Assembly (NCBI RefSeq): GCF_009913235.1
Contig: NZ_CP047897.1
Location: 2,727,001 to 2,791,000, forward strand
Source of the DNA: Nibribacter ruber
GTDB taxonomy: Bacteria > Bacteroidota > Bacteroidia > Cytophagales > Hymenobacteraceae
DNA: 64,000 nucleotides
Direction of reading: 5' to 3'
Shown: positions 1 through 64,000 of the stretch, piece after piece
How the letters are laid out: each line of letters begins with the position of its first letter
How positions within the stretch are numbered: the stretch's first letter is position 1
Notes under the pieces: generated by a model
What the model saw: only the letters and a program-made list of their open reading frames with translations
Databases searched by the model: none
Told to the model about the DNA's origin: nothing
Position numbers and translations under genes: made by a program

Positions 1-408
1 CTTACTTTCTCTAACGAATTAATTTCCAGAGACGAAGGATTGCACTGCGATTTTGCCTGCCTGCTATACTCTATGTTAGTAAACAAGCTACCAGAAGAGC
101 GCGTACACAGCATCATTAGAGACGCGGTGAGCATTGAGCAAGAGTTTGTGACAGATGCCTTGCCGGTAGACCTGATTGGAATGAACGCAAAACTGATGAG
201 TCAATACATTGAGTTTGTGGCTGACCGCCTGCTAGTTTCTTTGGGCTGTAGCAAGATTTACAATTCCGCCAATCCATTTGACTTCATGGAGTTAATCTCC
301 CTGCAAGGCAAAACCAACTTCTTTGAGAAACGCGTGGCCGAGTACCAGAAATCTGGCGTGATGAGCGACCGTGACTCTAACGTATTCTCCCTGGACGAAG
401 ACTTTTAG
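1..408 (+). CDS. nrdB: Ribonucleoside-diphosphate reductase beta subunit (C-terminal part)
   Basis: The reading frame is open from base 1, so the gene starts upstream of the window; 135 codons are present. It encodes the end of the class I ribonucleotide reductase R2 subunit, the ferritin-like protein that carries the di-iron centre and radical used by NrdA to make deoxynucleotides. The first visible residues read [12 protein letters not shown], the helix holding the Glu-x-x-His iron ligands. The C-terminus, VFSLDEDF, resembles the tail peptide by which R2 docks on R1 and is closer to the eukaryotic-type tail (FTLDADF) than to the E. coli one. nrdA follows on the same strand, but 460 bp of repeat-rich DNA separates them. 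The call is secure; metal type cannot be judged from this part. Confidence 0.93.
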
Positions 409-445
409 TCCAACCCCTTACCTCGCCATTCATCAGTCCGGCTTC

Positions 446-483
446 CGTTTTTGGGCTGATTTGGCGAAAACAGTTCAAAAACG
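446..483. repeat. 38-bp intergenic palindrome, copy 1
   Basis: Ends CGTTTTTGGGC and GTTCAAAAACG. Degenerate in the right arm. It starts 37 nt after the nrdB stop. Confidence 0.8.
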
Positions 484-540
484 CCCAATAGCTGGTTGGG
501 CTGTAAAAACAGCAAAAAAAGTTTTCTCTGGTGCATATCC

Positions 541-662
541 CTCGCTCGCGTCCCGCGAGTGTGAGAAACGAATGGCCTCTGACCAATTTGCATAAACACC
601 AGAAAAGGGTATTAAAGCGACGGGACGTCGGCAGTAGCCCACACTCGCGGGACGCGAGCGAG
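541..662. repeat. MITE/REP-pair element, copy 1 (122 bp)
   Basis: The 25-bp end at 541-565 is repeated inverted at 638-662 with one mismatch. Each end can itself fold, as CTCGCG-TCC-CGCGAG. The same ends occur at 32714-32856 and 45528-45721 with different interior lengths. There is no coding capacity, so it would have to be mobilised in trans. Confidence 0.8.
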
Positions 663-704
663 TAAAATAGTACCAGCCCTAGAAGGCAGACCCAACACCA
701 AAGT

Positions 705-742
705 CGTTTTTGGGCTATTTTCCAGAAAGTAGGACAAAAACG
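705..742. repeat. 38-bp intergenic palindrome, copy 2
   Basis: Lies between the MITE-like element and nrdA. Outer arms CGTTTTT/AAAAACG intact, inner arm imperfect. Confidence 0.85.
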
Positions 743-849
743 CTTGGCGACGGGCCGGGCAAACCCAAAGAAGATTCCATATTAAAATGCCGCCTTTCGC
801 TTAAAGAACGAAAGGCAATAGATATCTGGGACGACCCCAATCGTCCTTT

Positions 850-865
850 CACCTATATAGTGTAG
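850..865 (+). promoter_or_regulatory. Possible NrdR-box-like half site
   Basis: The stretch contains the perfect palindrome CTATATAG followed by TGT, matching one half of the NrdR box (TATAGTGT). The other half does not match, and the site ends a few bases before the nrdA start codon, which is unusual. Weak call. Confidence 0.2.
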
Positions 866-868
866 CGT

Positions 869-3250
869 ATGTTAGTTGTAAAGAGAGACGGCCGCAGGGA
901 GTCGGTCAAGTTTGATAAGATCACGGCCCGCATAGAGAAACTGTGTTACGGCCTGAACATGTCGTTTGTAAGCCCTATTGAGGTTGCCAAAAAGGTGATT
1001 GACGGGATTTATGACGGCGTGACCACCGTGGAGTTGGACAACCTGGCGGCAGAGACCTCAGCGTCTATGACCACCAAGCACCCAGACTATGCTATTCTGG
1101 CGGCGCGCATTGCCATCTCCAGCCTGCACAAGGTGACCCAGAAGTCGTTCTTCAACACCATGAAACAGCTCTACACTTATGTAGATCCTAAGACTGGTGA
1201 GAATGCTTCTCTCATTGCCAAGGACGTGTTTGACATCATCAAGAAAAACGCGGCCATGCTAGACTCAAGCATCATCTATGACCGTGACTACAACTATGAC
1301 TACTTCGGGTACAAGACTCTGGAGCGTTCTTACTTGTTGCGCGCGCATGGCAAGGTGATTGAGCGTCCTCAGCACATGCTCATGCGTGTGGCGGTGGGTA
1401 TTCACAAAGAAGATATTGAGTCGGCTATTATTACCTACAACTTAATGTCTGAGAAGTGGTTCACGCACGCTACGCCAACCCTTTTCAACGCTGGTACGCC
1501 TAAACCGCAGTTGTCTTCTTGCTTCTTGTTGACCATGAAAGAGGACAGCATTCCGGGCATCTATGATACCTTGAAGAACTGTGCCTTGATCTCGCAGAGC
1601 GCGGGTGGTATTGGTTTAGCGGCCCACAACATCAGAGCCACGGGTTCTTACATCAAAGGCACCAACGGTACGTCTAATGGCCTTGTACCAATGCTGAAGG
1701 TGTTCAATGACACGGCCCGCTACGTAGACCAAGGCGGCGGAAAGCGCAAAGGCGCCTTCGCTATTTACCTGGAGCCATGGCACTCAGACATCTTTGACTT
1801 CCTGGATCTTAGAAAGAACCACGGCAAGGAAGAGATGCGTACCCGTGACCTGTTCCTGGCTCTTTGGACACCAGACTTGTTCATGAAGCGCGTTGAGGCC
1901 AACGGTGATTGGAGCTTAATGTGCCCGAACGAGTGCCCAGGCCTTTCTGACACCTGGGGTAAGGACTTCGAACGTTTGTATGAAAAATACGAGAAAGAAG
2001 GCAAAGCCCGCAAAACCATCAAGGCGCAGGAACTGTGGTTCGCTATCCTAGAATCACAGACCGAGACCGGTACGCCTTATATGTTGTTCAAGGACCACGC
2101 CAACGGCAAGTCTAACCAGCAGAACCTGGGTACCATCAAGAGTTCTAACTTGTGTACTGAGATCATCGAGTACACAGACGCCGATGAGATTGCCGTGTGT
2201 AACCTGGCCTCGCTTGCCCTTCCGCGCTATATCAAAGAAGAAAACGGGGTTAAGAAATTTGACCACGACAAACTATACGAAGTCACTTACACCGTCACCA
2301 AGAACCTGAACAAGGTAATTGACGTGAACTACTATCCGGTGCCGGAGGCCAAGAAGTCTAACATGCGCCACCGTCCAATTGGACTGGGTGTACAAGGCTT
2401 GGCAGACGCGTTCTTGTTATTGAGAATGCCGTTTGAGAGCGAAGAGGCCGCCCGTCTGAACAAGGAAATCTTTGAGACCATCTACTTTGCGGCCATGACG
2501 GCTTCTAAGGATTTAGCCAAAGTAGAAGGACCGTATGAGACCTTTGAAGGTTCACCTATCAGCCGTGGTATCTTCCAGTTTGACATGTGGGGCGTGACCC
2601 CAGAAAGCGGTCGTTGGGATTGGGAGGCCTTGCGTCAGGAAGTAGTAGAGCACGGTGTGCGTAACTCATTGCTAGTAGCGCCAATGCCAACGGCTTCAAC
2701 GTCTCAGATTCTGGGCAACAATGAAGGGTTTGAGCCTTACACGTCTAACATCTACGTGCGCCGTGTGTTGAGCGGCGAGTTCATGATTGTGAACAAGCAC
2801 TTGCTCAATGACCTGATTGCCTTGAACCTGTGGAATGACCAGATGAAGAGCGCCATCATTTCGGCGAACGGCTCTGTGCAGAACATTCCTAACATTCCGC
2901 AGAACATCAAAGACCTGTACAAGACGGTGTGGGAGATTAGTCAGCGTACCATCATTGACATGTCTGCCGACCGCGGCGCGTACATCTGCCAAAGCCAAAG
3001 CCTGAACCTGCACGTGTCTAACGTGAACTTCGGGAAGCTGACGTCTATGCACTTCCACAGCTGGAAGCGCGGCCTGAAAACCGGTATGTACTACCTGCGC
3101 ACCAAAGCCGCCGCAGACGCCATCAAGTTCACCGTTGAGAAACAAGCCGCCGAAACCCTGGCCCCTATGTACAACAACGTGGAACAGAACCAAAGCGACA
3201 TGGCCTGCTCTCTGGACAACCCAGACGCTTGCGAAGCTTGCGGTAGCTAA
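869..3250 (+). CDS. nrdA: Ribonucleoside-diphosphate reductase alpha subunit
   Basis: The 793-residue catalytic R1 subunit of class Ia ribonucleotide reductase; it reduces ribonucleoside diphosphates to the deoxy forms with NrdB. An ATP-cone (about residues 1-90) gives allosteric activity control. The expected catalytic residues are visible: Cys218 in QLSSC, the NLCTE motif with Asn427, Cys429 and Glu431, Cys444 in AVCNLAS, and the Tyr741-Tyr742 pair of the radical-transfer path. The C-terminus ends CEACGS, the CxxC that passes electrons from thioredoxin or glutaredoxin. The ATG at 869 has no Shine-Dalgarno sequence, as for most genes here. nrdB lies upstream on the same strand, 460 bp away, so separate transcription is possible. 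A strong terminator follows at once. Confidence 0.97.
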
Positions 3251-3260
3251 GAAACAGAAA

Positions 3261-3288
3261 GAGGAGGCCTAATCGCCTCCTCTTTTTT
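3261..3288 (+). terminator. Rho-independent terminator of nrdA
   Basis: GAGGAGGC/GCCTCCTC stem followed by six T residues, 11 nt after the nrdA stop. Confidence 0.9.
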
Positions 3289-3394
3289 ATATTAAACAAT
3301 TACTTTAACTAATAAACTCTAATTTATTTAGCATCAATAATTTAAAAGCTAATATTTCATTAGCAATTAATATATTTTTACTATATTTAGTATA

Positions 3395-3550
3395 TAGAAA
3401 CAGAAAAGCCGGTCATCTTCCTACGGACACCGGCTCTTCAGATTTTCTTAACTATGTTGGGCATGTTAAGCCAGAATCTAAGCGATCCTGGAGGCTTTGT
3501 TTTATACGTTACAAAGGTAAAAGGTTTGATATCTTATCCAAACCTTTTCA
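3395..3550 (-). ncRNA. Candidate structured RNA of unknown family
   Basis: Within 150 bp there are several clear stems: AGCCGGT/ACCGGCT (3407-3435), CTTAAC/GTTAAG inside AGATT/AATCT (3440-3479), CTTTGT/ACAAAG (3495-3516) and a perfect 10-bp AAAAGGTTTG/CAAACCTTTT (3519-3548). Read on the minus strand, the last stem is followed by TTTTCTGTTT, like a terminator, so a minus-strand transcript of about 160 nt is plausible. It could instead be a plus-strand leader of the following gene. I could not match it to a known RNA family. Confidence 0.3.
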
Positions 3551-3607
3551 TTCCTCTCTTCGATTGAGCCGATTCGTGCTTGCCATTCCAACCCCTGTTC
3601 AAAAAAA

Positions 3608-3625
3608 CACACATTAAAATGTGTG
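3608..3625 (+). promoter_or_regulatory. Hairpin or operator before the 55-aa gene
   Basis: A perfect 8-bp dyad, CACACATT-AA-AATGTGTG, lies just before the ribosome binding site at 3633. It could be an operator or an mRNA hairpin affecting translation. Confidence 0.4.
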
Positions 3626-3650
3626 CAACCAGAAAGGAGGTGAATTTAAA

Positions 3651-3818
3651 ATGGCTACCAATACAGGTAGAGGTTATCGAAATGGCGCGGTTACTAAGCG
3701 TTCACAAACTTACAATCCATCTACAGAGACTTGGACTAAGCGAGATTCAAGTTCAGGAAAATTTATTGATGGAAAGTCCGATGGTACACCTTTCAAAGGC
3801 GTGCGGAAGGAGAAGTAG
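3651..3818 (+). CDS. Small conserved protein of unknown function (55 aa)
   Basis: A very basic, polar protein beginning MATNTGRGYRNGAV and ending GTPFKGVRKEK. The ATG at 3651 is chosen because a strong Shine-Dalgarno sequence (AAAGGAGGTG) lies 9-10 bases before it, which is rare in this window; an in-frame ATG at 3621 lies upstream of that site. It has no membrane segment or signal peptide. I recall similar short proteins ending GTPFKGVRKE in distant bacteria, which would fit a mobile gene, but I know no function. It is followed by a 12-bp hairpin and then a 229-aa gene on the same strand, both in an AT-rich patch. Confidence 0.75.
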   Translation: MATNTGRGYRNGAVTKRSQTYNPSTETWTKRDSSSGKFIDGKSDGTPFKGVRKEK

Positions 3819-3826
3819 TTTGAAGT

Positions 3827-3852
3827 CCCCAAGGTGCAAATGCACCTTGGGG
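3827..3852 (+). terminator. Hairpin between the two cassette genes
   Basis: A perfect 12-bp stem (CCCCAAGGTGCA/TGCACCTTGGGG) with a 2-nt loop, followed by TATTAATT. It may terminate or attenuate transcription between the 55-aa and 229-aa genes. The T-run is weak. Confidence 0.55.
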
Positions 3853-3880
3853 TATTAATTCATTTTTGTAAAGCGAAGTA

Positions 3881-4570
3881 ATGGCAGTAAAAACGAAGAA
3901 GATTACCAAAAGACTAAAGCCGCGGCTTTCAGTGAATAAATTAGGAGAGTATTTGAGCGCAGCACCTTATAGAAGGAGGAAAATTCTACAAGATGCAAAA
4001 TATCCTCAAACAGTTATTTTCAAGAGATATAACTCTGCTGCAAATATTATCAGAGACTTTTTTGTTTCTGATAGAAGACATGAATCTATGGTTCAAGATG
4101 CAATAGAGAAATTTAGGCAACAAAAGCCCACTAGCAAATATCAAAGGGAAGTTATCCATTCCTGTATCGAGGCTTTAACAAGATTCATGCAATTCATTGA
4201 AGAATCCTCATTTCCAGAGGGGAATGAATTTCAAGATGGCATAAGTATATCTGCCTCTATTGCAATTGAAGGGACACAAGTAAGTGTAAGACCAGAGATT
4301 TTAATACATGAGAAAGGAAAGGTTGTAGGAGGTGTTAAACTTTACTTTTCCAAATCATTTCCGCTTTCAAAAGATTCTGCGGAATATATAGGCACCTTGC
4401 TAATGAAATATTTAGAGCTAAAATTAGATAGGCCTATTAAATCTAGGAATTGCTTTGTAATAGATGTCTTTAGCAAAACTATTTATACAGCACCAAAGTC
4501 ACATATAAGAAGGTTCCAGGATATTGAAGCAGCTTGTCAAGAAATATCCAGCAGATGGAATTCTATCTAA
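3881..4570 (+). CDS. Hypothetical protein, AT-rich, probably acquired
   Basis: A 229-residue soluble protein of unknown family. The N-terminus is very basic (KTKKITKRLKPR), suggesting nucleic-acid contact. The middle is helical. The second half alternates short strands, with an EILIHEKGKVVGGVKLYF segment, followed by a long helix. The pattern E...GGVKLYF could be read as a worn PD-(D/E)xK nuclease core, but the spacing is not convincing and I would not name it so. Codons are clearly more AT-rich than in flanking genes, a sign of transfer. It lies 62 nt after the 55-aa gene and ends at its own terminator, so the two look like a compact cassette placed downstream of nrdA. Confidence 0.7.
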   Translation: MAVKTKKITKRLKPRLSVNKLGEYLSAAPYRRRKILQDAKYPQTVIFKRYNSAANIIRDFFVSDRRHESMVQDAIEKFRQQKPTSKYQREVIHSCIEALTRFMQFIEESSFPEGNEFQDGISISASIAIEGTQVSVRPEILIHEKGKVVGGVKLYFSKSFPLSKDSAEYIGTLLMKYLELKLDRPIKSRNCFVIDVFSKTIYTAPKSHIRRFQDIEAACQEISSRWNSI

Positions 4571-4584
4571 TTATTTGACCTAGA

Positions 4585-4610
4585 AAAGGAGGCCGCTAAT
4601 GGCCTCCTTT
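4585..4610 (+). terminator. Terminator of the 229-aa gene
   Basis: AAAGGAGGCC/GGCCTCCTTT stem with a 6-nt loop, followed by ATTATTTCTT. Confidence 0.8.
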
Positions 4611-4631
4611 ATTATTTCTTCTGGCCAAACC

Positions 4632-4669
4632 CGTTTTTAGCCTACTTCCCAGAAAACAGGCAAAAAACG
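4632..4669. repeat. 38-bp intergenic palindrome, copy 3
   Basis: Just after the terminator of the AT-rich cassette, 62 nt past the stop of its last gene. Confidence 0.88.
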
Positions 4670-4763
4670 ACTTTTCTTCCTCTTCAGACTTCATTTCCAA
4701 ATTAGCATCCAGTATTTCCAGCCTCCTCCGTATAGAACGTGGTAGTATCATCGTTCCTCTTAC

Positions 4764-5618
4764 ATGAAGAAGTATTTATCTGCGTTCTTGATGCTGTTGG
4801 GCGGGTTAGCGTTTTCGTGCCAGTCGCTTAGCAATGAGTCTGGGGTGGCGCCAGAAGTTTCTGCTACCGCTGGGGCTGAAGAAGCCGGGGAGTTGACCTT
4901 TATATCGCAACGGGTGAATAGGCCTGAGAAGCCTTGCCCACAGGACAGCTGCGCCGAGGTGAAACTGCAATACCTGGTGGCCAAGGGAGAGCCGGCGGCT
5001 TTGCGGGATTCCTTGAACCGGTACATGCAACGCTACCTGCTGGGCTTACAGCTCATGAACAACCCAGACGCCAGTCTAACTCCCAGAGAAGACGCCGCCG
5101 TTCTTGTCGCGGACCAGTTCATGGAACAGCAGGCAAAATTCCGGAAAGATTTTCCAGACGCAGCCGTCCGGGCGGGTTGGTATCTGACGGTATCGTCTAA
5201 GCCGCTGCATCAAACAGACAGCTTGGTGTCTTTGCAGATAAAGCATGAAGGCTACAGCGGCGGCGCGCACGGCTATGCCATGACCACCTTGCAAACCTTT
5301 GACAATACCGGCCACGCGCTCAAGATTACTGAACTGGTCACAGACACGGTACAGCTCAGGAAGTTGGTGGAGCAGGAGTTCAGGAAGGTGCGCAAACTGC
5401 CGGCTACGTCTTTTAGAAGACAGGGCTTCTACACCCAGCGCGGCAGGCTGCCGTTTCCGCAGAACGCCGCGCTTACGCTAGAGGGACTTCTGCTTTATTA
5501 CAATGCCTATGAGGTGAATGCCTACGCCTTCGGTCCCACGCAACTGGTCTTGCCGTATGCGCAACTCCAAACCCTGCTCAAGCCAGCGTACCTACCCAGA
5601 GAACCAGGTACTCGCTAG
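4764..5618 (+). CDS. DUF3298-type lipoprotein
   Basis: A 284-residue lipoprotein. The signal peptide ends in a lipobox (LAFSC, Cys19), so it should sit in the periplasm or outer membrane. After a short linker comes a domain resembling the DUF4163/DUF3298 pair found in RsiV-like and related proteins: SGGAHGYAMTTLQTFD in the middle and a C-terminal LLLYYNAYEVNAYAFG stretch leading to a predicted final helix. Two cysteines (CPQDSC) near residue 58 may form a disulfide. The family binds or senses ligands in the periplasm in known cases; the role here is not known. It appears to be a single-gene unit facing a convergent gene. Confidence 0.8.
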   Translation: MKKYLSAFLMLLGGLAFSCQSLSNESGVAPEVSATAGAEEAGELTFISQRVNRPEKPCPQDSCAEVKLQYLVAKGEPAALRDSLNRYMQRYLLGLQLMNNPDASLTPREDAAVLVADQFMEQQAKFRKDFPDAAVRAGWYLTVSSKPLHQTDSLVSLQIKHEGYSGGAHGYAMTTLQTFDNTGHALKITELVTDTVQLRKLVEQEFRKVRKLPATSFRRQGFYTQRGRLPFPQNAALTLEGLLLYYNAYEVNAYAFGPTQLVLPYAQLQTLLKPAYLPREPGTR

Positions 5619-5634
5619 CAGCAAGCACCTGTTC

Positions 5635-5671
5635 CGTTTTTAGGCTAAAACCCAGAAAACAGGCTAAAAAC
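5635..5671. repeat. 38-bp intergenic palindrome, copy 4
   Basis: Between two convergent genes, 17 nt after the DUF3298 stop and 5 nt before the stop of the minus-strand gene. Confidence 0.88.
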
Positions 5672-5675
5672 ACTA

Positions 5676-6440
5676 CTAAAGGCCAGGCGCTAAAACAATA
5701 GACAGAAAAAATATCCCTAAAAGGATGGCCGCGGGCAGTACACTCAACAAAAAGCCAACTTTAGCAATTTTCTTGTCGCGGGCATAGATGCTGGGGTCTG
5801 GGCTTTTTGAGATTTTAGACATAGCCAACACAAAGAAGAGTGCTCCTAGCAACGCGAAGGCTAGATAAAAGCCCAGAAGCACCCAACCAGCACCAAGCAG
5901 ACTCCATACGCCAAATAACCCTACTACCAGAGACACCGCAGCAGCGGCCAACCCAAAACCGATCAGCGTACGAACAGATTTGCTTTGAGGCGTCTTCTCC
6001 TCCTGACCATCACCAACCGCTTGCCTGTACTTTTTATGGGTCGCTCCAGCTTTCAGGTCCCGTGACTTGGCGGCGGCCTTCTCCACTTGCTTCTTGAACT
6101 GGAGCAAGCGCTTGTCCAGCAGCGTACTGCCTTTGGGGTTGATTGGGCGTTTAGAGGAAGGGGCAGAAGAAAGGGCAGACCCAGAGGAGAAACGTGCCGG
6201 CGTTGGCTGCGCCACAGAAGCCTCCAGAGGATATGTTTCTGCAGGAGCGGTCTCTAATGCAACAGACACTCTACCATTGTGGGCATTGTCACTGGGGGTA
6301 TTGGGCTGCGCGTTCTGTGTTTTGGCAAGGGGCACAGAAAAGTCAAAGACCTGCCGCTGGGCACAGCCCGAGGCAAACAATAACACCATTAAAAAAGGCA
6401 ACAAAGGAAAAGCGCCAGGGGAAAACACAGTTTTCTTCAT
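5676..6440 (-). CDS. Membrane lipoprotein of unknown function
   Basis: A 254-residue protein with a signal peptide and lipobox (LFASGC, Cys27). A long low-complexity linker rich in Pro, Ser and Ala covers about residues 30-150. It is followed by three hydrophobic segments (roughly 163-180, 185-208 and 228-250), with a basic loop containing YARDKKIAK before the last. The C-terminal layout resembles the DUF4190-type small membrane domains seen in Bacteroidota, but I cannot confirm the family. It is convergent with the DUF3298 gene. Confidence 0.7.
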   Translation of the reverse strand: MKKTVFSPGAFPLLPFLMVLLFASGCAQRQVFDFSVPLAKTQNAQPNTPSDNAHNGRVSVALETAPAETYPLEASVAQPTPARFSSGSALSSAPSSKRPINPKGSTLLDKRLLQFKKQVEKAAAKSRDLKAGATHKKYRQAVGDGQEEKTPQSKSVRTLIGFGLAAAAVSLVVGLFGVWSLLGAGWVLLGFYLAFALLGALFFVLAMSKISKSPDPSIYARDKKIAKVGFLLSVLPAAILLGIFFLSIVLAPGL

Positions 6441-6938
6441 CCCTCAAGATAAAGAAATACCGGCATCCTTCTATATATTCTCGCGGGCATATGTTCCGCA
6501 AAAGCTGCCTTGTATCTCCTAAGGCCATGGTAATCTCTGGAAGCTTCCAGGCTAGGCAATCCAATCATTAGGGCATTCAAACAAAAGGAATTTAACTGTC
6601 TGGTTCTTGCCGTCTGCACAAGAAGTCGTTTTTAGGCTAAAATCCAGAAAACAGGCCAAAAACGGCTTTTCATAAAACCTTACGGAACTTCCATCCAGCA
6701 TTTCATGGCACGGCCGGCTCTTCCAACCCCGCTTTGCTCATTCCAACAAAGAGTAATTTTTCCGCTTGTAAACCAGTCTGTTATCTATTTACCCACAGGC
6801 CTGGGGATAACTTTTCGGGTTGTCAACGGCAGAAACCTGGAAGGCCCTCGTTAGTCTAGCGGCTCCGGTCACCGGCCACACGGGCCTGGCTGCAGCCAAA
6901 ATGTTTTATGTTTTACGTTCACCCTTAATTCCCCCATT
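6441..6938. other. Divergent spacer without a gene
   Basis: About 500 bp between divergent lipoprotein genes. Apart from one copy of the 38-bp palindrome (6627-6664), I recognise nothing. Confidence 0.6.
6627..6664. repeat. 38-bp intergenic palindrome, copy 5 (divergent site)
   Basis: Lies between two divergent genes, about 187 nt upstream of one and 275 nt upstream of the other, where no annotated transcript ends. Confidence 0.88.
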
Positions 6939-7397
6939 ATGAAATTGAACCGTCTTTCCCTGTTGCTGTTGCTGGCCGTTCCGTTTACCGCCTGCGAAGA
7001 CGATGACGACAACGCGCCCAGCCTGAATGCCCAATGGAAGCTCTATTCCTCCAAAGTACTCACCATGGGCGACCAGTCAGCCTGCGATTATCAGGTAAAG
7101 CCCTCTGACATGGACGGGGCGCCCAGCACCGCGGCTTGCCAGGTAGATGACGTATATGACTTCAGCAACAACAAAGAGCTCATCATCCAGAACGGCGACA
7201 AGAAATGTACCCCCACAGAGTCTGCCACCACCGCCAAGCCGTATGAGCGCCAGGGAGATCAACTCATGATTGACGGCCAGGCCTACTCCATTGTGCGCCT
7301 CACGCAAGACACCCTCATCCTGAGCCACTGCACCAACCTGCCTTCGGCAACTGGGTTTACCAATGGCAAAGTGGGCATGAAGTTCATTAGAAACTAA
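6939..7397 (+). CDS. Lipocalin-like lipoprotein
   Basis: A 152-residue secreted lipoprotein: signal peptide, lipobox (PFTAC, Cys19), then an acidic CEDDDDN spacer typical of lipoproteins exported to the cell surface in this phylum. The rest has the look of the small lipocalin-like proteins of Bacteroidota: a W early in the barrel (NAQWKLYSS), alternating strands, and a C-terminal KFIRN. Four cysteines after the lipid anchor may form disulfides. No ligand can be suggested. Confidence 0.75.
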   Translation: MKLNRLSLLLLLAVPFTACEDDDDNAPSLNAQWKLYSSKVLTMGDQSACDYQVKPSDMDGAPSTAACQVDDVYDFSNNKELIIQNGDKKCTPTESATTAKPYERQGDQLMIDGQAYSIVRLTQDTLILSHCTNLPSATGFTNGKVGMKFIRN

Positions 7398-7415
7398 GCC
7401 ATCAAGAATCCCCGC

Positions 7416-7453
7416 CGTTTTTGGCTTGTTTTACAGAAAACAGACCAAAAACG
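7416..7453. repeat. 38-bp palindrome, copy 6, with extended stem
   Basis: Between convergent genes. The flanks add another 11-bp complementary stem (AAGAATCCCCG to the left, CGGGGATTCTT to the right), so this copy is the core of a long terminator-like hairpin ending in CTTTTA. Confidence 0.9.
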
Positions 7454-7490
7454 ACGGGGATTCTTCTTTTACAGACCTTCGCTTTACTGG

Positions 7491-8303
7491 TTAGAATTGG
7501 TACGTGAAAGTGGTTTCTACTGGGCTGCCCTGCTCTGAGGTGGTGATTCTCTTGGTAGGCAGGTTGCGGTCATTGTACTCATAGGTGAACGTGGTCACAT
7601 GCTGCTCTCCGTTGGCCAGCGTGGTGGTCACCTTGCCGGGGTTGTTGCGGTGTAAAACAATGGTAGGCGTGAACAGGAAACCCAGCATGTGCTGCACTCC
7701 AATCTTGGCGTCATAGTCTGTGTACTTCTGCATCTGCACCAACTGCCAGTCCAGGGCAGAACCCGCCTTCTGGAAAGACTCTACCAAGATTACGTTGCCG
7801 CTGCCGGTCTCATAGGTATACACTTCCTTGTGGGTGGCCAGGGGCGTTTCTGAATCAGAGTCCGCGTTTTTGGAGAAGTCATAGCGCGTTTTCAGGAGTT
7901 TTTTGGCGTCATACTCAAAGGTGTGGTAGCTTTCCACGCGGCCGTCCACCAGCTCTTCTATCTTGTAGACCAGGTTGTCTGAGGTGTAGTGGTAGACGTT
8001 TTCAGCGTCCTGGGCGGTGCCTTTGGTGAGCACGTAGGCCAGGCGGCTCCAGTTGTCAAAAAGTATGTTGCTGGTAGACTCCTGCGCGTCATTGAGGGCG
8101 TAGCTGCCTTTGCCTTTGATCTGTGTGAGCCAGCCTTGCCCGTTGTACACAAACTGGCGCTCATCACCGGCAGAAGAAGCCGCTCTGGTCAAATATACCG
8201 GCCCCGCCGATGGGTTCGCAGGCGCGGGGTCTTCCAGGTCACAGCTGGTTAAAAACAATGGGGCCAGCAGGCCAAACGTCAGTAGCCGTAAGAATGCTTT
8301 CAT
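7491..8303 (-). CDS. Lipoprotein with YD-like repeats (DUF4595-like)
   Basis: The start is placed at the ATG at 8303 (MKAFLRLLTF) rather than the upstream ATG at 8333, because it begins a proper signal peptide with the lipobox LFLTSC (Cys21). The 270-residue product has strand-turn units such as FVYNGQGWLTQIKGKG and TFTYEYNDRNLPTKRITT, the pattern of the DUF4595/YD-repeat-like surface lipoproteins of Bacteroidota. The function of this family is unknown. Convergent with the lipocalin-like gene, with a palindrome between. Confidence 0.72.
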   Translation of the reverse strand: MKAFLRLLTFGLLAPLFLTSCDLEDPAPANPSAGPVYLTRAASSAGDERQFVYNGQGWLTQIKGKGSYALNDAQESTSNILFDNWSRLAYVLTKGTAQDAENVYHYTSDNLVYKIEELVDGRVESYHTFEYDAKKLLKTRYDFSKNADSDSETPLATHKEVYTYETGSGNVILVESFQKAGSALDWQLVQMQKYTDYDAKIGVQHMLGFLFTPTIVLHRNNPGKVTTTLANGEQHVTTFTYEYNDRNLPTKRITTSEQGSPVETTFTYQF

Positions 8304-8666
8304 AAGATTTACGTGTAGGGGGAAGCTGTCCATAAAAGCCAGCCACTAGAAAGAGCCTGCTCTGGGCAGAAAGGTTGCATGCCCCTTCCAACCACCTGCC
8401 ACTCTACCGCATATTGGGCCGTGCAGCCAACCAATCCTTACCCGTTTGCGCCTCTACGTCTCCTCCCTTCTTCAGGACGATGTTCTAGGGGTATATTATT
8501 AATACAGTGGAAGTAAGCTGCTCCTCTCTTGGAAGTGACAGTAGGCTGATGGGCTTTTTTAATGGGGAGGTTTTAAGATGGGTAGATTTGATAGTGGAGG
8601 TAAAGCACTTGGACCGTTTTTGGCTTATTTTCCAGAAAACAGGCTAAAAACGACAAGGGAATGCTG
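8304..8666. other. Spacer between two minus-strand genes
   Basis: No gene seen. One palindrome copy (8615-8652) sits 15 nt beyond the stop of the STAS-like gene. The rest is unremarkable. Confidence 0.6.
8615..8652. repeat. 38-bp intergenic palindrome, copy 7
   Basis: 15 nt past the stop of the minus-strand gene ending at 8667. Confidence 0.9.
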
Positions 8667-9083
8667 TTACAACTCCTCCATCAGCCACTTGACCGCCGCT
8701 TCCTCGTCCTTAAAGTCGCACAGGGCCAGGTTATGCTGCCCGGCGCGTTCTACAATATGTGCCATGGTCTCTACGTGGGCCACGTCTTGAGACACCAGGG
8801 TGGCCATGCGCTGCAAGGGGCCGGCCAGAATCTGCGGAACGGCGTTCTGCATGATCCAGAGCTGGTCTTCTGGGGAGAAGGCGCGCATTCTGCGGTTGTC
8901 GGCTAGCCAGCGGGCAAGCCCGAAGCGGTCTACCACGTTGGCGCATAGCAGCATACCCTCGCGCAGTTCCTGGCTGCCTATTTTGCCTTGCCAGACCGCC
9001 ATTCCCAACGACTGCTCTGCGTCATACCTGATGGTGACGGCATAACTCTCAAAATACACAACGGGTTGGGTTAACAGCATCAT
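8667..9083 (-). CDS. STAS/SpoIIAA-like protein
   Basis: The start is taken at the double ATG at 9083/9080. The open frame runs further upstream, but those 60 residues are basic and hydrophobic and unlike the rest. The product of about 138 residues reads as a small alpha/beta protein of the STAS/SEC14-like type common in Bacteroidota: an early strand with TIRYDAEQSLGMAVWQGKI, then ARWLADNRRMRAFSPEDQLWI, and a final helix AAVKWLMEEL. It is a divergent paralogue of the protein at 9540-9953, sharing the placement of the LADN/LSDN motif and a C-terminal Trp-Leu helix. Regulatory partner unknown. Confidence 0.68.
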   Translation of the reverse strand: MMLLTQPVVYFESYAVTIRYDAEQSLGMAVWQGKIGSQELREGMLLCANVVDRFGLARWLADNRRMRAFSPEDQLWIMQNAVPQILAGPLQRMATLVSQDVAHVETMAHIVERAGQHNLALCDFKDEEAAVKWLMEEL

Positions 9084-9539
9084 ATGCACAAGTATAAACA
9101 AATATACCGCATTAGCGGCGCGTTCAGATAATAGGGAAGTAAGCGGCCAACCTCTACAGCAGGGCCAGATAGAAGCGTGCATTTTCTTGAAACAGTCGCT
9201 CCTGCCTTCTCTGGCACTTTCTACTTTATATACCCAGAAGCCAACTAGTAAGCGCCGGTCATATTTGTTTCTCAACCCATGAAAGCATTAGACGAGGCCG
9301 GCAGATTGCTTCTGTCTCTTGGCCGTTAAGCCTTTTTACAAACGTCAGAAGACTGAGTTGATTGATCAAAAAGTATTAGTTGATGCCAGATTCCCGCTAA
9401 AAAGAGAATAATTACCCGTTTTTTTAAGTGTTTCTACACGGGTTGTATGTAAAAACACGCAATAGATGGAGGAAAGTAACCTGCTTTTTCATAAATTTAC
9501 TTTTTCTGAAAACGCCCCATTTCGTTTTTCCATTGCCTT
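9084..9539. other. Divergent control region between STAS-like paralogues
   Basis: About 450 bp, AT-rich near 9350-9530, with no gene. It must hold the promoters of both paralogues; I cannot pick out a convincing promoter. No 38-bp palindrome occurs here. Confidence 0.5.
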
Positions 9540-9953
9540 ATGCTAGCTCAGGAACAATCTACCGTACTACAATTTGGGCAAGCGTCACTACGCTTGGTCT
9601 ATGATGCCCAGAACGGCTGGATTTATGGTGACTGGATTGGCGTGCATTCGCTCAACACCATCCAAAAGGGTATGAACACGCTCCTAGAGTGGATAGAGCA
9701 GACCGGCGCCACCAAGTACCTCAGCGATAACACCAACATTGTGGGCGGCTGGAATACGGCCAATGAGTGGCTAGCCGATGTCTGGACCCCCAAAGCCGCC
9801 GAAGTGGGCATGAAGCACGTGGCGCACGTACTGGCGCCTGGGATTTTCGGGCAGATGTCCATGGAGTCTCTGGAGCCGCAAATCAACTCTTTGATCAACA
9901 TTCAAATGTTTGATGCCCTGGCAGACGCCCAGCACTGGCTCTCTGAGCAATAA
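9540..9953 (+). CDS. STAS/SpoIIAA-like protein, paralogue
   Basis: A 137-residue soluble alpha/beta protein. It resembles its divergent neighbour: LVYDAQNGWIYGDWIGVHS aligns with the TIRYDAEQSLGMAVWQGKI strand pair, YLSDNTNIVGGW with WLADNRRMRAF, and the last helix ends AQHWLSEQ. Such proteins are often annotated as STAS/SEC14-domain proteins. No catalytic residues are evident. The pair probably arose by duplication, and each has its own promoter in the shared spacer. Confidence 0.7.
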   Translation: MLAQEQSTVLQFGQASLRLVYDAQNGWIYGDWIGVHSLNTIQKGMNTLLEWIEQTGATKYLSDNTNIVGGWNTANEWLADVWTPKAAEVGMKHVAHVLAPGIFGQMSMESLEPQINSLINIQMFDALADAQHWLSEQ

Positions 9954-10116
9954 TCCTCGCCTTCCTCTCCACCGCACTGCCCTGTCAAAATGCCATTGCC
10001 GGCAGCAGGCCTCTTTGTCAATTTGTCTTATTTACTTCGCCTAAAAGAGCTAATGCTGCTCTGGTACGGGCTTTGCTATTCTTCTGGTATCTGAAATAGA
10101 GCAGAAGGAGAAGACC

Positions 10117-10497
10117 ATGAAGTTGATAAAAGATAAAAAGTTCTTACAGAACGTTGCCCATTACATAGACGTGACCAATACCGTAGGCGGCGGGGTCATA
10201 CAGCCGCAGGTACGGTTGCAGAAGCGCCAGAAGGAAGTAGTGCTACAAGTGCTGCTGCCGGGGGTAGAGACAGAGCAATGCCAGGTGGTGCTAGACAAAA
10301 ACCAGCTGACCGTCATGGCCCTGCACCACAACCAGGACTACCCCGTCATGCAGGCGCCGCTGTTCCACCAGCAGTTTGCCTTGCCGCCCCAACTGGACTA
10401 CGGCCAGATAAGGGTGGTGCGCAAAGACCGTGAACTGCGCGTGCATGTGCCGTACCTGCCCCAAGGCCCGCGTCTGTTGGATATTGAGCAATGGTAA
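10117..10497 (+). CDS. Divergent Hsp20-like small heat shock protein
   Basis: A 126-residue protein with an alpha-crystallin-like core. VLQVLLPGVETEQCQVVLDKNQLTV matches the strands of the Hsp20 fold, but the usual A-x-x-x-n-GvL signature is replaced by KDRELRVHVP. The N-terminal arm is short and the C-terminal I-x-I tail is missing, so oligomers may differ from normal Hsp20. A good Shine-Dalgarno sequence (GAAGGAGAAG) precedes the ATG. It is followed by a typical Hsp20 gene on the same strand, with a palindrome between. Confidence 0.75.
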   Translation: MKLIKDKKFLQNVAHYIDVTNTVGGGVIQPQVRLQKRQKEVVLQVLLPGVETEQCQVVLDKNQLTVMALHHNQDYPVMQAPLFHQQFALPPQLDYGQIRVVRKDRELRVHVPYLPQGPRLLDIEQW

Positions 10498-10553
10498 TTT
10501 CAAAATAAACGTATACAAGAAGAGCCCAGAACGGATTGGTCAAAGTGACTGGG

Positions 10554-10591
10554 CGTTTTTGGGCTCTTTTTCTGGAACCAGGCTAAAAACG
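10554..10591. repeat. 38-bp intergenic palindrome, copy 8
   Basis: 57 nt past the stop of the first Hsp20-like gene, between it and the second. Confidence 0.88.
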
Positions 10592-10685
10592 GCCCTCGTG
10601 CAGCCAGATGCCAGCGCCTGCCAGGTGTTGGCCTTTACAGCAAGAGTTTATGTTTTGTCTAACCAATAAAGAAAAGGAGGAGATT

Positions 10686-11252
10686 ATGGCCATCCAACGT
10701 TTTAACGGCGGCTTTGATGACATGATGCCGCAAAGCTTCAGCACCATGCTGGACCGTTTCTTTCAGGATTCTATGAGCAACCGCGAACGCCTGAACCGGT
10801 TTAGTCCGCAGGTAGACACGTGTGAGACAGAGCGTGGGTTTGAGATTGACGTGTCTCTGCCGGGCCTCAGAAAAGAAGACATTTCTCTGGACTTCCAGCA
10901 GGGCCGCCTCACCATCTCTGGAGAGCGCCAGTTCAACCAGGAGAAGAATGAGAAGCGCTACCACATGGTAGAAAGCCAGTACGGCTCTTTCTCCCGCTCG
11001 TTCCAGTTGCCAGACATTGTAGACCCCAACGGCATTGAGGCCGTCTTTGAAAACGGCGTGCTTAGGGTAACCGTGCCCAAAGACGAGCGCAAGACCGCCC
11101 GCCAGCGCATTGAGGTGCGCGAGGGCAGCAACGGCGGCAACGCCAACATGCGCCTGGACGCTCAATCACAGCAGCATTCTAACCAATTTGAGGAAGCCAA
11201 CACCGCTATACGCGAGAACGCTTCTAAAAAACAGAAAGCCCCATCTAAATAA
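10686..11252 (+). CDS. Hsp20/alpha-crystallin family chaperone
   Basis: A 188-residue small heat shock protein, an ATP-independent holdase for unfolding proteins. The start is the ATG at 10686, preceded by a strong AAAGGAGGAG site; an in-frame upstream ATG at 10608 would put that site inside the gene. The alpha-crystallin domain covers about residues 40-140, with the signature GFEIDVSLPGLRKEDISL and the hallmark FENGVLRVTVPK. The last 45 residues are a polar, glutamine- and asparagine-rich tail, longer than usual. It pairs with the divergent Hsp20 upstream and ends at a bidirectional terminator. Confidence 0.93.
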   Translation: MAIQRFNGGFDDMMPQSFSTMLDRFFQDSMSNRERLNRFSPQVDTCETERGFEIDVSLPGLRKEDISLDFQQGRLTISGERQFNQEKNEKRYHMVESQYGSFSRSFQLPDIVDPNGIEAVFENGVLRVTVPKDERKTARQRIEVREGSNGGNANMRLDAQSQQHSNQFEEANTAIRENASKKQKAPSK

Positions 11253-11270
11253 TCCGCTGGCCGGAACAAC

Positions 11271-11312
11271 AAAAAGAGAGGCATCTCCGCAGCGGGGATG
11301 CCTCTCTTTTTT
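11271..11312. terminator. Bidirectional terminator between convergent genes
   Basis: A-run, stem AGAGAGGCATC/GATGCCTCTCT with GC-rich apex, then six T residues. It can serve both the Hsp20 gene (+) and the small membrane protein gene (-). Confidence 0.88.
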
Positions 11313-11327
11313 GGGTTCAATGGTAGG

Positions 11328-11576
11328 TTACCCTTGCATGCCACTGCTCATGGCGGCGTTGCCGCTTCCTTTGTCCTGGCCGGTTCCGTCTGGCACGCTG
11401 CCTGGGTTATACGTACCCCCGCTGGCCTGCCCCGGCACCGTTGGGCTGGTTGCGTTTCCTCCAGACACCCGGGTGGCCGTGCCGGCAGTATTGGCCGCTC
11501 CGCCACGGTTGGCTTTGTAGTAATACACTGTAATGAACAGGGCAATAATCAACAGAATGACAAGTGCTATAAACAT
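11328..11576 (-). CDS. Small single-pass membrane protein
   Basis: An 82-residue protein: the first 20 residues form one transmembrane helix (FIALVILLIIALFITVYYY), followed by a basic residue cluster (KANR) and a long disordered tail of Gly, Thr, Ser, Asn and Pro. The tail should lie on the cytoplasmic side by the positive-inside rule. It shares a terminator with the Hsp20 gene and may also be stress-related, but no domain is recognisable. Confidence 0.6.
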   Translation of the reverse strand: MFIALVILLIIALFITVYYYKANRGGAANTAGTATRVSGGNATSPTVPGQASGGTYNPGSVPDGTGQDKGSGNAAMSSGMQG

Positions 11577-11738
11577 AGTGGTAAGGTTAAGTTAAACAGA
11601 ACGTACACCTTCTCTTTTACTCCCTTGGGGCGCTGCCGTTGCAAAAACCTGCCCAAAAGATGCCTTCCCAACCTATTCTCCGTTTTTTCTGTACCTTTAA
11701 TTCAATAGCCACCGCCGTTTTTCCGTTTGTATAAAGCT

Positions 11739-12482
11739 ATGATGAAGAAACTGTTTTTCCTGATACTGGTGGCCTGGGCCGCCACCCAAACCGCGCGGGC
11801 GCAAGACATGGGCCAGCGCTATTTCATAGAACTGATGACCGGCGAGCGCATTTACGCCCACAAGATCCAGTTCAAGAGTCCCTTGTTCAAGCAAAACTAC
11901 TTCCTGTTGGATGATTCATTGCAGTACACGCCAGACCGGGTGCGCTACTTCCAGAACCAGGAGGGTTATTTTGCCCGGCTCAACACCACGGGCCGTCGCT
12001 TCGGGGATTTTGCCCAGCGGGAGAGTGCCGGCAAGATTTCTACCTACTTTGTCTACCGCACAGACTACAACTATTCCCCCGGTGTGGGTGTGGGCATGGG
12101 CGGAGTGGGAATGGGAGGGTATGGCTACGGGTACCCCACCCAGCGCCGGGTGTACTATTTCTCCAAGGAGAACGGCCCTCTGGAGCCATTGTCTTACAAG
12201 AACCTGAGAGTGGCCTTATCTGACAACCCAGGCAGCATGGAAAGCCTGCAGAAATACAAGCGGGGCCAGAATATACAACTGGGCATGTACATTGCCGGCG
12301 GCGGTCTCATGCTGGCGGGTCTGCAACAGCAGTTCAGGTCTACGCCAGAGGGCGGAAGCAAAATTTCGCCGCTGTTCTTTGTAGGCTTGGGTGTTTCTCT
12401 GTTGCCGCAGGTGATTAGGCTGGTGAAAAAAGACCAGCTCTCTGAAGCCATTGAACTCTACAACTACACCCCGGTTAACTAA
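11739..12482 (+). CDS. Secreted protein of unknown function
   Basis: About 247 residues. Start at the ATG-ATG pair 11739/11742, giving MMKKLFFLILV, a clean signal peptide cleaved after ARAQ. The N-terminal part (IELMTGERIYAHKIQFKS...YFLLDDSLQYTPDRVRYFQNQEGYF) is a compact beta domain. A glycine-rich stretch (VGVGMGGVGMGGYGYGYP, near residue 125) follows. The C-terminal third has two hydrophobic segments (about 190-203 and 217-232), which could anchor the protein in a membrane. Followed by a strong palindrome at 12494-12539. Confidence 0.68.
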   Translation: MMKKLFFLILVAWAATQTARAQDMGQRYFIELMTGERIYAHKIQFKSPLFKQNYFLLDDSLQYTPDRVRYFQNQEGYFARLNTTGRRFGDFAQRESAGKISTYFVYRTDYNYSPGVGVGMGGVGMGGYGYGYPTQRRVYYFSKENGPLEPLSYKNLRVALSDNPGSMESLQKYKRGQNIQLGMYIAGGGLMLAGLQQQFRSTPEGGSKISPLFFVGLGVSLLPQVIRLVKKDQLSEAIELYNYTPVN

Positions 12483-12493
12483 ACCACCCAGAC

Positions 12494-12539
12494 ACGCAGC
12501 AGCGGCCGTCCCTCTCAGCAAGGACGGCCGCTGCTGCGT
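12494..12539 (+). terminator. Long hairpin after the secreted protein gene
   Basis: A perfect 18-bp stem (ACGCAGCAGCGGCCGTCC and its complement) with a 10-nt loop, 11 nt after the stop. There is only a short T-run, so termination may depend on the stem or on Rho. Confidence 0.65.
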
Positions 12540-12608
12540 TGGCCCTGTTTCACTGGCAAAGGGCCTGGGTCTTCCTGTATTCACAGTATATTTGCGGGCC
12601 GTCTGCTT

Positions 12609-13073
12609 TTGTTGAACAAGCCTTTAGTAACCTTACACGTGACCTCTTCTTCATTTACCATAAGACCCATCACCAGCCACCAGGAGATGCTGGACCAGTT
12701 TAAGTTGATTCAGCTGTTGAACCCGCACATGACGCCAGAGCGCTACACCCAGCTCGTTGACCAGATGCACCCCAGCCACTACCAAATGGTGGGCTGCTTT
12801 CAAGGAGAGACCTGCGTAGGGTTGTCTGGGTATTGGATAGCCACCAAACTGTACAGCGGCAAGTACCTGGAGATTGACAATTTTGTGGTAGATGAACCCA
12901 ACCGCTCACAAGGCGTAGGCAAGCTGCTATTGGACTGGCTCCTGGCAGAAGCCACCGCCCACAACTGTGAAACGGCCATGCTAGACGCCTACGTGGTCAA
13001 TGCCCCGGCCCACAAGTTCTACCTACGCGAAGGCTTCCAGATCAAGGGTTTCCACTTCCTGAAAAAGCTGTAA
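12609..13073 (+). CDS. GNAT family N-acetyltransferase
   Basis: About 154 residues. Acetyl-CoA-dependent acetyltransferase fold; the CoA-binding motif RSQGVGKLLLDWLL (about residue 97) matches the Q/R-x-x-G-x-G/A signature after the IDNFVVDEPN strand. The C-terminal HKFYLREGFQIKGFHF is the usual last strand pair. There is no ATG before the conserved region; the start is a TTG at 12609 or 12612, so the first residues are uncertain. Substrate unknown. Another GNAT gene, unrelated in sequence, is at 42014. Confidence 0.85.
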   Translation: MLNKPLVTLHVTSSSFTIRPITSHQEMLDQFKLIQLLNPHMTPERYTQLVDQMHPSHYQMVGCFQGETCVGLSGYWIATKLYSGKYLEIDNFVVDEPNRSQGVGKLLLDWLLAEATAHNCETAMLDAYVVNAPAHKFYLREGFQIKGFHFLKKL

Positions 13074-13084
13074 GGCCCGGGCTC

Positions 13085-13122
13085 CGTTTTTGGCGTATTT
13101 CATGGAAAACAGCCTAAAAACG
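13085..13122. repeat. 38-bp intergenic palindrome, copy 9
   Basis: 12 nt past the acetyltransferase stop and 39 nt before the next start. Confidence 0.9.
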
Positions 13123-13160
13123 GTGCTTTTATTTTAGGTCTAGTTCTGTAATTTGCCTCT

Positions 13161-13853
13161 ATGAAACCATTGCTGCTGTTGCACGGTGCGCTGGGCGCCC
13201 AAAACCAATTTGAGCCGCTTCTGTCTCTGTTACCCGAGCAGGTGCCCGTGTATTCTTTTAACCTGGCCGGCCACGGCGGGGCTCCGTTTTCAGAGGCCCC
13301 GTTCCAGATGGAGACGTTTGTCACACAGCTTCTGCAGTGGCTGGAAGAAAAAAACCTGCCTCCCATGAACGTATTTGGGTACAGCATGGGCGGGTACGTG
13401 GCCCTAGAAGCCGCTAGGCAGCAACCCAGGTGGTTTCATCAGATCTTTACGCTGGCCAGCAAGTTTGCCTGGTCCCCAGAGGCTGCCCAACATGAAACGG
13501 CCAAGCTGCAGCCTGAAGTAGTACAGGAGAAAGTACCGCAGTTTGCCGAGGCCCTTCGCCAGCGCCACGCGCCGCAAGACTGGCAGGAACTCATGCGCCG
13601 CACCGCCGCCATGATGCAGCAGTTGGGCGCGCAGCCCCTGCTCACCCCAGAGACCTTGGCCCAAATCACTGTTCCCGTGCGCATAGCCGTAGGCGATCAT
13701 GACCCCATGGTCACCATTGAAGAGACCGTGCAGGCCTATCGTCAACTGCCCAACGCTCAGTTGCAGATAATACCCGCCACCAAGCATCCGTTAGAACAGC
13801 TACACTGGCCCCTGCTTGCGCAGGCCCTTACTCATTTCTTTGCCTATGCTTAG
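13161..13853 (+). CDS. Alpha/beta hydrolase
   Basis: A 230-residue soluble alpha/beta-fold hydrolase. The oxyanion HGALG lies at residues 8-12, the nucleophile is Ser75 in GYSMGG, the acid is in GDHDPMV near 177, and the base is the His of TKHPLEQ near 212, so the triad is complete. The layout is that of small MenH/BioH-like esterases, with no substrate specificity evident. Its stop overlaps the start of the RlpA gene by 8 bp, so the two are translationally coupled. Confidence 0.88.
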   Translation: MKPLLLLHGALGAQNQFEPLLSLLPEQVPVYSFNLAGHGGAPFSEAPFQMETFVTQLLQWLEEKNLPPMNVFGYSMGGYVALEAARQQPRWFHQIFTLASKFAWSPEAAQHETAKLQPEVVQEKVPQFAEALRQRHAPQDWQELMRRTAAMMQQLGAQPLLTPETLAQITVPVRIAVGDHDPMVTIEETVQAYRQLPNAQLQIIPATKHPLEQLHWPLLAQALTHFFAYA

Positions 13854-14262
13854 TCCTTCCCCGCTCTTCCGCCAGGTTCTTGTGTCTGTTTGCCTTCTGG
13901 CGCTTCTTTGGCTTAGCAGCTGCGCCGCCGGGGGCCCGAAGTTTGGCGAAAAGGGCTACACCGAGAAAGGCAAGGCCAGCTACTACAGCAACAAACTACG
14001 TGGCAATAAAATGGCCAACGGCCAGCGCTACCGCCCCAGCAAGAAAACAGCCGCCCACAAGAAACTCGCCTTCGGGACCAAGGTAAAGGTGACTAATCCT
14101 AAAAACGGCAAATCGGTGAAGGTGCGCATCACGGACAGAGGTCCTTTCACGCCGGGGCGTATTCTGGATTTGTCCCTGAAGGCCGCCCTTAAGTTGGATT
14201 TAGAGAAAGCGGGGGTTGCTCCCGTGGAGATGGAGGTGGTGAAGGAGCCGAAGAAAAAGTGA
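13846..14262 (+). CDS. rlpA: RlpA-family septal lipoprotein
   Basis: The start at 13846 (MLSPSPLFRQVL) is preferred to 13816 because it opens a signal peptide ending in the lipobox LWLSSC and overlaps the upstream stop by 8 bp. The 138-residue product has the double-psi barrel of RlpA: KGKASYYSNKLRGNKMANGQRY, then the TKVKVTNPKNGKSVKVRITDRGPF segment with the catalytic Asp, and GRILDLS. RlpA proteins are septal lytic transglycosylases that cut peptidoglycan strands lacking stem peptides. No SPOR domain is present, so targeting to septa may differ from E. coli RlpA. Confidence 0.9.
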   Translation: MLSPSPLFRQVLVSVCLLALLWLSSCAAGGPKFGEKGYTEKGKASYYSNKLRGNKMANGQRYRPSKKTAAHKKLAFGTKVKVTNPKNGKSVKVRITDRGPFTPGRILDLSLKAALKLDLEKAGVAPVEMEVVKEPKKK

Positions 14263-14469
14263 TTTGGAGGAGTTTTTAGGGAGGGAATAAGAGTTTGAGG
14301 CGTCTTCAGGCATGGTAGAGGTTTTCACCAATACTTGGGCGGTTTTTCTCATTCCTTCCTTCTTTGGCGCAGAAGTTCCTTCCCTGACTTTTTGCTATTG
14401 CCTCTGCCGAGCACTTGTGTTGGTTTTTCCCTTGGCAGTGCCACTTGTTCCGGTGCGAACTCACTGCCT

Positions 14470-14540
14470 TGTTTCATTGTGTCTGGTAAGCGCTCACGGC
14501 CGCGGGGCCCCGTCCCGTCCCTTCGCGCTGCTGTTGTTTG
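14470..14540. repeat. GC-rich dispersed repeat, copy A
   Basis: TGCCTTGTTTCATTG, then AAGCGCTCACGGCCGCG and GGCCCCGTC, then CGCGCTG: the same blocks in the same order occur at 40063-40133. Both sit in long gene-free spacers. Confidence 0.65.
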
Positions 14541-14805
14541 TGGGACTTTGTCCCTGCCGCCGCTGGCCGCGGCGCACAAACACCAGAGGCGCTCAGGACC
14601 AGGACTCGCTTGGGTCCCAATCTTGCATAGGTTTGATGGTTGGCTTGCTGGTCGTAGGTGATTGCTTTGGCTGTCGCTGCAAAGCCGTGCGTGCTTCGCA
14701 CGGTTTTTATCTGCTGGCACGGGGCCGGCCCGGCCTTGCGGCCTGGACCGCCGATTGTAGGAAAAAGGCGGTGTTTGGTCTCTGCAGGGAACTTCCTCTA
14801 ATTAC

Positions 14806-14843
14806 CATTTTTGGGGTATTTCCCAGAAAATAGGCCAAAAACG
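14806..14843. repeat. 38-bp intergenic palindrome, copy 10
   Basis: Slightly degenerate first bases (CATTTTTGGGG). In the convergent spacer before the GIN-domain gene. Confidence 0.85.
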
Positions 14844-14970
14844 ACAACGTAACTCCATGCCTCAGAAACCTACACCACTTGCTATGTCACAATCAAGGTA
14901 TGCGCTTATCATTACTTCCCAGCAATTGATAACAAACAATTAGCCACGAGCAATTGACAATCAGCGATTA

Positions 14971-15010
14971 AAGAAGAAGCCCCGGCTGCTTGCGCTGCGC
15001 GGGGCCTCTT
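14971..15010 (-). terminator. Terminator of the GIN-domain gene
   Basis: Read on the minus strand, a GAGGCCCCG.../CGGGGC stem is followed by TTCTTCTTT, 34 nt after the stop at 15044. Confidence 0.65.
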
Positions 15011-15043
15011 CACCTGTCAAGGATGCTGCAGGAAAGGATGGGA

Positions 15044-15760
15044 TTAGAGGGGCTTTACTTTGCCCATGCCGGTGTGGTGCACTTTAGGAGAGCCTTTGTA
15101 GCCTACGCTCACAATGCCCGAGGCGTCTACGGTCAGTTCTTTGGCGGCATACACTTCGGCGTTGCTGGCACCAGAGGCATCCAGGGTGAAGTAGTTGGCT
15201 TTCAGGTCAAGGGCTTTGAGGTTGGTGGCACCAGACACGTCAAATTTCACTTTGTCTGCCGTTCCGCGCAAAGTCACGTCACACCCACCCGACATGTCTG
15301 CGTCTAGTTGCTGCACGGCCAGGGCCATGTTCAACTGAATGCCGCCGCTGGCGTCTACTTTCAGGAGGGCGCTTTTTAGGGTGTTGGTGGTGGTGAGTTT
15401 AATGCCTCCGCTTAGGTCTAAGTTTTTGAGCTGCTGCACCGTCACGTACACCTTCATTGCCTTAGACTTTCTGATGTTTACAGAGTTCTTGGTGGAAATC
15501 TTCAGCGTGCCGTCGGTCACCTTGGTTTCAATGAGGGGCAGAAGGTTGGCATCGGCTTCCAGTTTCAGGCTTTCCTGGGTGCCTTGGGTCAGGATCACTT
15601 CAAAGCCGCCACTTATCTTTAGGCTGGTAAAGTCCTGCACCGCTCTGGTTTCAGAAGACACGTTTCCGTTGCCCTCTACGGTATTGGTCTGGGCCTGGGC
15701 ACAGGAGGTCATGCCCACAAAGGCCAGGAGCAGTAAGAAGAAAGTAACAGTCTTTTTCAT
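15044..15760 (-). CDS. Head GIN domain lipoprotein (DUF2807)
   Basis: About 238 residues. Start chosen at the ATG at 15760 (MKKTVTFFLLLLAFVGMTSCAQ), giving a signal peptide with lipobox Cys20. The body is a right-handed repetitive beta structure of the DUF2807 type: FTSLKISGGFEVILTQG at the start, then repeated units such as LKNLDLSGGIKLT, ALLKVDASGGIQL, LDADMSGGCDVTLRG, VKFDVSGATNLKA and FTLDASGASNAEV. Such proteins are common at the Bacteroidota cell envelope; the function is unproved. It stands alone, upstream of its own terminator. Confidence 0.88.
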   Translation of the reverse strand: MKKTVTFFLLLLAFVGMTSCAQAQTNTVEGNGNVSSETRAVQDFTSLKISGGFEVILTQGTQESLKLEADANLLPLIETKVTDGTLKISTKNSVNIRKSKAMKVYVTVQQLKNLDLSGGIKLTTTNTLKSALLKVDASGGIQLNMALAVQQLDADMSGGCDVTLRGTADKVKFDVSGATNLKALDLKANYFTLDASGASNAEVYAAKELTVDASGIVSVGYKGSPKVHHTGMGKVKPL

Positions 15761-15845
15761 GGTATCTATTCTTTTTAATAGGTTCTTTCCATAATAGATG
15801 CGCGTTCTGCCCGAAGGTTGCACGGCTTCCCAGAAATTTATCTGT

Positions 15846-16865
15846 CTAGAAAATGGCGCTTACGCCCAAGCCCAGCAAGCCCGTGAACAAGCCTACCACG
15901 CAGTACAGGAACACCAGCACAAACATGTTGAAGAACGTGCGCAGGTAGCTTCTATGGAACACCCGCTTGAGGCCCAGGAACAGGTACACCGCCACCAGCA
16001 GGTTAAACCAGGCCAGAACAGACGCTGGCGTGTGCAGATACTCCAGCAGCATATAGATAATAAACAGCAGGAACACAAAGCAGTGCAGGTGAATGCTGAA
16101 CATGAGGTGCTCCATGTAATAGCGGCGTGCCCTGAAGAAGACCAGCTTGAGCAGGAGCGCAAAAATGGGCATGAGCACGAACATGAGAATAGACCAGTAT
16201 TTCAGCAGCATGGTAATCAATTGTTCCTGCGGAAGCTTGATTATATGAACTCCTTTGCGCATGGCTGACCGGGTATACCAGTTAGGCGCCATGCCTGTGT
16301 CTCTGATCAATGAATCAATGGTAGCCTGTGGCGCGAAGTCTGAAACAGCGCCCATTTTCTCTAAAGTAGTCTCAAACGTAAGGTTTTGCTTCATCGTGAA
16401 TAAAGAATCTGCCCGCTGCTTTTGCTTGAGGTCTGTCGTGACACTGTCATTGACAGCTTCTACCTTTTTTATAAACTCAGCTGCATTCTTAGACTTTACC
16501 TGCTCGGCAAGGCTCCTGTTCTGTTGCTCGCTCTCCACATGCCCCACCCGCATGGACAGCAGAAAGAAAAACACGAAGTTGATGAACACATACAGCCTGA
16601 TGGGCGGCACGTAGTCCATGCGCCGGCCCCGGTGGAACTCATTGGTGAGCTTGCCGGGGTAGAGCAGCAGGTACTTGATGGTGGTCCAGAACTTGGTGTC
16701 GTAGTGGATGGTGCCCTCCAGCACCTCCAGGGCTACGTGCTTGAACGGAACGTTGAGGTCGTGGTTCTCCTGTCCGCATTGGGGGCAGAAGTTGTCTGGC
16801 TCGCCCTCAGAGAACGTGTAATTGCAGTTGGTACAGACCGGGTATTTGCGCCGATGCTTGGACAT
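15846..16865 (-). CDS. DUF3667 membrane protein
   Basis: A 339-residue protein. The N-terminal 35 residues form a zinc ribbon (CTNCNYTF...FCPQCGQ), followed by a conserved ALEVLEGTIHYDTKFWTTIKYLLLYPGKLTNEFHRGRRMDYVPPIRLYVFINFVFFF block that identifies the DUF3667 family. A charged middle region, probably periplasmic, separates the first membrane helix from four or five helices near the C-terminus. Function unknown in the family. Confidence 0.88.
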   Translation of the reverse strand: MSKHRRKYPVCTNCNYTFSEGEPDNFCPQCGQENHDLNVPFKHVALEVLEGTIHYDTKFWTTIKYLLLYPGKLTNEFHRGRRMDYVPPIRLYVFINFVFFFLLSMRVGHVESEQQNRSLAEQVKSKNAAEFIKKVEAVNDSVTTDLKQKQRADSLFTMKQNLTFETTLEKMGAVSDFAPQATIDSLIRDTGMAPNWYTRSAMRKGVHIIKLPQEQLITMLLKYWSILMFVLMPIFALLLKLVFFRARRYYMEHLMFSIHLHCFVFLLFIIYMLLEYLHTPASVLAWFNLLVAVYLFLGLKRVFHRSYLRTFFNMFVLVFLYCVVGLFTGLLGLGVSAIF

Positions 16866-16944
16866 GAAAGGGAATGGCTTGCCAAAAGAATATAGAACAA
16901 CAGCAATATATACTTTTTACATGGCACAATTACGGGAGCACCTC

Positions 16945-16982
16945 CGTTTTTGGCCTATTTCCTGGAAAACAGCTCAAAAACA
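16945..16982. repeat. 38-bp intergenic palindrome, copy 11
   Basis: 31 nt past the stop of the minus-strand gene ending at 17013, and upstream of the DUF3667 gene. Confidence 0.88.
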
Positions 16983-17012
16983 GACATTCTCCTTGCCGCC
17001 TGCCTTGCTGTG

Positions 17013-17528
17013 TTAGGTGCGTATAATGCCTGCTGGTCCCACGCCCACGCTCTGCCCTTGGTTTACGTTGGAGAATAGCCGCCAGAACAGCTCCTCGCCT
17101 AGTACGCCTTGCGCCGGTTCTATGTGCAGCAGCACCCCGCGGCTTAGGGCAATGCGCACTTCACCTTCCGGGGAGGCCTGTATTTGCCACACCTGCAGCT
17201 CTTCGGCCGGACGGCGCACCAGGTCCTGTAGTTTGCGGTCGCGCAGGTTAGCGCCCGGCACCATGGGGTCAAAGTTAGGATCTGAAAGGGCTTGGGTGTC
17301 TCTGGGAACCTGGGCCTCCTGGTAATCAATGGTTGCTTTGCCGCCTTCTTCTACCTGCCAGAAACAGCTCACCTCCAGCGTCCAGGCACCCACGTCCAGA
17401 ATGAGGCCGCTGCTGTTGGTCACGTGCGCCCTCCCGAAGTGAAAGTATTGCACATGCCCCAGCCGCGTGGTTTTGGTCAAGGGAAGTTCCAGCAGTTGCT
17501 GCCATTCAGGGAAGTTTTGCTCGCTCAT
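17013..17528 (-). CDS. Conserved hypothetical protein (171 aa)
   Basis: A soluble, mostly beta-rich protein without a signal peptide or membrane helix. Features include WQQLLELPLTKTTRLGHVQYFHFG at the start, a Trp-rich centre (VGAWTLEVSCFWQVEEGG), and a C-terminal EELFWRLFSN followed by a Gly-rich tail. I do not recognise the family. The gene stands between two minus/plus junctions and has its own promoter region shared with the GT39 gene. Confidence 0.65.
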   Translation of the reverse strand: MSEQNFPEWQQLLELPLTKTTRLGHVQYFHFGRAHVTNSSGLILDVGAWTLEVSCFWQVEEGGKATIDYQEAQVPRDTQALSDPNFDPMVPGANLRDRKLQDLVRRPAEELQVWQIQASPEGEVRIALSRGVLLHIEPAQGVLGEELFWRLFSNVNQGQSVGVGPAGIIRT

Positions 17529-17586
17529 AGAAGTGCCTCACAGGTCTGCCCCAAAGGTACAACAATCCAGACATTTGGGAGAAGCC

Positions 17587-17624
17587 CGTTTTTGGGATGT
17601 TTTCTGAAAAAGAGGCTAAAAACG
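17587..17624. repeat. 38-bp intergenic palindrome, copy 12 (divergent site)
   Basis: Between divergent starts at 17528 and 17684; no annotated gene ends here. Confidence 0.9.
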
Positions 17625-17683
17625 AAGTCTGCTTGGTAGCGCTAAAAACAATATATTAGCAGATAGAACCAAATCCTCTTCTT

Positions 17684-19222
17684 TTGGAACAAACCCAATC
17701 CTTGCTGGAACACTCCACTACCGAAGTCATCTCAGATACTAGAAAGAGAAGGATAACTGTCTGGCTACGCAAGTATGGTAAGTATGCTATCCTGGCCGCA
17801 CTAGTGATAGTACCGTTGTTTGGCTATTTAGGCACGCTGCCCATTAGATTATGGGATGAATCTAGGTTGGCCAGCAATGCCTTTGAGATGTATGACACGG
17901 GTCACTTGCTGGTAACTACCTTTGAATACAGCCCAGACCTCTGGAACACCAAACCCCCGCTTTTAATTTGGTTGCAGGCAGGACTCATGAAGGTGCTAGG
18001 CGTGAATGAATGGGCCGTGCGCCTGCCGTCGGCGGTGGCGGGTTTATTGACCTGCTCTTTGCTGCTTTACTTGTCGCGGCGCTACCTCAACAGCTTCTGG
18101 TTTGGTTTCATTGCCCTCCTGGTCCTGGTCACTTCTGAAGGTTATATTACAGAACACGGCACCAGGACTGGTGATTATGACGCACTCCTGACCCTGTTCA
18201 CTACGCTAAGTGCGCTGGCCTTCTTTGCCTACTGTGAGACTACCCGCAATAAGTACCTATATCTGGTTTTTGCGGCCACGGCCCTGGCGGTTTTAACCAA
18301 AAGCATCGCTGGTTTTCTGTTTGTCCCGGCCCTAGGAATCTACGCCATCATAAGGGGACAGGTATTGCCTTTGCTCCAAAACAAGCACTTTTACATTGGG
18401 TTGCTGGGCTGTCTGGGAGTGATAGCGGGCTATTACCTGCTCAGAGAAGCCGTGAGCCCGGGGTACTTGCAGGCAGTCTGGCACAATGAGCTGGGCGGGC
18501 GGTACCTGCAAGTGAATGAGAACCACTCCGGCGATTTCTGGTTTTACTACTATGGCTTCATGGAGCTGAAACTCACGGCCTGGTACCTGCTGGTGCCTTG
18601 CGGCTTTGCCGTGGGATTGCTACTGAAAAATCATCGCATGAACCGGCTGGCTCTGTTCTGCGCGGTAATGGTGGTAGGTTTCTTCTTGGTCATTTCTGTG
18701 TCTAAGACCAAGCTGCACTGGTATGATATTCCGTTGTACCCGTTCTTGTCTCTGCTCATTGCCATGGTAGTGTATGCCGTTTTTGATGCACTGCGTCATT
18801 TAACCTGGGTCAACCAGCACATGCGCTCCAACATCTGGCCGTTTGTTTTTCTGTTCCTACTGGCCATTAACCCCTACCGAAAGACCCTGGACAGAACTTA
18901 CACGCCTGAAGAGAACCCCGGCGACAAGGTTTTCTTTGACATAGGCTATTTCTTGAAAGACGCCCTGAAAGGCAAGCAAGACATAACTGGGTATTCTCTC
19001 CTCTATGAAGGCTTTAATACCCACAACCTGTTTTATCTGTACGCGCTCAGAGACAACGGCACACGCCTGGATTTCCAGGATTGGACCAACCTCAAGCCAG
19101 GCGAACTGGTCATAGTGCCGCAGGAACATATCAAGCAGTACGTGCGGGAGCATTATGAACAAGAGGTGGTTGAGGAGATAGGCACCATTACCAAATTCAG
19201 GATTCATGGAAAGAAACAGTAG
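17684..19222 (+). CDS. ArnT-like GT39 family glycosyltransferase
   Basis: A 512-residue integral membrane enzyme with about a dozen helices. The first periplasmic loop has LWDESRLASNAFEM, the acidic catalytic motif of the PMT/ArnT superfamily, and then WNTKPPLLIWLQAG and RLPSAVAGL, both typical. These enzymes move a sugar from a polyprenyl phosphate to lipid or protein outside the inner membrane. The start is a TTG at 17684; no earlier ATG is in frame. The next gene, a polyprenyl-phosphate glycosyltransferase, overlaps by 17 bp, so the pair probably makes and uses the same lipid-linked sugar. Confidence 0.88.
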   Translation: MEQTQSLLEHSTTEVISDTRKRRITVWLRKYGKYAILAALVIVPLFGYLGTLPIRLWDESRLASNAFEMYDTGHLLVTTFEYSPDLWNTKPPLLIWLQAGLMKVLGVNEWAVRLPSAVAGLLTCSLLLYLSRRYLNSFWFGFIALLVLVTSEGYITEHGTRTGDYDALLTLFTTLSALAFFAYCETTRNKYLYLVFAATALAVLTKSIAGFLFVPALGIYAIIRGQVLPLLQNKHFYIGLLGCLGVIAGYYLLREAVSPGYLQAVWHNELGGRYLQVNENHSGDFWFYYYGFMELKLTAWYLLVPCGFAVGLLLKNHRMNRLALFCAVMVVGFFLVISVSKTKLHWYDIPLYPFLSLLIAMVVYAVFDALRHLTWVNQHMRSNIWPFVFLFLLAINPYRKTLDRTYTPEENPGDKVFFDIGYFLKDALKGKQDITGYSLLYEGFNTHNLFYLYALRDNGTRLDFQDWTNLKPGELVIVPQEHIKQYVREHYEQEVVEEIGTITKFRIHGKKQ

Positions 19223-20198
19223 CCCGGCCATCTCGGTGATTGTGCCCGTGTACAATGAGGAGAAGAACCTGCCTGAGTTGTACCGCCGCCTCAAAGACGC
19301 TCTGTTGAGCCTGCAGTTGCCGCATGAGTTGATTTTTGTGAACGATGGCAGCAAGGACAAGTCGCTGTTAGAGCTGCTGCGCCTGGGCCAGGAAGACGAT
19401 TCGGTGTTTTACATCAATTTCAGCCGGAACTTCGGTCACCAGATTGCCGTGACTGCGGGGCTGGACGCCTGCCGCGGGGCCTGCGCCGTGATTATTGACG
19501 GAGACCTTCAAGACCCGCCCGAACTCATCCCAGACCTCTACCGCAAATACCAGGAGGGCCATGAGGTGGTCTATGCCCAACGGGCCAGCAGAGACGGCGA
19601 CGGTTATTTCAAGAAAATCACCGCCAAGCTCTTTTACAGAATTCTGCGGGCCTCCACTTCCACAGACATTCCCCTGGACACCGGCGACTTCCGGCTCATT
19701 GACCGTAAGGTGATTGACTATCTTAAGCAGATGCCAGAGCAGAACAAATTCCTGCGCGGGCAGATTGCCTGGCTGGGCTTTCGGCAGACGCATGTGCTCT
19801 TCCACCGCGACAGCCGCCGGCACGGCACCTCTGGCTACCCGCTGGGCAAGATGCTGCGCTTCGCCATGGACGGCATCACGGGTTTTTCAGATGCGCCGCT
19901 TCAGCTAGTCACGCGCCTGGGCTTCACCATCTCGGCGGTGTCCTTCCTGATCATCCTGTACGCCGTGTATAGCCATTTTTTATTGCACCGCACCATTACC
20001 GGTTGGACCTCGCTCATCATCAGTTCTATGTTCATTGGCGGCGTGCAACTCCTTTCCATTGGCGTGATTGGCGAGTACGTGAGCCGCATCAACCGCAACG
20101 TCTTAAATAGGCCGCTCTACATTGTGCAAGGCTCTAATCTTGGCAGCCAGTCTGCCGTCATAGCGCCTCAAACTCAGGCGGTGGCAGTACCGTCTTAA
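19206..20198 (+). CDS. GT2 polyprenyl-phosphate glycosyltransferase
   Basis: A 330-residue enzyme of the dolichol-phosphate mannose synthase/GtrB type. The catalytic domain holds VIVPVYNEEKNLPEL, VNDGSKDKS and the metal-binding DGDLQDPPE; two membrane helices (about residues 235-260 and 270-295) end it, as in GtrB/ArnC-like proteins. It should charge a polyprenyl phosphate with a nucleotide-sugar on the cytoplasmic face. The 17-bp overlap with the GT39 gene supports a coupled pathway. The sugar cannot be read from the sequence. A palindrome follows 5 nt after the stop. Confidence 0.92.
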   Translation: MERNSSPAISVIVPVYNEEKNLPELYRRLKDALLSLQLPHELIFVNDGSKDKSLLELLRLGQEDDSVFYINFSRNFGHQIAVTAGLDACRGACAVIIDGDLQDPPELIPDLYRKYQEGHEVVYAQRASRDGDGYFKKITAKLFYRILRASTSTDIPLDTGDFRLIDRKVIDYLKQMPEQNKFLRGQIAWLGFRQTHVLFHRDSRRHGTSGYPLGKMLRFAMDGITGFSDAPLQLVTRLGFTISAVSFLIILYAVYSHFLLHRTITGWTSLIISSMFIGGVQLLSIGVIGEYVSRINRNVLNRPLYIVQGSNLGSQSAVIAPQTQAVAVPS

Positions 20199-20202
20199 GA
20201 GG

Positions 20203-20240
20203 CGTTTTTGGGCTGTTTTCCAGAAAATACGCTAAAAACG
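20203..20240. repeat. 38-bp intergenic palindrome, copy 13
   Basis: Only 5 nt past the GT2 stop, between convergent genes. Confidence 0.9.
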
Positions 20241-20269
20241 GTTCGCTCTATTTACCAAACCATAGCCTC

Positions 20270-20512
20270 TTATACCGGCTCTTTAGACGGCTCTTGAGCG
20301 GGAAAGTGGTTTTTGCGCAGGTTCATGCCGTATGTGTAGTTGGTGGAAAGAATTACGTCATTGCAGTCAAAATGCTTGATGACACCGTCCTTTTGCAGAG
20401 CCACCACCCAGCAGGTGTTCTGGTGCATGCCATAGTCAATGATAAAAATAGCCTGGCCGGTTCCCAGGGGAGTCTCCACCAGAATGGTTGGTTTCAGTTG
20501 CAAGATAGACAT
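20270..20512 (-). CDS. Small hypothetical protein (80 aa)
   Basis: A soluble 80-residue protein with a strand-rich N-terminal half (PTILVETPLGTGQAIFIIDYG, then NTCWVVALQKDGVIKHFDCNDVIL) and a polar C-terminal tail. It looks like a small beta-barrel domain, but I do not recognise the family. Convergent with the GT2 gene. Confidence 0.6.
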   Translation of the reverse strand: MSILQLKPTILVETPLGTGQAIFIIDYGMHQNTCWVVALQKDGVIKHFDCNDVILSTNYTYGMNLRKNHFPAQEPSKEPV

Positions 20513-20672
20513 GGCAAAACACGGTTAGGGGATAGCGGCCAAAAGCCTTTTCTGGCATAGCTAGTAAGAGAACAAACCCAAGGCCCGGTTGTTTTCCTAC
20601 CGCAGGCACTGGGCCTACCAACTGCCCAAAACTTGTTTTATATTAGGCCTTTGAACTCTTATCGCCCAGCCC

Positions 20673-21533
20673 ATGAGAAGCGCGTTCACCCTATTACTGG
20701 CCTTGTGCCTGGCCTGCCCGGTTTTGGGCCAATCAAAAAAAGCCAGCAAGAACCCTCCCGTAAAGCCGTTTGTCATTGGCGTGATTGACCAGGTTCCGTC
20801 AAAGGTGCTAGGCGAAGACAGAACGCTCAACATCTACCTCCCCGAAGGCTACGACCCCAAAGACACCACCCGGTACCCGGTCATCTACCTGTTGGACGGC
20901 TCCGCCGATGAGGATTTTATACACGTGGTGGGCCTGGTGCAGTTCAATACCTTCCCCTGGATCAACCAACTGCCCAAGTCTATTGTGGTGGGCATTGCCA
21001 ACAAAGACCGCCGCCGCGATTTCACCTACCCCACGTCTATAATAGCTGACCAGAACCGGTACAAGACAGCGGGCCATTCTGAGAAATTCATCTCTTTTCT
21101 GGAGACAGAGCTGCAGCCCTACATAGACAGACATTACAAGACCACGGCTGCCAAGACCATCATTGGCCAGTCTCTGGGCGGCTTGCTGGTCACAGAAATC
21201 TTGTTCAAGAAGCCGGCGCTGTTCCAGAAGTACATCATCATCAGCCCTAGCATCTGGTGGGACAACGGTTCTCTGCTGGCGCAGACTCCGGCACCCATCA
21301 CGCAGAAGACAGACGTATACATTGGGGTAGGCAAAGAGGGCTTAACTCCCGGAGACGCGCCGCGGGTCATGGAAGTAGACGCCAACCTCCTCGCCGAAAA
21401 GCTCCGCAACGCCCACAAAAGCAACTTTACGCTCTTCTTTGACTACCTGCCCCAGGAAGACCATGCCACCATCACCCACCAGGCCGTGTTCAATGCGTTC
21501 AGGCTGTTATACCCGTTGCCCGCCAAACAGTAA
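20673..21533 (+). CDS. Secreted esterase of the Fes/IroE-like alpha/beta hydrolase family
   Basis: A 286-residue protein with a signal peptide (cleavage near VLGQ). The esterase domain carries RTLNIYLPEGYDP near residue 50, PVIYLLDG near 69, the nucleophile Ser167 in GQSLGG and the base in EDHATITH near 265, as in the putative esterase (Fes, IroE, antigen 85-like) family. It probably acts in the periplasm or outside. Substrates in the family include siderophores and acylated sugars; nothing nearby narrows this down. Confidence 0.85.
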   Translation: MRSAFTLLLALCLACPVLGQSKKASKNPPVKPFVIGVIDQVPSKVLGEDRTLNIYLPEGYDPKDTTRYPVIYLLDGSADEDFIHVVGLVQFNTFPWINQLPKSIVVGIANKDRRRDFTYPTSIIADQNRYKTAGHSEKFISFLETELQPYIDRHYKTTAAKTIIGQSLGGLLVTEILFKKPALFQKYIIISPSIWWDNGSLLAQTPAPITQKTDVYIGVGKEGLTPGDAPRVMEVDANLLAEKLRNAHKSNFTLFFDYLPQEDHATITHQAVFNAFRLLYPLPAKQ

Positions 21534-21553
21534 GACCATCACCCGCGCCTGCC

Positions 21554-22180
21554 ATGGAAACCTACCAAGCTACGTTTGACACCTGGAACCAGCTGGCCCA
21601 CCAATATCAGGAGAAGTTCATGGACCTGGACCTCTACCAAGACACCTATGACCGGTTCTGCCAGTTGGTGGAAACGCCGTCGGCCAGGGTGCTGGAATTA
21701 GGCTGCGGCCCCGGCAACATCACCAAGCACCTTTTACGCCAACGGCCAGATTTTACGGTAGAGGCCACAGACGTGGCGCCCAACATGGTGGCCCTGGCAC
21801 AAGCCAACAACCCAGCCGCGCTCTGCTACGTGTTGGACTGCCGATCTCTGGACAAGCTCACTGGTTCTTATGACGCCATTCTGGGTGGTTTCTGCCTGCC
21901 GTACCTGTCGGCGCTAGACTGCCAAAAGCTGGTGCAAGCCAGCGCCCACCTGCTGCCCCTCGGCGGAATTTTATATCTTAGTTTTGTAGACGATGATCCG
22001 GAGAAATCTGGGTATGAGACCAGTAGCAACGGGCAGCACACGCTTTTTGTGCACTACCACCGGGCCGTTTTTGTACAGGAAGCGCTCACGGCCAGTGGTT
22101 TTGCTTTAGTAGATACCATCAAAAAGAACTATCTTCCTGTCAATGCTACGCACACCATTCTTTTAGCTCGCAGAATTTGA
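21554..22180 (+). CDS. Class I SAM-dependent methyltransferase
   Basis: A 208-residue protein with a Rossmann-like methyltransferase fold: motif I VLELGCGPGNITKHLL near residue 45, then ATDVAPNMVALA and the post-motif DAILGGFCLPYLS. There is no substrate-specific extension. It lies 20 nt after the esterase gene and 43 nt before the DUF1801 gene, so the three may be co-transcribed. Substrate unknown. Confidence 0.88.
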   Translation: METYQATFDTWNQLAHQYQEKFMDLDLYQDTYDRFCQLVETPSARVLELGCGPGNITKHLLRQRPDFTVEATDVAPNMVALAQANNPAALCYVLDCRSLDKLTGSYDAILGGFCLPYLSALDCQKLVQASAHLLPLGGILYLSFVDDDPEKSGYETSSNGQHTLFVHYHRAVFVQEALTASGFALVDTIKKNYLPVNATHTILLARRI

Positions 22181-22223
22181 TCTTTTACGCTTTCATGTTC
22201 CACCTTTTTCCGCCTCCCCGAAT

Positions 22224-22601
22224 ATGATTACTACCGCGCCCAAAGACATCAACAGCTACCTTGCAGCCTTCCCCGAAGCAACCCAGCGCGCCCTGCAACA
22301 AATCAGAAACCTGGTGCAAGAAACTGTGCCCGAGGCCAAAGAGACCATCAAGTACGGCATGCCCACTTTCATTTACCATGGAGATCTGGTCCATTTTGCG
22401 GCCTTTGTACACCACATTGGCTTTTATTCTGTGCCTACCAGCCAGGACAGCTTCACCAATGACTTGCAAGCCTACAAGGTGGGCAATGGCTCTGTACAGT
22501 TTCCATTAAACCAGCCGCTTCCCTTAGCACTGATCAGAAAGATTGTGACCTACCGGGCACAGGAAAACCTAGAAGCCGCCCTGCATCCACAACACGCGTA
22601 A
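22224..22601 (+). CDS. DUF1801 (YdhG-like) protein
   Basis: A 125-residue protein of the YdhG/DUF1801 family, recognised by IRNLVQETVPEAKETIKYGMPTF and HIGFYSVPTSQDSF. Related Bacillus proteins have been linked to iron handling (frataxin-like), but the wider family has no fixed role. Probably the last gene of a three-gene run with the esterase and methyltransferase. Confidence 0.88.
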   Translation: MITTAPKDINSYLAAFPEATQRALQQIRNLVQETVPEAKETIKYGMPTFIYHGDLVHFAAFVHHIGFYSVPTSQDSFTNDLQAYKVGNGSVQFPLNQPLPLALIRKIVTYRAQENLEAALHPQHA

Positions 22602-22682
22602 CATTTCGTCAAGGCCCAGAGGACCTGCTTTCACTCAACCAGGATTCATGGCTGCCTAGGGTTGGCAACAGCGCTAAGGTTT

Positions 22683-22719
22683 CGTTTTTGCCTCTTTCCT
22701 TAAAAAGAAGCCAAAAACG
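22683..22719. repeat. 38-bp intergenic palindrome, copy 14
   Basis: 82 nt past the DUF1801 stop and 123 nt before the next start. One base shorter than consensus. Confidence 0.85.
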
Positions 22720-22841
22720 ATCTAGCGGTTAATATAGAATTAGTTGAATATTTACGCCTACCTTTGCCTTAGGGTGCTGTCTGAAGGTTTTCTTCTTTTA
22801 TGGAAGCAGCATCTGCGTGACCAACCGGCAACAACAGGCGT

Positions 22842-23456
22842 ATGACCACCCGGCAGCTACATTACCTTTCTGGGCTTCTGCTCACCGCGTTCATTGGAGT
22901 GCACCTCCTCAACCATGCGGCCGCCCTCTGGGGACCTGAGCAGCACATTGCTTTCATGGACACCCTGCGGCTGGCCTACCGCAACCCTCTGGTCGAGACG
23001 CTTTTGCTGGCTGCCGTGGCGGTTCAGATTTTCTCTGGCCTCAGACTTTTCAAAGGCTCCAGAAAAAAGGCAACCAAGGGTTTTGACCGCCTGCACCTTT
23101 GGACGGGGCTTTACCTGGCGCTTTTCCTGCTGGTGCACGTGACCGCGGTGCTGCTAGGCCGCACGGCACTGGGTCTGGACACCAATTTCTACTTTGGCGT
23201 GGCCGGCCTGAATACGTTCCCGTTCTACTTCTTCTTTGTGCCTTACTATGGCCTGGCCGTGGTTTCTTTCTTCGGGCATTTGGCTGCGGTGCACCAAAAG
23301 AAGATGCAGCACTCGCTTCTATTCCTTTCCCCTAGCGGGCAGGCGCTTGCTTTGCTCTTGCTAGGAATAGGCCTGGCCGGATTGCTGTTGTATGGCCTCA
23401 CCAACCAATTTGAGGGCGTAGAAATACCAGCCGCTTACCAACTCACGTCCCCATAA
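22842..23456 (+). CDS. Cytochrome b-like small membrane protein
   Basis: A 204-residue protein with five hydrophobic segments. Histidines lie in or next to helices 1, 3 and 4 (GVHLLNHAAALW, LLVHVTAVLL, FFGHLAAVHQKK). This spacing recalls the succinate dehydrogenase SdhC/fumarate reductase-like cytochrome b fold, so heme binding is possible, but no Sdh genes are near. Start at the ATG at 22842. Function inferred only from topology. Confidence 0.65.
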   Translation: MTTRQLHYLSGLLLTAFIGVHLLNHAAALWGPEQHIAFMDTLRLAYRNPLVETLLLAAVAVQIFSGLRLFKGSRKKATKGFDRLHLWTGLYLALFLLVHVTAVLLGRTALGLDTNFYFGVAGLNTFPFYFFFVPYYGLAVVSFFGHLAAVHQKKMQHSLLFLSPSGQALALLLLGIGLAGLLLYGLTNQFEGVEIPAAYQLTSP

Positions 23457-23771
23457 TCAAACTCCACCATTGCTCTGTCTCTTGATTTACCAATGTTTGC
23501 TTGGCAGGCAGACCTCGATCTGGACCTTCTTACCATGACAAGTTGGTGCGATGTATTGGTACTTACCAGAGGCTACATCCCTTCCCAGCAAGTTAGAAAT
23601 TACCACTTTTCAATTCCTCTCTACACCTAGCCACTCGAAAACATTTTCCAGCGCAGAAGGCCAACCAATATTTGGTAAGGTATAAAAAGCCCTCGCTCCG
23701 TTTTTGGCCTGTTTCCTGGAAAACAACCTAAAAACGGAGCGAGGGCTTTCTAAGAAGCTTATCTAAGGCTG
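23457..23771. other. Convergent spacer
   Basis: No gene seen. Holds palindrome copy 15 with an extended stem close to the stop of the M56 gene; otherwise nothing recognised. Confidence 0.6.
23699..23736. repeat. 38-bp palindrome, copy 15, with extended stem
   Basis: Outside the palindrome the flanks AAAGCCCTCGCTC and GAGCGAGGGCTTT pair perfectly, making a hairpin of over 60 nt between convergent genes. Confidence 0.92.
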
Positions 23772-25856
23772 CTATTTGGTCTTAGTGCTCTTGTTGGTGT
23801 TGATGGTGAAGTTGGAGCCTTCCTTCTTTAGCATCATGTCAATGTCTTCACCGGTGGCGGTTGAGATGATCTTCTTATATTTCTGGTAGAGCGCGTCTGA
23901 CTGCTTCTTGTCATCTACAAACAGACCGGTCTTGTCCAGCTTGAAGGTGTAATCCGCCTCGCTAGATTTGATCAAACCATCAGAAACCAGGGCGGCCTTG
24001 AGCTCTTTCATCATGGCGTCGTGCTTTTTCATGCGCTCATCATGTTCTTTCATGCGCACGGCGTGCTCAGCCATTCGTTTTTCATGCTCTTTCATGCGCA
24101 CGGCATGTTCGTCCATGCGGCGTTTGTGGTCTTCCTGGCGGCGGGCCTGATCCACCAGTCGGGCTTGGCGGTCAACTTGCACGGTGGCACCGTAGGCTTC
24201 CCGCTGGGCATGAAACTCGTCTAACTGGGCCTGATATTCCTTCAATTGAGTTTCATACTCCTTGAGGTCTTGCTTGTAGCGCTTCTGGCCTTCTTTGTCA
24301 TTGCTTAGCGGAGCAACAGGGGCCACCGGAGGAACAGGTGGTACCGGTGATACTGGAGCCATGGAAGCGCCTCTGCCAACAGATACAGGTCTGCGGGGAG
24401 CCATTGGCGGACGAGGGGCAAACCTTGTTTCTCTTTCCACTTCCTGCAAGGTACCGTTGGCAACGGCCATGGCGCGCTCGGTTTCCTCATGAGACATGGT
24501 CTTGGCGTTTTTGGTTGCCTTTAACTGGCGTTCAATGCGGGCCTGGTATTTGGGTAGTTCGTTTTTAGGGACGCGCTTCCCGTTCACGTACACTTCTACT
24601 ACTTTTCCCTTCTTGTTCTGCACAATCACCAGGTCATCGGCTAGTTGCACCATGGTCAAGGCTTCTTCCAACTCTTCCTCGGGTTCTGGAACGTTGACGG
24701 GAGCGGTGGTGGCCAGATACTCTTGTTGAGGAGCAGGCACGGGCAGAGCCACCGGTTCCTGATGCGCCGGTTGCGGGGCATCAGGGGTTTGGTAGTTGGC
24801 CCAGGCAGTGGCAGAGAAAACCAGCAAACCAGCGGTGAGGGCGCAGGCGGCCAGAAAGCCTTCAGAGAAAGAAGGCCTAAGGGCCGGTTGCTGCACCAAC
24901 CTGGTAATGCGGCTCAATAACGTGCGGCGACGGCCCGAGAAGGCCATGGTCAATTGGGGAGAGGAAGTGGGATTTTTCATGAGCAGTTCTTCTAAATGAG
25001 TTAAGGCATAGGCATAGGTAAGCGAGTCGCCGCAGACAGAAATGGCCAGGTCGTCACAGGCGTGTTCCCGCTCGGTTCTAATGCAGTCAGAAATCCACCA
25101 CACGGCGGGGTGAAAGAAAAACAAGGTTTCTACCAGGCTCTGCAATAAGTTGAGCAGGTAGTCTTTGCGGTGCACGTGGGCCAGTTCATGCGCCAGAATG
25201 GCCTCTATCTGCGCCGTAGACAGTCCGGCTAAGGCACCCAGCGGCAATAAGATGAGCGGCTTTACATGGCCAATGACCATGGGCATTTTTACCAGGGCAG
25301 ACTCTGCCACGGCTACAGCCTGCGCCAACCCAAGCTGTCTGCCCACCGCAGCCGCCTTCTGCTGCCAGGCTTCGGGCACGGGTTGCACTCTATAAGAACG
25401 TAAGCGCTGTACATACACCCAGCCGCCTAGTAAGCGCATACCCATCACCACCATTCCCAAGAGCCACAACAGTACCATGGCGGGCAGATGCTGTTCAAAG
25501 TAAGCTTGGCTTTGGGCAGTGACTTCCTCCCAGAACGTCTGGGTGGTGAGAACCTCTGCTCCTGCTGTGACCGCGGTGCTGCTAACTATTACAGATGCAC
25601 GGGTCAAAGAAGCTGGCGGCACGGCAGGTTCATACAATTTATAGTAGGTGATGCCCGCCATCAGAACCAAGGCCATGAGTCCGGCCCAGGCCACGCGGTA
25701 CCGGGTGGCCGCCGAGTGCCGGTGCATCAAGCGCAGCAGAATGGCCAACAAGATGGCTAGCAAAGTGCCTTGCCAAACGGAGTGCAGGAGGGTCCAGCCC
25801 AGGGCGTTGAGGCTACCAGGGGGCAGCACCTCATGGAGTAGGTTTGTGGGAGTCAT
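23772..25856 (-). CDS. BlaR1/MecR1-like M56 membrane metallopeptidase
   Basis: A 694-residue protein. Four membrane helices lie in the first 350 residues, with the zinc protease motif HELAH at residues 223-227 and the third ligand in EREHACDD near 270. This is the M56 family; in BlaR1 the protease is switched on by an outside signal and leads to loss of the BlaI repressor. The extracytoplasmic part here is not a penicillin-binding domain. It has VYVNGKRVPKNELPKYQARI, a proline-rich stretch, and five exact heptads of the form M-x-x-H-x-x-R (about residues 577-620), a charged coiled coil. The signal is therefore unlikely to be a beta-lactam. The start overlaps the BlaI-like gene by 26 bp. Confidence 0.9.
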   Translation of the reverse strand: MTPTNLLHEVLPPGSLNALGWTLLHSVWQGTLLAILLAILLRLMHRHSAATRYRVAWAGLMALVLMAGITYYKLYEPAVPPASLTRASVIVSSTAVTAGAEVLTTQTFWEEVTAQSQAYFEQHLPAMVLLWLLGMVVMGMRLLGGWVYVQRLRSYRVQPVPEAWQQKAAAVGRQLGLAQAVAVAESALVKMPMVIGHVKPLILLPLGALAGLSTAQIEAILAHELAHVHRKDYLLNLLQSLVETLFFFHPAVWWISDCIRTEREHACDDLAISVCGDSLTYAYALTHLEELLMKNPTSSPQLTMAFSGRRRTLLSRITRLVQQPALRPSFSEGFLAACALTAGLLVFSATAWANYQTPDAPQPAHQEPVALPVPAPQQEYLATTAPVNVPEPEEELEEALTMVQLADDLVIVQNKKGKVVEVYVNGKRVPKNELPKYQARIERQLKATKNAKTMSHEETERAMAVANGTLQEVERETRFAPRPPMAPRRPVSVGRGASMAPVSPVPPVPPVAPVAPLSNDKEGQKRYKQDLKEYETQLKEYQAQLDEFHAQREAYGATVQVDRQARLVDQARRQEDHKRRMDEHAVRMKEHEKRMAEHAVRMKEHDERMKKHDAMMKELKAALVSDGLIKSSEADYTFKLDKTGLFVDDKKQSDALYQKYKKIISTATGEDIDMMLKKEGSNFTINTNKSTKTK

Positions 25857-26235
25857 CTTCCAGGCGTTTTAAGAGGTTCTTGATTTGGTTTAACTCATCT
25901 GGGGTAGTAGACCGGTTGCCCAGGGCCTGCATGACCAGTTTCATGGCAGATCCTCTAAAGGCAGTGTCCAGGAAGCGGTCCAGCAAATGCTTCTGGGTGT
26001 CTTCTTCGGTCACGGCGGCCTGGTACAAATGGGAGCGGCTCTCCTCATCACGGGACACCAGGTTCTTCTCATGCATGATCTGCAAAAGCTTGAGCGTGGT
26101 GGTGTAGCCGGTTTCCTTTACCTGGTTCTGGGCCTCATTCACAAAGCGCACCGTGCTGGGACCGTTCTGCCAGAGAATCTGCAGGATCTCTAGTTCGGTC
26201 TCAGTGGGCTTAAGCGGCGGGGTTGGGTTGGTCAT
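25831..26235 (-). CDS. BlaI/MecI/CopY-family transcriptional repressor
   Basis: A 134-residue winged-helix repressor: TETELEILQILWQNGPSTVRFVNEA at the N-terminus and TGYTTTLKLLQIMHEKNLVSRDEESRSHLY for the recognition helix and wing; the C-terminal half dimerises. It is first in an operon with the M56 peptidase, which should relieve its repression. Three TACGAA-N4-TTCGTA dyads just upstream are likely its own operators, implying autoregulation. Confidence 0.95.
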   Translation of the reverse strand: MTNPTPPLKPTETELEILQILWQNGPSTVRFVNEAQNQVKETGYTTTLKLLQIMHEKNLVSRDEESRSHLYQAAVTEEDTQKHLLDRFLDTAFRGSAMKLVMQALGNRSTTPDELNQIKNLLKRLEDDSHKPTP

Positions 26236-26257
26236 GTCTGTAAGCAGTAATTCTAAC

Positions 26258-26273
26258 TACGATTTATTTCGTA
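26258..26273. promoter_or_regulatory. Putative BlaI-type operator 1
   Basis: TACGATTTATTTCGTA, an imperfect dyad 23 nt upstream of the repressor start. Confidence 0.72.
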
Positions 26274-26281
26274 CTCAATTA

Positions 26282-26297
26282 TACGAACACTTTCGTA
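26282..26297. promoter_or_regulatory. Putative BlaI-type operator 2
   Basis: TACGAACACTTTCGTA, a perfect TACGAA/TTCGTA dyad, 24 bp centre to centre from operator 1. Confidence 0.75.
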
Positions 26298-26313
26298 AAA
26301 GGAAAACTTTTAA

Positions 26314-26329
26314 CACGAAATCTTTCGTA
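26314..26329. promoter_or_regulatory. Putative BlaI-type operator 3
   Basis: CACGAAATCTTTCGTA, one mismatch to the dyad, 32 bp centre to centre from operator 2. Confidence 0.7.
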
Positions 26330-26498
26330 GTTTATTCTGAGAAGTTCATTCCTGCACCCAAAAGATGCTTTAGACATTTCTGCTACAAGCAGTTGCCTTC
26401 TACTTTAAAGGCACACTTTGATACTGTTGGCAGGAGAAATTCTGTCAACGCTCTAAAAGGAGTATACCAGATATGAGGTTTGTTGCGTATTCTGCAGT

Positions 26499-27017
26499 AT
26501 GAAGAGAACCGTACTGCTGGTCTGTGTGCTGGCACTTCTTGCACTGGCTCCTGCTTTGGCTCAGCGGTACCGCACCGCGGCGGGTGCGCGCGTAGGCAAA
26601 AACGAAGTGGGCCTGACCATTCAACAAAAGATATTTGAGAGAACCACCTTGGAGGGCCTGGCCACTGCCGCCCCCCGCGAGGTCTTGGCCACCGTTCTGG
26701 CCGAACAACATTTTAACATTCTTGGAAAACGCCTGAACTACTACATGGGCGCGGGCGCGCACGGCGGCAAGCTGAAGGATTACGGGGCCGTCTACGGGTT
26801 TGACGTCATAGCCGGCCTGGAGTATAAAATCAACGGGCTCCCGTTTCTGCTCTCCGCCGACCTGAAGCCGGCCTTTCATCTACGTCACGAGGAGTGGTTT
26901 AACCTGGGCAGCGCTTTCTCTATCCGGTATGTGATAGTGAAAGAGCCTACAGAGTCACCGCTGGATTTCATCAAAGGAATCTTTTCACCGTCTGGGAAAA
27001 GCAAGAAGAGGGACTAG
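26499..27017 (+). CDS. Secreted outer-membrane-like protein
   Basis: A 172-residue protein with a signal peptide (cleavage near ALAQ). The remainder alternates strands with aromatic ends (VGLTIQQKIFERTTL, LNYYMGAGAHGGKL, GLEYKINGLPFLLSADLKPAF, FSIRYVIV), like small eight-stranded outer-membrane barrels of Bacteroidota. It is divergent from the BlaI operon, and the three operator dyads lie between them, so it could share that regulation. Similar in plan to the protein at 58985. Confidence 0.72.
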   Translation: MKRTVLLVCVLALLALAPALAQRYRTAAGARVGKNEVGLTIQQKIFERTTLEGLATAAPREVLATVLAEQHFNILGKRLNYYMGAGAHGGKLKDYGAVYGFDVIAGLEYKINGLPFLLSADLKPAFHLRHEEWFNLGSAFSIRYVIVKEPTESPLDFIKGIFSPSGKSKKRD

Positions 27018-27028
27018 TTATCTTAGGT

Positions 27029-27065
27029 GCTTTTGGGCTGTTTTGGAGAAAACAAGCTAAAAACG
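27029..27065. repeat. 38-bp intergenic palindrome, copy 16
   Basis: 12 nt past the stop of the barrel-like gene and 9 nt before the stop of the next minus-strand gene. First base pair lost (GCTTTTGGG). Confidence 0.85.
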
Positions 27066-27073
27066 GGTACGCT

Positions 27074-27262
27074 TTATAAAGATGCGATTTGCTCATAAGA
27101 CGCCAAGGTCTCTGACTGCGCATGGTCTTCTGGAGATAAAACTTGCGTTCCGTTTTGGTTCACATAAATAACTTCTTGCTTGTAATCTACTCTGCTTAAG
27201 GCATTGTCTAATGCGAAGCTGGAACCTATACAAGCGGCGAACAATAATACGATCAATTTCAT
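27074..27262 (-). CDS. Small secreted peptide (62 aa)
   Basis: A 62-residue product with a signal peptide (MKLIVLLFAACIGSSFALD); the mature part of about 44 residues is polar and acidic. No family recognised. Convergent with the barrel-like gene. Moderately supported because its signal peptide is convincing, but it is short. Confidence 0.5.
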   Translation of the reverse strand: MKLIVLLFAACIGSSFALDNALSRVDYKQEVIYVNQNGTQVLSPEDHAQSETLASYEQIASL

Positions 27263-27696
27263 GGCTGTAATCTTTAATGGTTTGTTTAAGAGACTATCTC
27301 ATTCTTAATTAGTTGCACCGTTTTCTCAAGTTTTTTTTCTGGTGCCGAAGGTCATTTCCTCTTGTGGTACATCTGGTTTCTGTTAGTAAGATGCACATGA
27401 CCTTCTGTGGGTTGCCTTGCTTGTTAACTTTATATCCAAACGGCATGCCACAACCGCAAAACCTTGATTTAAAGCAGTTTACAGCATATTTTTTCTTTAC
27501 CATTGTCCATCCCCGAACAAAATATGTCCGCTACCGGACAAGTGTACCGCTTACTTCGTACAGTTTGGATTGCCCTAGCGCCATAGGCTCTTCCTAAATT
27601 CCTGATTTTTAGCTGCGTATCATTTACCAGCACCCCGCCAACAACTTTTCTTGCCGTTCCTGTGTATCTTGACCGGCATTCACGCGCTCCTGTTTT
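27263..27696. other. AT-rich spacer before arfB
   Basis: A 64-codon minus-strand frame at 27309-27503 with several Cys and Lys residues is possible but unsupported. Otherwise nothing recognised. Confidence 0.4.
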
Positions 27697-28101
27697 ATGA
27701 CTCTCCCAGATTTAACCCCAGAACTAGTTTTCCAGACATCGCGGAGTAGCGGCCCCGGCGGCCAGAACGTGAACAAGGTGGAGAGCCGCGTAGAAGTGTG
27801 GTTTTCCATTGAGAACTCGGTGTTACTCAGTCCAGAGCAAAAAGAACTGATGCTGGAGAAGCTAGCCCCGCGCCTGAACAAAGACGGCTTCCTGCACCTG
27901 GCCAGCCAGGAAGACCGCAGCCAACTGGCCAACAAGGAACTGGCCGTACAGAAGCTTTATGAGACGTTAGAGCAAGCTTTGCACCGCCCCAAGCCGCGCA
28001 AACGCACCAAACCCTCTAAAGCCGCCGTCCAGAAACGCATAGAAGCCAAAAAGAAGATTGGTCAGAAGAAAGCCAACAGGCGGTTTAATTCAGAATCGTG
28101 A
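27697..28101 (+). CDS. arfB: Alternative ribosome-rescue factor ArfB
   Basis: A 134-residue peptidyl-tRNA hydrolase of the ArfB (YaeJ/ICT1) family, which frees ribosomes stalled at the 3' end of broken mRNA. The catalytic GGQ is at residues 21-23 in RSSGPGGQNVNKVESRV. The family-typical basic C-terminal tail (KPRKRTKPSKAAVQKRIEAKKKIGQKK) that enters the empty mRNA channel is present. The length fits ArfB, not release factors RF1/RF2. Confidence 0.95.
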   Translation: MTLPDLTPELVFQTSRSSGPGGQNVNKVESRVEVWFSIENSVLLSPEQKELMLEKLAPRLNKDGFLHLASQEDRSQLANKELAVQKLYETLEQALHRPKPRKRTKPSKAAVQKRIEAKKKIGQKKANRRFNSES

Positions 28102-28142
28102 GTATTTTTAAAATATCAGCTGATTGTTAATTGCTGCATAGG

Positions 28143-28180
28143 TGTTTTTGGCCTGTTTTCTGGGAATCAGGCCAAAAATG
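28143..28180. repeat. 38-bp intergenic palindrome, copy 17
   Basis: 42 nt past the arfB stop; right end degenerate (AAAAATG). Confidence 0.85.
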
Positions 28181-28231
28181 GAGTTGCGGTTCTTCTCTCT
28201 GATAAATAGACTAAGAGGACGTTGTAGACTG

Positions 28232-28260
28232 GTAGAGATAACGGCACCGCCTTGTCGCCC
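28232..28260. repeat. GTAGAGACAA...TTGTCTC-type palindrome, copy 1
   Basis: Starts GTAGAGATAACGGCA and ends GCCTTGTCGCCC. Matches 40363-40390 (inverted) and 53790-53819. Confidence 0.65.
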
Positions 28261-28364
28261 ACGCATTCCGGATTCAATTTGCGCCTATACACAAGCGGAT
28301 GTTTGCTCAATGATACCTTGAACCACCTATACATATCCTTCAGATTTGGGGCAGAAAACAGACC

Positions 28365-28402
28365 TGTTTTTAGCCTATTTCCTAGAAAACACGCCAAAAA
28401 CG
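28365..28402. repeat. 38-bp intergenic palindrome, copy 18
   Basis: 44 nt past the stop of the minus-strand gene ending at 28446. Confidence 0.86.
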
Positions 28403-28445
28403 CATTCCCAGACTCAAGACTCGCGACTCAGAACTCAAGACTAGA

Positions 28446-29252
28446 CTAGAAGCTTACTTGTAAACCGTTGGTGAGGCTGTAGAGGTAATTGGGGATGGGC
28501 ACGATGGGCTGGTTCTCATAGGTATGAGAGAAGTTGGTCACCAATTGCAGCCACGTGTTCACTTTCATGGTCAGGGAAAGGTCTCCGCTAAACCGATGCC
28601 GGAACTGGCTGTGCGGTTGGTCATAGCCCACCTGGTAGTAATGAATGGTGCTGAGTTCCAGATACGGGTTCAGGGGCAGGCGTACGCTAGCGTAATTAGA
28701 CAGCTTGGGCATGTCCTTCTTGATGTAGCGGTCTTCCTCCAGGTTATGCCAGCGCTCGTGCTCATACATGGCGCCGGTGCCCAGGTTAAACCTGAGGTTC
28801 TCTTTGCGCACCACGGCAAACCGTATGCCCGCCCCGGCCAGCGCCCGCAACTCCAGACCCCGGTTATAGTCATACTGCAACTGCCCGAAGGTTTCATACG
28901 ACAACCGCTGCTTTCTTTGAAAGGTGACCCGGCCGTGCACGTAGCCGGTTTCTATCTGCGTGGCCCCGCGCAGGCGCACGTAGTTGTAAGAACCCAGCAG
29001 CAGGTAGGTGTTCTGCTCAGACACGTAGCCAATGTTGCCGTTTCCGGTGAGGCCGATGTAGTGATCCGTTTTTCCTTCTTTACCCACCGGGCGGTTGAAC
29101 AAGTTGAGGTTCACGCCCAGCTTGCCGGTAAAATAATTTGAGGAGTCCCGCTCCACCCGCGCCTTCTCCACGTTTAAAATCTGGCCCTTGGCACCCCATG
29201 AAAGCGTTAAAAGAAATGTTAAAGCAAAGAAACTGCGTACCGTAAACGTCAT
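28446..29252 (-). CDS. DUF481-like outer membrane protein
   Basis: About 268 residues from the ATG at 29252 (MTFTVRSFFALTFLLTLSWGAKGQ); an upstream frame to 29327 would spoil the signal peptide. The body is a series of amphipathic strands (YFTGKLGVNLNLFNR, NTYLLLGSYNYVRLRG, RLSYETFGQLQYDYNRGLELRALAGAGIRF, LRFNLGTGAMYEHERW) and ends in F, matching the DUF481 barrel proteins. Function unknown; located in the outer membrane. Confidence 0.78.
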   Translation of the reverse strand: MTFTVRSFFALTFLLTLSWGAKGQILNVEKARVERDSSNYFTGKLGVNLNLFNRPVGKEGKTDHYIGLTGNGNIGYVSEQNTYLLLGSYNYVRLRGATQIETGYVHGRVTFQRKQRLSYETFGQLQYDYNRGLELRALAGAGIRFAVVRKENLRFNLGTGAMYEHERWHNLEEDRYIKKDMPKLSNYASVRLPLNPYLELSTIHYYQVGYDQPHSQFRHRFSGDLSLTMKVNTWLQLVTNFSHTYENQPIVPIPNYLYSLTNGLQVSF

Positions 29253-29647
29253 AAGCATAAGAACCGTGCAAGGCGGGCATTTGTAAAGCTGGAACAGAAA
29301 CAGGCGCTTTAGCATCCATTGCCCCAATCATGTTTTTCAGCAACAAAGGTACACAGCATTTCCAGAAACGGTAGGCAAGGCAAACCAGGCCAGCTGGTTT
29401 CACGCTTGGCCGGAGGTTGTTCTCAAAGCTTTGGCTTTCTCCTATTTCACTTTTTTTCAGGGGTCAGAGCACCAGGCAGCCCCGCGCCGTTTTTGGCTTG
29501 TTTCCAAGAAAATAAGGCAAAAACGCATCCTTAAGGAAAATCCAAGGCACGCACAACCTTTCTGCAAGCGCCCTTCAAAAAAGAAAGGCCCTAGCGGTTA
29601 AGAGCAGGCAGAGAAAATACGGGAAGCTGAATTATAGAGAGGAAATC
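29253..29647. other. Spacer between two minus-strand genes
   Basis: Apart from palindrome copy 19, nothing recognised. Confidence 0.55.
29488..29525. repeat. 38-bp intergenic palindrome, copy 19
   Basis: 122 nt past the stop of the membrane protein gene ending at 29648. Confidence 0.88.
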
Positions 29648-30070
29648 TTACGGGTAGGCATGCGTCTTCCGGCCTTGCCAATACGATACTTCCCACACCA
29701 TGACGGAACTCCACCAGCAAAAGCCAAAGTAACTGACTGCTCGGGTGAGATCTGGCGCCCTGTCCATACAACTTAAAGCGAGATCTGACGCTTCATACAA
29801 ATACACCTTGAAGATGGTCAGCAGGAGTATGATAAGCGTGGCACCCCCTATTTTCAGCCTACGGCTGGGCATTTCTTGTGGTAGTAGTTTTTGCCCCGTC
29901 CAGACTTGTATGGCTAAGAAAAGAACCAAGCAGGAAAACGACCAAACCAAAGTGGCTGCTTTTGCGCCTAGCTGTTCTGCTGCGCCGCTGGCACTAAAAA
30001 CAAAAAGCAGGCCCGCTATCAAATAGCCGGCCTGCCTTAAATAGAGATTCAGTCTTACCCTGATGTCCAA
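29648..30070 (-). CDS. Small membrane protein (140 aa)
   Basis: Four hydrophobic segments (about residues 12-30, 40-60, 73-92 and 110-130) with a basic loop (MPSRRLKIGG) after the second. Family not recognised. It lies 16 nt downstream of the MBL-rhodanese gene on the same strand, so the two may be co-transcribed. Confidence 0.62.
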   Translation of the reverse strand: MDIRVRLNLYLRQAGYLIAGLLFVFSASGAAEQLGAKAATLVWSFSCLVLFLAIQVWTGQKLLPQEMPSRRLKIGGATLIILLLTIFKVYLYEASDLALSCMDRAPDLTRAVSYFGFCWWSSVMVWEVSYWQGRKTHAYP

Positions 30071-30086
30071 AGATCAGCTCAGCTTG

Positions 30087-31418
30087 CTAGAACTGGGAAA
30101 TGGCATCGCTTAAATCATACACGGGCACGCCCACAATACCGGGCTTGATAATGCTGGTGGCGGCGGCAGAACGGTAGCCGGCCGCGCAATGCACCACTAC
30201 GGGCTTGTCTGCCGGAATCTCTTCTACGCGCTCCCGCAGTTCGGGCAGCGGGATCTCCAGCGCCGAAGGGAAAATCTTGCGCTGCTTGATTTCGCCCCAG
30301 TTGCGCACGTCTACAATGGTGTAGTTTTCTGGGTGCTGTTTAAAGTCTTCCAGGTTCATCTCCATGGTAGTGTCCGTGGCCGTGGGCGGACAGGTGAGCG
30401 CCCCCAGAATCAAGCGATTATAGCCAATGCGGGCCGTCTTGCTGATGATCTCTTGCATCTTCTCCTCGTTCTCCACCACTATGTAGAACTTCTCGTTTGG
30501 CCAGACAATGGAACCCAGCCAGGTTTCAAACTTGCCGCCGTCCTGCAGATTGATGGAGTTGGGCACGTGGCCTTTCTTGAACTGGGCCTGCGGGCGGGTG
30601 TCAATGACCAAGGCATCTTTCTCCAGTTCATGGTCTGCCGGCAGAATAGGTACGCGCTTGACAGAAGACTCATATTTGGAGGCCCCTTTTCTGTTAAGCG
30701 CCACGGCATGCTCAAAGTACTTGGGTACAAAGGGCTGGTCTGAGGTCAGGTAGGTGACAAACGCGTCCTCAGACATGGGCTGCAGGGCCGGGTTGGTGCG
30801 CTTCTCGTCGCCAATGGTGCTGCTGTTGGCACTGCTCATGCCTTTGCCGCAGAGGCTGCCGGCGCCGTGCGCGGGGTATACCAATACATGGTCTGGCAGG
30901 GGCATGAGCTTCTCACGGGTAGAGTGGTACATCTGGCGGGCCAGTTCATCTCTAGAGGCGGTTAGGTTTCCCACGTTCTCGCGCAGGTCTGGCCGGCCTA
31001 CATCACCTATGAACAGGGTGTCACCGGTAAAGATGGCGTACTCTTTTCCCTCTTCGTCTAATAAAAGAATAGAGATGCTGTCTGGCGAGTGCCCGGGCGT
31101 GTTGATGGCCTTGAGGGTGACCTTGCCCAGTTGAATGACGTCGCCGTCGTCAAAGGTGGTGTGCGGGTACTCGGCGCCCAGAAGTTCGCTCACGTAGATG
31201 GTGGCTCCTTTGGCCTCAGAAAGCTCCAGGTGGCCGCTCACAAAGTCGGCGTGGGGGTGGGTTTCTATGACCGTGGTGATGCGGGCGTCATGCAGCATGG
31301 CGTACTCTTCATATTGCCTGGGATTGCGCGTGGGGTCAATGACGGCAATCTCGGCATCGCTCATGATGATGTATGAGTAATGGGCCAGGCCCTTGTCTTC
31401 AAACTGCTCTATTTTCAT
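30087..31418 (-). CDS. Metallo-beta-lactamase/rhodanese fusion (persulfide dioxygenase-like)
   Basis: Start at the ATG at 31418 (MKIEQFEDKGLAHYSYII), giving 443 residues; 20 extra upstream codons do not fit the family. An MBL domain comes first with the metal motif THPHADFVSGH near residue 55, NTPGHSPDS and FTGDTLFIGDVGRPDL, the pattern of persulfide dioxygenases (ETHE1-like). Two rhodanese domains follow: the first lacks the active-site Cys (IVVENEE at that place), the second has it (VVHCAAGYRSA). The plan resembles CstB-type sulfide-detoxifying enzymes. Oxidation of glutathione or other persulfides is the likely role. Confidence 0.88.
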   Translation of the reverse strand: MKIEQFEDKGLAHYSYIIMSDAEIAVIDPTRNPRQYEEYAMLHDARITTVIETHPHADFVSGHLELSEAKGATIYVSELLGAEYPHTTFDDGDVIQLGKVTLKAINTPGHSPDSISILLLDEEGKEYAIFTGDTLFIGDVGRPDLRENVGNLTASRDELARQMYHSTREKLMPLPDHVLVYPAHGAGSLCGKGMSSANSSTIGDEKRTNPALQPMSEDAFVTYLTSDQPFVPKYFEHAVALNRKGASKYESSVKRVPILPADHELEKDALVIDTRPQAQFKKGHVPNSINLQDGGKFETWLGSIVWPNEKFYIVVENEEKMQEIISKTARIGYNRLILGALTCPPTATDTTMEMNLEDFKQHPENYTIVDVRNWGEIKQRKIFPSALEIPLPELRERVEEIPADKPVVVHCAAGYRSAAATSIIKPGIVGVPVYDLSDAISQF

Positions 31419-31854
31419 AGGAATGGAATTTACGGAGGATGAATGAGGCAAAGTTGGTATTTTCAGGTGGTATTTCATAGATGACGTTCATCACCTTCGC
31501 AGATTCCTTTTTGGCCTCTTTTCCAGAAAACAGCCTAAAAACTACCCACTTCGGCTGAAGACAAGATCTGGCGCAGACGCTACATTCTGTCTGCTACTTC
31601 GTTCAGGGTCTGCACTTTGTCCAAGCGCCGCTGCTTCTGCGGCTGTCTGCCCCGGCGGTTCTACCCATGCCCGCCTGGGTTGGCGAACTTTAGAAATAGG
31701 CAGGTTTTCATAACTTGTAGGCAGGCTTTTTAGTTATGTCTTATACGGGCATCTTTCACCAGATACCGTTTTTTAGCGCAAAACCTTTACATTCAGGCAA
31801 CTGGGTGCAGGCAATGCCGAAGACAACTCCTTCACCTACCTCATACAAGAACCT
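31419..31854. other. Divergent spacer
   Basis: No gene. Palindrome copy 20 lies at 31506-31543. The rest includes a cytosine-rich stretch without clear structure. Confidence 0.55.
31506..31543. repeat. 38-bp intergenic palindrome, copy 20 (divergent site)
   Basis: Between the divergent MBL-rhodanese and cyanophycinase genes; outer CG pair lost (CCTTTTTGGCC...CTAAAAACT). Confidence 0.82.
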
Positions 31855-32679
31855 ATGCAAGAACCAAAAGGCACCTTGATCGCGTTGGGCGGCGGCGATG
31901 ATGACGGCTTAATCAACCTCATACGCGGCGAAATCTGCAGCAAAGACTCTAACATTGAGGTGATCACCACCGCCACGCTGGAGCCTCTGGAGTCTGGCCA
32001 GGCGTACAAAGAGGCCTTTGAGGAACTGGGCTGCAGCAGCGTGCGCTTCATGCACATAGATGAAGACAACCTAGCCGACAAACCCGAGTACCTGGACCGC
32101 ATTGCCCGTGCCGAGGTCATTTTCTTTACCGGCGGCAACCAGCTGCGCTTAAAGGAGTTCCTGGCCAACACCAACCTGCACGCCCTCATGCTCCAGCGGT
32201 ATCAATATGACGAGGTGACCATTGCCGGCACCAGCGCCGGGGCCGCCGCCATGTCTGACCGCATGATCTACGAAGGCTACGGCTACTATTCCCTGCTCAA
32301 AGGCGAAACCAAAACCACCGAAGGCCTTTCCTTTATCCAGAACGTGTTCATAGACACCCATTTTACGGAGCGCGGTCGGTTTGGCCGCCTGGCCCACGCC
32401 GTGACCAAGCGGCCCGAGTTTGTGGGCATTGGCCTGGGCGAGGAAACGGGTGTCATCATTAAGAGCGGCAACCACGTAGAGGTGTTTGGCAACGGCGTGG
32501 TGACCATCATGGACGGCTCGCATGTGCGCTACACCAACCTCAATGAAGTAGAAGAAGGCGACCCCATTGCCATTGAGAACCTGACCATGCACCTGCTGGT
32601 AGAAGGCCATGAATACTGCCTCAAAGACCGCTTCTTTAGAAAACTCTCCCAGCAGAAAAAGAAGTCCGTGCTGAAATAA
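31855..32679 (+). CDS. cphB: Cyanophycinase
   Basis: A 274-residue serine peptidase of family S51 that cuts cyanophycin (arginine-aspartate polymer) into dipeptides. The nucleophile is Ser128 in AGTSAGAAAMSD; the family motif DTHFTERGR lies at 167-175; GLGEETG near 194 completes the site; GGGDDDG near 12 is typical. It is cytoplasmic, with no signal peptide. No cyanophycin synthetase or isoaspartyl dipeptidase is near, so it may use polymer made elsewhere in the genome or released by neighbours. Confidence 0.93.
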   Translation: MQEPKGTLIALGGGDDDGLINLIRGEICSKDSNIEVITTATLEPLESGQAYKEAFEELGCSSVRFMHIDEDNLADKPEYLDRIARAEVIFFTGGNQLRLKEFLANTNLHALMLQRYQYDEVTIAGTSAGAAAMSDRMIYEGYGYYSLLKGETKTTEGLSFIQNVFIDTHFTERGRFGRLAHAVTKRPEFVGIGLGEETGVIIKSGNHVEVFGNGVVTIMDGSHVRYTNLNEVEEGDPIAIENLTMHLLVEGHEYCLKDRFFRKLSQQKKKSVLK

Positions 32680-32713
32680 TAGATTGGTAGGGCCTTTCAA
32701 GGCAATGTTCCAC

Positions 32714-32856
32714 CTCGCTTGCCTCTAGCGAGTGTGAGCTTCCTGCGGACTCTGGCCGCCGCCGCTGGACGGTTTGGGAAAGCCGGATTGAAAAAAGATG
32801 TATCCTCATACGGCCAGAGGCCGCGCAATAACCCACACTCGCCAGAGGAGAGCGAG
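32714..32856. repeat. MITE/REP-pair element, copy 2 (143 bp)
   Basis: Left end CTCGCTTGCCTCTAGCGAG, right end CTCGCCAGAGGAGAGCGAG (inverted). Inner parts TGCGGACTCTGGCCG and CGGCCAGAGGCCGCG extend the inverted repeat. More decayed than copies 1 and 3. Confidence 0.72.
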
Positions 32857-32944
32857 TACTTTCTATATTTATTTTCGATTTTAATAGGCTTCCTGCCAGG
32901 CTAGCTAAGAGAAGAGTTTATACTGTTAGTAACCAAGAGCCCCT

Positions 32945-32982
32945 CGTTTTTGGCCTGTTTTCTGTAAAACAGACCAAAAACG
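32945..32982. repeat. 38-bp palindrome, copy 21, with extended stem
   Basis: Flanks AGCCCCT/AGGGGCT lengthen the stem; between convergent genes. Confidence 0.9.
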
Positions 32983-33031
32983 AGGGGCTTTACCCTGGTA
33001 CGGTATGTAGAAAATCTTGCGTCTAAAAACT

Positions 33032-33925
33032 TTACTGCCTGAATTCTTTCTGCAGCTCTATGTTGATGGCCACGGCGGCTTTGGTGCCTTCGGCGGCGGC
33101 GACAATGACTAGTTGCATGTCTCGGGCAGAGTCACCGGCTACGTACAGGCCTTTCACGTTGGTCTCTTGGTGCTTGTAGGTGCGCACTACGCCTTTGCTG
33201 GTAAAGTCGCACTCTAGTTGGCTAGCCAAGTCTGAGCGCTGGTCTGAGCCGGTGGCAAAAAATAGGGCGTGCCGTTCTTCTACCTGGCCGTTCTGTAAAA
33301 TAATACGCTGCATCTGGCCGTCTTCGCCCTCAATTCTCTCAATGGCCGCGGTGGCGTAGGTGATGCCGTTGCGGGCCAGCAGCTCCTTGTCCTCACGGGT
33401 GAGTTTGTTGGTGCCGTCTGTGAACAGCTTTACGTCATTGCTCCAGGTCTTGAGCGACAGGGACAGTCCTATGGCTTTTCTGGCCTTTCCGTACGCCGCC
33501 AAGGGCTTGTTCTTGGACTCATAGCCGTCACAGTACGGGCAGTGGTGAATGCTGGTGCCAAAGAAAGGCTCGGCGCCGGGTATCTGGGGCCAGCGGTCGG
33601 TGAGGCCCGTGGCCAGTAAGACTTTTCTGGAAAGGTAGGCTTGCCCGTCTTCGTCTATGGCCTGGAATAAGTCTGCCCGTTTGGTGAGATGCGTGATGCG
33701 CTTCTGCTTGAGGTCTACCTCATACTTGCTTAGGTCTTCGCGGCCCAGGCGCAGGAACTCGCTGGGCGGGGTGCCGTCACGGGTAATGAAGCCGTTCATG
33801 GCGTGTGAATATGAGTTTCTATACTCGCCGGTGTCAAAGAGGGCCACTTTTCGCATGCAGCGCCCCAGCAACATGGCTGCGCTTAAGCCGGCTGGTCCGC
33901 CCCCTACTATCAATACGTCATACAT
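33032..33925 (-). CDS. Thioredoxin-reductase-like FAD/NAD(P) oxidoreductase
   Basis: A 297-residue flavoprotein. FAD-binding VGGGPAGLSAAMLLGR opens it; the redox CxxC is Cys129-Cys132 in HHCPYCDG; the C-terminal GLYVAGDSARDMQLVIVAAAEGTKAA is the second FAD contact. The NAD(P) site between 138 and 200 lacks a clean GxGxxA motif (AAYGKARKA), so nucleotide preference is unsure. It looks like the short TrxR-like group of Bacteroidota rather than the housekeeping TrxB. Confidence 0.88.
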   Translation of the reverse strand: MYDVLIVGGGPAGLSAAMLLGRCMRKVALFDTGEYRNSYSHAMNGFITRDGTPPSEFLRLGREDLSKYEVDLKQKRITHLTKRADLFQAIDEDGQAYLSRKVLLATGLTDRWPQIPGAEPFFGTSIHHCPYCDGYESKNKPLAAYGKARKAIGLSLSLKTWSNDVKLFTDGTNKLTREDKELLARNGITYATAAIERIEGEDGQMQRIILQNGQVEERHALFFATGSDQRSDLASQLECDFTSKGVVRTYKHQETNVKGLYVAGDSARDMQLVIVAAAEGTKAAVAINIELQKEFRQ

Positions 33926-34141
33926 AATTATCGCCTACATTCTTGCTTGAAATGGCTAAACGCAAATCAGGCAAAAGGGGTGGACCTGCGCGGGATATTT
34001 TATCTGTTTCCGTGCCCATCTGCCAGGCCCCGTGGCGGATGGTGTCCAAGCCAGAAAGCGGCTTTATAATTAAATCAGGTGCTAAAAATTAAAAAAATGG
34101 TGCCCATGCATACTAATATTAGAATATCATATCAATTTTTC

Positions 34142-34149
34142 TATCTTTG
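34142..34149 (+). promoter_or_regulatory. TAnnTTTG promoter element of the FadL gene
   Basis: TATCTTTG matches the Bacteroidota -7 consensus, 50 nt before the start codon. A -33 TTG element is not clear. Confidence 0.5.
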
Positions 34150-34199
34150 GTTAACAAACTCTCACAATTCCACTTAACCAGATTTTAACAAACCAACGC

Positions 34200-35444
34200 A
34201 TGAAAAGTAAATTTTTAGCCTTTCTGGGCAGTGCTGTGCTGACAGCGGGCGTTGCCAATGCCGGGGGATACCAAGCAAACCTCCAGGGGCAGAAGCAGAT
34301 AGGAATGGGGCACGCCGGAACAGGGCTAGCATTGGACCAGAGCAGCATCTTCTTCAACCCGGGAGCTTTGGCGCATTTGAGACAGAACGGGATTCAGATT
34401 GGCGTGAGCGCCCTGAACTCCAAGATAGCCTACCGTGAAGCTTCTGGCGGTGTTTCTGAGTCGCAGACTGACAATCCGTTAGGCACGCCTTTCCAAGTAT
34501 ATGCCTCTTATGGTGCTGCTGAAAGCCCGTTGCGATTTGGTATTGGCGTATACACGCCGTATGGTAGCACCGTTAACTGGGGAAGCACCTGGCAAGGACG
34601 CTTCGGATTGAATGAATTGACCTTGCAGGCTATTTACATCCAGCCTACGGTGAGTTACAGAATTACAGACAAGTTGGGCGTGGGCGCTGGCTTAATCGTT
34701 TCTATTGGCAGTGTAAACCTGCAGAGATCTGTTCCTTTGACAGATGAGAACGGCAACGAGGGCCACATTGAGCTAGACGGAAAATCAAAAACTGGTATTG
34801 GCTTTAATGCCGGGGTTTATTTCCAGCCTACAGACAAGCTTTCCTTGGGCTTAACCTACCGTTCTAAGGTAGATGCCAAAGTAGAAGACGGTGACATCAT
34901 CTTGCAGATACCAGATGCCGCACCCGTGAGAGCTCAGTTCAAAGGAGACAAGTTCAACGCTACGCTTCCTTTGCCAGCCAACCTTACGCTGGGCTTAGGC
35001 TACAAAGCCACTGACAAACTGACCATTGCCGCAGACGTACAGCGCGTAGAGTGGAGTGCGTATGAATCTCTTCGGTTTGATTTTAATGACGTGATTGGCG
35101 GCCAGGTTTCTTCTGAGGCCCAGCGCCAGTATGAAGATTCTTACATCTACCGTTTGGGCGCGCAGTACGTGCTGTCTGACATCATGACTATTCGGGCGGG
35201 TGCTTACTATGATGAGTCTCCGGTACAAGATGGATTCTTAACCCCAGAAACCCCAGACTCAGACTCAAGAGGAGTTTCTGCCGGTTTAACTCTTAAGCTT
35301 TCAGAAAAAGTTGACCTAGACGCTTCTTTCCTGTATGTGAACAAGAAAGAGCGCACAGATGACGCCAGCAAGTCTAACGGCGTGGCCGGTACTTTCAAGT
35401 CTGTGGCGTACATCCCTGGTGTTGGGGTTAACTATAAATTCTAA
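34200..35444 (+). CDS. OmpP1/FadL-family outer membrane transporter
   Basis: A 414-residue outer membrane barrel. Signal peptide (MKSKFLAFLGSAVLTAGVANA), then a family-typical N-terminus GGYQANLQGQKQIGMGHAGTGLALDQSSIFFNPGALA, an amphipathic strand series, and a C-terminal aromatic residue (NYKF). FadL proteins let hydrophobic compounds such as fatty acids diffuse across the outer membrane. A GDSL-type lipoprotein gene follows after 8 nt, suggesting that the pair hydrolyses and takes up lipids or esters. Confidence 0.93.
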   Translation: MKSKFLAFLGSAVLTAGVANAGGYQANLQGQKQIGMGHAGTGLALDQSSIFFNPGALAHLRQNGIQIGVSALNSKIAYREASGGVSESQTDNPLGTPFQVYASYGAAESPLRFGIGVYTPYGSTVNWGSTWQGRFGLNELTLQAIYIQPTVSYRITDKLGVGAGLIVSIGSVNLQRSVPLTDENGNEGHIELDGKSKTGIGFNAGVYFQPTDKLSLGLTYRSKVDAKVEDGDIILQIPDAAPVRAQFKGDKFNATLPLPANLTLGLGYKATDKLTIAADVQRVEWSAYESLRFDFNDVIGGQVSSEAQRQYEDSYIYRLGAQYVLSDIMTIRAGAYYDESPVQDGFLTPETPDSDSRGVSAGLTLKLSEKVDLDASFLYVNKKERTDDASKSNGVAGTFKSVAYIPGVGVNYKF

Positions 35445-35452
35445 TTTCTTTA

Positions 35453-36763
35453 ATGAACATGAAAAATTTATTACATAAACTAGGTGCTGTTGCTTTCCTC
35501 ACCAGCTCCTTACTATTTGCCGGTTGTGATCCTGAGTTTGAAGAGGACCGTACCTTTAGCGCCGGCTCTCTGGACCTATCTAAGTATGTGGCGGTGGGTA
35601 ACTCACTTACAGCCGGTTACCAAGACGGTGGCTTGTACCTAGAAGGACAGCGAAACTCTTATCCAAACATTCTGGCTAACCAGTTCTCTCTTGTAGGTGG
35701 CGGTGGTTTTACGCAGCCGTTGTTCACAGAAGAGCAGAAGAATGGATCTGGCTATCTTAAACTGACGGGCTTTAGCTCCTCTGGATTGCCAACCACGGCT
35801 CCTGTAACCACCAACCTGGCCATACGTGGCATGGGCGCAGACAACAAGACTCCCTTGTACACTAAGTTTACAGGCGAAGTCCAGAACTTAGGCGTTCCCG
35901 GCATAAAGATGGTAGACGTCACTACTGCCGGCTATGGCTATAACAACCCACTTGGCTTCAATCCATTTTATGAGCGCCTGCTATCTGATCAAGTTGCTCC
36001 AACGGGTGCACTGCTTCCTTATGTAAACAAGGTGGAGTCTGTAAAGGCTACTTTCTTTACTATGTGGTTAGGCAACAATGATGTGTTGGGGTATGCCACC
36101 TCTGGCGGAATTGCTGCTATCTCATCTGAGACGGCCTTCCAAACTGCATTAGACGCCATGGTAGCCAAATTGCCGGCGCAGGGTGTCATCATCAATATCC
36201 CAGATGTGACAGCCGTTCCATTCTTCACGACTAAGGCTACTGCCGGCATCATGGCTCAAGCGCAAGCTGCCAACGCAAAGTTGTATATTACAATGGGCGA
36301 TGGCACTGTACGTGAGGCAAAAGCAGCAGATTACGTGCTTCTTACTTCTACAGTAGGTACACCAGAAGCAGTGCCTGGCATTCCGCAGCAGATTCCACAT
36401 GGCTTTTCTCCATTCAACCCCTTGAAGAACCAAGAGGTATTGGATGAAAACGAAGTAACTGCTGTTAAAACAGCCACTACCTCCTTCAATGCTAAATTGC
36501 GCGCGGCGGCTACTGCTAAGAATGTTGCTTTCTCAGACATGAATGCTTACTTCAACGCAATTAAAGCTGGTTTTTCATTGAATGGCGTAAACTATTCACC
36601 TGCCTTTATCACGGGTAACCTGTTTTCTTTGGACGGCGTGCACCTTACTCCTAGAGGCTATGCCATTGTAGCCAATGAGATCATTAAGGCCATCAACACC
36701 AAATACAGCTCTACCATCCCAACCATTGACGTAACTTTGTTCAGAGCGGTATTAATCCCGTAA
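35453..36763 (+). CDS. SGNH/GDSL hydrolase lipoprotein
   Basis: A 436-residue lipoprotein; lipobox LLFAGC (Cys25). The SGNH motifs are present: block I is VAVGNSLTAG near residue 46, block III is WLGNNDVL near 205, and block V is HLTPRGY near 399, carrying the catalytic Asp and His (DGVHLTPRG). It should be an envelope lipase or esterase. Eight bases separate it from the FadL gene, so they form an operon. Start ATG 35453 (or 35459, two codons on). Confidence 0.9.
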   Translation: MNMKNLLHKLGAVAFLTSSLLFAGCDPEFEEDRTFSAGSLDLSKYVAVGNSLTAGYQDGGLYLEGQRNSYPNILANQFSLVGGGGFTQPLFTEEQKNGSGYLKLTGFSSSGLPTTAPVTTNLAIRGMGADNKTPLYTKFTGEVQNLGVPGIKMVDVTTAGYGYNNPLGFNPFYERLLSDQVAPTGALLPYVNKVESVKATFFTMWLGNNDVLGYATSGGIAAISSETAFQTALDAMVAKLPAQGVIINIPDVTAVPFFTTKATAGIMAQAQAANAKLYITMGDGTVREAKAADYVLLTSTVGTPEAVPGIPQQIPHGFSPFNPLKNQEVLDENEVTAVKTATTSFNAKLRAAATAKNVAFSDMNAYFNAIKAGFSLNGVNYSPAFITGNLFSLDGVHLTPRGYAIVANEIIKAINTKYSSTIPTIDVTLFRAVLIP

Positions 36764-36783
36764 TCAACTCTAGTATCCATACA

Positions 36784-36818
36784 TAGAAGAGGCCCGGCGT
36801 TCGCCGGGCCTCTTCTAT
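36784..36818 (+). terminator. Terminator of the FadL-GDSL operon
   Basis: ATAGAAGAGGCCCGGCG stem with TTCG tetraloop and the full complement, followed by TTTTAT. Confidence 0.9.
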
Positions 36819-36835
36819 TTTATGCCTCTATGAAC

Positions 36836-36873
36836 CGTTTTTGGCCTGATTTACAGAAAACAGGCCAAAAACG
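36836..36873. repeat. 38-bp intergenic palindrome, copy 22
   Basis: Ends one base short of the polA stop codon region, between convergent genes, and is separate from the intrinsic terminator at 36784-36818. Confidence 0.9.
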
Positions 36874-36874
36874 C

Positions 36875-39745
36875 CTAGTGCGCCTGCAGCCAGTTATCAC
36901 CGGTGCCCATGCCTACTTCCATGGGAACGCTCAGCGGGAAGGCGTTTTTCATGAGTTCCTCTACTTTGGCCTGCACCAGTGACAGTTCTTCTTTGAGCAC
37001 GTCAAACACCAATTCATCATGCACCTGCAAGATCATGCGGCTAGCCAGTTTCTCATCCCGTAGCCATTGGTCAATGTTGATCATGGCAATCTTGATGATG
37101 TCTGCCGCCGTGCCTTGGATGGGCGCGTTGATGGCGTTGCGTTCGGCGTAGCCCCGTATGTTCTGGTTGCGGGAGTTAATGTCCCTGAGGTAGCGTCTAC
37201 GGCCTAACAGCGTCTCCACAAACTCCTGGTCGCGGGCCTCGTTGATGGCGCTGTCCATGTACTGCTTCACCGCTGGGAACTCCTGGAAGTAGGCTTCAAT
37301 AATTTCAGCAGCCTCTCTTCTTGGAATAGCCAATCTCTCGGCCAGACCAAACGCAGAAATCCCATAGATAATCCCGAAGTTGATGGTCTTGGCCTTGCGG
37401 CGCATATCACTGTCCACCTGGTCAACGGGCACGTGGAACACCTTGGCCGCCGTTGACGCGTGAATATCCAAACCCTTCTGGAAGGCCTCTTTCATAGTGG
37501 CGTCATTGCTGAAATGCGCCATGATCCTCAACTCAATCTGCGAATAATCCGCGGACAGCAATACGTGGTTTTCATCTCTCGGCACGAAGGCTTTGCGTAT
37601 CTCACGCCCTTTCTCAGTCCTAATAGGAATGTTCTGCAGGTTGGGGTTGGTAGAACTCAAACGGCCGGTAGCGGCTACGGCTTGGTTATAGGACGTGTGC
37701 AGGCGGTCATCCTCTTTGCAAATCAATTGCGGAAGCGCGTCTACGTAGGTGCTCTTGAGCTTGGTCAGTTGTCTATGGTCTAGGATCAACGCGACAATCT
37801 CATGCTCAAAGGCCAGCTTAGACAGTATCTCCTCGCCGGTGGCATATTGGCCCGTTTTGGTTTTCTTAATTTTGTTGCCGCCCAGCTGCATGCGGTCAAA
37901 CAGGACTTCGCCCAATTGCTTAGGTGAGCCGATGTTGAACTCCATGCCCGCTTGCTCAAAAATCTTCTGTTCAATTTCCTTGATACTGGTTTGCAACACG
38001 ATAGAAGACTCACCCAGAGCTTCGGCGTCAATGCTCACGCCTTCGCGCTCCATGTGCCCCAGCACGCGCAATAGTGGGTTCTCTACGTCATTGAAGAGAC
38101 GCTTAAGGCCCTGTTTCTCCAGCAACGGGTCAAAGTAATGCTTAAGCTGTAGCGTGACGTCAGCATCCTCGCAGGCGTATTCATAGATTTGGAGCGGCGG
38201 CAACTTGTCCATGGTCAGCTGGTTCTTGCCTTTGCCTAACAGCGTCTCAATCGCGATGGGTGTGTAATGTAAATACGTCTCTGCCAGCAAATCCATGTTG
38301 TGGCGCATGTCTGGCTCTAGGAGGTAGTGGGCCAGCATGGTATCATACAGTGGGCCTTGCACGTCAATGCCGTAGCGCTGCAAGACTACCAAGTCATACT
38401 TGATGTTCTGGCCAATCTTGGTAATAGAAGGGCTTTCCAATATCTCCTTGAACTCCTGCACAATCTCCAGAGTAGCCTCATAGTCATCAGCTGGCACTGG
38501 AATGTAATACGCCTCGCCGGGCATGTAGCAGAACGAGATGCCCACCAGGCGCGCGGTGATGGCGTCAATGCTGGTGGTCTCGGTGTCAAAAGAAATTTCC
38601 TTCTGAAGCTTCAGGTATTTTAACAGTTGCGCACGCTGCTCTGGCATGGTGAGCAGATGGTACTCATGTAGCGTGGTGTCAATGGTTTTGCGTGGCGTAG
38701 ACACATAACCTTCACCGCCGCCTTCTATCATAGCCCCTGCCTCAGGCGTCATGACCTCATCAGCGGGCATGTCAAAGAGAGACGTCTGCCCCATGGGCTT
38801 GTCTGACTTAAAGCCTTTGCCTACGGTGGGTTTGTTGGAGATGGGCTTGGGAACGGCCGGCGAGGCGGTACCCAGCACACGCGTAGCCAGTTGTCTGAAC
38901 TCCAGCTCGTCAAAGAGGGCGGCCAGCTTGTCCATGTCGGGGCCGTCATAGCGCAGGCCTTCCTCGTCAAAGTCAATGGGTACGTCCAGGTGAATGGTGG
39001 CCAATTCTTTGGACATCAAGCCCTGCTCAGCGAAGTTCTCCACGTTCTCCTTCTGCTTGCCTTTCAGTTCATGCGAATGGGCGATTAGATTCTCTACCGA
39101 GCCGTATTTTTGAATAAGCGTCTTGGCCGTCTTCTCGCCAATGCCCGGTATGCCCGGGATGTTGTCCACGGCATCGCCCTGCAAGCCTAGAATGTCAATG
39201 ACTTGTTTTACATCACTGATTTCCCAGCGCTCCAGCACTTTGGGTTTGTCAATGACCTCAATGGCATTGCCTAAGAATGCCGGCTTGTAGACAAACACAT
39301 GATCAGTGACCAGCTGGTAATAGTCCTTGTCTGGCGTCATCATGAACACGTCAAACCCAGCCTTTTCTGCCTTACAGGAAAGCGTGCCAATGATGTCATC
39401 GGCCTCAAAACCGTCCAGCATCATGCCCGGTATGCCAAAGGCCTCCACAATCTTCTTCACGTACGGTATGGCAATGGAAATATCCTCGGGCATGGCCTGC
39501 CTATTGGCCTTGTACTCTACAAAGTTGTCATGCCGGAACGTCTTGGATGGCGCGTCATAGCAAACCCCAATGTGGGTGGGCTTTTCGCGGTTGAGCAGGT
39601 CTACCAAGGTGTTGGTGAAGCCCAGCGCAGCGCCGGTGTTCATGCCCTTGGAGTTGATTCTGGGGTTCTTGCTGAACGCGAAGTGGGCGCGGTAGATGAG
39701 CGCCATGGCGTCTAAGAGAAAAAGGCGTTTGTCTGGTGTACTCAT
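36875..39745 (-). CDS. polA: DNA polymerase I
   Basis: A 956-residue three-domain polymerase used in Okazaki-fragment processing and repair. Residues 1 to about 295 form the 5'-3' exonuclease (LLDAMALIYRAHFAF, GIPGIGEKTA). The 3'-5' exonuclease begins near 380 with FDTET (about 385-389), then NIKYDLVVL and ACEDADVTL, so all DEDD metal ligands appear intact and proofreading is likely. The polymerase domain has motif A ADYSQIELRI near 733, motif B RRKAKTINFGIIYG, and motif C QVHDELVF near 908. A linker of about 60 residues (PKPISNKPTVGKGFKSD...) between the first two domains is longer than in E. coli. Confidence 0.97.
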   Translation of the reverse strand: MSTPDKRLFLLDAMALIYRAHFAFSKNPRINSKGMNTGAALGFTNTLVDLLNREKPTHIGVCYDAPSKTFRHDNFVEYKANRQAMPEDISIAIPYVKKIVEAFGIPGMMLDGFEADDIIGTLSCKAEKAGFDVFMMTPDKDYYQLVTDHVFVYKPAFLGNAIEVIDKPKVLERWEISDVKQVIDILGLQGDAVDNIPGIPGIGEKTAKTLIQKYGSVENLIAHSHELKGKQKENVENFAEQGLMSKELATIHLDVPIDFDEEGLRYDGPDMDKLAALFDELEFRQLATRVLGTASPAVPKPISNKPTVGKGFKSDKPMGQTSLFDMPADEVMTPEAGAMIEGGGEGYVSTPRKTIDTTLHEYHLLTMPEQRAQLLKYLKLQKEISFDTETTSIDAITARLVGISFCYMPGEAYYIPVPADDYEATLEIVQEFKEILESPSITKIGQNIKYDLVVLQRYGIDVQGPLYDTMLAHYLLEPDMRHNMDLLAETYLHYTPIAIETLLGKGKNQLTMDKLPPLQIYEYACEDADVTLQLKHYFDPLLEKQGLKRLFNDVENPLLRVLGHMEREGVSIDAEALGESSIVLQTSIKEIEQKIFEQAGMEFNIGSPKQLGEVLFDRMQLGGNKIKKTKTGQYATGEEILSKLAFEHEIVALILDHRQLTKLKSTYVDALPQLICKEDDRLHTSYNQAVAATGRLSSTNPNLQNIPIRTEKGREIRKAFVPRDENHVLLSADYSQIELRIMAHFSNDATMKEAFQKGLDIHASTAAKVFHVPVDQVDSDMRRKAKTINFGIIYGISAFGLAERLAIPRREAAEIIEAYFQEFPAVKQYMDSAINEARDQEFVETLLGRRRYLRDINSRNQNIRGYAERNAINAPIQGTAADIIKIAMINIDQWLRDEKLASRMILQVHDELVFDVLKEELSLVQAKVEELMKNAFPLSVPMEVGMGTGDNWLQAH

Positions 39746-39830
39746 AGGCTAGCGAAGGTACAAGCAAAGCGTCTGCCTTGCAACGGTGCTACCTATTTAA
39801 CTGAAGACGCGGCAGAAAGTTAGGGCAGGT

Positions 39831-39868
39831 CGTTTTTAGCCTGTTTTCTGAGATTTAGCCAAAAAATG
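39831..39868. repeat. 38-bp intergenic palindrome, copy 23
   Basis: Located 86 nt upstream of polA; right arm decayed (AGATTTAGCCAAAAAATG). The next gene end on this strand is over 770 nt away. Confidence 0.8.
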
Positions 39869-40062
39869 GTTTTTGATTATTGATTGCCAATTGCTGGTTG
39901 ATGAAGAATGGAAATGCAATCTTAACTTCTAAAGGTAACCCGCCGTCCCCACCGTTGTTGGTGTTATCACCAACAATCTAGACTGCCTCTCTCCTGGAGC
40001 CTGCAATTCATAGGCACTTCCGTTGGCTATCCCTGAAGAGTTTCTTCCTGCCGGTGCCCTTA

Positions 40063-40133
40063 TGCCGCCTTGTTTCATTGCCGCCGCTAAGCGCTCACGG
40101 CCGCGAGGCCCCGTCTTCCCGCCTCGCGCTGTA
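40063..40133. repeat. GC-rich dispersed repeat, copy B
   Basis: GCCGCCTTGTTTCATTGCC, then TAAGCGCTCACGGCCGCG and GGCCCCGTC, then CGCGCTG. Same order as at 14470-14540. Confidence 0.65.
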
Positions 40134-40285
40134 CCAGCTTGCCTCTTCTGCGTGGATGCTCCTTTGGTGGTCAAAGCGCTTCTACCTTGTGGTGACCGTT
40201 GTTCTAACTCGAGGCGGCAACCTGCTTAGGCGACTCGACGGAAAGACTGGAATCGGTGCGTTTAGTAGAAGCCTTTGGTAAACGA

Positions 40286-40433
40286 AGATTCCCCCCTTGA
40301 GGGGGGCGAAGGGGGGGGTGTTTACACCAGCAGGATTTATAAGCAAAAGAAAGCAACGCGTTGGAGACAAGGCAGTGCCATTGTCTCTACAGAAAACACG
40401 CATTCTGTCCCCCTTTGAAGGGGTTGGGGGATG
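40286..40433. repeat. CCCCCTT/AAGGGGG inverted element
   Basis: Begins ATTCCCCCCTTGAGGGGGG and ends with CCCCCTTTGAAGGGG followed by TTGGGGGATGAC, an imperfect inverted pair about 150 bp apart enclosing a GAGACAA palindrome. C- and G-run repeats with a TTGAA or TTCAA centre are common in Bacteroidota spacers. Confidence 0.5.
40363..40390. repeat. GTAGAGACAA...TTGTCTC-type palindrome, copy 2
   Basis: GGAGACAAGGCAGTGCC then ATTGTCTCTAC; the reverse complement matches 28232-28260 and 53790-53819. Confidence 0.7.
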
Positions 40434-40590
40434 ACTTAGGCAGGCAAGATAATTCAGAAGATACAAAGCAATCCGCACTGGTTTCGCGGTGCCCGCGAGG
40501 GTAGTCGAGAGACTACCCGGCATCCACGAGTCTGGAGACTCGCGCCAGTTAAAAAAACCTCTCCCTGAGAGAGAAGAGACTGCGCTATTC

Positions 40591-40628
40591 CGTTTTTAGG
40601 CAATTTTCCAGGAAATCGGCCAAAAACG
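40591..40628. repeat. 38-bp intergenic palindrome, copy 24
   Basis: 12 nt past the stop of the LolC/E-like gene. Confidence 0.88.
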
Positions 40629-40639
40629 GGATTTAGGAG

Positions 40640-41863
40640 CTAGAGATTTTCTCTGATGGAAAGGGAAGACGCTTTGCGGGCCGGACGGATGGACACCAAG
40701 AGTGTGATCACAATGATGGCGGCGGCGGTGAACAGAAAGTCCTCTACCCGCATGAGTACCGGATAGGCCTCTACCACCGAGGTGGTCATACCCATAGACA
40801 CAATCCCGAAGGTCTGCTGCACCCAGCAGATGGTGCCGCCAATCACCAGGCCCGCCACGGCTCCGGTAAAAGCGACAATAGCCCCTTCCAGCAAAAAAAT
40901 CTTCCGGATGGTGCCGGGGTCAGCGCCCAGCGAGGCCAGAATGGCAATGTCTTTCTGCTTATCCAGCACCAGCATGGACAGGGAAAAGAAGATGTTGATG
41001 GACGCAATGAGCAAGACGAAGGTGAAGGTCACAAACACGAACAGCTTCTCTACCTTGACGGCGCGCAAGAGGCTTACGTGCTGCTCTTCGCTGTTCTGTA
41101 CCAGAAAACCCGGCCCCAGCTTTTCTTGCAGGGCATTCTTGATTTTGTCTATGTTGCCGGGGGTATCTGCTTTTACCTCAAGAGAGGTGCGCTTGTTCTC
41201 ATAGCCCAGCAGTTCCTGCGCAAAGTCTAGCGGCACAAACACATACTGGTCATCATACTGCCGCTCAATGGCAAAAACGCCGCCCGCCTGTATGCCCAAC
41301 TGCCTGAAGGCGTTCTCTGGATTCAAGGTGACTTTCTTGCCGGCCTTGGGGTACATAAACTGCAACGGCGAGAACGGGTTCTCTGGCCTGATGGACAATT
41401 GGTACTGCACGCCGCGTCCAATGAGCGCATACTGCTGTCCGCCCCGTTTCAAGAGCCTGTCGCCGTCTACAATGGCAGAATCAATCTGGTTTTGTTTGTA
41501 GTAATTGTCGCTTACGCCCTTCACCTTGACCACCATCTGGCGGTCATTGTAGCGGAGCAGGGCGTTGTCTTCTATGACCTCGGTGAGCAGGACCACGCCG
41601 GGCGTTTTCTTGATGCGCTCCAGAAAAGCGGCATCGGTTTCAAACGACTTTCCTTCCACAGAGGTGATTTTTATTTCGGGGTCAAACTTGCCGTAGAGGC
41701 TCCTGATCAGATCTTCCAGACCGTTGAACACCGACAGCACCACAATGAGGGCCATGGTGCCTACCCCCACGCCAATCATGGCAATGATGGAAATGATGTT
41801 GATGATGTTGCGCTTCTTCTTGGTGAAAAAGTACCGCTTCGCGATAAAAAGGGCAACGTTCAT
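40640..41863 (-). CDS. LolC/LolE-like ABC transporter permease
   Basis: A 407-residue FtsX/LolC/LolE-type permease. One N-terminal helix is preceded by IAKRYFFTKKKRNIINIISIIAMIGVGVGTMALIVVLSVFNGLEDLI, the hallmark start of LolC/E; a large periplasmic domain (about 50-270) follows, then three C-terminal helices with SLSMLVLDKQKDIAILASLGAD, the coupling loop. It probably extracts lipoproteins from the inner membrane with a LolD ATPase encoded elsewhere. As in many Bacteroidota, one permease may form a homodimer. Confidence 0.9.
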   Translation of the reverse strand: MNVALFIAKRYFFTKKKRNIINIISIIAMIGVGVGTMALIVVLSVFNGLEDLIRSLYGKFDPEIKITSVEGKSFETDAAFLERIKKTPGVVLLTEVIEDNALLRYNDRQMVVKVKGVSDNYYKQNQIDSAIVDGDRLLKRGGQQYALIGRGVQYQLSIRPENPFSPLQFMYPKAGKKVTLNPENAFRQLGIQAGGVFAIERQYDDQYVFVPLDFAQELLGYENKRTSLEVKADTPGNIDKIKNALQEKLGPGFLVQNSEEQHVSLLRAVKVEKLFVFVTFTFVLLIASINIFFSLSMLVLDKQKDIAILASLGADPGTIRKIFLLEGAIVAFTGAVAGLVIGGTICWVQQTFGIVSMGMTTSVVEAYPVLMRVEDFLFTAAAIIVITLLVSIRPARKASSLSIRENL

Positions 41864-42013
41864 CTGGTGGGGTATGAGTGAAGGAGAGATTGATTGTTTG
41901 AGTGAATGGCTTTTGCGCTATTCTGGTTGCGTGTACTGTTTTGGCGGCAAAGGGTTTTCTTTCCTGAACCTAGCCGTCTTCCTCAAGAATTTATCTATCA
42001 GAAAGACAACTGG

Positions 42014-42484
42014 TTAGCGCAGCACGTTTTCAGGCAGCAGCGGCTTTTTCATACACACGCTGCTCTCAATATTGGCATATTGGCCGTAGTTGGGGATGAT
42101 CTCAAAGCCGTTCTTGGTGTAGAGCCTGATGGCTTCGGGCATGGCCTTTCCGGTTTCCAGAATAAGGTAGTTGAACTGAAGCTGGGCGGCCCACTGCTCC
42201 AGGTCCTCCAGCACCCGCCCGGCTATGCCCTGGCCCCTGAATTCTGGCAGCACAAACATGCGCTTCACCTCTGCTATATCTTGGCTGAAGGGCTTAATGG
42301 CCCCGCAGCCCACGGGCAGTTCATCATGATAAGCCACCACTACCTCTTTAATGGTGTCAATCTTGTTAAACTGCGCAAAGAACGAATGATCGTCCCCGTC
42401 CCGCACGTGCAATTCAGCGTCTAGCAGAAAAACCAGTTCTGCAAAGTCTGGGTTGGCTGAATCTGTTCTGACTAACTCTATCAT
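42014..42484 (-). CDS. GNAT family N-acetyltransferase
   Basis: A 156-residue acetyltransferase. The CoA-binding motif is VLPEFRGQGIAGRVLEDLEQWA near residue 75, preceded by VKRMF. YLILETGKAMPEAIRLYTKNGFEII near 120 is the last strand pair. It resembles the PanZ/YjgM-like amino-acid acetyltransferases; substrate unknown. Single gene. Confidence 0.9.
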   Translation of the reverse strand: MIELVRTDSANPDFAELVFLLDAELHVRDGDDHSFFAQFNKIDTIKEVVVAYHDELPVGCGAIKPFSQDIAEVKRMFVLPEFRGQGIAGRVLEDLEQWAAQLQFNYLILETGKAMPEAIRLYTKNGFEIIPNYGQYANIESSVCMKKPLLPENVLR

Positions 42485-42571
42485 AGGCTAATAAGAATTA
42501 GGTTGGCCTCACTATCTGAGCGGGTGAAGGTAGCGTTTCTGGGCAGACCGTCAAAATCATGGGAGGCTGTC

Positions 42572-42609
42572 CGTTTTTGGCCTGTTTTCTGGAAAAGAAG
42601 CCAAAAACG
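42572..42609. repeat. 38-bp intergenic palindrome, copy 25
   Basis: 40 nt past the stop of the methyltransferase gene at 42649. Confidence 0.9.
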
Positions 42610-42648
42610 CCTCTCTTGCTTTAAGAACCGACTTACTATCAGAAAGTT

Positions 42649-43461
42649 TTATTTCCAGGCTTTGACAATAAGCCCGGTGCCGGTGGCATGCTTGGAATTG
42701 GTGTCCAGCCAGTTTAAGATTAGACAGAACGGATACACCACCACATAGTAGAAAGGCAGCAGCACAAAAAACAGCTTAGAGGCACCCAGCATCAAGATGG
42801 GGTACTTCATGCTCAGGCGCCAGGAGATCTTACCCGGTGTGCCATAGGAGTAATGCGCCTCTGTGCGGCTGAAGCCCGCGCTCTTTAGTTTATCCTGAAT
42901 CTCCTGGATGTTGTAGCCGTCGCGGACGTGTTCTTCAATGAAAGAGCTTTCATCATCTCCGTGCACGTCTGATCCTCCTTGGTCTGATGGCGTAGAAATC
43001 AACACCATGCCGCCGGGGCGCATAGAGGCGTAAAAGTTCTTGAATACCTCCACGTCTTCTAAGATATGCTCCATCACGTCTACAGAAAGCACCAGGTCAA
43101 AGGTCTCCTGCGGTTCGCGGTAGGTCACTAAGTCTTCTATTCTAAAGGTGACGTTGTTTCGGTTGATCTTCCGGAAGAAGGTGGTGCAGTCCGCAATCTG
43201 CTCGTCTTTCACGTCTACAGCCAGCACGCGCCATTTCTCGCTCATGCCGGTTAAGTAATAAGAATACTGCCCGAAGCCAGAGCCCGCGTCCAGAATCTGA
43301 AGCGGCTGTTGGCGTCTGCCTTTGCCCCAGGCTCTCAATTCTTTGTGAATGTGCCAGGTTCTAAGCAAAAGCAAGTCCAGCAGGTTGTAAAAGAGCTTAC
43401 GCAGGAATGGGGTTTTGTTGAACGCGTCCCCTAGAACGCGCTTGATAGGATCGTACTGCAT
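42649..43461 (-). CDS. Class I SAM-dependent methyltransferase
   Basis: A 270-residue protein. Motif I LQILDAGSGFGQYSYYL lies near residue 54, followed by VLAVDVKDEQI and the acidic VLSVDVMEHILEDVEVFKNF (UbiE/COQ5-like motif II). The C-terminal 60 residues have a hydrophobic stretch (MLGASKLFFVLLPFYYVVVYPFCLILNWL), so it is probably membrane-attached. It lies 41 nt downstream of rbfA on the same strand. The substrate is probably a lipid or envelope compound, but this is inference. Confidence 0.85.
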   Translation of the reverse strand: MQYDPIKRVLGDAFNKTPFLRKLFYNLLDLLLLRTWHIHKELRAWGKGRRQQPLQILDAGSGFGQYSYYLTGMSEKWRVLAVDVKDEQIADCTTFFRKINRNNVTFRIEDLVTYREPQETFDLVLSVDVMEHILEDVEVFKNFYASMRPGGMVLISTPSDQGGSDVHGDDESSFIEEHVRDGYNIQEIQDKLKSAGFSRTEAHYSYGTPGKISWRLSMKYPILMLGASKLFFVLLPFYYVVVYPFCLILNWLDTNSKHATGTGLIVKAWK

Positions 43462-43502
43462 GTTGGGTTTAGTCTCTCTGGCTTGGTAGGCGACGGCGCA
43501 GG

Positions 43503-43973
43503 TTAGCGGTCGCGGGTGTCTTCATCCTCTTCCTCGTCTTCCAGGTCTTCGTCTTCTTCATAGAAGTCGTCCTCCTCTTCTTCTGGCGAACGGAACGGAT
43601 TGGTAGGGTCTTCTTTAGATTCGCCGGGAATGTCTAGCTGCGAGATGATCTTGTCCATCTTGGCGGCGTACTCAGCGCTTTCGTCAATGTAGAAAATAAG
43701 CTCAGGCACTACGCGCACTTGGTTTCTGATGCGCTTGGCCAACTCATGGCGTATGGTCTTGCTATGAAACTGAATTTCTTTGAGCAAATCCTTTCCGTTG
43801 GGGTTTAGCAGAAAGCTTAAATGCGCCTTGGCCACGCCCAAATCTGGTGACACGCGTACTCCACTGATTGATATATAGGATCCCTGAAACAAGTGAGAAA
43901 CGTCTCGCTGAAAGATTTCAGCCAGCTCCTTTTGTATCAGTCGGGCGAATTTTTGTTGGCGTTTACTATCCAT
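43503..43973 (-). CDS. rbfA: Ribosome-binding factor A
   Basis: A 156-residue protein; the first 115 residues are the KH-fold RbfA that helps 30S maturation (RQQKFARLIQKELAEIFQRD at the start, the GVRVSPDLGVAKAHLSFL strand pair, FYIDESAEYAAKMDKII at its end). The last 35 residues are a very acidic tail (FRSPEEEEDDFYEEDEDL and on) that E. coli RbfA lacks. Codon 1 is the ATG at 43973. Confidence 0.95.
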   Translation of the reverse strand: MDSKRQQKFARLIQKELAEIFQRDVSHLFQGSYISISGVRVSPDLGVAKAHLSFLLNPNGKDLLKEIQFHSKTIRHELAKRIRNQVRVVPELIFYIDESAEYAAKMDKIISQLDIPGESKEDPTNPFRSPEEEEDDFYEEDEDLEDEEEDEDTRDR

Positions 43974-44057
43974 GGTTCGACAAATATCGCATTAATTTCA
44001 CATTTTTACTTCACAAACCGCCGTCCTCTTTGTGGGCCGGCTCTTCTGTGTTCCCTC

Positions 44058-45470
44058 TTGATACGTTTCTTCCGTAGTTTGTTTCCCTCCAGGTGGGTAG
44101 TGCTGGTGCTGCTGTTTCTCTTGATTCGGCTGCCGCTGCTGTTCTTTGGCCTGCCTGCCACCCTTACAGAGTTGCACCATGTGCTCTTGGGGGAACGTCT
44201 GCATGGAGGTTTTATCATGTACCAGGACGTGTATGACACCACCGCGCCGCTGGCCGCCGGTCTGTACAAATGGCTGGACGCGCTGTTTGGCAAGTCTTAT
44301 CTGGCCCACCGCCTAGTGGCCCTGGTTTTAACCATTTACCAGGCGTTTCTACTCAACTACATCTTCAACAGAAATCAAGTTCATCCGCAGAAGTCCTTCT
44401 TGCCGGCGTTGTTCTATCTGGTGTTTAGCAGTGTCTTCTTTGAGATGGATGTGCTGTCGCCGGTACTGTTGGGCCATACGTTTGTCTTGCTGGGCGTGTA
44501 CAGCCTCACGGCCATTTCCAAAGACGGGTCCAATGCGCAGCGCTTGTTTAAGGCAGGCTTCATGCTGGGTTTGGCCGCGCTATGCTACCTGCCTTTGATC
44601 TGGTTTTTGGTGCTGGGGTTCCTTGCCATCATCTATTTTGCCTCCAGCGCGTTCAGAAGCACCCTTTTGCTCATCACGGGTTTCGTGTTTCCGTTTAGCG
44701 TGGTGGTCACCTACTTCCTGTACCGCGACTCACTTATGCCGTTTCTGGAACTGGGTTTGGCCTGGTCCTGGCAGTTCAGGTTTACGTTCGTGCTGCCGTT
44801 TATACAGGTCTTGAAAGTGGGTGCCATTCCGCTGGGCGTGCTGGCCTTGTCTCTGATTACGCTGCCGCTGGTGAACCTGGGCCTGAACTACCAGGCGCGT
44901 TTCCTGCAGTTTGTGCTCATTTGGCTGATTGTGGTGGGCCTGGTGCTGGTGAGCGGCCATGACGGCTCGGCCAAAGGCCTCATCCTGTTCATGCCCATCA
45001 TTGGCTACTTCGGGGTTTTTCTGTTCACGCAGTGGACCGGCAAAAAAGTACTCATTAACGAGGTGTTCTTTCTGGTGCTATTGGCAGGGACGCTGTTCAT
45101 GCGCTATAACCCGTTGGGACTGGTGTATTCTGCCTTGGCCATTGAACCCGACTTGATACAAGTAAGAGAGCTCCCCAAATACCAGCAGGTACAGAATGAG
45201 CGAATTCTGGTGCTGGGCCCAGACTTGAACTATTACCAGCAGAACAGCCTGGGCTCTCCTTACCTGAGGTGGGATCTGGCGCAGCCTTACTTCAACAACC
45301 TGGCCCGGTATGATGCTCTCTTCACCATCTACCAGGATTTACGGAAAGCCCCGCCTGCCTATATCATTGACCAGAAAAGCCTCATGCCAGAGCTACAGTA
45401 TAAGCTCCCCGCCTTGTTTAACAGATATAAGCGCGAAGGAAATAGCTTGGTGTATAAACTGGTGAGGTAG
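44058..45470 (+). CDS. Multi-pass membrane protein (DUF6427-like)
   Basis: The open frame runs back to 43893 inside rbfA, but the upstream residues are not membrane-like; a TTG at 44058 (product MIRFFRSLFPSRWVVLVLL) is the best start, giving about 471 residues and no overlap. It has about ten membrane helices, with an early extracytoplasmic loop LTELHHVLLGERLHGGFIMYQDVYDTTAPLAAGLYKWL and a soluble C-terminal part of about 100 residues. The plan recalls GT-C-type membrane proteins and the DUF6427 family of Bacteroidota. Function unknown; start uncertain. Confidence 0.72.
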   Translation: MIRFFRSLFPSRWVVLVLLFLLIRLPLLFFGLPATLTELHHVLLGERLHGGFIMYQDVYDTTAPLAAGLYKWLDALFGKSYLAHRLVALVLTIYQAFLLNYIFNRNQVHPQKSFLPALFYLVFSSVFFEMDVLSPVLLGHTFVLLGVYSLTAISKDGSNAQRLFKAGFMLGLAALCYLPLIWFLVLGFLAIIYFASSAFRSTLLLITGFVFPFSVVVTYFLYRDSLMPFLELGLAWSWQFRFTFVLPFIQVLKVGAIPLGVLALSLITLPLVNLGLNYQARFLQFVLIWLIVVGLVLVSGHDGSAKGLILFMPIIGYFGVFLFTQWTGKKVLINEVFFLVLLAGTLFMRYNPLGLVYSALAIEPDLIQVRELPKYQQVQNERILVLGPDLNYYQQNSLGSPYLRWDLAQPYFNNLARYDALFTIYQDLRKAPPAYIIDQKSLMPELQYKLPALFNRYKREGNSLVYKLVR

Positions 45471-45527
45471 GAGAGAGTTGGAGAAATAGGTCTGCCTGTC
45501 TAGTAATTCTTTAATTAAACCCTTTCT

Positions 45528-45721
45528 CTCGCTCGCCTCTGGCGAGTGTGAGTTACTTGCGGCCTCAGGCCACAAGTTGAACATTCCTGATGCATTATTC
45601 ACAGAATAGTATAATGCTCATTCTTGACTTAAGACTGAATTGGATAACATCTTAGAAACTAATCTATCTCTTCAAACGGCCAGAGGCCGCAGGTAACTCA
45701 CACTCGCCAGAGGCGAGCGAG
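45528..45721. repeat. MITE/REP-pair element, copy 3 (194 bp)
   Basis: The best-preserved copy: the 25-bp ends (45528-45552 and 45697-45721) are exact inverted repeats apart from one base at the loop centre (CTCGCC-TCT-GGCGAG hairpin). The homology continues inward (TTACTTGCGGCCTCAGGCC against GGCCAGAGGCCGCAGGTAA), giving arms of over 40 bp. Confidence 0.85.
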
Positions 45722-45833
45722 GGTAATACTTTTTTTCGTTGCTTTCATTGGGCTAACTGATTTCTTTGCTACCTTATCAGCTTAACCCCTTCCTCTTAGC
45801 TTTCAAATACTATTTGATTGTAAATAAGAAAGC

Positions 45834-45871
45834 CGTTTTTGGCCTGATTTCCTGAAATCAGGCCAAAAACG
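45834..45871. repeat. 38-bp intergenic palindrome, copy 26
   Basis: Near-perfect copy; flanks AAAGC/GCTTT extend the stem. 29 nt past the rpiB stop, between convergent genes. Confidence 0.93.
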
Positions 45872-45899
45872 GCTTTTGCCTTGTAAATAGATTTACTGC

Positions 45900-46331
45900 T
45901 TAAGAACAGGCAATCTTGGCTACGCGGTTCTGGTGGCGGCCGCCTTCAAAAGGAGTAGTAAGGAAGGCAGTAACCATGTCCTTGGCCACTTCTTCAGACA
46001 CAAACCTGGCCGGAATGCACAATACGTTGGCGTTGTTGTGTGATTTTGCCAGTTCGGCTAGTTCTTTGTTCCAGCACAGCGCGGCTCTAATGCCGGCGTG
46101 CTTGTTGGCCGTCATGGCTACGCCGTTGCCGCTTCCGCAGATTAAAATACCCAAGTCATGTTCTTGATTTTCTACCGCAGTAGACAAAGGGTGAACAAAG
46201 TCTGGGTAGTCTACAGAGGCTTCTGAGAACGGCCCGAAGTCCTTCATCTCATGCCCCAGCTCTTCTAACTGGGCCTTGAGCATCTCTTTGTATTGAAAGC
46301 CGGCATGGTCGCCGCCTAAGGCAATTTTCAT
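45900..46331 (-). CDS. rpiB: Ribose-5-phosphate isomerase B
   Basis: A 143-residue enzyme of the RpiB/LacA/LacB family, interconverting ribose 5-phosphate and ribulose 5-phosphate. The N-terminus ALGGDHAGFQYKE carries the phosphate site; the catalytic Cys is in LICGSGNGVAMTANK near residue 64; ALCWNKELAELAKSHNNANVLCIPARFV is family-typical. It lies 10 nt after tatC on the same strand. Confidence 0.96.
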   Translation of the reverse strand: MKIALGGDHAGFQYKEMLKAQLEELGHEMKDFGPFSEASVDYPDFVHPLSTAVENQEHDLGILICGSGNGVAMTANKHAGIRAALCWNKELAELAKSHNNANVLCIPARFVSEEVAKDMVTAFLTTPFEGGRHQNRVAKIACS

Positions 46332-46341
46332 AAGATTCTGG

Positions 46342-47196
46342 TTAAGAAGTAGCTTGTTTGTTTAGTCTGGCCACGTCCCGTCTGCGCACCAACCATGAGA
46401 TGTGAATACTCACCTCATAGAGCAACAGCAAGGGAATGCCCATCAAAGTCATGCTCAACACGTCTGGCGGCGACAAGATGGCAGCCACGATCAAGATGAC
46501 CACAATGGCATGCTTGCGGTACAGCTTCATGAGTTCTGGGCTCACCAGACCGGCTCTAGACAGGAAGAACACAATCATGGGCAGCTCAAACATGATGCCG
46601 CAAGACAGCACCAAGGTCATGAGGGTAGAAATGTACGCCGACAAGTCAATGTCATTCTGGATGCTGGGGTCTACTTGGTAGTTGGCCAGGAAGTTGATGG
46701 ACAGCGGAGATACAATAAAGTACCCGAATACACAGCCCAGCAAGAAAAGAAACGACACAAAGAACACGGCTCCTCTGGAGTTCTTCTGCTCATGCGGGTA
46801 CAAACCGGGCTTGATGAACCGCCAGATTTCCCAAAACAGATACGGGAACGCCAGCAACAGACCAATCACGAAGGAGCTGGTCATGTGCATGGTAAACTGT
46901 GAGGACAGCTCCCGGCTCTGTAGCACAAATGGTAGCTTGTCTATGCACAAACCACTGGAATTGAGCTGTGCGCCCAATTCACAGAGTTTGCGGTAGGTAT
47001 AGAAGTCTGTACGCGATGGGCCCAGGATGATTTCATGAAACACAATCTCCGGGAAGCTGAATGCCAGGATGGTAAAGACCACCACTGCAATAGCTGCTCG
47101 TATCAAGTGCCACCTCAATGCCTCAAGGTGGTCCAAAAAGGTCATTTCATGTTCTTCAGCACCATTCACTGCCACCTCTTCGGAACGTAAAGTCAT
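46342..47196 (-). CDS. tatC: Sec-independent protein translocase TatC
   Basis: A 284-residue core component of the twin-arginine translocase, which exports folded proteins. The family opening MTFLDHLEALRWHLIRAA (about residue 18) is followed by six membrane helices; the conserved SSFVIGLLLAFPYLFWEIWRFIKPGLYPHEQ block near 105 is present. The first periplasmic loop is longer than in E. coli (residues about 50-100, with CELGAQLNSSGLC). No tatA/B gene is in the window. It forms a run with glyA and rpiB. Confidence 0.96.
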   Translation of the reverse strand: MTLRSEEVAVNGAEEHEMTFLDHLEALRWHLIRAAIAVVVFTILAFSFPEIVFHEIILGPSRTDFYTYRKLCELGAQLNSSGLCIDKLPFVLQSRELSSQFTMHMTSSFVIGLLLAFPYLFWEIWRFIKPGLYPHEQKNSRGAVFFVSFLFLLGCVFGYFIVSPLSINFLANYQVDPSIQNDIDLSAYISTLMTLVLSCGIMFELPMIVFFLSRAGLVSPELMKLYRKHAIVVILIVAAILSPPDVLSMTLMGIPLLLLYEVSIHISWLVRRRDVARLNKQATS

Positions 47197-47211
47197 GGGT
47201 CAATTCAAGGA

Positions 47212-48486
47212 TTAGTAGCTAAACAGCGGGAACTGTTGCATCCAGCTGTTGATTTCTTTTCTGGTATCAGAAAGAATGGTGTCATTGTCATGGTTCATGA
47301 GCACGCGGTCAATGTAGTCTACCACGCGGTCCATGTCCTGTTCTTTCAGTCCACGGGTAGTTACGGCAGCCGAGCCAATCCGGATTCCGGAAGTGACAAA
47401 CGGTGACTTGTCATCAAACGGCACCATGTTCTTGTTGATGGTAATGTCTGCCTTAATCAAGGTGTTCTCGGCTAGTTTACCCGTCAATCCTTTAGAACGC
47501 AGGTCAATCAGCATCAAGTGGTTATCCGTTCCGCCAGAGATGAGTTGGTAGCCTCTGTTTACAAACGCCTGCGCCAATACCTGCGCATTTTTCTGCACCT
47601 GGATCTGGTATTCCTTGAAAGAAGGCGTCAAAGCCTCAAAGAATGCCACCGCTTTGGCCGCAATTACGTGCTCTAGTGGTCCACCCTGCGTGCCCGGGAA
47701 TACGGCGCTGTCCAGGATAGAAGACATCATTCTGGTTTCGCCCTTAGGCGTCTTCAACCCGAAGGGGTTTTCAAAGTCCTTGCGCATCATGATCATCCCG
47801 CCGCGTGGTCCTCTCAGGGTTTTGTGCGTGGTAGTGGTCACAATGTGGCAATAATCAAACGGATCATTCAACAAACCGGTGGCAATTAAACCGGCCGGGT
47901 GAGAGATGTCTGCCAGTACTAGAGCGCCAACGGCATCGGCGGCTTCTCTTATTTTCTGATAGTTCCAGTCACGCGAATACGCCGAGGCTCCGCAGATGAT
48001 CAGCTTTGGTTTCTCCCGCTTGGCCACCTCCAGTATGTTGTCCCAGTTGATCTCGCCGGTCTCCTGTTCTACGCCATAAAACACTGGTCTGTACAACTTG
48101 CCCGAGAAGTTCACCGGCGATCCGTGCGTCAAGTGTCCGCCATGTGACAGATCAAAGCCTAAGATGGTGTCTCCGGGTGATAAAACACCCAGCATCACTG
48201 CGGCATTGGCCTGCGCCCCCGAGTGCGGCTGAACGTTCACCCATTCTGCGTTGAACAGTTGCTTAGCCCTATCAATGGCCAACTGCTCAGACTGGTCTAC
48301 AATCTCGCAACCACCATAGTAGCGTTTGGCGGGTAAGCCCTCAGCGTACTTGTTCGTCATCACGCTACCCATGGCCTGCATTACTTGCTCAGAAACGAAG
48401 TTCTCTGAAGCAATTAACTCAATTCCGTGTAACTGGCGCTCGTGCTCTTTCTGGATAAGGTCGAAAATCTGTTGGTCGCGTTGCAT
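47212..48486 (-). CDS. glyA: Serine hydroxymethyltransferase
   Basis: A 424-residue PLP enzyme converting serine and tetrahydrofolate to glycine and methylene-tetrahydrofolate. Opening [30 protein letters not shown] is typical; the PLP lysine is in [15 protein letters not shown] near residue 225. A TAnnTTTG promoter lies 21 nt upstream of the start. tatC and rpiB follow on the same strand within 16 nt each. Confidence 0.98.
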
Positions 48487-48506
48487 ACGTCTGGTGTTTA
48501 GGTTCT

Positions 48507-48514
48507 CAAAAGTA
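48507..48514 (-). promoter_or_regulatory. TAnnTTTG promoter of glyA
   Basis: TACTTTTG on the minus strand, with TTGG 19 nt upstream of it as a possible -33 element. Confidence 0.55.
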
Positions 48515-48591
48515 CAGGGAAAGCGTCAATTAACCAATCCTTTGCCATAGAGGTTTGGCACGCGCCCTCTATCCTGTAAACGGCTACGCAT

Positions 48592-48625
48592 AAAAAAAGC
48601 CTTAGCAAAGGCTAAGGCTTTTTTT
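48592..48625 (-). terminator. Terminator of the T9SS cargo gene
   Basis: A-run, AGCCTTAGC/GCTAAGGCT stem and T-run; works in both directions, and lies 17 nt past the stop on the minus strand. Confidence 0.92.
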
Positions 48626-48641
48626 ATAACTCTATCAATGA

Positions 48642-50330
48642 TTACTCTTTGATTAAGCGAGTAGTCTTAGTGGTTCCATCTACTTGCGTTGTCAGGAAGT
48701 AAAGCCCTGATCTTAGGTTAGAAGGCAAGTCTAACGTTTTAGCATTTACGCCTGCTTCAACGGAGATAGACTTGGCAAACACTTTCTGACCAGTTGCATC
48801 ATATAAGGTGGCTACCAAAGCACCCGCCTTCTCTGCTTCTACTTCAATGTTGACTTGCTGCTTGAACGGGTTCGGGAATACATTTACCAAACCTTGTCCT
48901 TTGGCGCCTTGCTTGATGTTCACAGAAACTACTTTGCTGTACTCAAAAGTACCGTCTGTGTCTACTTGCTTCAAGCGGTAGTATACGGTGGTTCCTTTTG
49001 CGGTCTTTGTATCCAAGAAGTCATAAGAAAGCAAAGTATTGCTGTTGCTGTTTTGCGTTTCTACACGGCCTAGCGTTTGGAAGTCTCCAGATTTCAGGTT
49101 GTTGGTAGACTGTACTTCAAAGTAAGCATTGTTCTCCTCAGAAGCGGTCTGCCAAGAAAGTTTCGCTCCCAATGAGGTAGGCGTAGCATTGAAGTTTACC
49201 AGTTCTACTGGGAGTGGATTATTGTCAACCGTGAAAGTTTCAGAGTCGATACCCCCTAAAGTTGAGATAATCAATGATCCTACTCCGGGGTTCGCATCTG
49301 CTGGAACAGTTGCAGTTAAGACACCATCAATTACTTTGTGAATAGCATTGAATCCATTAATACGAATGAAGTTAATGTTCGTCAGGTTAGTGCCAAAAAC
49401 TTTTATTTTATCACCAACGGCACCTATCTTAGGTGAAATAGAGGTAATGTCTGGAGCTATATAGAAATCACTGCTACTCAGGGCGATTATCTCATAGTTC
49501 TCGTCGATGATTCCGATTTTCCCTGTTACGGCGTCGACAGGCACCTTTCCTGAAATCACTGTACCAGTTGGCTTTGTAGGGTCTGGGTTAACGACCACAT
49601 CGTCTGCACCCAGCATTTCCCCTGCGCTGTTAAAGAAAACAAGGGCTGATATCTCCGGAATATTCTTGCCTGTCACCACTACCTCATCTCCAACTGAGCC
49701 TGAACCAGGAGTGAAGGAATCTATTGTGGTGGCATTTAAATTAGGACTTATGTTTATTCTGTCAACATATACTGGATTCGAACCAGTAATAGATTTCAAT
49801 CTAAAGCGAACACTCCTTGTTCCAGGCTTGAGAGGCAAAGTTACCGATTGAGAAGACGATGAATAAGTACCGCCAGTAATAGAAACTATTGGAGTTCCTA
49901 CAGTTGTATAGACACCATTTATTGTGGAAGATTCTTCTACTATAAATTCTCCATTAAATGTTCCAGTATTTTTTGTATTATATAAAAACGACAACTTGTC
50001 GGCAGAGGTCGCAAAATCTACTTGCAAAACTGCACCAGCGTTCGTAAAATTTGCAACACCAGTAGAGGTGGCATTGGGAGCAGTACTACTTCCTAAGTTA
50101 GTATTAAAAGGGTCACCACTTAATCCCGTTTGTGACCATCCAGGCACGGTTGAGTTTGGCGCAGATGGAAGGGTACTCCATTTACCGTAATAAGCAATAG
50201 GGAAAGCTGCTGTTGCTCCTGTCTGAGCACTCGCCCCAAAGGACATGAATAGGCTTAGAAAGGCCAAAAGCATTACTGCGTGCACCCCTCGTATTCCCTT
50301 TAAATTGACACTGAGTAAAGTTTGTTTCAT
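48642..50330 (-). CDS. T9SS-sorted secreted protein with IPT/TIG domains
   Basis: A 562-residue exported protein. The signal peptide ends near FGASAQ; residues about 30-195 look like a beta-sandwich; two IPT/TIG-like repeats follow (FTPGSGSVGDEVVVTGKNI near 208 and ISPKIGAVGDKIKVFGTNL near 300); a fibronectin-like part with LPVELVNFNATPTSLGAKLSW comes next. The last 85 residues are a type A T9SS sorting domain (NVFPNPFKQQVNIEVEAEK, LYDATGQKVFAKSI, GLYFLTTQVDG). It should be moved across the outer membrane and attached to the surface. Role probably adhesive. Confidence 0.92.
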   Translation of the reverse strand: MKQTLLSVNLKGIRGVHAVMLLAFLSLFMSFGASAQTGATAAFPIAYYGKWSTLPSAPNSTVPGWSQTGLSGDPFNTNLGSSTAPNATSTGVANFTNAGAVLQVDFATSADKLSFLYNTKNTGTFNGEFIVEESSTINGVYTTVGTPIVSITGGTYSSSSQSVTLPLKPGTRSVRFRLKSITGSNPVYVDRINISPNLNATTIDSFTPGSGSVGDEVVVTGKNIPEISALVFFNSAGEMLGADDVVVNPDPTKPTGTVISGKVPVDAVTGKIGIIDENYEIIALSSSDFYIAPDITSISPKIGAVGDKIKVFGTNLTNINFIRINGFNAIHKVIDGVLTATVPADANPGVGSLIISTLGGIDSETFTVDNNPLPVELVNFNATPTSLGAKLSWQTASEENNAYFEVQSTNNLKSGDFQTLGRVETQNSNSNTLLSYDFLDTKTAKGTTVYYRLKQVDTDGTFEYSKVVSVNIKQGAKGQGLVNVFPNPFKQQVNIEVEAEKAGALVATLYDATGQKVFAKSISVEAGVNAKTLDLPSNLRSGLYFLTTQVDGTTKTTRLIKE

Positions 50331-50364
50331 AAGTCTTTCTATTTGAGCCTATTATTACTGATTA

Positions 50365-50372
50365 CAAAAATA
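50365..50372 (-). promoter_or_regulatory. TAnnTTTG promoter of the T9SS cargo gene
   Basis: TATTTTTG on the minus strand, with a TTG 20 nt upstream of it (-33), 34 nt before the start codon. Confidence 0.6.
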
Positions 50373-50503
50373 TGGTTTTTTACTTCGCTATTCAATAATC
50401 AAGAGTGAGTATTTTAATTTTTTTATTAAATATATGCAACTCCCAATATTCAAAAATACAATTCAGTACAGTTATCCCATGTAATAATGTAACTGCACAC
50501 CTA

Positions 50504-51202
50504 TCACGCTTTCACCTTAATATCATATTCACCCTCCATATTCTCCTGCCAGAACAGTGCTTTGGAGTCTAACCCAAAACCGCACATCCAACCAAACTCC
50601 GCATTCTTGTAATAGACACATCCAGCGTCCAAGTTAAAAGCAGGTCGCTTCTGGGTTACTGCCTTCTCAACGGCGGCCTTTGACACCGGCATATGACCGT
50701 GCAACAGGGTTCTGGCACCTAATTTCTTAGCCGTGGGCTGGAAGCGTTTGATATTGAGCAGCGTATGAGAATCTGTGGTAAGCAGGTTCAGTTGGGAAAA
50801 GTCAAGGCCGGCGTGCACCAAGATGTAGTCGTCTAAAACCACTAACAGAGGCATGGACTGGATGAACTGGATGTACACCGCTGGAATGTCTTCAAACTTG
50901 TCCACTCCGAAGCTGCGGAGCGTGGTTTGCTGGTCTTCCGGGGAGAGCCAAACAGTGTGCGCCCCTTTCTGGACGGCGTCTAGGAAAAGCTGGTCATGGT
51001 TGCCGCGCAGGCAGGTGAGCTGGTAGCCATCGCGCTGCAGCTGCAGGAGGTAGTCCAGCACGCCTTTGCTGTCTGGGCCTTTATTGACATAATCTCCCAG
51101 TAGGTACAGGTGGTCATGGGGTTGCAGCTGCAGCCGCTCTTCCACCAGGGCTTTGAATGTGGCTAAACAGCCGTGAATGTCAGAAATCGCGTAGCGGGCC
51201 AT
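50504..51202 (-). CDS. Calcineurin-like serine/threonine phosphoesterase
   Basis: A 232-residue metallophosphoesterase of the PrpA/bacteriophage lambda phosphatase type. Metal-binding motifs are ISDIHGC at residues 6-12, LLGDYVNKGPDSKG near 35 and CLRGNHDQ near 65; HAGLD near 131 and LLHGHMPV near 167 complete the site. Substrate could be a phosphoprotein or a nucleotide; not determinable. Confidence 0.92.
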   Translation of the reverse strand: MARYAISDIHGCLATFKALVEERLQLQPHDHLYLLGDYVNKGPDSKGVLDYLLQLQRDGYQLTCLRGNHDQLFLDAVQKGAHTVWLSPEDQQTTLRSFGVDKFEDIPAVYIQFIQSMPLLVVLDDYILVHAGLDFSQLNLLTTDSHTLLNIKRFQPTAKKLGARTLLHGHMPVSKAAVEKAVTQKRPAFNLDAGCVYYKNAEFGWMCGFGLDSKALFWQENMEGEYDIKVKA

Positions 51203-51278
51203 GGGGGAATGGGTAACAGCCTCGAAAGATAGAAAAGTACCCGCAGCTTTGCTAACAATTCATGTAAATACAATTATT

Positions 51279-51316
51279 CGTTTTGGGGCTATTTCCTGAA
51301 AAACCGGCCAAAAACG
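51279..51316. repeat. 38-bp intergenic palindrome, copy 27
   Basis: Adjacent to the intrinsic terminator of the 81-aa gene, 59 nt past its stop. Confidence 0.85.
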
Positions 51317-51323
51317 CACAAAA

Positions 51324-51353
51324 AAAGCACCTCCCGGCAAGGGAAGGTGCTTT
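51324..51353 (-). terminator. Terminator of the 81-aa gene
   Basis: Minus-strand AAAGCACCTTCCC-type stem followed by TTTTTTTG, 22 nt past the stop. Confidence 0.85.
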
Positions 51354-51374
51354 CTGTTCATCTGAACATTTTAG

Positions 51375-51620
51375 TTAAGAGCCTCCGCCGTAAGACGGTT
51401 TGTCTATGTCTTCTTTGTTAGTGTTTCTATTGGGATGGGTGACAGCGTCTGGGGCGGCGCGCTCGCCATCGCGTACGTGCTTGGACACAATCTCCTCGTC
51501 ACGCTTGATCTGGTCTGGGCTGCCGGGCTGCTTCACCTCGGCTTTGCTTTGGCCGCGGCCAGACGGATTCCCTTTGTTCTCACTGCCTTGCTGGTTGGTG
51601 TTATTGCTTTTATAGGGCAT
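51375..51620 (-). CDS. Small hydrophilic protein (81 aa), stress-protein-like
   Basis: Start at the ATG at 51620 (MPYKSNNTNQQGS), preceded by a strong AAAAGGAGGAAATC site. The product is very polar and probably disordered (Gln, Asn, Lys, Asp, Pro rich), with no hydrophobic core, like small stress-induced proteins. It lies downstream of another disordered small protein and an SDR gene on the same strand. Function unknown. Confidence 0.65.
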   Translation of the reverse strand: MPYKSNNTNQQGSENKGNPSGRGQSKAEVKQPGSPDQIKRDEEIVSKHVRDGERAAPDAVTHPNRNTNKEDIDKPSYGGGS

Positions 51621-51676
51621 GATTTCCTCCTTTTCTGCTTTTGTTACACAATTTAATCTACGGACCTTGACGTGCA

Positions 51677-51970
51677 TCAAGTGCCGCGTCCTTCGTCATC
51701 GGTGCGCATGTTGTCTTTGGGGTGCTCAGTGCTGTCGGCGTCTTCGTTGACGCTTACGCCAGAAGGGCCGTCAGAGCTGTCGGTGCCGTAGCCTTCTTTG
51801 CCGTCCCGGTTCCCGAAACCGCCGCGCTGGGCCTCGTTCTTGGGCGGATCTGCGCCCGGTATAATGTGTCCTGCCATCATGTCTTCCATGTTGGTGGCCG
51901 TGTCATCAATCACCCTCACCGGACGATCGTGCGCATGGTTGTTCTGCTGGTCTTTATCTTCAGTTGCCAT
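51677..51970 (-). CDS. Small acidic disordered protein (97 aa)
   Basis: A hydrophilic protein rich in Asp, Asn, Gly, His and Pro (HAHDRPVRVIDDTATNMEDMM is its most ordered stretch), without membrane or signal segments. I do not recognise the family. It sits between the SDR gene and the 81-aa gene, all on one strand, and may belong to a desiccation or general stress cluster (inference). Confidence 0.58.
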   Translation of the reverse strand: MATEDKDQQNNHAHDRPVRVIDDTATNMEDMMAGHIIPGADPPKNEAQRGGFGNRDGKEGYGTDSSDGPSGVSVNEDADSTEHPKDNMRTDDEGRGT

Positions 51971-52033
51971 AGGCGTTAGAATTAGGTGAATATGTCTGGT
52001 AGTTTACTGCTTTCCGCGGGGAAAGGTTAAGCT

Positions 52034-52891
52034 CTAGCCGTTGATCATCTCGCCGCCGTTGACGTGAATGGTCTGCCCGGTAATGTATGAACCGTCTTCT
52101 GAGGCCAGAAAAACATAGGCCGGCGCCACCTCAGAAGGCTGGCCTAATCTGCCCATAGGCTGGTCTTTCCCAAAATCGCCCACTTCTTCCAGCGTGGCGG
52201 GGATAAGCGGCGTCCAGATAGGGCCGGGGGCCACCGCGTTCACCCTGATGCCCTCCTTGGCCAGGTTCTGCGACAAGGACCGGGTAAACGTGGTGATGGC
52301 GCCTTTGGTGGCCGAATAATCCATAAGATGGTCAGAGCCGCGGTAGGAGGTAATGGACGTGGTATTGACAATGCAGTCTCCTTTCTGCAGATGGTCCAAC
52401 GCGGCCTGCGTCACGTAGAAGAAGGAGAAGATGTTGGTCTTGAAAGTATTCTCCAATTGCTGGGCCGTGATTTCACGCAACTCTTCCTTTTCATGCTGTT
52501 CGGCGGCGTTGTTGACCAGAATGTTCAGCCCGCCCAGTTCTTTCACGGCGCGCTGCACCGCCTCTTTGCAGAATTTCTCATCGCGCAGGTCACCTTTGAT
52601 GAGCACACAGGTACGGCCTTCCTTCTCCACCATTTTCTGCGTGTCTTTGGCGTCCTGGGTCTCGTCTAGGTAGACAATGGCCACGTCGGCACCTTCGCGG
52701 GCGAAGTGCACGGCCACGGCCCGGCCAATGCCGCTGTCGCCGCCGGTAATAAGGGCTTTCCTGCCTTTGAGTTTGTCGCTGCCTTTGTAGTTGTCTCTGA
52801 TCACAATGGGCTCTGGCGTCATTTTGTGCTCCAGGCCGGGCTGCTTAGGTTGGTGCTGGTCTGGCACCTTCTTAGGATTCTTGTCTGCCAT
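52034..52891 (-). CDS. SDR family oxidoreductase (stress-type)
   Basis: A 285-residue short-chain dehydrogenase. The first 38 residues (DKNPKKVPDQHQPKQPGLEHKMTPEP) are a polar extension typical of the YhdF/YhxC/YghA subgroup. The cofactor site is ALITGGDSGIGRAVAVHFAREGADVAIVYLDE; NILVNNAAEQ follows; the catalytic Ser-Tyr-Lys is SITSYRG and YSATKGA. Substrate unknown; this subgroup is often induced by stress. Two small disordered proteins follow on the same strand. Confidence 0.93.
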   Translation of the reverse strand: MADKNPKKVPDQHQPKQPGLEHKMTPEPIVIRDNYKGSDKLKGRKALITGGDSGIGRAVAVHFAREGADVAIVYLDETQDAKDTQKMVEKEGRTCVLIKGDLRDEKFCKEAVQRAVKELGGLNILVNNAAEQHEKEELREITAQQLENTFKTNIFSFFYVTQAALDHLQKGDCIVNTTSITSYRGSDHLMDYSATKGAITTFTRSLSQNLAKEGIRVNAVAPGPIWTPLIPATLEEVGDFGKDQPMGRLGQPSEVAPAYVFLASEDGSYITGQTIHVNGGEMING

Positions 52892-53015
52892 GGTTTTCTG
52901 GTTGATTGTTGGTTGCTAAATATTTTCCCCATCCATCACAAAAGCACCTTTGAAAACGTACCTCTTGGTAGAGGAATGGAATAAGGAAATACGGATACCA
53001 GGAGAAGAAGGCAGG

Positions 53016-53053
53016 CGTTTTTAGGCTATTTTCCAGAAAACAGACCAAAAACG
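53016..53053. repeat. 38-bp intergenic palindrome, copy 28 (divergent site)
   Basis: Between the divergent SDR and pterin dehydratase genes. Confidence 0.9.
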
Positions 53054-53121
53054 AGGGCACCTTATACAAGCAAGGCACGCTCTTTGTACATTGCTTGCGG
53101 AGTACCTAAAACAACCAGAGA

Positions 53122-53364
53122 ATGTGGCAAGAAGAAGACAATAGCTTGAAAAAGAGCTTCACGTTCAAAGACTTCAAAGAAGCCTTCGTGTTTATGAGCG
53201 AGGTGGCAGAAGCCGCCGAACACCTCAACCACCACCCGTGGTGGAGCAACGTGTACAACAAGGTAAACATAGAACTCACCACCCATGACGCGGGCAACAC
53301 CGTCACGGAAAGAGACTGGGAACTGGCCAAGCAGATTGACGCCATCGCCAAGACCCTGCAGTAA
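53122..53364 (+). CDS. 4a-hydroxytetrahydrobiopterin dehydratase (pterin carbinolamine dehydratase)
   Basis: An 80-residue enzyme of the PCD/DCoH family, which recycles the pterin cofactor after aromatic amino acid hydroxylation. Key motif HLNHHPWWSNVYNKVNIEL near residue 34 with the catalytic His residues, then THDAG and VTERDWELAKQID. It is complete though short (E. coli-type PCDs are about 100 residues). No hydroxylase gene is near. Confidence 0.93.
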   Translation: MWQEEDNSLKKSFTFKDFKEAFVFMSEVAEAAEHLNHHPWWSNVYNKVNIELTTHDAGNTVTERDWELAKQIDAIAKTLQ

Positions 53365-53370
53365 GTTTTT

Positions 53371-53409
53371 CGTTTTTGGCCTGTTTTGGGTAAAAACAGG
53401 CCAAAAACG
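53371..53409. repeat. 38-bp intergenic palindrome, copy 29
   Basis: 6 nt past the pterin dehydratase stop; one base longer at the centre. Confidence 0.9.
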
Positions 53410-53627
53410 AAGGATTGGTTAAGAGTTAAGATTGGCAGAAGATAAACAGACAGGGTTTGATTTGGCCTTGCCAGGCTAGCCTTTACTACTCTAGGTCCCT
53501 CCTAAAACAGGAGACAAGCTTTTTCCGCTGAGTTCATTCTAAGGCTTTCTCGGATTTTACTCCATTTAACCACCACTATCAGCGCTTCTTCTGAGCAACA
53601 GCAACCAACGTTTTATCTACGCTCTTC

Positions 53628-53748
53628 TGGATTTGTAATCCGGAAGTACCGAGAGGGGGGATTTGTAATCCCCAACGCATTGAAGATAACTATCTCCTGG
53701 CAGGCGGATTGCAATCCGCTTTTCAATAATTCGGGATTGCAAATCCCG
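53628..53748. repeat. Cluster of four GGATT(T/G)(G/C)...AATCC palindromes
   Basis: Four short palindromes: GGATTTGTAATCC (53629-53641), GGGGATTTGTAATCCCC (53657-53673), GCGGATTGCAATCCGC (53704-53719) and CGGGATTGCAAATCCCG (53732-53748). The outer pairs differ but each stays complementary. Confidence 0.78.
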
Positions 53749-53789
53749 AATAGCGGGAACCTTCCAAATAGGCAAAATAAGTTTTCCCT

Positions 53790-53819
53790 GCAGAGACAAT
53801 GGCACAGCTTTGTCTCTAC
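53790..53819. repeat. GTAGAGACAA...TTGTCTC-type palindrome, copy 3
   Basis: GCAGAGACAATGGCAC then AGCTTTGTCTCTAC; matches 28232-28260 and, inverted, 40363-40390. Confidence 0.7.
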
Positions 53820-53900
53820 ATTGCTGGACTAGGAATACGTGATAAAAAGGGCTGCCAACTCTAGCCAACGACGGCAATTTCTTGCACATTTCCCTTGTAG

Positions 53901-54064
53901 CGTCGTTCCGCGGAAAGGCGTGCTTCTACGCAGCAGGGCATCCTCAATCCATCCAAACATCGTCCTTGACACCAATTAAAACGTCTTTGGCCTTGGATGG
54001 AAGCTGCTACTGATGGAAGCGTTTCTGTTTCATGGGCCCACGTCGTTCCGCAGTAAGACGCTTC
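53901..54064. repeat. Two CGTCGTTCCGC direct repeats
   Basis: CGTCGTTCCGCGGAAAGGCG at 53901-53920 and CGTCGTTCCGCAGTAAGACG at 54041-54060, each followed by a CTTC block (TGCTTC, CTTC). The second forms an imperfect hairpin. Confidence 0.6.
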
Positions 54065-54139
54065 ATTTCCGGCAGAAGCACATTAGAAGAAGGGCGTGCG
54101 GCTTTTGGCTCAGAACTTAAGACTCAGGACTAAATTTTC

Positions 54140-54147
54140 TATCTTTG
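54140..54147 (+). promoter_or_regulatory. TAnnTTTG promoter of rsmI, close to the start codon
   Basis: TATCTTTG ends 4 nt before the rsmI ATG, so transcription should begin at or near the start codon and the mRNA may be leaderless. Confidence 0.5.
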
Positions 54148-54151
54148 GGAT

Positions 54152-54847
54152 ATGGCCCAGCCCCAGGAAGAAACCGTTTTATATTTAGTGCCCACGCCCA
54201 TCGGCAATTTGGAGGATATCACCTTGCGCGCCATTAGAGTGCTCAAAGAGGTAGACGTCATCTTAGCCGAGGACACCCGCACCAGCGGCAAGCTGCTCAA
54301 CCATTTGGGCATTGAGAAGCGCATGCACAGCCACCACCTGCACAATGAGCACAAAGCCGTAGCGCACCTGGTGGAACGCCTTAAGAAAGGCGAAAAAATG
54401 GCTCTCATTTCAGATGCGGGCACGCCTGGCATCTCAGACCCTGGCTTTTTGCTGGTGCGCGCCTGCGTGCAGGAAGGCATCAAGCTGGAATGCCTGCCCG
54501 GGGCCACCGCCTTTGTGCCGGCCCTGGTCAAATCTGGTTTCAGCACAGACAGGTTTACGTTTGAAGGGTTTCTGCCCGTGAAGAAAGGCCGCCAGACGCG
54601 TCTGCAGAGCCTGGCCCAGGAAGAGCGCACCATGATTTTCTATGAATCGCCGCACCGGGTGGTCAAGACCCTGGAGCAGTTCAAAGAAGTGTTCGGGCCA
54701 GAACGCCAGGCATCGGTGTCCAGGGAAATCTCTAAGATGTTTGAAGAAACGTTGAACGGCACGCTGGCCGAACTGGTAGAAATCTTCGCCACCAAGGCCA
54801 TCAAAGGCGAGTTTGTAGTGGTGGTGGACGGTTTTAGCAAGAAATAA
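54152..54847 (+). CDS. rsmI: 16S rRNA (cytidine-1402 2'-O)-methyltransferase
   Basis: A 231-residue tetrapyrrole-methylase-fold enzyme that methylates C1402 in the decoding centre. Family blocks are LVPTPIGNLEDITLRAI at residues 9-25, LAEDTRTSGKLLNHLGI, ISDAGTPGISDPGFLLV and CLPGATAFVPALVKSGF. It lies 6 nt before the DUF4105 gene on the same strand. The short C-terminus lacks the extra domain found in some RsmI. Confidence 0.97.
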   Translation: MAQPQEETVLYLVPTPIGNLEDITLRAIRVLKEVDVILAEDTRTSGKLLNHLGIEKRMHSHHLHNEHKAVAHLVERLKKGEKMALISDAGTPGISDPGFLLVRACVQEGIKLECLPGATAFVPALVKSGFSTDRFTFEGFLPVKKGRQTRLQSLAQEERTMIFYESPHRVVKTLEQFKEVFGPERQASVSREISKMFEETLNGTLAELVEIFATKAIKGEFVVVVDGFSKK

Positions 54848-54853
54848 CCTTAG

Positions 54854-56050
54854 ATGATGCCTCGTATTTCTACTTCGCTTAAAAAACTGGTCTTGTTGTG
54901 CCTGTTGCTGGCATATGGAGCTTCTAGCCAGGCCTGGCCGCTGTCTAACCAGGCGCAAATCAGCCTGATCACCGTCTCGCCGGGCCAGGAACTCTACTCT
55001 ATGTATGGCCACAGCGCCATAAGGGTGCAAGACCCGGTCATGAACCTGGATTATGTGTTCAACTACGGCACGTTCAACTTCAACACGCCTAACTTTTATG
55101 TGAAGTTTGTGCGCGGCAAGCTCATGTACCAGCTGGCACCGGGCTACTTTGCAGACCTGAAAGCCCGAAACATAGAAGAAAACCGCTCCATTTATGAACA
55201 GGTCCTTCACCTGACGCCGGCGCAGAAGCAGCGCGTCATTGACTTTTTGGAGACCAACTATGAGCCCCAGAACCGCGAGTACCTCTATGATTTCCTGAAG
55301 GACAACTGCGCCACCCGTATTAGAGACGTATTCAAGAAGACCTTAGGCGATTCTCTGCAATACCCGGCAGACATACCGGGTACACCCAGCACCTACCGGC
55401 GCATGGTGGGCATTTACCAGGCACCGCACCCGTGGGTAGACCTGGGCGTGGACCTGGCCATGGGATTGCCGTCAGATGAAAAGACCGGCGTCTGGGAAGC
55501 CATGTTTTTGCCAGATTATTTGTTGGCCAGCTTCGCGAAGGCGCAATTGCAAACCCCAACGGGACCTACTGCCTTTGCCGGACCAGTCATTAAGCATTTT
55601 GAAGCGTCTGCGGTCCCCGCTGCGCAGGGTTTCTTCACGCCCATGGTCGCGTTCTGGATGCTGTTTGTAGTAGTGGCCTTGGTCACGCTTCTGCAGTTTA
55701 GAAGCAAGAAAGCTAGTCATACCCTGGATGTAGTTCTTTTCTCCTTGACCGGTTTCCTGGGCGTATTTCTGCTGTTTCTGTGGTTGGGCACTGATCATCA
55801 GTCCTTTGCCACTAACCTGAATCTGCTCTGGGCGTTTCCGGTGCACTTGGTAGCGGGCCTACTGTTGCTTAAAAAGAACCCGCCGCGTTGGCTCAAGCCT
55901 TATTTTCTGGTGACGGGCCTTGTCTTGGTAGTACTGGCCATCGCCTGGAAGTTTTTACCCCAGGAGTATCATCCATCCTTGTTGCCGCTCGTATTGACTT
56001 TAGCGCTCAGGGCCTTTTATATCTGGCGGGCCCAGCCGGCGCATCGGTAA
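54854..56050 (+). CDS. DUF4105 membrane protein
   Basis: A 398-residue protein. After a signal peptide (cut near SSQA) comes a periplasmic domain of about 240 residues of the DUF4105 family: ISLITVSPGQELYSMYGHSAIRV with the conserved GH, VFNYGTFNF, and FLKDNCATRIRDV with the conserved Asn-Cys. Four membrane helices form the C-terminus (about residues 258-390). The GH/NC pair suggests a papain-like or NlpC-like hydrolase, which has been proposed for the family but is inference here. Confidence 0.9.
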   Translation: MMPRISTSLKKLVLLCLLLAYGASSQAWPLSNQAQISLITVSPGQELYSMYGHSAIRVQDPVMNLDYVFNYGTFNFNTPNFYVKFVRGKLMYQLAPGYFADLKARNIEENRSIYEQVLHLTPAQKQRVIDFLETNYEPQNREYLYDFLKDNCATRIRDVFKKTLGDSLQYPADIPGTPSTYRRMVGIYQAPHPWVDLGVDLAMGLPSDEKTGVWEAMFLPDYLLASFAKAQLQTPTGPTAFAGPVIKHFEASAVPAAQGFFTPMVAFWMLFVVVALVTLLQFRSKKASHTLDVVLFSLTGFLGVFLLFLWLGTDHQSFATNLNLLWAFPVHLVAGLLLLKKNPPRWLKPYFLVTGLVLVVLAIAWKFLPQEYHPSLLPLVLTLALRAFYIWRAQPAHR

Positions 56051-56078
56051 TTTTTCAAAGAGTAACCCAATTCCTTCC

Positions 56079-56879
56079 ATGGCAGATGTATCATCCCTCA
56101 GAGACCAGGTGACCGCGCTCACCGCCCAGGTAAGAACGTTTATACAGGCAGAGGCGGCGCAGTTTGACATGTCCAAGATGGAACGGAAGGGATTCAACGA
56201 CCTGGTTTCTTACGTAGACAAGCAAGCCGAGCAACAGTTGGTGGAAGGCCTGCAAAAGCTGTTGCCTGAGGCCGGCTTCATTACCGAAGAAGGCACCAGC
56301 TCCGTTCAGAAAGACGAATACAACTGGATCATTGACCCGCTGGACGGCACCACTAACTTCATCCACGGCCTGCCGGTGTATTCCATCAGCGTGGCTTTGC
56401 TGCAGAGAGAGGAACTGGTGTTGGGCGTGGTGCATGAACTCAACCAGGACGAGTGTTTTCACGCCGTGAAGGGTGGCGGCGCCTTCTGTAACCAAGAGCG
56501 CATCTCTGTGTCTCAAGTAGGTTCGCTGGCAGATGCTTTGATTGCCACCGGCTTCCCGTACCATGACTTTAACAAGATGCAGAACTACCTGCAGGTGCTG
56601 GGCAGATTCATGCAAAACAGCCACGGCGTCCGCCGACTGGGTTCTGCCGCCGTAGACTTAGCCTACGTGGCCGCCGGCCGCTTTGAAGGCTTTTTTGAAT
56701 TCAACCTCAACCCTTGGGACGTAGCCGGCGGTGCTTTGATTGTACAAGAAGCCGGAGGCATAGTCACCGATTTTAAAGGCGAGAATGGCTATCTGTTCGG
56801 GCGGCAGATTTGTGCCAGCAACGGCCAGGCCATTCAGCAGGAGATGCTGACCTTGACGGAGCCTATCTGGAAAGAGTAA
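56079..56879 (+). CDS. suhB: Inositol-phosphate phosphatase family protein
   Basis: A 266-residue Mg-dependent phosphatase of the IMPase/SuhB family. Metal motif IDPLDGTTNFIHGLPVYSISV near residue 86, the upstream EEGTS site near 73, and the C-terminal WDVAGGALIVQEAGGIVTDF near 216 are present. Likely substrate myo-inositol 1-phosphate or a similar sugar phosphate; SuhB-type proteins also act in rRNA antitermination in E. coli. 28 nt after the DUF4105 gene. Confidence 0.93.
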   Translation: MADVSSLRDQVTALTAQVRTFIQAEAAQFDMSKMERKGFNDLVSYVDKQAEQQLVEGLQKLLPEAGFITEEGTSSVQKDEYNWIIDPLDGTTNFIHGLPVYSISVALLQREELVLGVVHELNQDECFHAVKGGGAFCNQERISVSQVGSLADALIATGFPYHDFNKMQNYLQVLGRFMQNSHGVRRLGSAAVDLAYVAAGRFEGFFEFNLNPWDVAGGALIVQEAGGIVTDFKGENGYLFGRQICASNGQAIQQEMLTLTEPIWKE

Positions 56880-56923
56880 TTTCAGTTAATAGCAAGCAGT
56901 GATCAGTAAACAGGTGGTTCTTT

Positions 56924-56961
56924 CGTTTTTGGCCTGTTTTCTGGAAAACAGGCCAAAAACG
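56924..56961. repeat. 38-bp intergenic palindrome, copy 30 (consensus copy)
   Basis: Matches the consensus in both arms without a mismatch. 45 nt past the inositol phosphatase stop. Confidence 0.95.
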
Positions 56962-57088
56962 GCTTTATGGAAATAGCTGCAGTATCCTTTAACATACCCA
57001 TAATTCCATTCATCGCTTAAACTATTTGTACCTTTTTGGGCGTTACTTCTGGTAGAGAGGCCGTTGGGCTGTTTTAATCTGTAGGGCT

Positions 57089-57274
57089 ATGATTCAGGAA
57101 ATCATCATTTTCATTGTGTTTGCGCTGGCGGCAGTCTACGTGCTGCGCATTGGCTACAAGAGCTTTTTCTCTAAAGAGGTGGGGTGTGCCAAGGGTTGCG
57201 GCGGCTGTTCTTCCATTGACTTGAACAAGATCCAAAAGGAGATAGAGGCCAAACAGAGCAAAGCGCTTCGTTAG
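57089..57274 (+). CDS. FeoB-associated Cys-rich membrane protein
   Basis: A 61-residue protein: one N-terminal membrane helix (EIIIFIVFALAAVYVLRIGY) followed by CAKGCGGCSSID, the Cys-rich motif of the FeoB-associated small protein family. These proteins usually sit beside feoAB and are thought to help ferrous iron uptake. No feoB is in the window, so this one stands alone. Confidence 0.88.
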   Translation: MIQEIIIFIVFALAAVYVLRIGYKSFFSKEVGCAKGCGGCSSIDLNKIQKEIEAKQSKALR

Positions 57275-57296
57275 TTTTTATCTACTTCCATCATTG

Positions 57297-57327
57297 AAAA
57301 GCCCCTCCTGCAGAGCGGCTTTTTTTT
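57297..57327 (+). terminator. Terminator of the Cys-rich protein gene
   Basis: AAAAGCC/GGCTTTT stem followed by a T-run, 23 nt past the stop. Confidence 0.82.
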
Positions 57328-57342
57328 ATGCCCGGGCCTAAC

Positions 57343-57380
57343 CGTTTTTGGCTTAAAATCCAGAAAACAGGCCAAAAACG
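57343..57380. repeat. 38-bp intergenic palindrome, copy 31
   Basis: Directly after the intrinsic terminator, 69 nt past the Cys-rich protein stop. Confidence 0.88.
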
Positions 57381-57517
57381 ATAATCGATCCTCTTTATAA
57401 CTCCTTGATTTGCAAGTGCTATATTCTGATTATTGAATATACCTGTAAACCATTTGCGGTGTTTACGTATAGCCGAGAACCAACCACTGAAACGAAATCA
57501 TCTAAAAATACTTGGTT

Positions 57518-57856
57518 ATGCAAGACAAGGAAGAAGAAAGAAGCCTCATCAACGTAGAGGCCAGATTAAACAAAGACGGATTTACCACAGACTTTAAAGT
57601 GGGCGAGGACAACCGTCTCTGGACCCTGGACGGGAAAAAGAGCTACGCCGTAGAAGACGTGAAGATTGTAGACTTCTACCGCTTTGAGGGCGAAACCAAC
57701 CCAGACGACATGTCCATCTTGTACGCTTTAGAGTGCACGGACGGGACCAGAGGCACCATCTCAAACTCTTACGGCACGTATGCAGACCAAGGCATTGACG
57801 CCTTCTTAAAGCAGATTGAAGACATGGGCAAGAACCTGGACAAGAATTCCAAATAG
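57518..57856 (+). CDS. Conserved hypothetical protein (112 aa)
   Basis: Start at the ATG at 57518 (MQDKEEERSLINVEARLNKDGF). A soluble acidic protein; TTDFKVGEDNRLWTLDGKKSYAVEDVKIVDFYRFEGETNPDDMSILYALEC looks like a strand-rich core, and the C-terminus is helical (DAFLKQIEDMGKNLDKN). I remember proteins of this kind as common, unnamed genes in Bacteroidota, with no known function. Confidence 0.72.
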   Translation: MQDKEEERSLINVEARLNKDGFTTDFKVGEDNRLWTLDGKKSYAVEDVKIVDFYRFEGETNPDDMSILYALECTDGTRGTISNSYGTYADQGIDAFLKQIEDMGKNLDKNSK

Positions 57857-57880
57857 CCAGAGGCGCAATTTATTGGCTAA

Positions 57881-57920
57881 AGAAAAAGGGGAGGACGGTT
57901 AACCGTCATCCCCTTTTTCT
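57881..57920. terminator. Bidirectional terminator overlapping the MscS stop
   Basis: An almost perfect palindrome AGAAAAAGGGG.../...CCCCTTTTTCT. It contains the last codons of the MscS gene and lies 24 nt past the stop of the convergent gene, serving both. Confidence 0.88.
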
Positions 57921-58861
57921 TGGTCTTCTGCCGTGGTGGTCACCTTTAGTTTTGTATTGGAGCCGAGGTCTTCTTTCCCGTTCTTCATCTGGATGGACAG
58001 GTCGTGGCCGCCCTTCACACCGAAGTTGAGCGTAGTGATAGGGAACGGAATCTCAATCTTATGCTGGTCAAAGGCCTTCTTGATTTTGATGATGGCGTCA
58101 CTCTTGGCGTACACAAAATCTGTCTGTCGCTTGTAATGAATCCAGTAGCGCACCAAAAAGTCAATGCTGCTAGGCCCGAAGTCTGTGTACACCACCTCTA
58201 CTTCTTTGCCCTCAATCATGCCGTTAATGTCCACCATGGCCTCTTTCACCACTTCCTGCACACGCTCCAAGTCCTCGGCATACGCCACGCCCACCTTCAA
58301 GTCAATGCGCCTGATGCCGTAATGAGAGAAGTTAATCACAGAGGTCTCAAACACCTTGCGGTTGGGAATCTTCACCAGTTCACCCGTCTGGCGGCGCACG
58401 TCTACGGTACGCAGGTTAATGCGCTCAATGGTGCCAAAGTGCTCATTGGTCTCAATCACGTCCCCTACCACAAAAGGCTTTCTAATGGCAATGATCACCC
58501 CAGAGATGAAGTTGGCGGCAATGTCCTGAAAAGCGAAACCCAACGCCAAACCGATGATACCGGCACCCGCCAACAAAGTGGTGACGGTCTTGTCCAGCTT
58601 TAAGATACTGAGCGTAAAAAAGATGCCCAGCATGAGAATGGTCACGTAGACCGTTGTGCCTACCAGGTTGTTGAGCGAGCTGCTGTGCGTGAACCGGATG
58701 AGGAGCTTGTCTGAGGTCTTGCGCAGTATTCTGGCCGCAAAAAAAGTAAGCACCAGAACCAGAGTGGCAATGATCAAGTTGGGGAGCATGAGCACCAGGG
58801 CGCGCAGCCAGAGCTCAAGTTTGGTCCAGAGTAATTGAAACGCTTGGTTTATTTCGGTCAC
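57899..58861 (-). CDS. MscS-family mechanosensitive channel
   Basis: A 320-residue small-conductance channel releasing solutes on osmotic downshock. Three membrane helices; TM3 and the pore are in LAGAGIIGLALGFAFQDIAANFISGVIIAIRKPF (about residues 95-130). The beta domain follows (GTIERINLRTVDVRRQTGELVKIPNRKVFE), then the alpha/beta C-terminal domain ending in a charged tail with DDG. Length and order fit E. coli MscS (286 residues) with an added tail. Confidence 0.95.
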   Translation of the reverse strand: MTEINQAFQLLWTKLELWLRALVLMLPNLIIATLVLVLTFFAARILRKTSDKLLIRFTHSSSLNNLVGTTVYVTILMLGIFFTLSILKLDKTVTTLLAGAGIIGLALGFAFQDIAANFISGVIIAIRKPFVVGDVIETNEHFGTIERINLRTVDVRRQTGELVKIPNRKVFETSVINFSHYGIRRIDLKVGVAYAEDLERVQEVVKEAMVDINGMIEGKEVEVVYTDFGPSSIDFLVRYWIHYKRQTDFVYAKSDAIIKIKKAFDQHKIEIPFPITTLNFGVKGGHDLSIQMKNGKEDLGSNTKLKVTTTAEDQEKGDDG

Positions 58862-58984
58862 AGGTGATGGAGCGGTTGGTGAACAACAGGAAACTTACTC
58901 CCTTACGGCAAAAGCCCTTGGGTAAGTTGCTGGAAATATAGTGACTATCCCAAGCCTATCCCGCATTTGCCTCCATTTATCTTG

Positions 58985-59455
58985 CTAATCACCGGTAAAG
59001 AAGGTAACCGTAAGCGAAACCCGATGCTCGGCTATGCCTGGCATTTCTCTGCCGGCCACAGACTTACCGTACCCGTATAGCAGGGTTGCCCTGCCCATGG
59101 CCGTAAAACCCACCTCTGGCATGAGCCTGAAATCCAAACGGTCTTCGCGCAGGTACACAAGGGCATTCATTCTGGCAGCTAAAACCTGGAACGGATGGTA
59201 CTCTGCAAACCCCTTTAAGCCCAACGTGACTTCATGGTCCAGCACACCCAGTTCTATGCCTTCGCCAAAGCCATAGGAGGGCACCTGCCGGTTGCCGTAA
59301 TGTTGGCCGTGCAGAATGCCCAATTGCAGAAAATGGGTCTTGGCATAGGCGTAGCCTACCATTACCCCGCGCTCATATTCATTAGTAGCCTGCGCCCGGG
59401 CCAAGGCGGGTAAAAACAAAAACACAGGAAGAAAGAAAAGTAGTTTTAAAGACAT
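58985..59455 (-). CDS. Secreted small outer-membrane-barrel-like protein
   Basis: A 156-residue protein with a signal peptide (cut near ARAQ). The rest alternates strands (YERGVMVGYAYAKTHFLQLGILHG, EGIELGVLDHEVTLGLKGFAEYHPF, LVYLREDRLDFRLMPEVGF, HRVSLTVTFFTGD), like the 172-aa protein at 26499, and ends with an outer-membrane type strand. Family unknown. Confidence 0.68.
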   Translation of the reverse strand: MSLKLLFFLPVFLFLPALARAQATNEYERGVMVGYAYAKTHFLQLGILHGQHYGNRQVPSYGFGEGIELGVLDHEVTLGLKGFAEYHPFQVLAARMNALVYLREDRLDFRLMPEVGFTAMGRATLLYGYGKSVAGREMPGIAEHRVSLTVTFFTGD

Positions 59456-59509
59456 AGCCTGCTCCTTTAAAGAATGGAATCACGTCATAGCAGGAAAGTC
59501 TGGGAGAGG

Positions 59510-60571
59510 TTATCCCCAGACTTTGGTGCCCTCAGAGCAGTTTCGGCACATGTCAATGGTGCTTCTACTTTGCAACAGAGAACCTCTAAAGGAACGGTAG
59601 GCGTCGCTTCGCCATACTTCTTTAAACGAGTGATTTTGCAAATTGCCTAACCGGTGGTGGGCATCTTTGTCAAAACAGCAGGGCACCACCAGACCGTCCC
59701 AGGTGATGACGCAGGAATGCCACATCTTCCAGCAGCCGTCTATCAATTTGTTCTTGAGTGAATATGTGCCGTTGGGCTGCTGCTGGTACCGTGAGTAATA
59801 GTCAATGGTGGGAATCAACGGCGACCCGTGCTCATAGTCATAGATCTGCGCAGTCTTAAACCAGACATCATCCACCCCCAGGTCTTTGGCCAGCTGTTTG
59901 GCGTCCTCTATCTGATGCTCGTTGGGCTTTACCACCAGAAACTGGAAAATCAAATAAGGCGTCTTGGAGTTGAGATCGCGCTTTTGCTGCACCAGCCGCT
60001 TGGTGCCTTCCAGGACCTTGTCCAGTTGTCCACCCACGCGGTATTGCTTGTAGACGTCTTGGGTAGTCCCGTCCAGAGAGATGATCAACCGGTCCAGGCC
60101 AGATTCTACGGTCTTGCGGGCGTTGTCTTGGGTGAGGTAGTGTCCGTTGGTAGAGGTAGCCGTGTAAATGCCTTTTTTAGAAGCATACTTCACCAAATCC
60201 AGAAACGACGGGTGCAGGTACGGTTCCCCCTGAAAGTAAAACAGCAGATACAGCAACCGCTGGTGCAGTTGGTCTATGGTGTCTTTGAACAGATTGTCGG
60301 GGAGCATGCCGGTGGGCCGGGTAAACGACCGCAGGCCGCTGGGGCATTCTGGACAGCGCAGGTTGCAAGACGTGGTGGGCTCAAAGGAAATGCTCACCGG
60401 GCTTCCCCAATGGCGCGGTTTTTTGGTCACTCTGGACAAGGCGTAGCTGCTCACTACCTGCAGCGTGTTCCAGGCGCGGCGCGGCGTCAGCTTGGACACA
60501 AAATTCAATCCGTCTTGTAGGGCGCCTCTAGTCAAAGGGTAGGGTCTAAAGCAAATGCGTTGATGTGCCAA
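59510..60571 (-). CDS. Radical SAM/SPASM domain protein
   Basis: A 353-residue radical SAM enzyme. The [4Fe-4S] motif is CNLRCPEC near residue 69, in EPTTSCNLRCPECPSGL; the SAM/GGE-like part is YFQGEPYLHP near 114. A C-terminal SPASM-type Cys set (CWKMWHSC, VPCCFDKDAHHRLGN, MCRNC) suggests two auxiliary clusters. Such enzymes modify peptides or sugars. No precursor peptide or transporter is visible nearby, so the substrate is open. Confidence 0.9.
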   Translation of the reverse strand: MAHQRICFRPYPLTRGALQDGLNFVSKLTPRRAWNTLQVVSSYALSRVTKKPRHWGSPVSISFEPTTSCNLRCPECPSGLRSFTRPTGMLPDNLFKDTIDQLHQRLLYLLFYFQGEPYLHPSFLDLVKYASKKGIYTATSTNGHYLTQDNARKTVESGLDRLIISLDGTTQDVYKQYRVGGQLDKVLEGTKRLVQQKRDLNSKTPYLIFQFLVVKPNEHQIEDAKQLAKDLGVDDVWFKTAQIYDYEHGSPLIPTIDYYSRYQQQPNGTYSLKNKLIDGCWKMWHSCVITWDGLVVPCCFDKDAHHRLGNLQNHSFKEVWRSDAYRSFRGSLLQSRSTIDMCRNCSEGTKVWG

Positions 60572-60612
60572 AAGTAGTCAGCACATCAACGCATTCAAAT
60601 GAGAAACAGCTG

Positions 60613-60650
60613 CGTTTTTAGGCTGTTTTCTGAAAAAGAGGTCAAAAACG
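60613..60650. repeat. 38-bp intergenic palindrome, copy 32
   Basis: Ends one base before the stop codon of the TlpA-like gene. Confidence 0.9.
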
Positions 60651-60651
60651 C

Positions 60652-62085
60652 TTATTTGGTGCGGGAATCTCGGTATTGGTCCACCAGATGGGCAATCTCA
60701 CGGGCGCCCTCTGCGTACCCGGGACGGCGCGCATTGGTCTTGATGATGGTCCCCTCCGGCGAAATCAGGAAATACGACGGGAAGTTCTTCACCTCATACG
60801 CCCGCACCACTTGGTCTTCCATGTCTGGTGAGTACAGCTGCATACCCGGGTAGTTCTTCTCCTGCAACGTCTTCTTCCAATTGGCCAACTCCTCGCCCAC
60901 GGTCACTTGCACAAACGTAATGCCTTTTTCTGCCAACTGGTTTACAAAGTACTTGTACGCCTGCTGGTCTACCTGGCAGATACCGCACAACGGCCGCCAA
61001 AAGCCCAGATACACCAACTTTCCTTTGAGGTGTTGGAGAGAGATGCTGTCGCCGGAAGCAGAGAGCAGGGTGAAATCTGGGGCCTGGCTGCCCATGCCTA
61101 CCTTTTGGTACTGCTTGTATTGGTTTTGCACGTAGGTCAGGTACTGCGGGTCCTGCACCTGTTTCTTAAAGTCTGCGAACATGGCGTCCGTATCTGGTAT
61201 GTACCCAAACCGGGCAGACTGGGAGATGATCCGGGACATCATCATGTCTTTGGCCGGGCCTTTTAGCTCTTCCTTCACCATTTTGTACATGATGGGGTAA
61301 TAGTCCTTTTCTACATTGCCGCGGCGGTCACCCAAGGCTTTAAACTGGAAGTAGTTGATCAAGAAATCCAGGTAGGCTTGGTTGCGGGTGGCGCCTGGCA
61401 GGTTTAAATCCATCTTCTTGAGGTAGTCATAGTAAGAGGCAGAAAGCTTGGGCGTAAGGCCGCCTACCCGGTTGCGTACCTCCACGTAGGTAAGGCGGTC
61501 ATTGGCGTAACTGTACTCCATCTGCGCCTTGGCGTAGTTCTTGAAGGCCTCAGACACCGGCGTTTTCTTCACATACTTCTCAAAGAAGTTCTTCTGGTCT
61601 TGGCGGCGTTCCTCCAGAAACTGCAAGAACTCGCCCTCCTTTTTATACACGTTGTTAGGCAGCACCTGGTAATCTTCTTCCTCTTCAAACTTGAGCTCAA
61701 ACTGTACCAGATACGTGTTCTCATTGGCACCGCTGCCTTTGTATTTGATGCTGTTCAGGAAATCTTCTGCGTTCACGCGCACATCCAGATCATTGCCGGG
61801 CTGCAGAAACAGAATCATGGACTCTGGGCCGTGCACCAGTTCGGCCACCATGGGCTCTGCCAAGGGAACGGTGATCTTGAATTCGCCGCTGGCATTCAAA
61901 GCCGCCGTGAACGACTTGCCCACGTAGGAGGCTGGTAGCGTGTACAACTCCACCAGAGCACTGTCACTAACGGGGTTGCTGATTTTTCCGGTGATGGTGG
62001 CGGTTTTCTGTGCCTGCGCCTGCAACGCCAGTAATAGCACAAAGAAAACCGGAAGAATAGCTTGGGCGATGTTCTTAAAACGCAT
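60652..62085 (-). CDS. TlpA-family thioredoxin with DUF4369-like N-terminus
   Basis: About 477 residues from the ATG at 62085 (MRFKNIAQAILPVFFVLLLAL...QAQ), which opens the signal peptide; 29 further upstream codons starting with TTG do not. The first 120 mature residues form a beta domain (ATITGKISNPVSDSALVELYTLP), as in the DUF4369 proteins; a helical middle follows; the last 150 residues are a TlpA-like thioredoxin with WRPLCGICQVDQQ as the CxxC site. It should act as a periplasmic thiol-disulfide reductase, perhaps for cytochrome c maturation or for secreted proteins. Confidence 0.9.
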   Translation of the reverse strand: MRFKNIAQAILPVFFVLLLALQAQAQKTATITGKISNPVSDSALVELYTLPASYVGKSFTAALNASGEFKITVPLAEPMVAELVHGPESMILFLQPGNDLDVRVNAEDFLNSIKYKGSGANENTYLVQFELKFEEEEDYQVLPNNVYKKEGEFLQFLEERRQDQKNFFEKYVKKTPVSEAFKNYAKAQMEYSYANDRLTYVEVRNRVGGLTPKLSASYYDYLKKMDLNLPGATRNQAYLDFLINYFQFKALGDRRGNVEKDYYPIMYKMVKEELKGPAKDMMMSRIISQSARFGYIPDTDAMFADFKKQVQDPQYLTYVQNQYKQYQKVGMGSQAPDFTLLSASGDSISLQHLKGKLVYLGFWRPLCGICQVDQQAYKYFVNQLAEKGITFVQVTVGEELANWKKTLQEKNYPGMQLYSPDMEDQVVRAYEVKNFPSYFLISPEGTIIKTNARRPGYAEGAREIAHLVDQYRDSRTK

Positions 62086-62182
62086 TCCTACTAATATAAA
62101 ATGGTATTTGATTTGAATGATATATGCTCTCCGCGATGATGGGGTAACGCCTTTTTGCACAAAATCATTCAATCACTACCGC

Positions 62183-63562
62183 CTAACCGAACAAACCACT
62201 AAAAACTTCTTCTAAGCGGCTGGCCGCATGAATCCTGATGCTGAACCGGCTGAAGTCTACGCCTTTTTTGTTGTACTTAGAAATGTAAATGTCCTGAAAG
62301 CCTAATTTTTCTGCCTCAGAGATGCGCTGTTCAATTCTATGAACGGCCCGTACCTCGCCACCCAAGCCCACTTCTGCGGCAAAACACGAGGTATGCGGTA
62401 TGGCAATGTCCTCAAACGAGGAAAGCAACGCGGCGCAGATGGCCAGATCCAGGGCTGGGTCTTCTACCTTCAAACCGCCGGCAATGTTCAGGAACACATC
62501 CTGGGTGCCTAGCTTAAACCCACCGCGCTTCTCCAGTACCGCCAAAAGCATGTTCAGGCGCTTTACGTCAAAGCCGGTGGCCGTGCGCTGGGGCGTGCCA
62601 TACGTGGCAGGGCTTACCAGACTCTGCACTTCAATCAAGAGCGGACGATTGCCTTCCATAGTGCCGCCAATGGTAATGCCGCTAAAAGACTCTTCGCGCT
62701 GCGAAATCAGGATCTCAGATGGATTGCTCACTTCCCGCAGGCCCGTGCCCAGCATTTCATAAATCCCCAATTCTGAGGTAGAGCCAAACCGGTTCTTGGT
62801 GGTGCGCAGAATGCGGTAGGTCATGTGGCGGTCGCCTTCAAACGTCAGCACGGTGTCTACCATGTGCTCCAGAATCTTAGGACCAGCCAGCGAGCCTTCT
62901 TTGGTGATGTGCCCAATCAAAAACACGGGCGTACCGCTTTCCTTCGCGAACTTCAACAACTCTGCCGTACACTCCCGCACCTGGGCAACACTACCAGCTC
63001 CGCTTTCTATAAAAGACGAGTGGAGGGTTTGAATGGAGTCTACGATCAGGACTTCGGGTTGGAGTTGCTCTATCTGCTTAAAGATATTCTGCGTGCCCGT
63101 CTCTGTGAGGATAAAGCAGTTGGGATGCTGAGCACCCAGACGCTCGGCGCGCATTTTTATCTGCTGTTCGCTTTCCTCCCCAGAAATGTACAGCACGCGC
63201 TGGTTCTTCAGGCTGAGGGCAATCTGCAACATAAGCGTGGACTTGCCTATGCCGGGCTCGCCGCCAATGAGCACCATGGAGCCGGGCACAATGCCACCGC
63301 CCAACACGCGGTTCAGTTCGCCATCCTGGGTAATGATGCGGTGCTGTTCTGAATAGGTGATTTCTGCGATGGGCTTGGGCTTGCTGGCCACCTGCTGGCT
63401 GCTGGTGCCCACTTTCCACGCTGAGGTGGGCGTCACGTCCTCGCGGGTGATCACTTCCTCCACGTAGGTGTTCCATTCGCCGCAGGCCGGACAACGACCC
63501 ACCCATTTAGCCGACTGCGCTCCGCAGCTCTGGCAGAAATATGCTGTTTTAATTTTAGCCAT
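62183..63562 (-). CDS. radA: DNA repair protein RadA
   Basis: A 459-residue branch-migration ATPase in recombination. N-terminal zinc ribbon CQSCGAQSAKWVGRCPACGEW at residues 9-29; Walker A GGEPGIGKST near 95; the RadA signature KNRFGSTSELG near 255; and the Lon-protease-like C-terminal domain, ending SRLEEVFSGLFG. All functional parts are intact. Confidence 0.97.
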   Translation of the reverse strand: MAKIKTAYFCQSCGAQSAKWVGRCPACGEWNTYVEEVITREDVTPTSAWKVGTSSQQVASKPKPIAEITYSEQHRIITQDGELNRVLGGGIVPGSMVLIGGEPGIGKSTLMLQIALSLKNQRVLYISGEESEQQIKMRAERLGAQHPNCFILTETGTQNIFKQIEQLQPEVLIVDSIQTLHSSFIESGAGSVAQVRECTAELLKFAKESGTPVFLIGHITKEGSLAGPKILEHMVDTVLTFEGDRHMTYRILRTTKNRFGSTSELGIYEMLGTGLREVSNPSEILISQREESFSGITIGGTMEGNRPLLIEVQSLVSPATYGTPQRTATGFDVKRLNMLLAVLEKRGGFKLGTQDVFLNIAGGLKVEDPALDLAICAALLSSFEDIAIPHTSCFAAEVGLGGEVRAVHRIEQRISEAEKLGFQDIYISKYNKKGVDFSRFSIRIHAASRLEEVFSGLFG

Positions 63563-63767
63563 AGATATAAAAACCGCCCAGCGGATACCGCTCCAAGATA
63601 GTAAAACAATGTGAGGGAACGGCAGGGCTACTGGGTTCTAGGAAAACAATAAAAGCCGCGTTTTGGCTCCGAAACCCGCAAAAAAGTTCTAGTAAAGCAC
63701 CGCTTGAACCCAGCATATCTCACAACTGGTTATTTCGTTTATAGAGGGTAACTAATTGGTCTTAAAG

Positions 63768-64000
63768 ATGAACCTTTCCAACATATATACCCGCGCCGCT
63801 TTTCTTCTCTTACTGAATTTTGGCTTGCTCACCGGCTGTCAAAGCTCTCAAACGCCCACTAAAACCACCAACGCCGCCGCCACGGAGGAAACAGAGCCCG
63901 CGGTGCCACTCAAACGCGTAGACGTGCGAGGCACCATCATTAGAAAAGTGTACGACCAGGGCCAAGTGACGCTGGAAGTGGAAGGCATCACCTCGCAATA
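63768..64000 (+). CDS. Lipoprotein (5' part, runs off the window)
   Basis: An ATG at 63768 opens a frame without stop to the window end (77 codons). The start is a signal peptide with lipobox LLTGC (Cys24), followed by a Thr/Ala/Glu-rich linker and then VPLKRVDVRGTIIRKVYDQGQVTLEVEG, the beginning of a beta domain. It resembles small lipoproteins; family undetermined because the gene is cut. Divergent from radA. Confidence 0.75.
   Translation, partial: MNLSNIYTRAAFLLLLNFGLLTGCQSSQTPTKTTNAAATEETEPAVPLKRVDVRGTIIRKVYDQGQVTLEVEGITSQ

What the first reader, a model, noticed from the sequence alone, without database searches (positions are those of the whole stretch)
446..60650. A 38-bp palindrome occurs 32 times between genes, about one per 2 kb
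Ends CGTTTTTGGCC and GGCCAAAAACG with a TTTTC-TGG-AAAA-like centre. Copies start at 446, 705, 4632, 5635, 6627, 7416, 8615, 10554, 13085, 14806, 16945, 17587, 20203, 22683, 23699, 27029, 28143, 28365, 29488, 31506, 32945, 36836, 39831, 40591, 42572, 45834, 51279, 53016, 53371, 56924, 57343 and 60613. None lies inside a gene I support, and most begin or end within 50 nt of a stop codon. The outer CGTTTTT/AAAAACG is kept even when the middle has changed, which suggests selection or recent spread. The T-run is inside the stem and no T-run follows, so it is not a standard intrinsic terminator. It could be a novel terminator or 3'-end processing site, a nucleoid-protein or uptake site, or a REP-like mobile palindrome.
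Basis: seen in the sequence. Interest (0 to 1): 0.8.

Follow-up and report, generated by a model that had tools for sequence, protein, structure and literature searches.

The report
Conserved DNA palindrome punctuating Rufibacter genes
A 40-letter mirror-image DNA signal sits after genes, most of all where two genes face each other, in one group of bacteria; it keeps its places from one species to its sister while its spelling shifts like a dialect in others, which suggests that an unknown protein reads it to mark where genes end.

Summary
All 32 copies are where stated. The genome (Rufibacter, Bacteroidota) has 1,549 by pattern, about 1,840 by extrapolation. All 16 held genus genomes carry the family; samples outside it essentially do not.

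Tools add: (1) Occupancy of orthologous gaps is almost perfectly conserved between two species (142 both, 2 one-sided, 109 neither), mostly in base register, so copies are old and stable there. (2) Other species spell it differently at shared junctions. (3) In this genome the arms vary independently (535 copies), sense-strand G.U equals A.C, the loop is 4 nt in 466 of 475 pairs and lone arms are hardly in excess: a double-stranded, protein-read palindrome of about 40 bp rather than an RNA hairpin. (4) It fills 100 of 111 convergent gaps of 100 nt or more, 36 of 36 in the backbone shared with the sister. (5) A canonical terminator, when present, usually comes first.

Best explanation: a two-way transcription-unit boundary (roadblock or insulator) read by an unidentified protein; a topological anchor is the closest rival. 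REP, uptake-sequence and intrinsic-terminator membership each fail a tested feature. Three other species show arm covariation, which partly favours hairpin models.

The parts
446..483 (.). palindrome copy, codirectional gap
   Evidence: orthologous copy in G017 at the same offset
705..742 (.). palindrome copy, codirectional gap
   Evidence: orthologous copy in G017
4632..4669 (.). palindrome copy after a terminator-like hairpin, codirectional gap
5635..5672 (.). palindrome copy, convergent gap, 4 nt from a stop
6627..6664 (.). palindrome copy, divergent gap
7416..7453 (.). palindrome copy in the loop of a copy-specific stem with T-rich tail, convergent gap
8615..8652 (.). palindrome copy, codirectional gap
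   Evidence: G017 copy in the same gap
10554..10591 (.). palindrome copy, codirectional gap
   Evidence: no G017 copy by the scan, but one by the PWM scan
13085..13122 (.). palindrome copy, codirectional gap
   Evidence: G017 copy at the same offset
14806..14843 (.). palindrome copy containing the stop of ORF 14312-14833, convergent gap
   Evidence: G017 copy in the same gap
16945..16982 (.). palindrome copy, codirectional gap; gap occupied in all five relatives compared
17587..17624 (.). palindrome copy, divergent gap
   Evidence: G017 copy within 1 nt of the same offset
20203..20240 (.). palindrome copy, convergent gap, 5 nt from a stop
22682..22719 (.). palindrome copy, imperfect, codirectional gap
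23699..23736 (.). palindrome copy in the loop of a copy-specific stem, convergent gap
27028..27065 (.). palindrome copy, convergent gap; gap also occupied in G048 and G012 (not in G022 or G006 by the same scan)
28143..28180. palindrome copy, convergent gap; gap occupied in G017, G048, G012 and G006 (not G022) by the scan
28365..28402 (.). second palindrome copy in the same convergent gap
   Evidence: G017 copy within 1 nt of the same offset
29488..29525. palindrome copy, codirectional gap; gap occupied in G048, G012 and G006 (not G022) by the scan
31506..31543. palindrome copy, divergent gap; gap empty in G048, G012, G022 and G006 by the scan
   Evidence: G017 copy at the same offset
32945..32982 (.). 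palindrome copy in the loop of a copy-specific stem, convergent gap; gap occupied in G017 and, in other dialects, in G048 and G012 (not G006 by the same scan)
36836..36873 (.). palindrome copy after a canonical terminator (36781), convergent gap
39831..39868 (.). palindrome copy, degenerate right arm, codirectional gap
   Evidence: G017 copy in the same gap
40591..40628 (.). palindrome copy, codirectional gap
   Evidence: G017 copy in the same gap
42572..42609 (.). palindrome copy, codirectional gap
   Evidence: G017 copy within 1 nt of the same offset
45834..45871 (.). palindrome copy, near-perfect, convergent gap
   Evidence: G017 copy in the same gap
51279..51316 (.). palindrome copy, codirectional gap, next to a terminator-like hairpin
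   Evidence: G017 copy in the same gap
53016..53053 (.). palindrome copy, divergent gap
   Evidence: G017 copy within 2 nt of the same offset
53371..53409 (.). palindrome copy, 39 bp (loop of 5), codirectional gap
   Evidence: G017 copy within 1 nt of the same offset
56924..56961 (.). palindrome copy, perfect 17-bp arms, codirectional gap
   Evidence: G017 copy in the same gap
57343..57380 (.). palindrome copy after a terminator-like hairpin, codirectional gap
   Evidence: G017 copy within 2 nt of the same offset
60613..60650 (.). palindrome copy, codirectional gap, 2 nt from a stop
   Evidence: G017 copy in the same gap

Best explanation
It is a genus-wide DNA element of about 40 bp (Y-CGTTTTTGGCCTGTTTTC-N2-GAAAACAGGCCAAAAACG-R in this species), inherited in place, that marks junctions between transcription units. 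Shown: it lies at the ends of protein genes and is almost obligatory between convergent genes; its position is conserved between this species and G017 and mostly shared with farther relatives; its sequence is under position-specific constraint; in this genome it behaves as a double-stranded site with two independent, rigidly spaced, equally strong halves. Inferred: a symmetric sequence-specific DNA-binding protein, not identified here, binds it. Each half carries two T tracts about one helical turn apart, and the bound complex stops or insulates RNA polymerase from either side, as a backstop behind intrinsic terminators or in their place. The species dialects would then be co-evolution of about 1,800 sites with the protein's specificity.
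For: Convergent gaps of 100 nt or more occupied 100 of 111; codirectional of 200 nt or more 136 of 201; divergent of 200 nt or more 60 of 119. Convergent gaps of 100 nt or more whose two genes both have a G017 ortholog 36 of 36, the rest 2 of 5. About one copy per gap: convergent empty fraction 0.10 against Poisson 0.33 in G000, 0.04 against 0.31 in G017. Orthologous occupancy (both / G000 only / other only / neither): G017 142/1/1/109, G012 13/1/0/12, G022 12/0/1/10, G006 12/2/0/10, G048 10/2/1/5. 86 of 106 G000/G017 pairs in base register against 37 of 530 random placements; columns 4-6 and 33-35 at 0.98-1.00, columns 15, 16, 23, 24 at 0.95-0.97, flanks 0.77. Arms independent in 535 copies (z -1.6); G.U 266 and A.C 263 on the sense strand of codirectional copies. 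Loop 4 nt in 466 of 475 inverted half-site pairs; upstream and downstream halves equally strong, 25.47 and 25.53 bits. Lone halves at score 14 or more: 26 against 14 in the control, 1,009 inside palindromes. Order stop, terminator, palindrome in 40 of 47 codirectional cases; without a terminator the palindrome lies a median 34 nt after the stop, n 225.
Against: No binding protein was identified and no expression data were available. Canonical terminators coexist with the element. In convergent gaps they occur in 59 of 131 with it and 21 of 29 without (Fisher p 0.013), G017 30 of 55 and 6 of 7, but in G048 the other way, 23 of 37 and 5 of 13; in codirectional gaps there is no difference, 50 of 250 and 49 of 256. 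In G048 the one-per-gap pattern is weak (convergent empty fraction 0.23 against 0.32, two or more 0.36 against 0.32) and the total strengths of the two halves correlate (r 0.51; G000 0.09, G017 -0.09). 60 of 119 long divergent gaps carry the element, where no terminator is needed. tRNA genes mostly lack it: 3 of 15 have a copy within 300 nt downstream. R. ruber, R. sp. XAAS-G3-1 and R. roseus show arm covariation, which a plain dimer site does not predict. Occupancy of G017/G048 shared gaps is less clean: 7 both, 2, 2, 6. Information content of about 50 bits far exceeds the roughly 12 bits needed to find 1,840 sites in 4.35 Mb (own arithmetic), so something besides simple recognition may hold the sequence uniform.
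Confidence: 0.47

Rival explanations
1. Topological or nucleoid anchor: the palindrome binds a nucleoid protein, gyrase or another topoisomerase where positive supercoils collect behind genes, as proposed for BIME/REP and gyrase in E. coli (recalled).
For: The ranking convergent > codirectional > divergent fits supercoiling as well as termination; it behaves as a double-stranded site in this genome; the T/A tracts of each half are about one helical turn apart, which may bend DNA (inference); it lies after, not instead of, many terminators.
Against: Gyrase-type sites are not known to need a 50-bit, rigidly spaced palindrome with species dialects (recalled); in G000 and G017 placement is about one per junction.
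Confidence: 0.2
2. RNA hairpin: the transcribed palindrome is a 3'-end stabiliser, processing site or terminator stem.
For: Strong hairpins are predicted for many window copies; 29 of 535 copies sit inside longer terminator-like stems against 5.3 expected; position 7-32 covaries in R. ruber, XAAS-G3-1 and R. roseus, 0 of 200 permutations each; G022 has 66 matched non-consensus pairs against 50.9, sd 5.5; XAAS-G3-1 has more G.U than A.C on the sense strand, 45 and 28, and R. roseus 27 and 19.
Against: No covariation in G000, G017, G048 or G012 (z -1.6, -0.6, -0.6, -0.6); no excess of G.U over A.C in G000 codirectional copies (266 and 263), nor in R. ruber (60 and 57) or R. sediminis (9 and 12); T and A are fixed at places where any pair would do; no T run in the flanks of the family as a whole.
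Confidence: 0.15
3. Palindromic DNA uptake sequence spread and kept uniform by transformation, with species dialects as in Neisseriaceae.
For: Species dialects at shared places; 6 of the 12 longest copy-free stretches have G+C of 48.1% or less; inverted-pair uptake sequences near terminators and a dyad, perhaps dimer-based, form are described (PMC3630211, passages).
Against: Lone half-sites are hardly in excess, 26 against 14 at score 14, 12 against 4 at score 18, beside about 1,000 in palindromes; PF00437 assembly ATPases of type IV pili and type II secretion are over cut-off in 0 of 16 genomes, with weak sub-threshold matches in 8; occupancy is tied to gene junctions.
Confidence: 0.08
4. REP- or MITE-like mobile palindrome that spreads by transposition.
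For: High copy number, intergenic, species-specific consensus; Y1 transposase (PF01797) genes in 15 of 16 genomes; R. ruber copies look like a mixture of subtypes.
Against: Only 2 of 144 occupied G000/G017 gaps differ; G017 has no PF01797 match although it has 1,272 copies; no conserved foot such as GTAG or CGTC in the flanks; gaps of 100 nt or more are occupied in 141 of 208 cases with two G017-orthologous flanks, 14 of 28 with one and 1 of 7 with none.
Confidence: 0.1

Closest known systems
REP/BIME elements with RAYT transposases (GTAG and CGTC families; PMC3733652, passages)
   Same: Short imperfect palindromes, many copies, intergenic, often after genes, species-specific consensus (partly recalled)
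   Different: No tetranucleotide foot; positions conserved between G000 and G017; Y1 transposase absent in G017; in this genome the sequence rather than the pairing is conserved
DNA uptake sequences (Neisseriaceae DUS, Pasteurellaceae USS; PMC3630211, passages)
   Same: Over a thousand copies (recalled), species dialects, inverted pairs near terminators
   Different: Half-sites hardly ever stand alone; rarely in predicted coding sequence, 29 of 533; placed about once per gene junction in G000 and G017; no pilus-type assembly ATPase over cut-off in the genus
Intrinsic (Rho-independent) terminators
   Same: Location after stop codons and between convergent genes; symmetric; sometimes nested in a terminator-like stem
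   Different: T tract in the 5' arm and none in the flanks of the family as a whole, arms do not covary in this genome, follows a separate terminator in 40 of 47 codirectional cases with both
Protein roadblock terminators (for example Reb1/TTF-I and mTERF outside bacteria; recalled)
   Same: DNA-bound protein at gene ends stopping polymerase
   Different: No protein identified here; no genome-wide bacterial example known to me (recalled)
Spaced motifs at gene ends reported by PMC5217627 (passages)
   Same: Unexplained intergenic, partly palindromic motifs, several often between convergent genes, in other bacteria
   Different: 52 to 125 copies, other sequences; no conservation of sites or dialects described in the passages seen

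Membership tests
REP/RAYT elements | Conserved GTAG or CGTC tetranucleotide at one foot of the palindrome | tested here: not met
   Flank columns show a strong preference only at -1 (Y) and +39 (R), no tetranucleotide
REP/RAYT elements | Associated Y1 (RAYT) transposase in genomes with the family | tested here: not met
   PF01797 in 15 of 16 genus genomes, none in G017, which has 1,272 copies
REP/RAYT elements | Mobility: presence/absence differences between relatives | tested here: not met
   G000/G017: 142 shared, 2 one-sided gaps; farther relatives show 1 to 3 one-sided gaps of 18 to 26 compared
DNA uptake sequence | Single-site motif over-represented on its own | tested here: not met
   Lone halves 26 against 14 control at score 14; 1,009 in palindromes
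DNA uptake sequence | Type IV pilus uptake machinery | tested here: not met
   PF00437 over cut-off in 0 of 16 genomes, sub-threshold in 8; other pilus or competence genes were not searched
DNA uptake sequence | Uptake advantage in transformation | not testable with these tools
   Needs an experiment
Intrinsic terminator | G+C stem followed by a T tract | tested here: not met
   T tract lies in the 5' arm; flank bases +1 to +8 are 3 to 37% T; exceptions are nested copies, 29 of 535 by the stem score
Intrinsic terminator | Compensatory pairing of the stem | tested here: inconclusive
   None in G000, G017, G048, G012; present in R. ruber, XAAS-G3-1, R. roseus
Protein-bound boundary element | Rigid, symmetric, independently varying half-sites | tested here: met
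   In G000: loop 4 nt in 466 of 475; arms independent. Independence is not met in R. ruber, XAAS-G3-1 and R. roseus
Protein-bound boundary element | A cognate sequence-specific protein | not tested
Protein-bound boundary element | Blocks or insulates transcription | not testable with these tools
   Needs expression data or reporters

The most novel reading that the evidence does not exclude
Rufibacter has a genome-wide DNA punctuation system: one dedicated protein binds about 1,800 palindromes, essentially every convergent junction of the conserved backbone among them, as two-way roadblock terminators or insulators, and protein and sites have co-evolved through whole-genome dialect changes within the genus.
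Probability: 0.35. Interest if true: 0.92.

Novelty: categorically new. Interest (0 to 1): 0.8.

Why it matters
Bacteria are thought to end transcription with RNA hairpins or Rho (recalled). A positionally conserved, near-obligatory double-stranded DNA signal at gene junctions would be a third means of marking where genes end, or a clear genome-wide set of supercoiling anchors. The dialects give an unusual natural experiment: how can over a thousand sites in one genome change spelling and stay in place? Both questions become directly testable in culturable environmental species (culturability recalled; named strains are listed).

Tried and rejected
RAYT-driven REP: rejected as the maintaining force because G017 has no PF01797 match. 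Uptake sequence: set low on lone half-sites and the missing pilus-type ATPase. RNA hairpin in this genome: set low on covariation and G.U/A.C balance. Insertion-sequence origin: 21 lone half-sites (score 15 or more) in about 2.2 Mb of three genomes were listed, 9 of them intergenic; their neighbours were not annotated, so this is only a glance, and some look like decayed palindromes by eye. Plasmids and phages: no blastn match to the consensus 38-mer at E 0.01. Rfam: no match in the window at gathering scores. A consensus terminator scan of window 20000-39999 found 32 sites against 22.9 (sd 5.1) in shuffles and included the copy at 32945 on the - strand.

Failed or weak steps: the reversed-sequence control is useless for inverted repeats; the masked alignment penalised mask against mask and was replaced; the first PolA tree used wrong frames and was replaced. 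The comparison with G048 is small (18 gaps), so the claim that the dialect changed in place there rests on few sites, none of 3 testable ones in register. R. ruber, XAAS-G3-1, R. roseus and R. sediminis loci were chosen by a perfect core in at least one copy, which inflates the 17-pair z values (6.6, 7.6, 3.3, 2.0); positions 7-11 were not part of that choice. Genes were called with a home-made dicodon model, so starts are approximate and some small genes were missed, e.g. 3881-4570. In the G000/G017 register test the freest columns (13 and 26, 0.59 and 0.53) are less conserved than the flanks (0.77), which I did not explain. No systematic hunt for the binding protein was made. Pfam scans of 20 window proteins named ordinary genes or nothing and gave no candidate.

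Full report
OBSERVATION. All 32 copies exist at the stated coordinates, with three small corrections of register or length. In the window 31 of 32 are outside predicted genes, 20 of 32 have an edge within 50 nt of a stop codon, and the contexts are 11 convergent, 17 codirectional and 4 divergent. The window is positions 2727001-2791000 of a single-contig genome of 4,352,178 bases; the degenerate pattern with up to 3 mismatches has 1,549 forward matches there and none for the reversed control. A position-weight scan of 1.264 Mb of this genome found 535 copies and none in the reversed control, which extrapolates to about 1,841.

WHERE IT OCCURS. Of 200 genomes of the family, the 16 genus members (own genome included) all have it, with 13 to 1,549 forward matches to this species' pattern; of the other 184 genomes, 4 have a single forward match each. 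With a more general core the 16 have 37 to 1,524. In an order-wide sample of 291 genomes, 4 of them of the genus, 10 of the 287 others match: nine with 1-2, which is chance level (the reversed control has single hits in 16 genomes), and G302 with 17, where the listed ones are mostly near-matches of a different palindrome. So this is Rufibacter in the broad sense. Four outgroup genomes from three other genera of the family, 40 kb each, show terminator-like hairpins and no such family; the G024 stretch was chosen around its single match.

GENOMIC CONTEXT. Of 533 copies in the 1.264-Mb sample (core scan), 504 lie in gaps and 29 mostly within predicted genes. Occupied gaps of 20 nt or more: convergent 131 of 163, codirectional 251 of 527, divergent 65 of 168; convergent gaps of at least 100 nt, 100 of 111. 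In codirectional gaps copies lie a median 41 nt after the upstream stop and 116 nt before the next start, and 207 of 279 are nearer the stop. In G000, 76 of 110 convergent gaps above 100 nt hold exactly one copy, 23 more than one and 11 none; the empty fraction is below Poisson in G000 and G017 but only slightly so in G048. In the stretch collinear with G017, convergent gaps of at least 100 nt whose two genes both have a G017 ortholog are occupied in 36 of 36 cases; where one or both lack it, 2 of 5. Over all gap kinds: 141 of 208 with two orthologous flanks, 14 of 28 with one, 1 of 7 with none. Of the 12 longest copy-free stretches 6 have G+C of 48.1% or less. tRNA genes: 3 of 15 have a copy within 300 nt downstream.

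CONSERVATION OF PLACE. G000 and G017 proteins are 87% identical at the median in the window region and about 92% for genes also found in farther relatives. Of 253 orthologous gaps compared, 142 are occupied in both, 1 and 1 in one only, 109 in neither. Of 115 single-copy pairs 106 passed the length limits for alignment with the palindromes masked; 86 are in base register, against 37 of 530 with randomly placed masks. In those 86 the flanks are 77% and the palindromes 84% identical; columns 4-6 and 33-35 reach 98-100%, columns 13 and 26 only 59 and 53%. Orthologous copies resemble each other more than shuffled pairs (31.5 against 29.0 of 38, 0 of 500 shuffles), so they descend in place. In farther relatives occupancy is again mostly shared (both / G000 only / other only / neither): G012 13/1/0/12, G022 12/0/1/10, G006 12/2/0/10, G048 10/2/1/5; G017 against G048 7/2/2/6. 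Register there, in the order G012, G022, G006, G048: 2 of 7, 2 of 9, 2 of 6 and 0 of 3, with controls 3 of 35, 3 of 45, 4 of 30 and 1 of 15, so it could not be shown.

DIALECTS. The half-site consensus differs by species: CGTTTTTGGCCTGTTTTC in G000 and G017, CGTTTTCGGGCTCATTTC in G048, CGTTTTGGGCCTGTTTTC in G012, TGTTTTAGGGCTGTTTTC in G022 and TGTTTTAAGGCTGTTTTC in G006. Information content is 50.4, 48.0 and 50.5 bits in G000, G017 and G048, 39.5 in G012, 29.2 in G022 and 25.6 in G006. A PolA tree places G048 with G000 (support 81/70), then G017 (99/97), then G012 (97/95), so the G048 dialect seems to have arisen inside this clade; this is one gene, and the sample of shared G048 gaps is small.

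WHAT READS IT. In G000 the pairing of the two arms is what independent arms would give: 13.45 of 17 pairs observed, 13.52 permuted, z -1.6, with 1,799 one-arm deviations. On the sense strand of codirectional copies G.U and A.C mismatches are equal, 266 and 263. Two inverted halves are 4 nt apart in 466 of 475 cases; the half facing transcription is as strong as the other (25.47 and 25.53). Lone halves at score 14 or more number 26 against 14 in the control and 1,009 in palindromes. The next flank base is mostly a pyrimidine before and a purine after (85 and 84%), giving about 40 bp. This is the behaviour of a double-stranded, symmetric protein site. Against a simple version: R. ruber, XAAS-G3-1 and R. 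roseus copies covary at position 7-32 (0 of 200 permutations reach the observed value in each; R. sediminis 10 of 200, G012 156 of 200); R. ruber looks like a mixture of symmetric subtypes; G022 has some matched non-consensus pairs in excess (66 against 50.9); XAAS-G3-1 has more G.U than A.C (45 and 28); and in G048 the total strengths of the halves correlate (r 0.51).

RELATION TO TERMINATORS. With a simple terminator finder, convergent gaps with the palindrome have a canonical terminator in 59 of 131 cases and those without in 21 of 29 (Fisher p 0.013); G017 30 of 55 and 6 of 7, G048 the other way, 23 of 37 and 5 of 13. Codirectional gaps: 50 of 250 and 49 of 256. Outgroup convergent gaps have one in 13 of 16, those of six Rufibacter genomes in 154 of 281 (p 0.04). 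When both are present in a codirectional gap the palindrome comes second in 40 of 47 (G017 13 of 19, G048 22 of 28). In 29 of 535 copies the palindrome is in the loop of a longer stem, 18 of these in convergent gaps. The element is therefore not itself a standard terminator; it shares the place, and the evidence that it stands in for one is weak and mixed.

MECHANISM. The most economical reading is a boundary element: a protein bound to the palindrome stops polymerase that has run past the gene end, from either side. This explains the symmetry, the convergent preference, the order behind terminators and the purifying selection. The presence in half of the long divergent gaps suggests insulation more generally. 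A supercoiling anchor would give much the same anatomy. The protein is inferred, not found. Why the sequence carries far more information than location needs, and how all sites change dialect, is open.

KNOWN SYSTEMS. REP elements (passages of PMC3733652), uptake-sequence dialects (passages of PMC3630211) and intrinsic terminators each fail at least one tested defining feature. Unexplained spaced motifs, several between convergent genes, are on record for other bacteria (passages of PMC5217627). Searches of the held library for Hymenobacteraceae or Rufibacter with palindrome, Bacteroidetes with intergenic palindromic repeat and REP, Rufibacter with repeat, Cytophagales with palindromic intergenic repeat, convergent genes with palindromic motif terms, and REP with orthologous or vertical inheritance listed no title or abstract start that describes this family (listings only, 20 of 37 shown and 10 of 82). 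Many subscription papers are not held, so absence from print is not proved.

Corrected against the calls: per-column identities, the range, gap counts for lineage-specific flanks, and results against the reading that had been left out (G048 terminator counts, spacing and arm correlation, G022 and XAAS-G3-1 pairing, the G017/G048 comparison).

Noticed in passing
genome G302 (other family of the order), loci L307-L312: A different 27-bp palindrome, CGTTTTGGGC-N-TTTTTT-GCCCAAAACG, has 1,121 forward matches in this 72%-complete genome and none in six relatives, two of them of the same genus.
   Followed up: partly
7416, 23699, 32945 in the window; 29 copies in the genome sample: Palindromes nested in the loop of longer, copy-specific stems, some with an A run before and a T run after, as if terminators had grown around them.
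   Followed up: partly
G000 contig positions 2988509-3008975: A 20-kb stretch of 39% G+C without any copy, with a few large ORFs; perhaps foreign DNA.
   Followed up: no
5635, 6627 and 57343 in the window: Three copies share the off-pattern stretch TAAAA(T/C)CCAG in the left arm and centre, a possible subtype.
   Followed up: no
Rufibacter genus, 15 of 16 genomes: Y1 transposase (PF01797) matches, many in open frames of 180-200 aa, one to six per genome, none in G017.
   Followed up: no
R. ruber loci (LRMM contigs): Position 7 of the arm takes all four bases, often matched between arms, and goes with position 10 within an arm, suggesting coexisting symmetric subtypes.
   Followed up: partly
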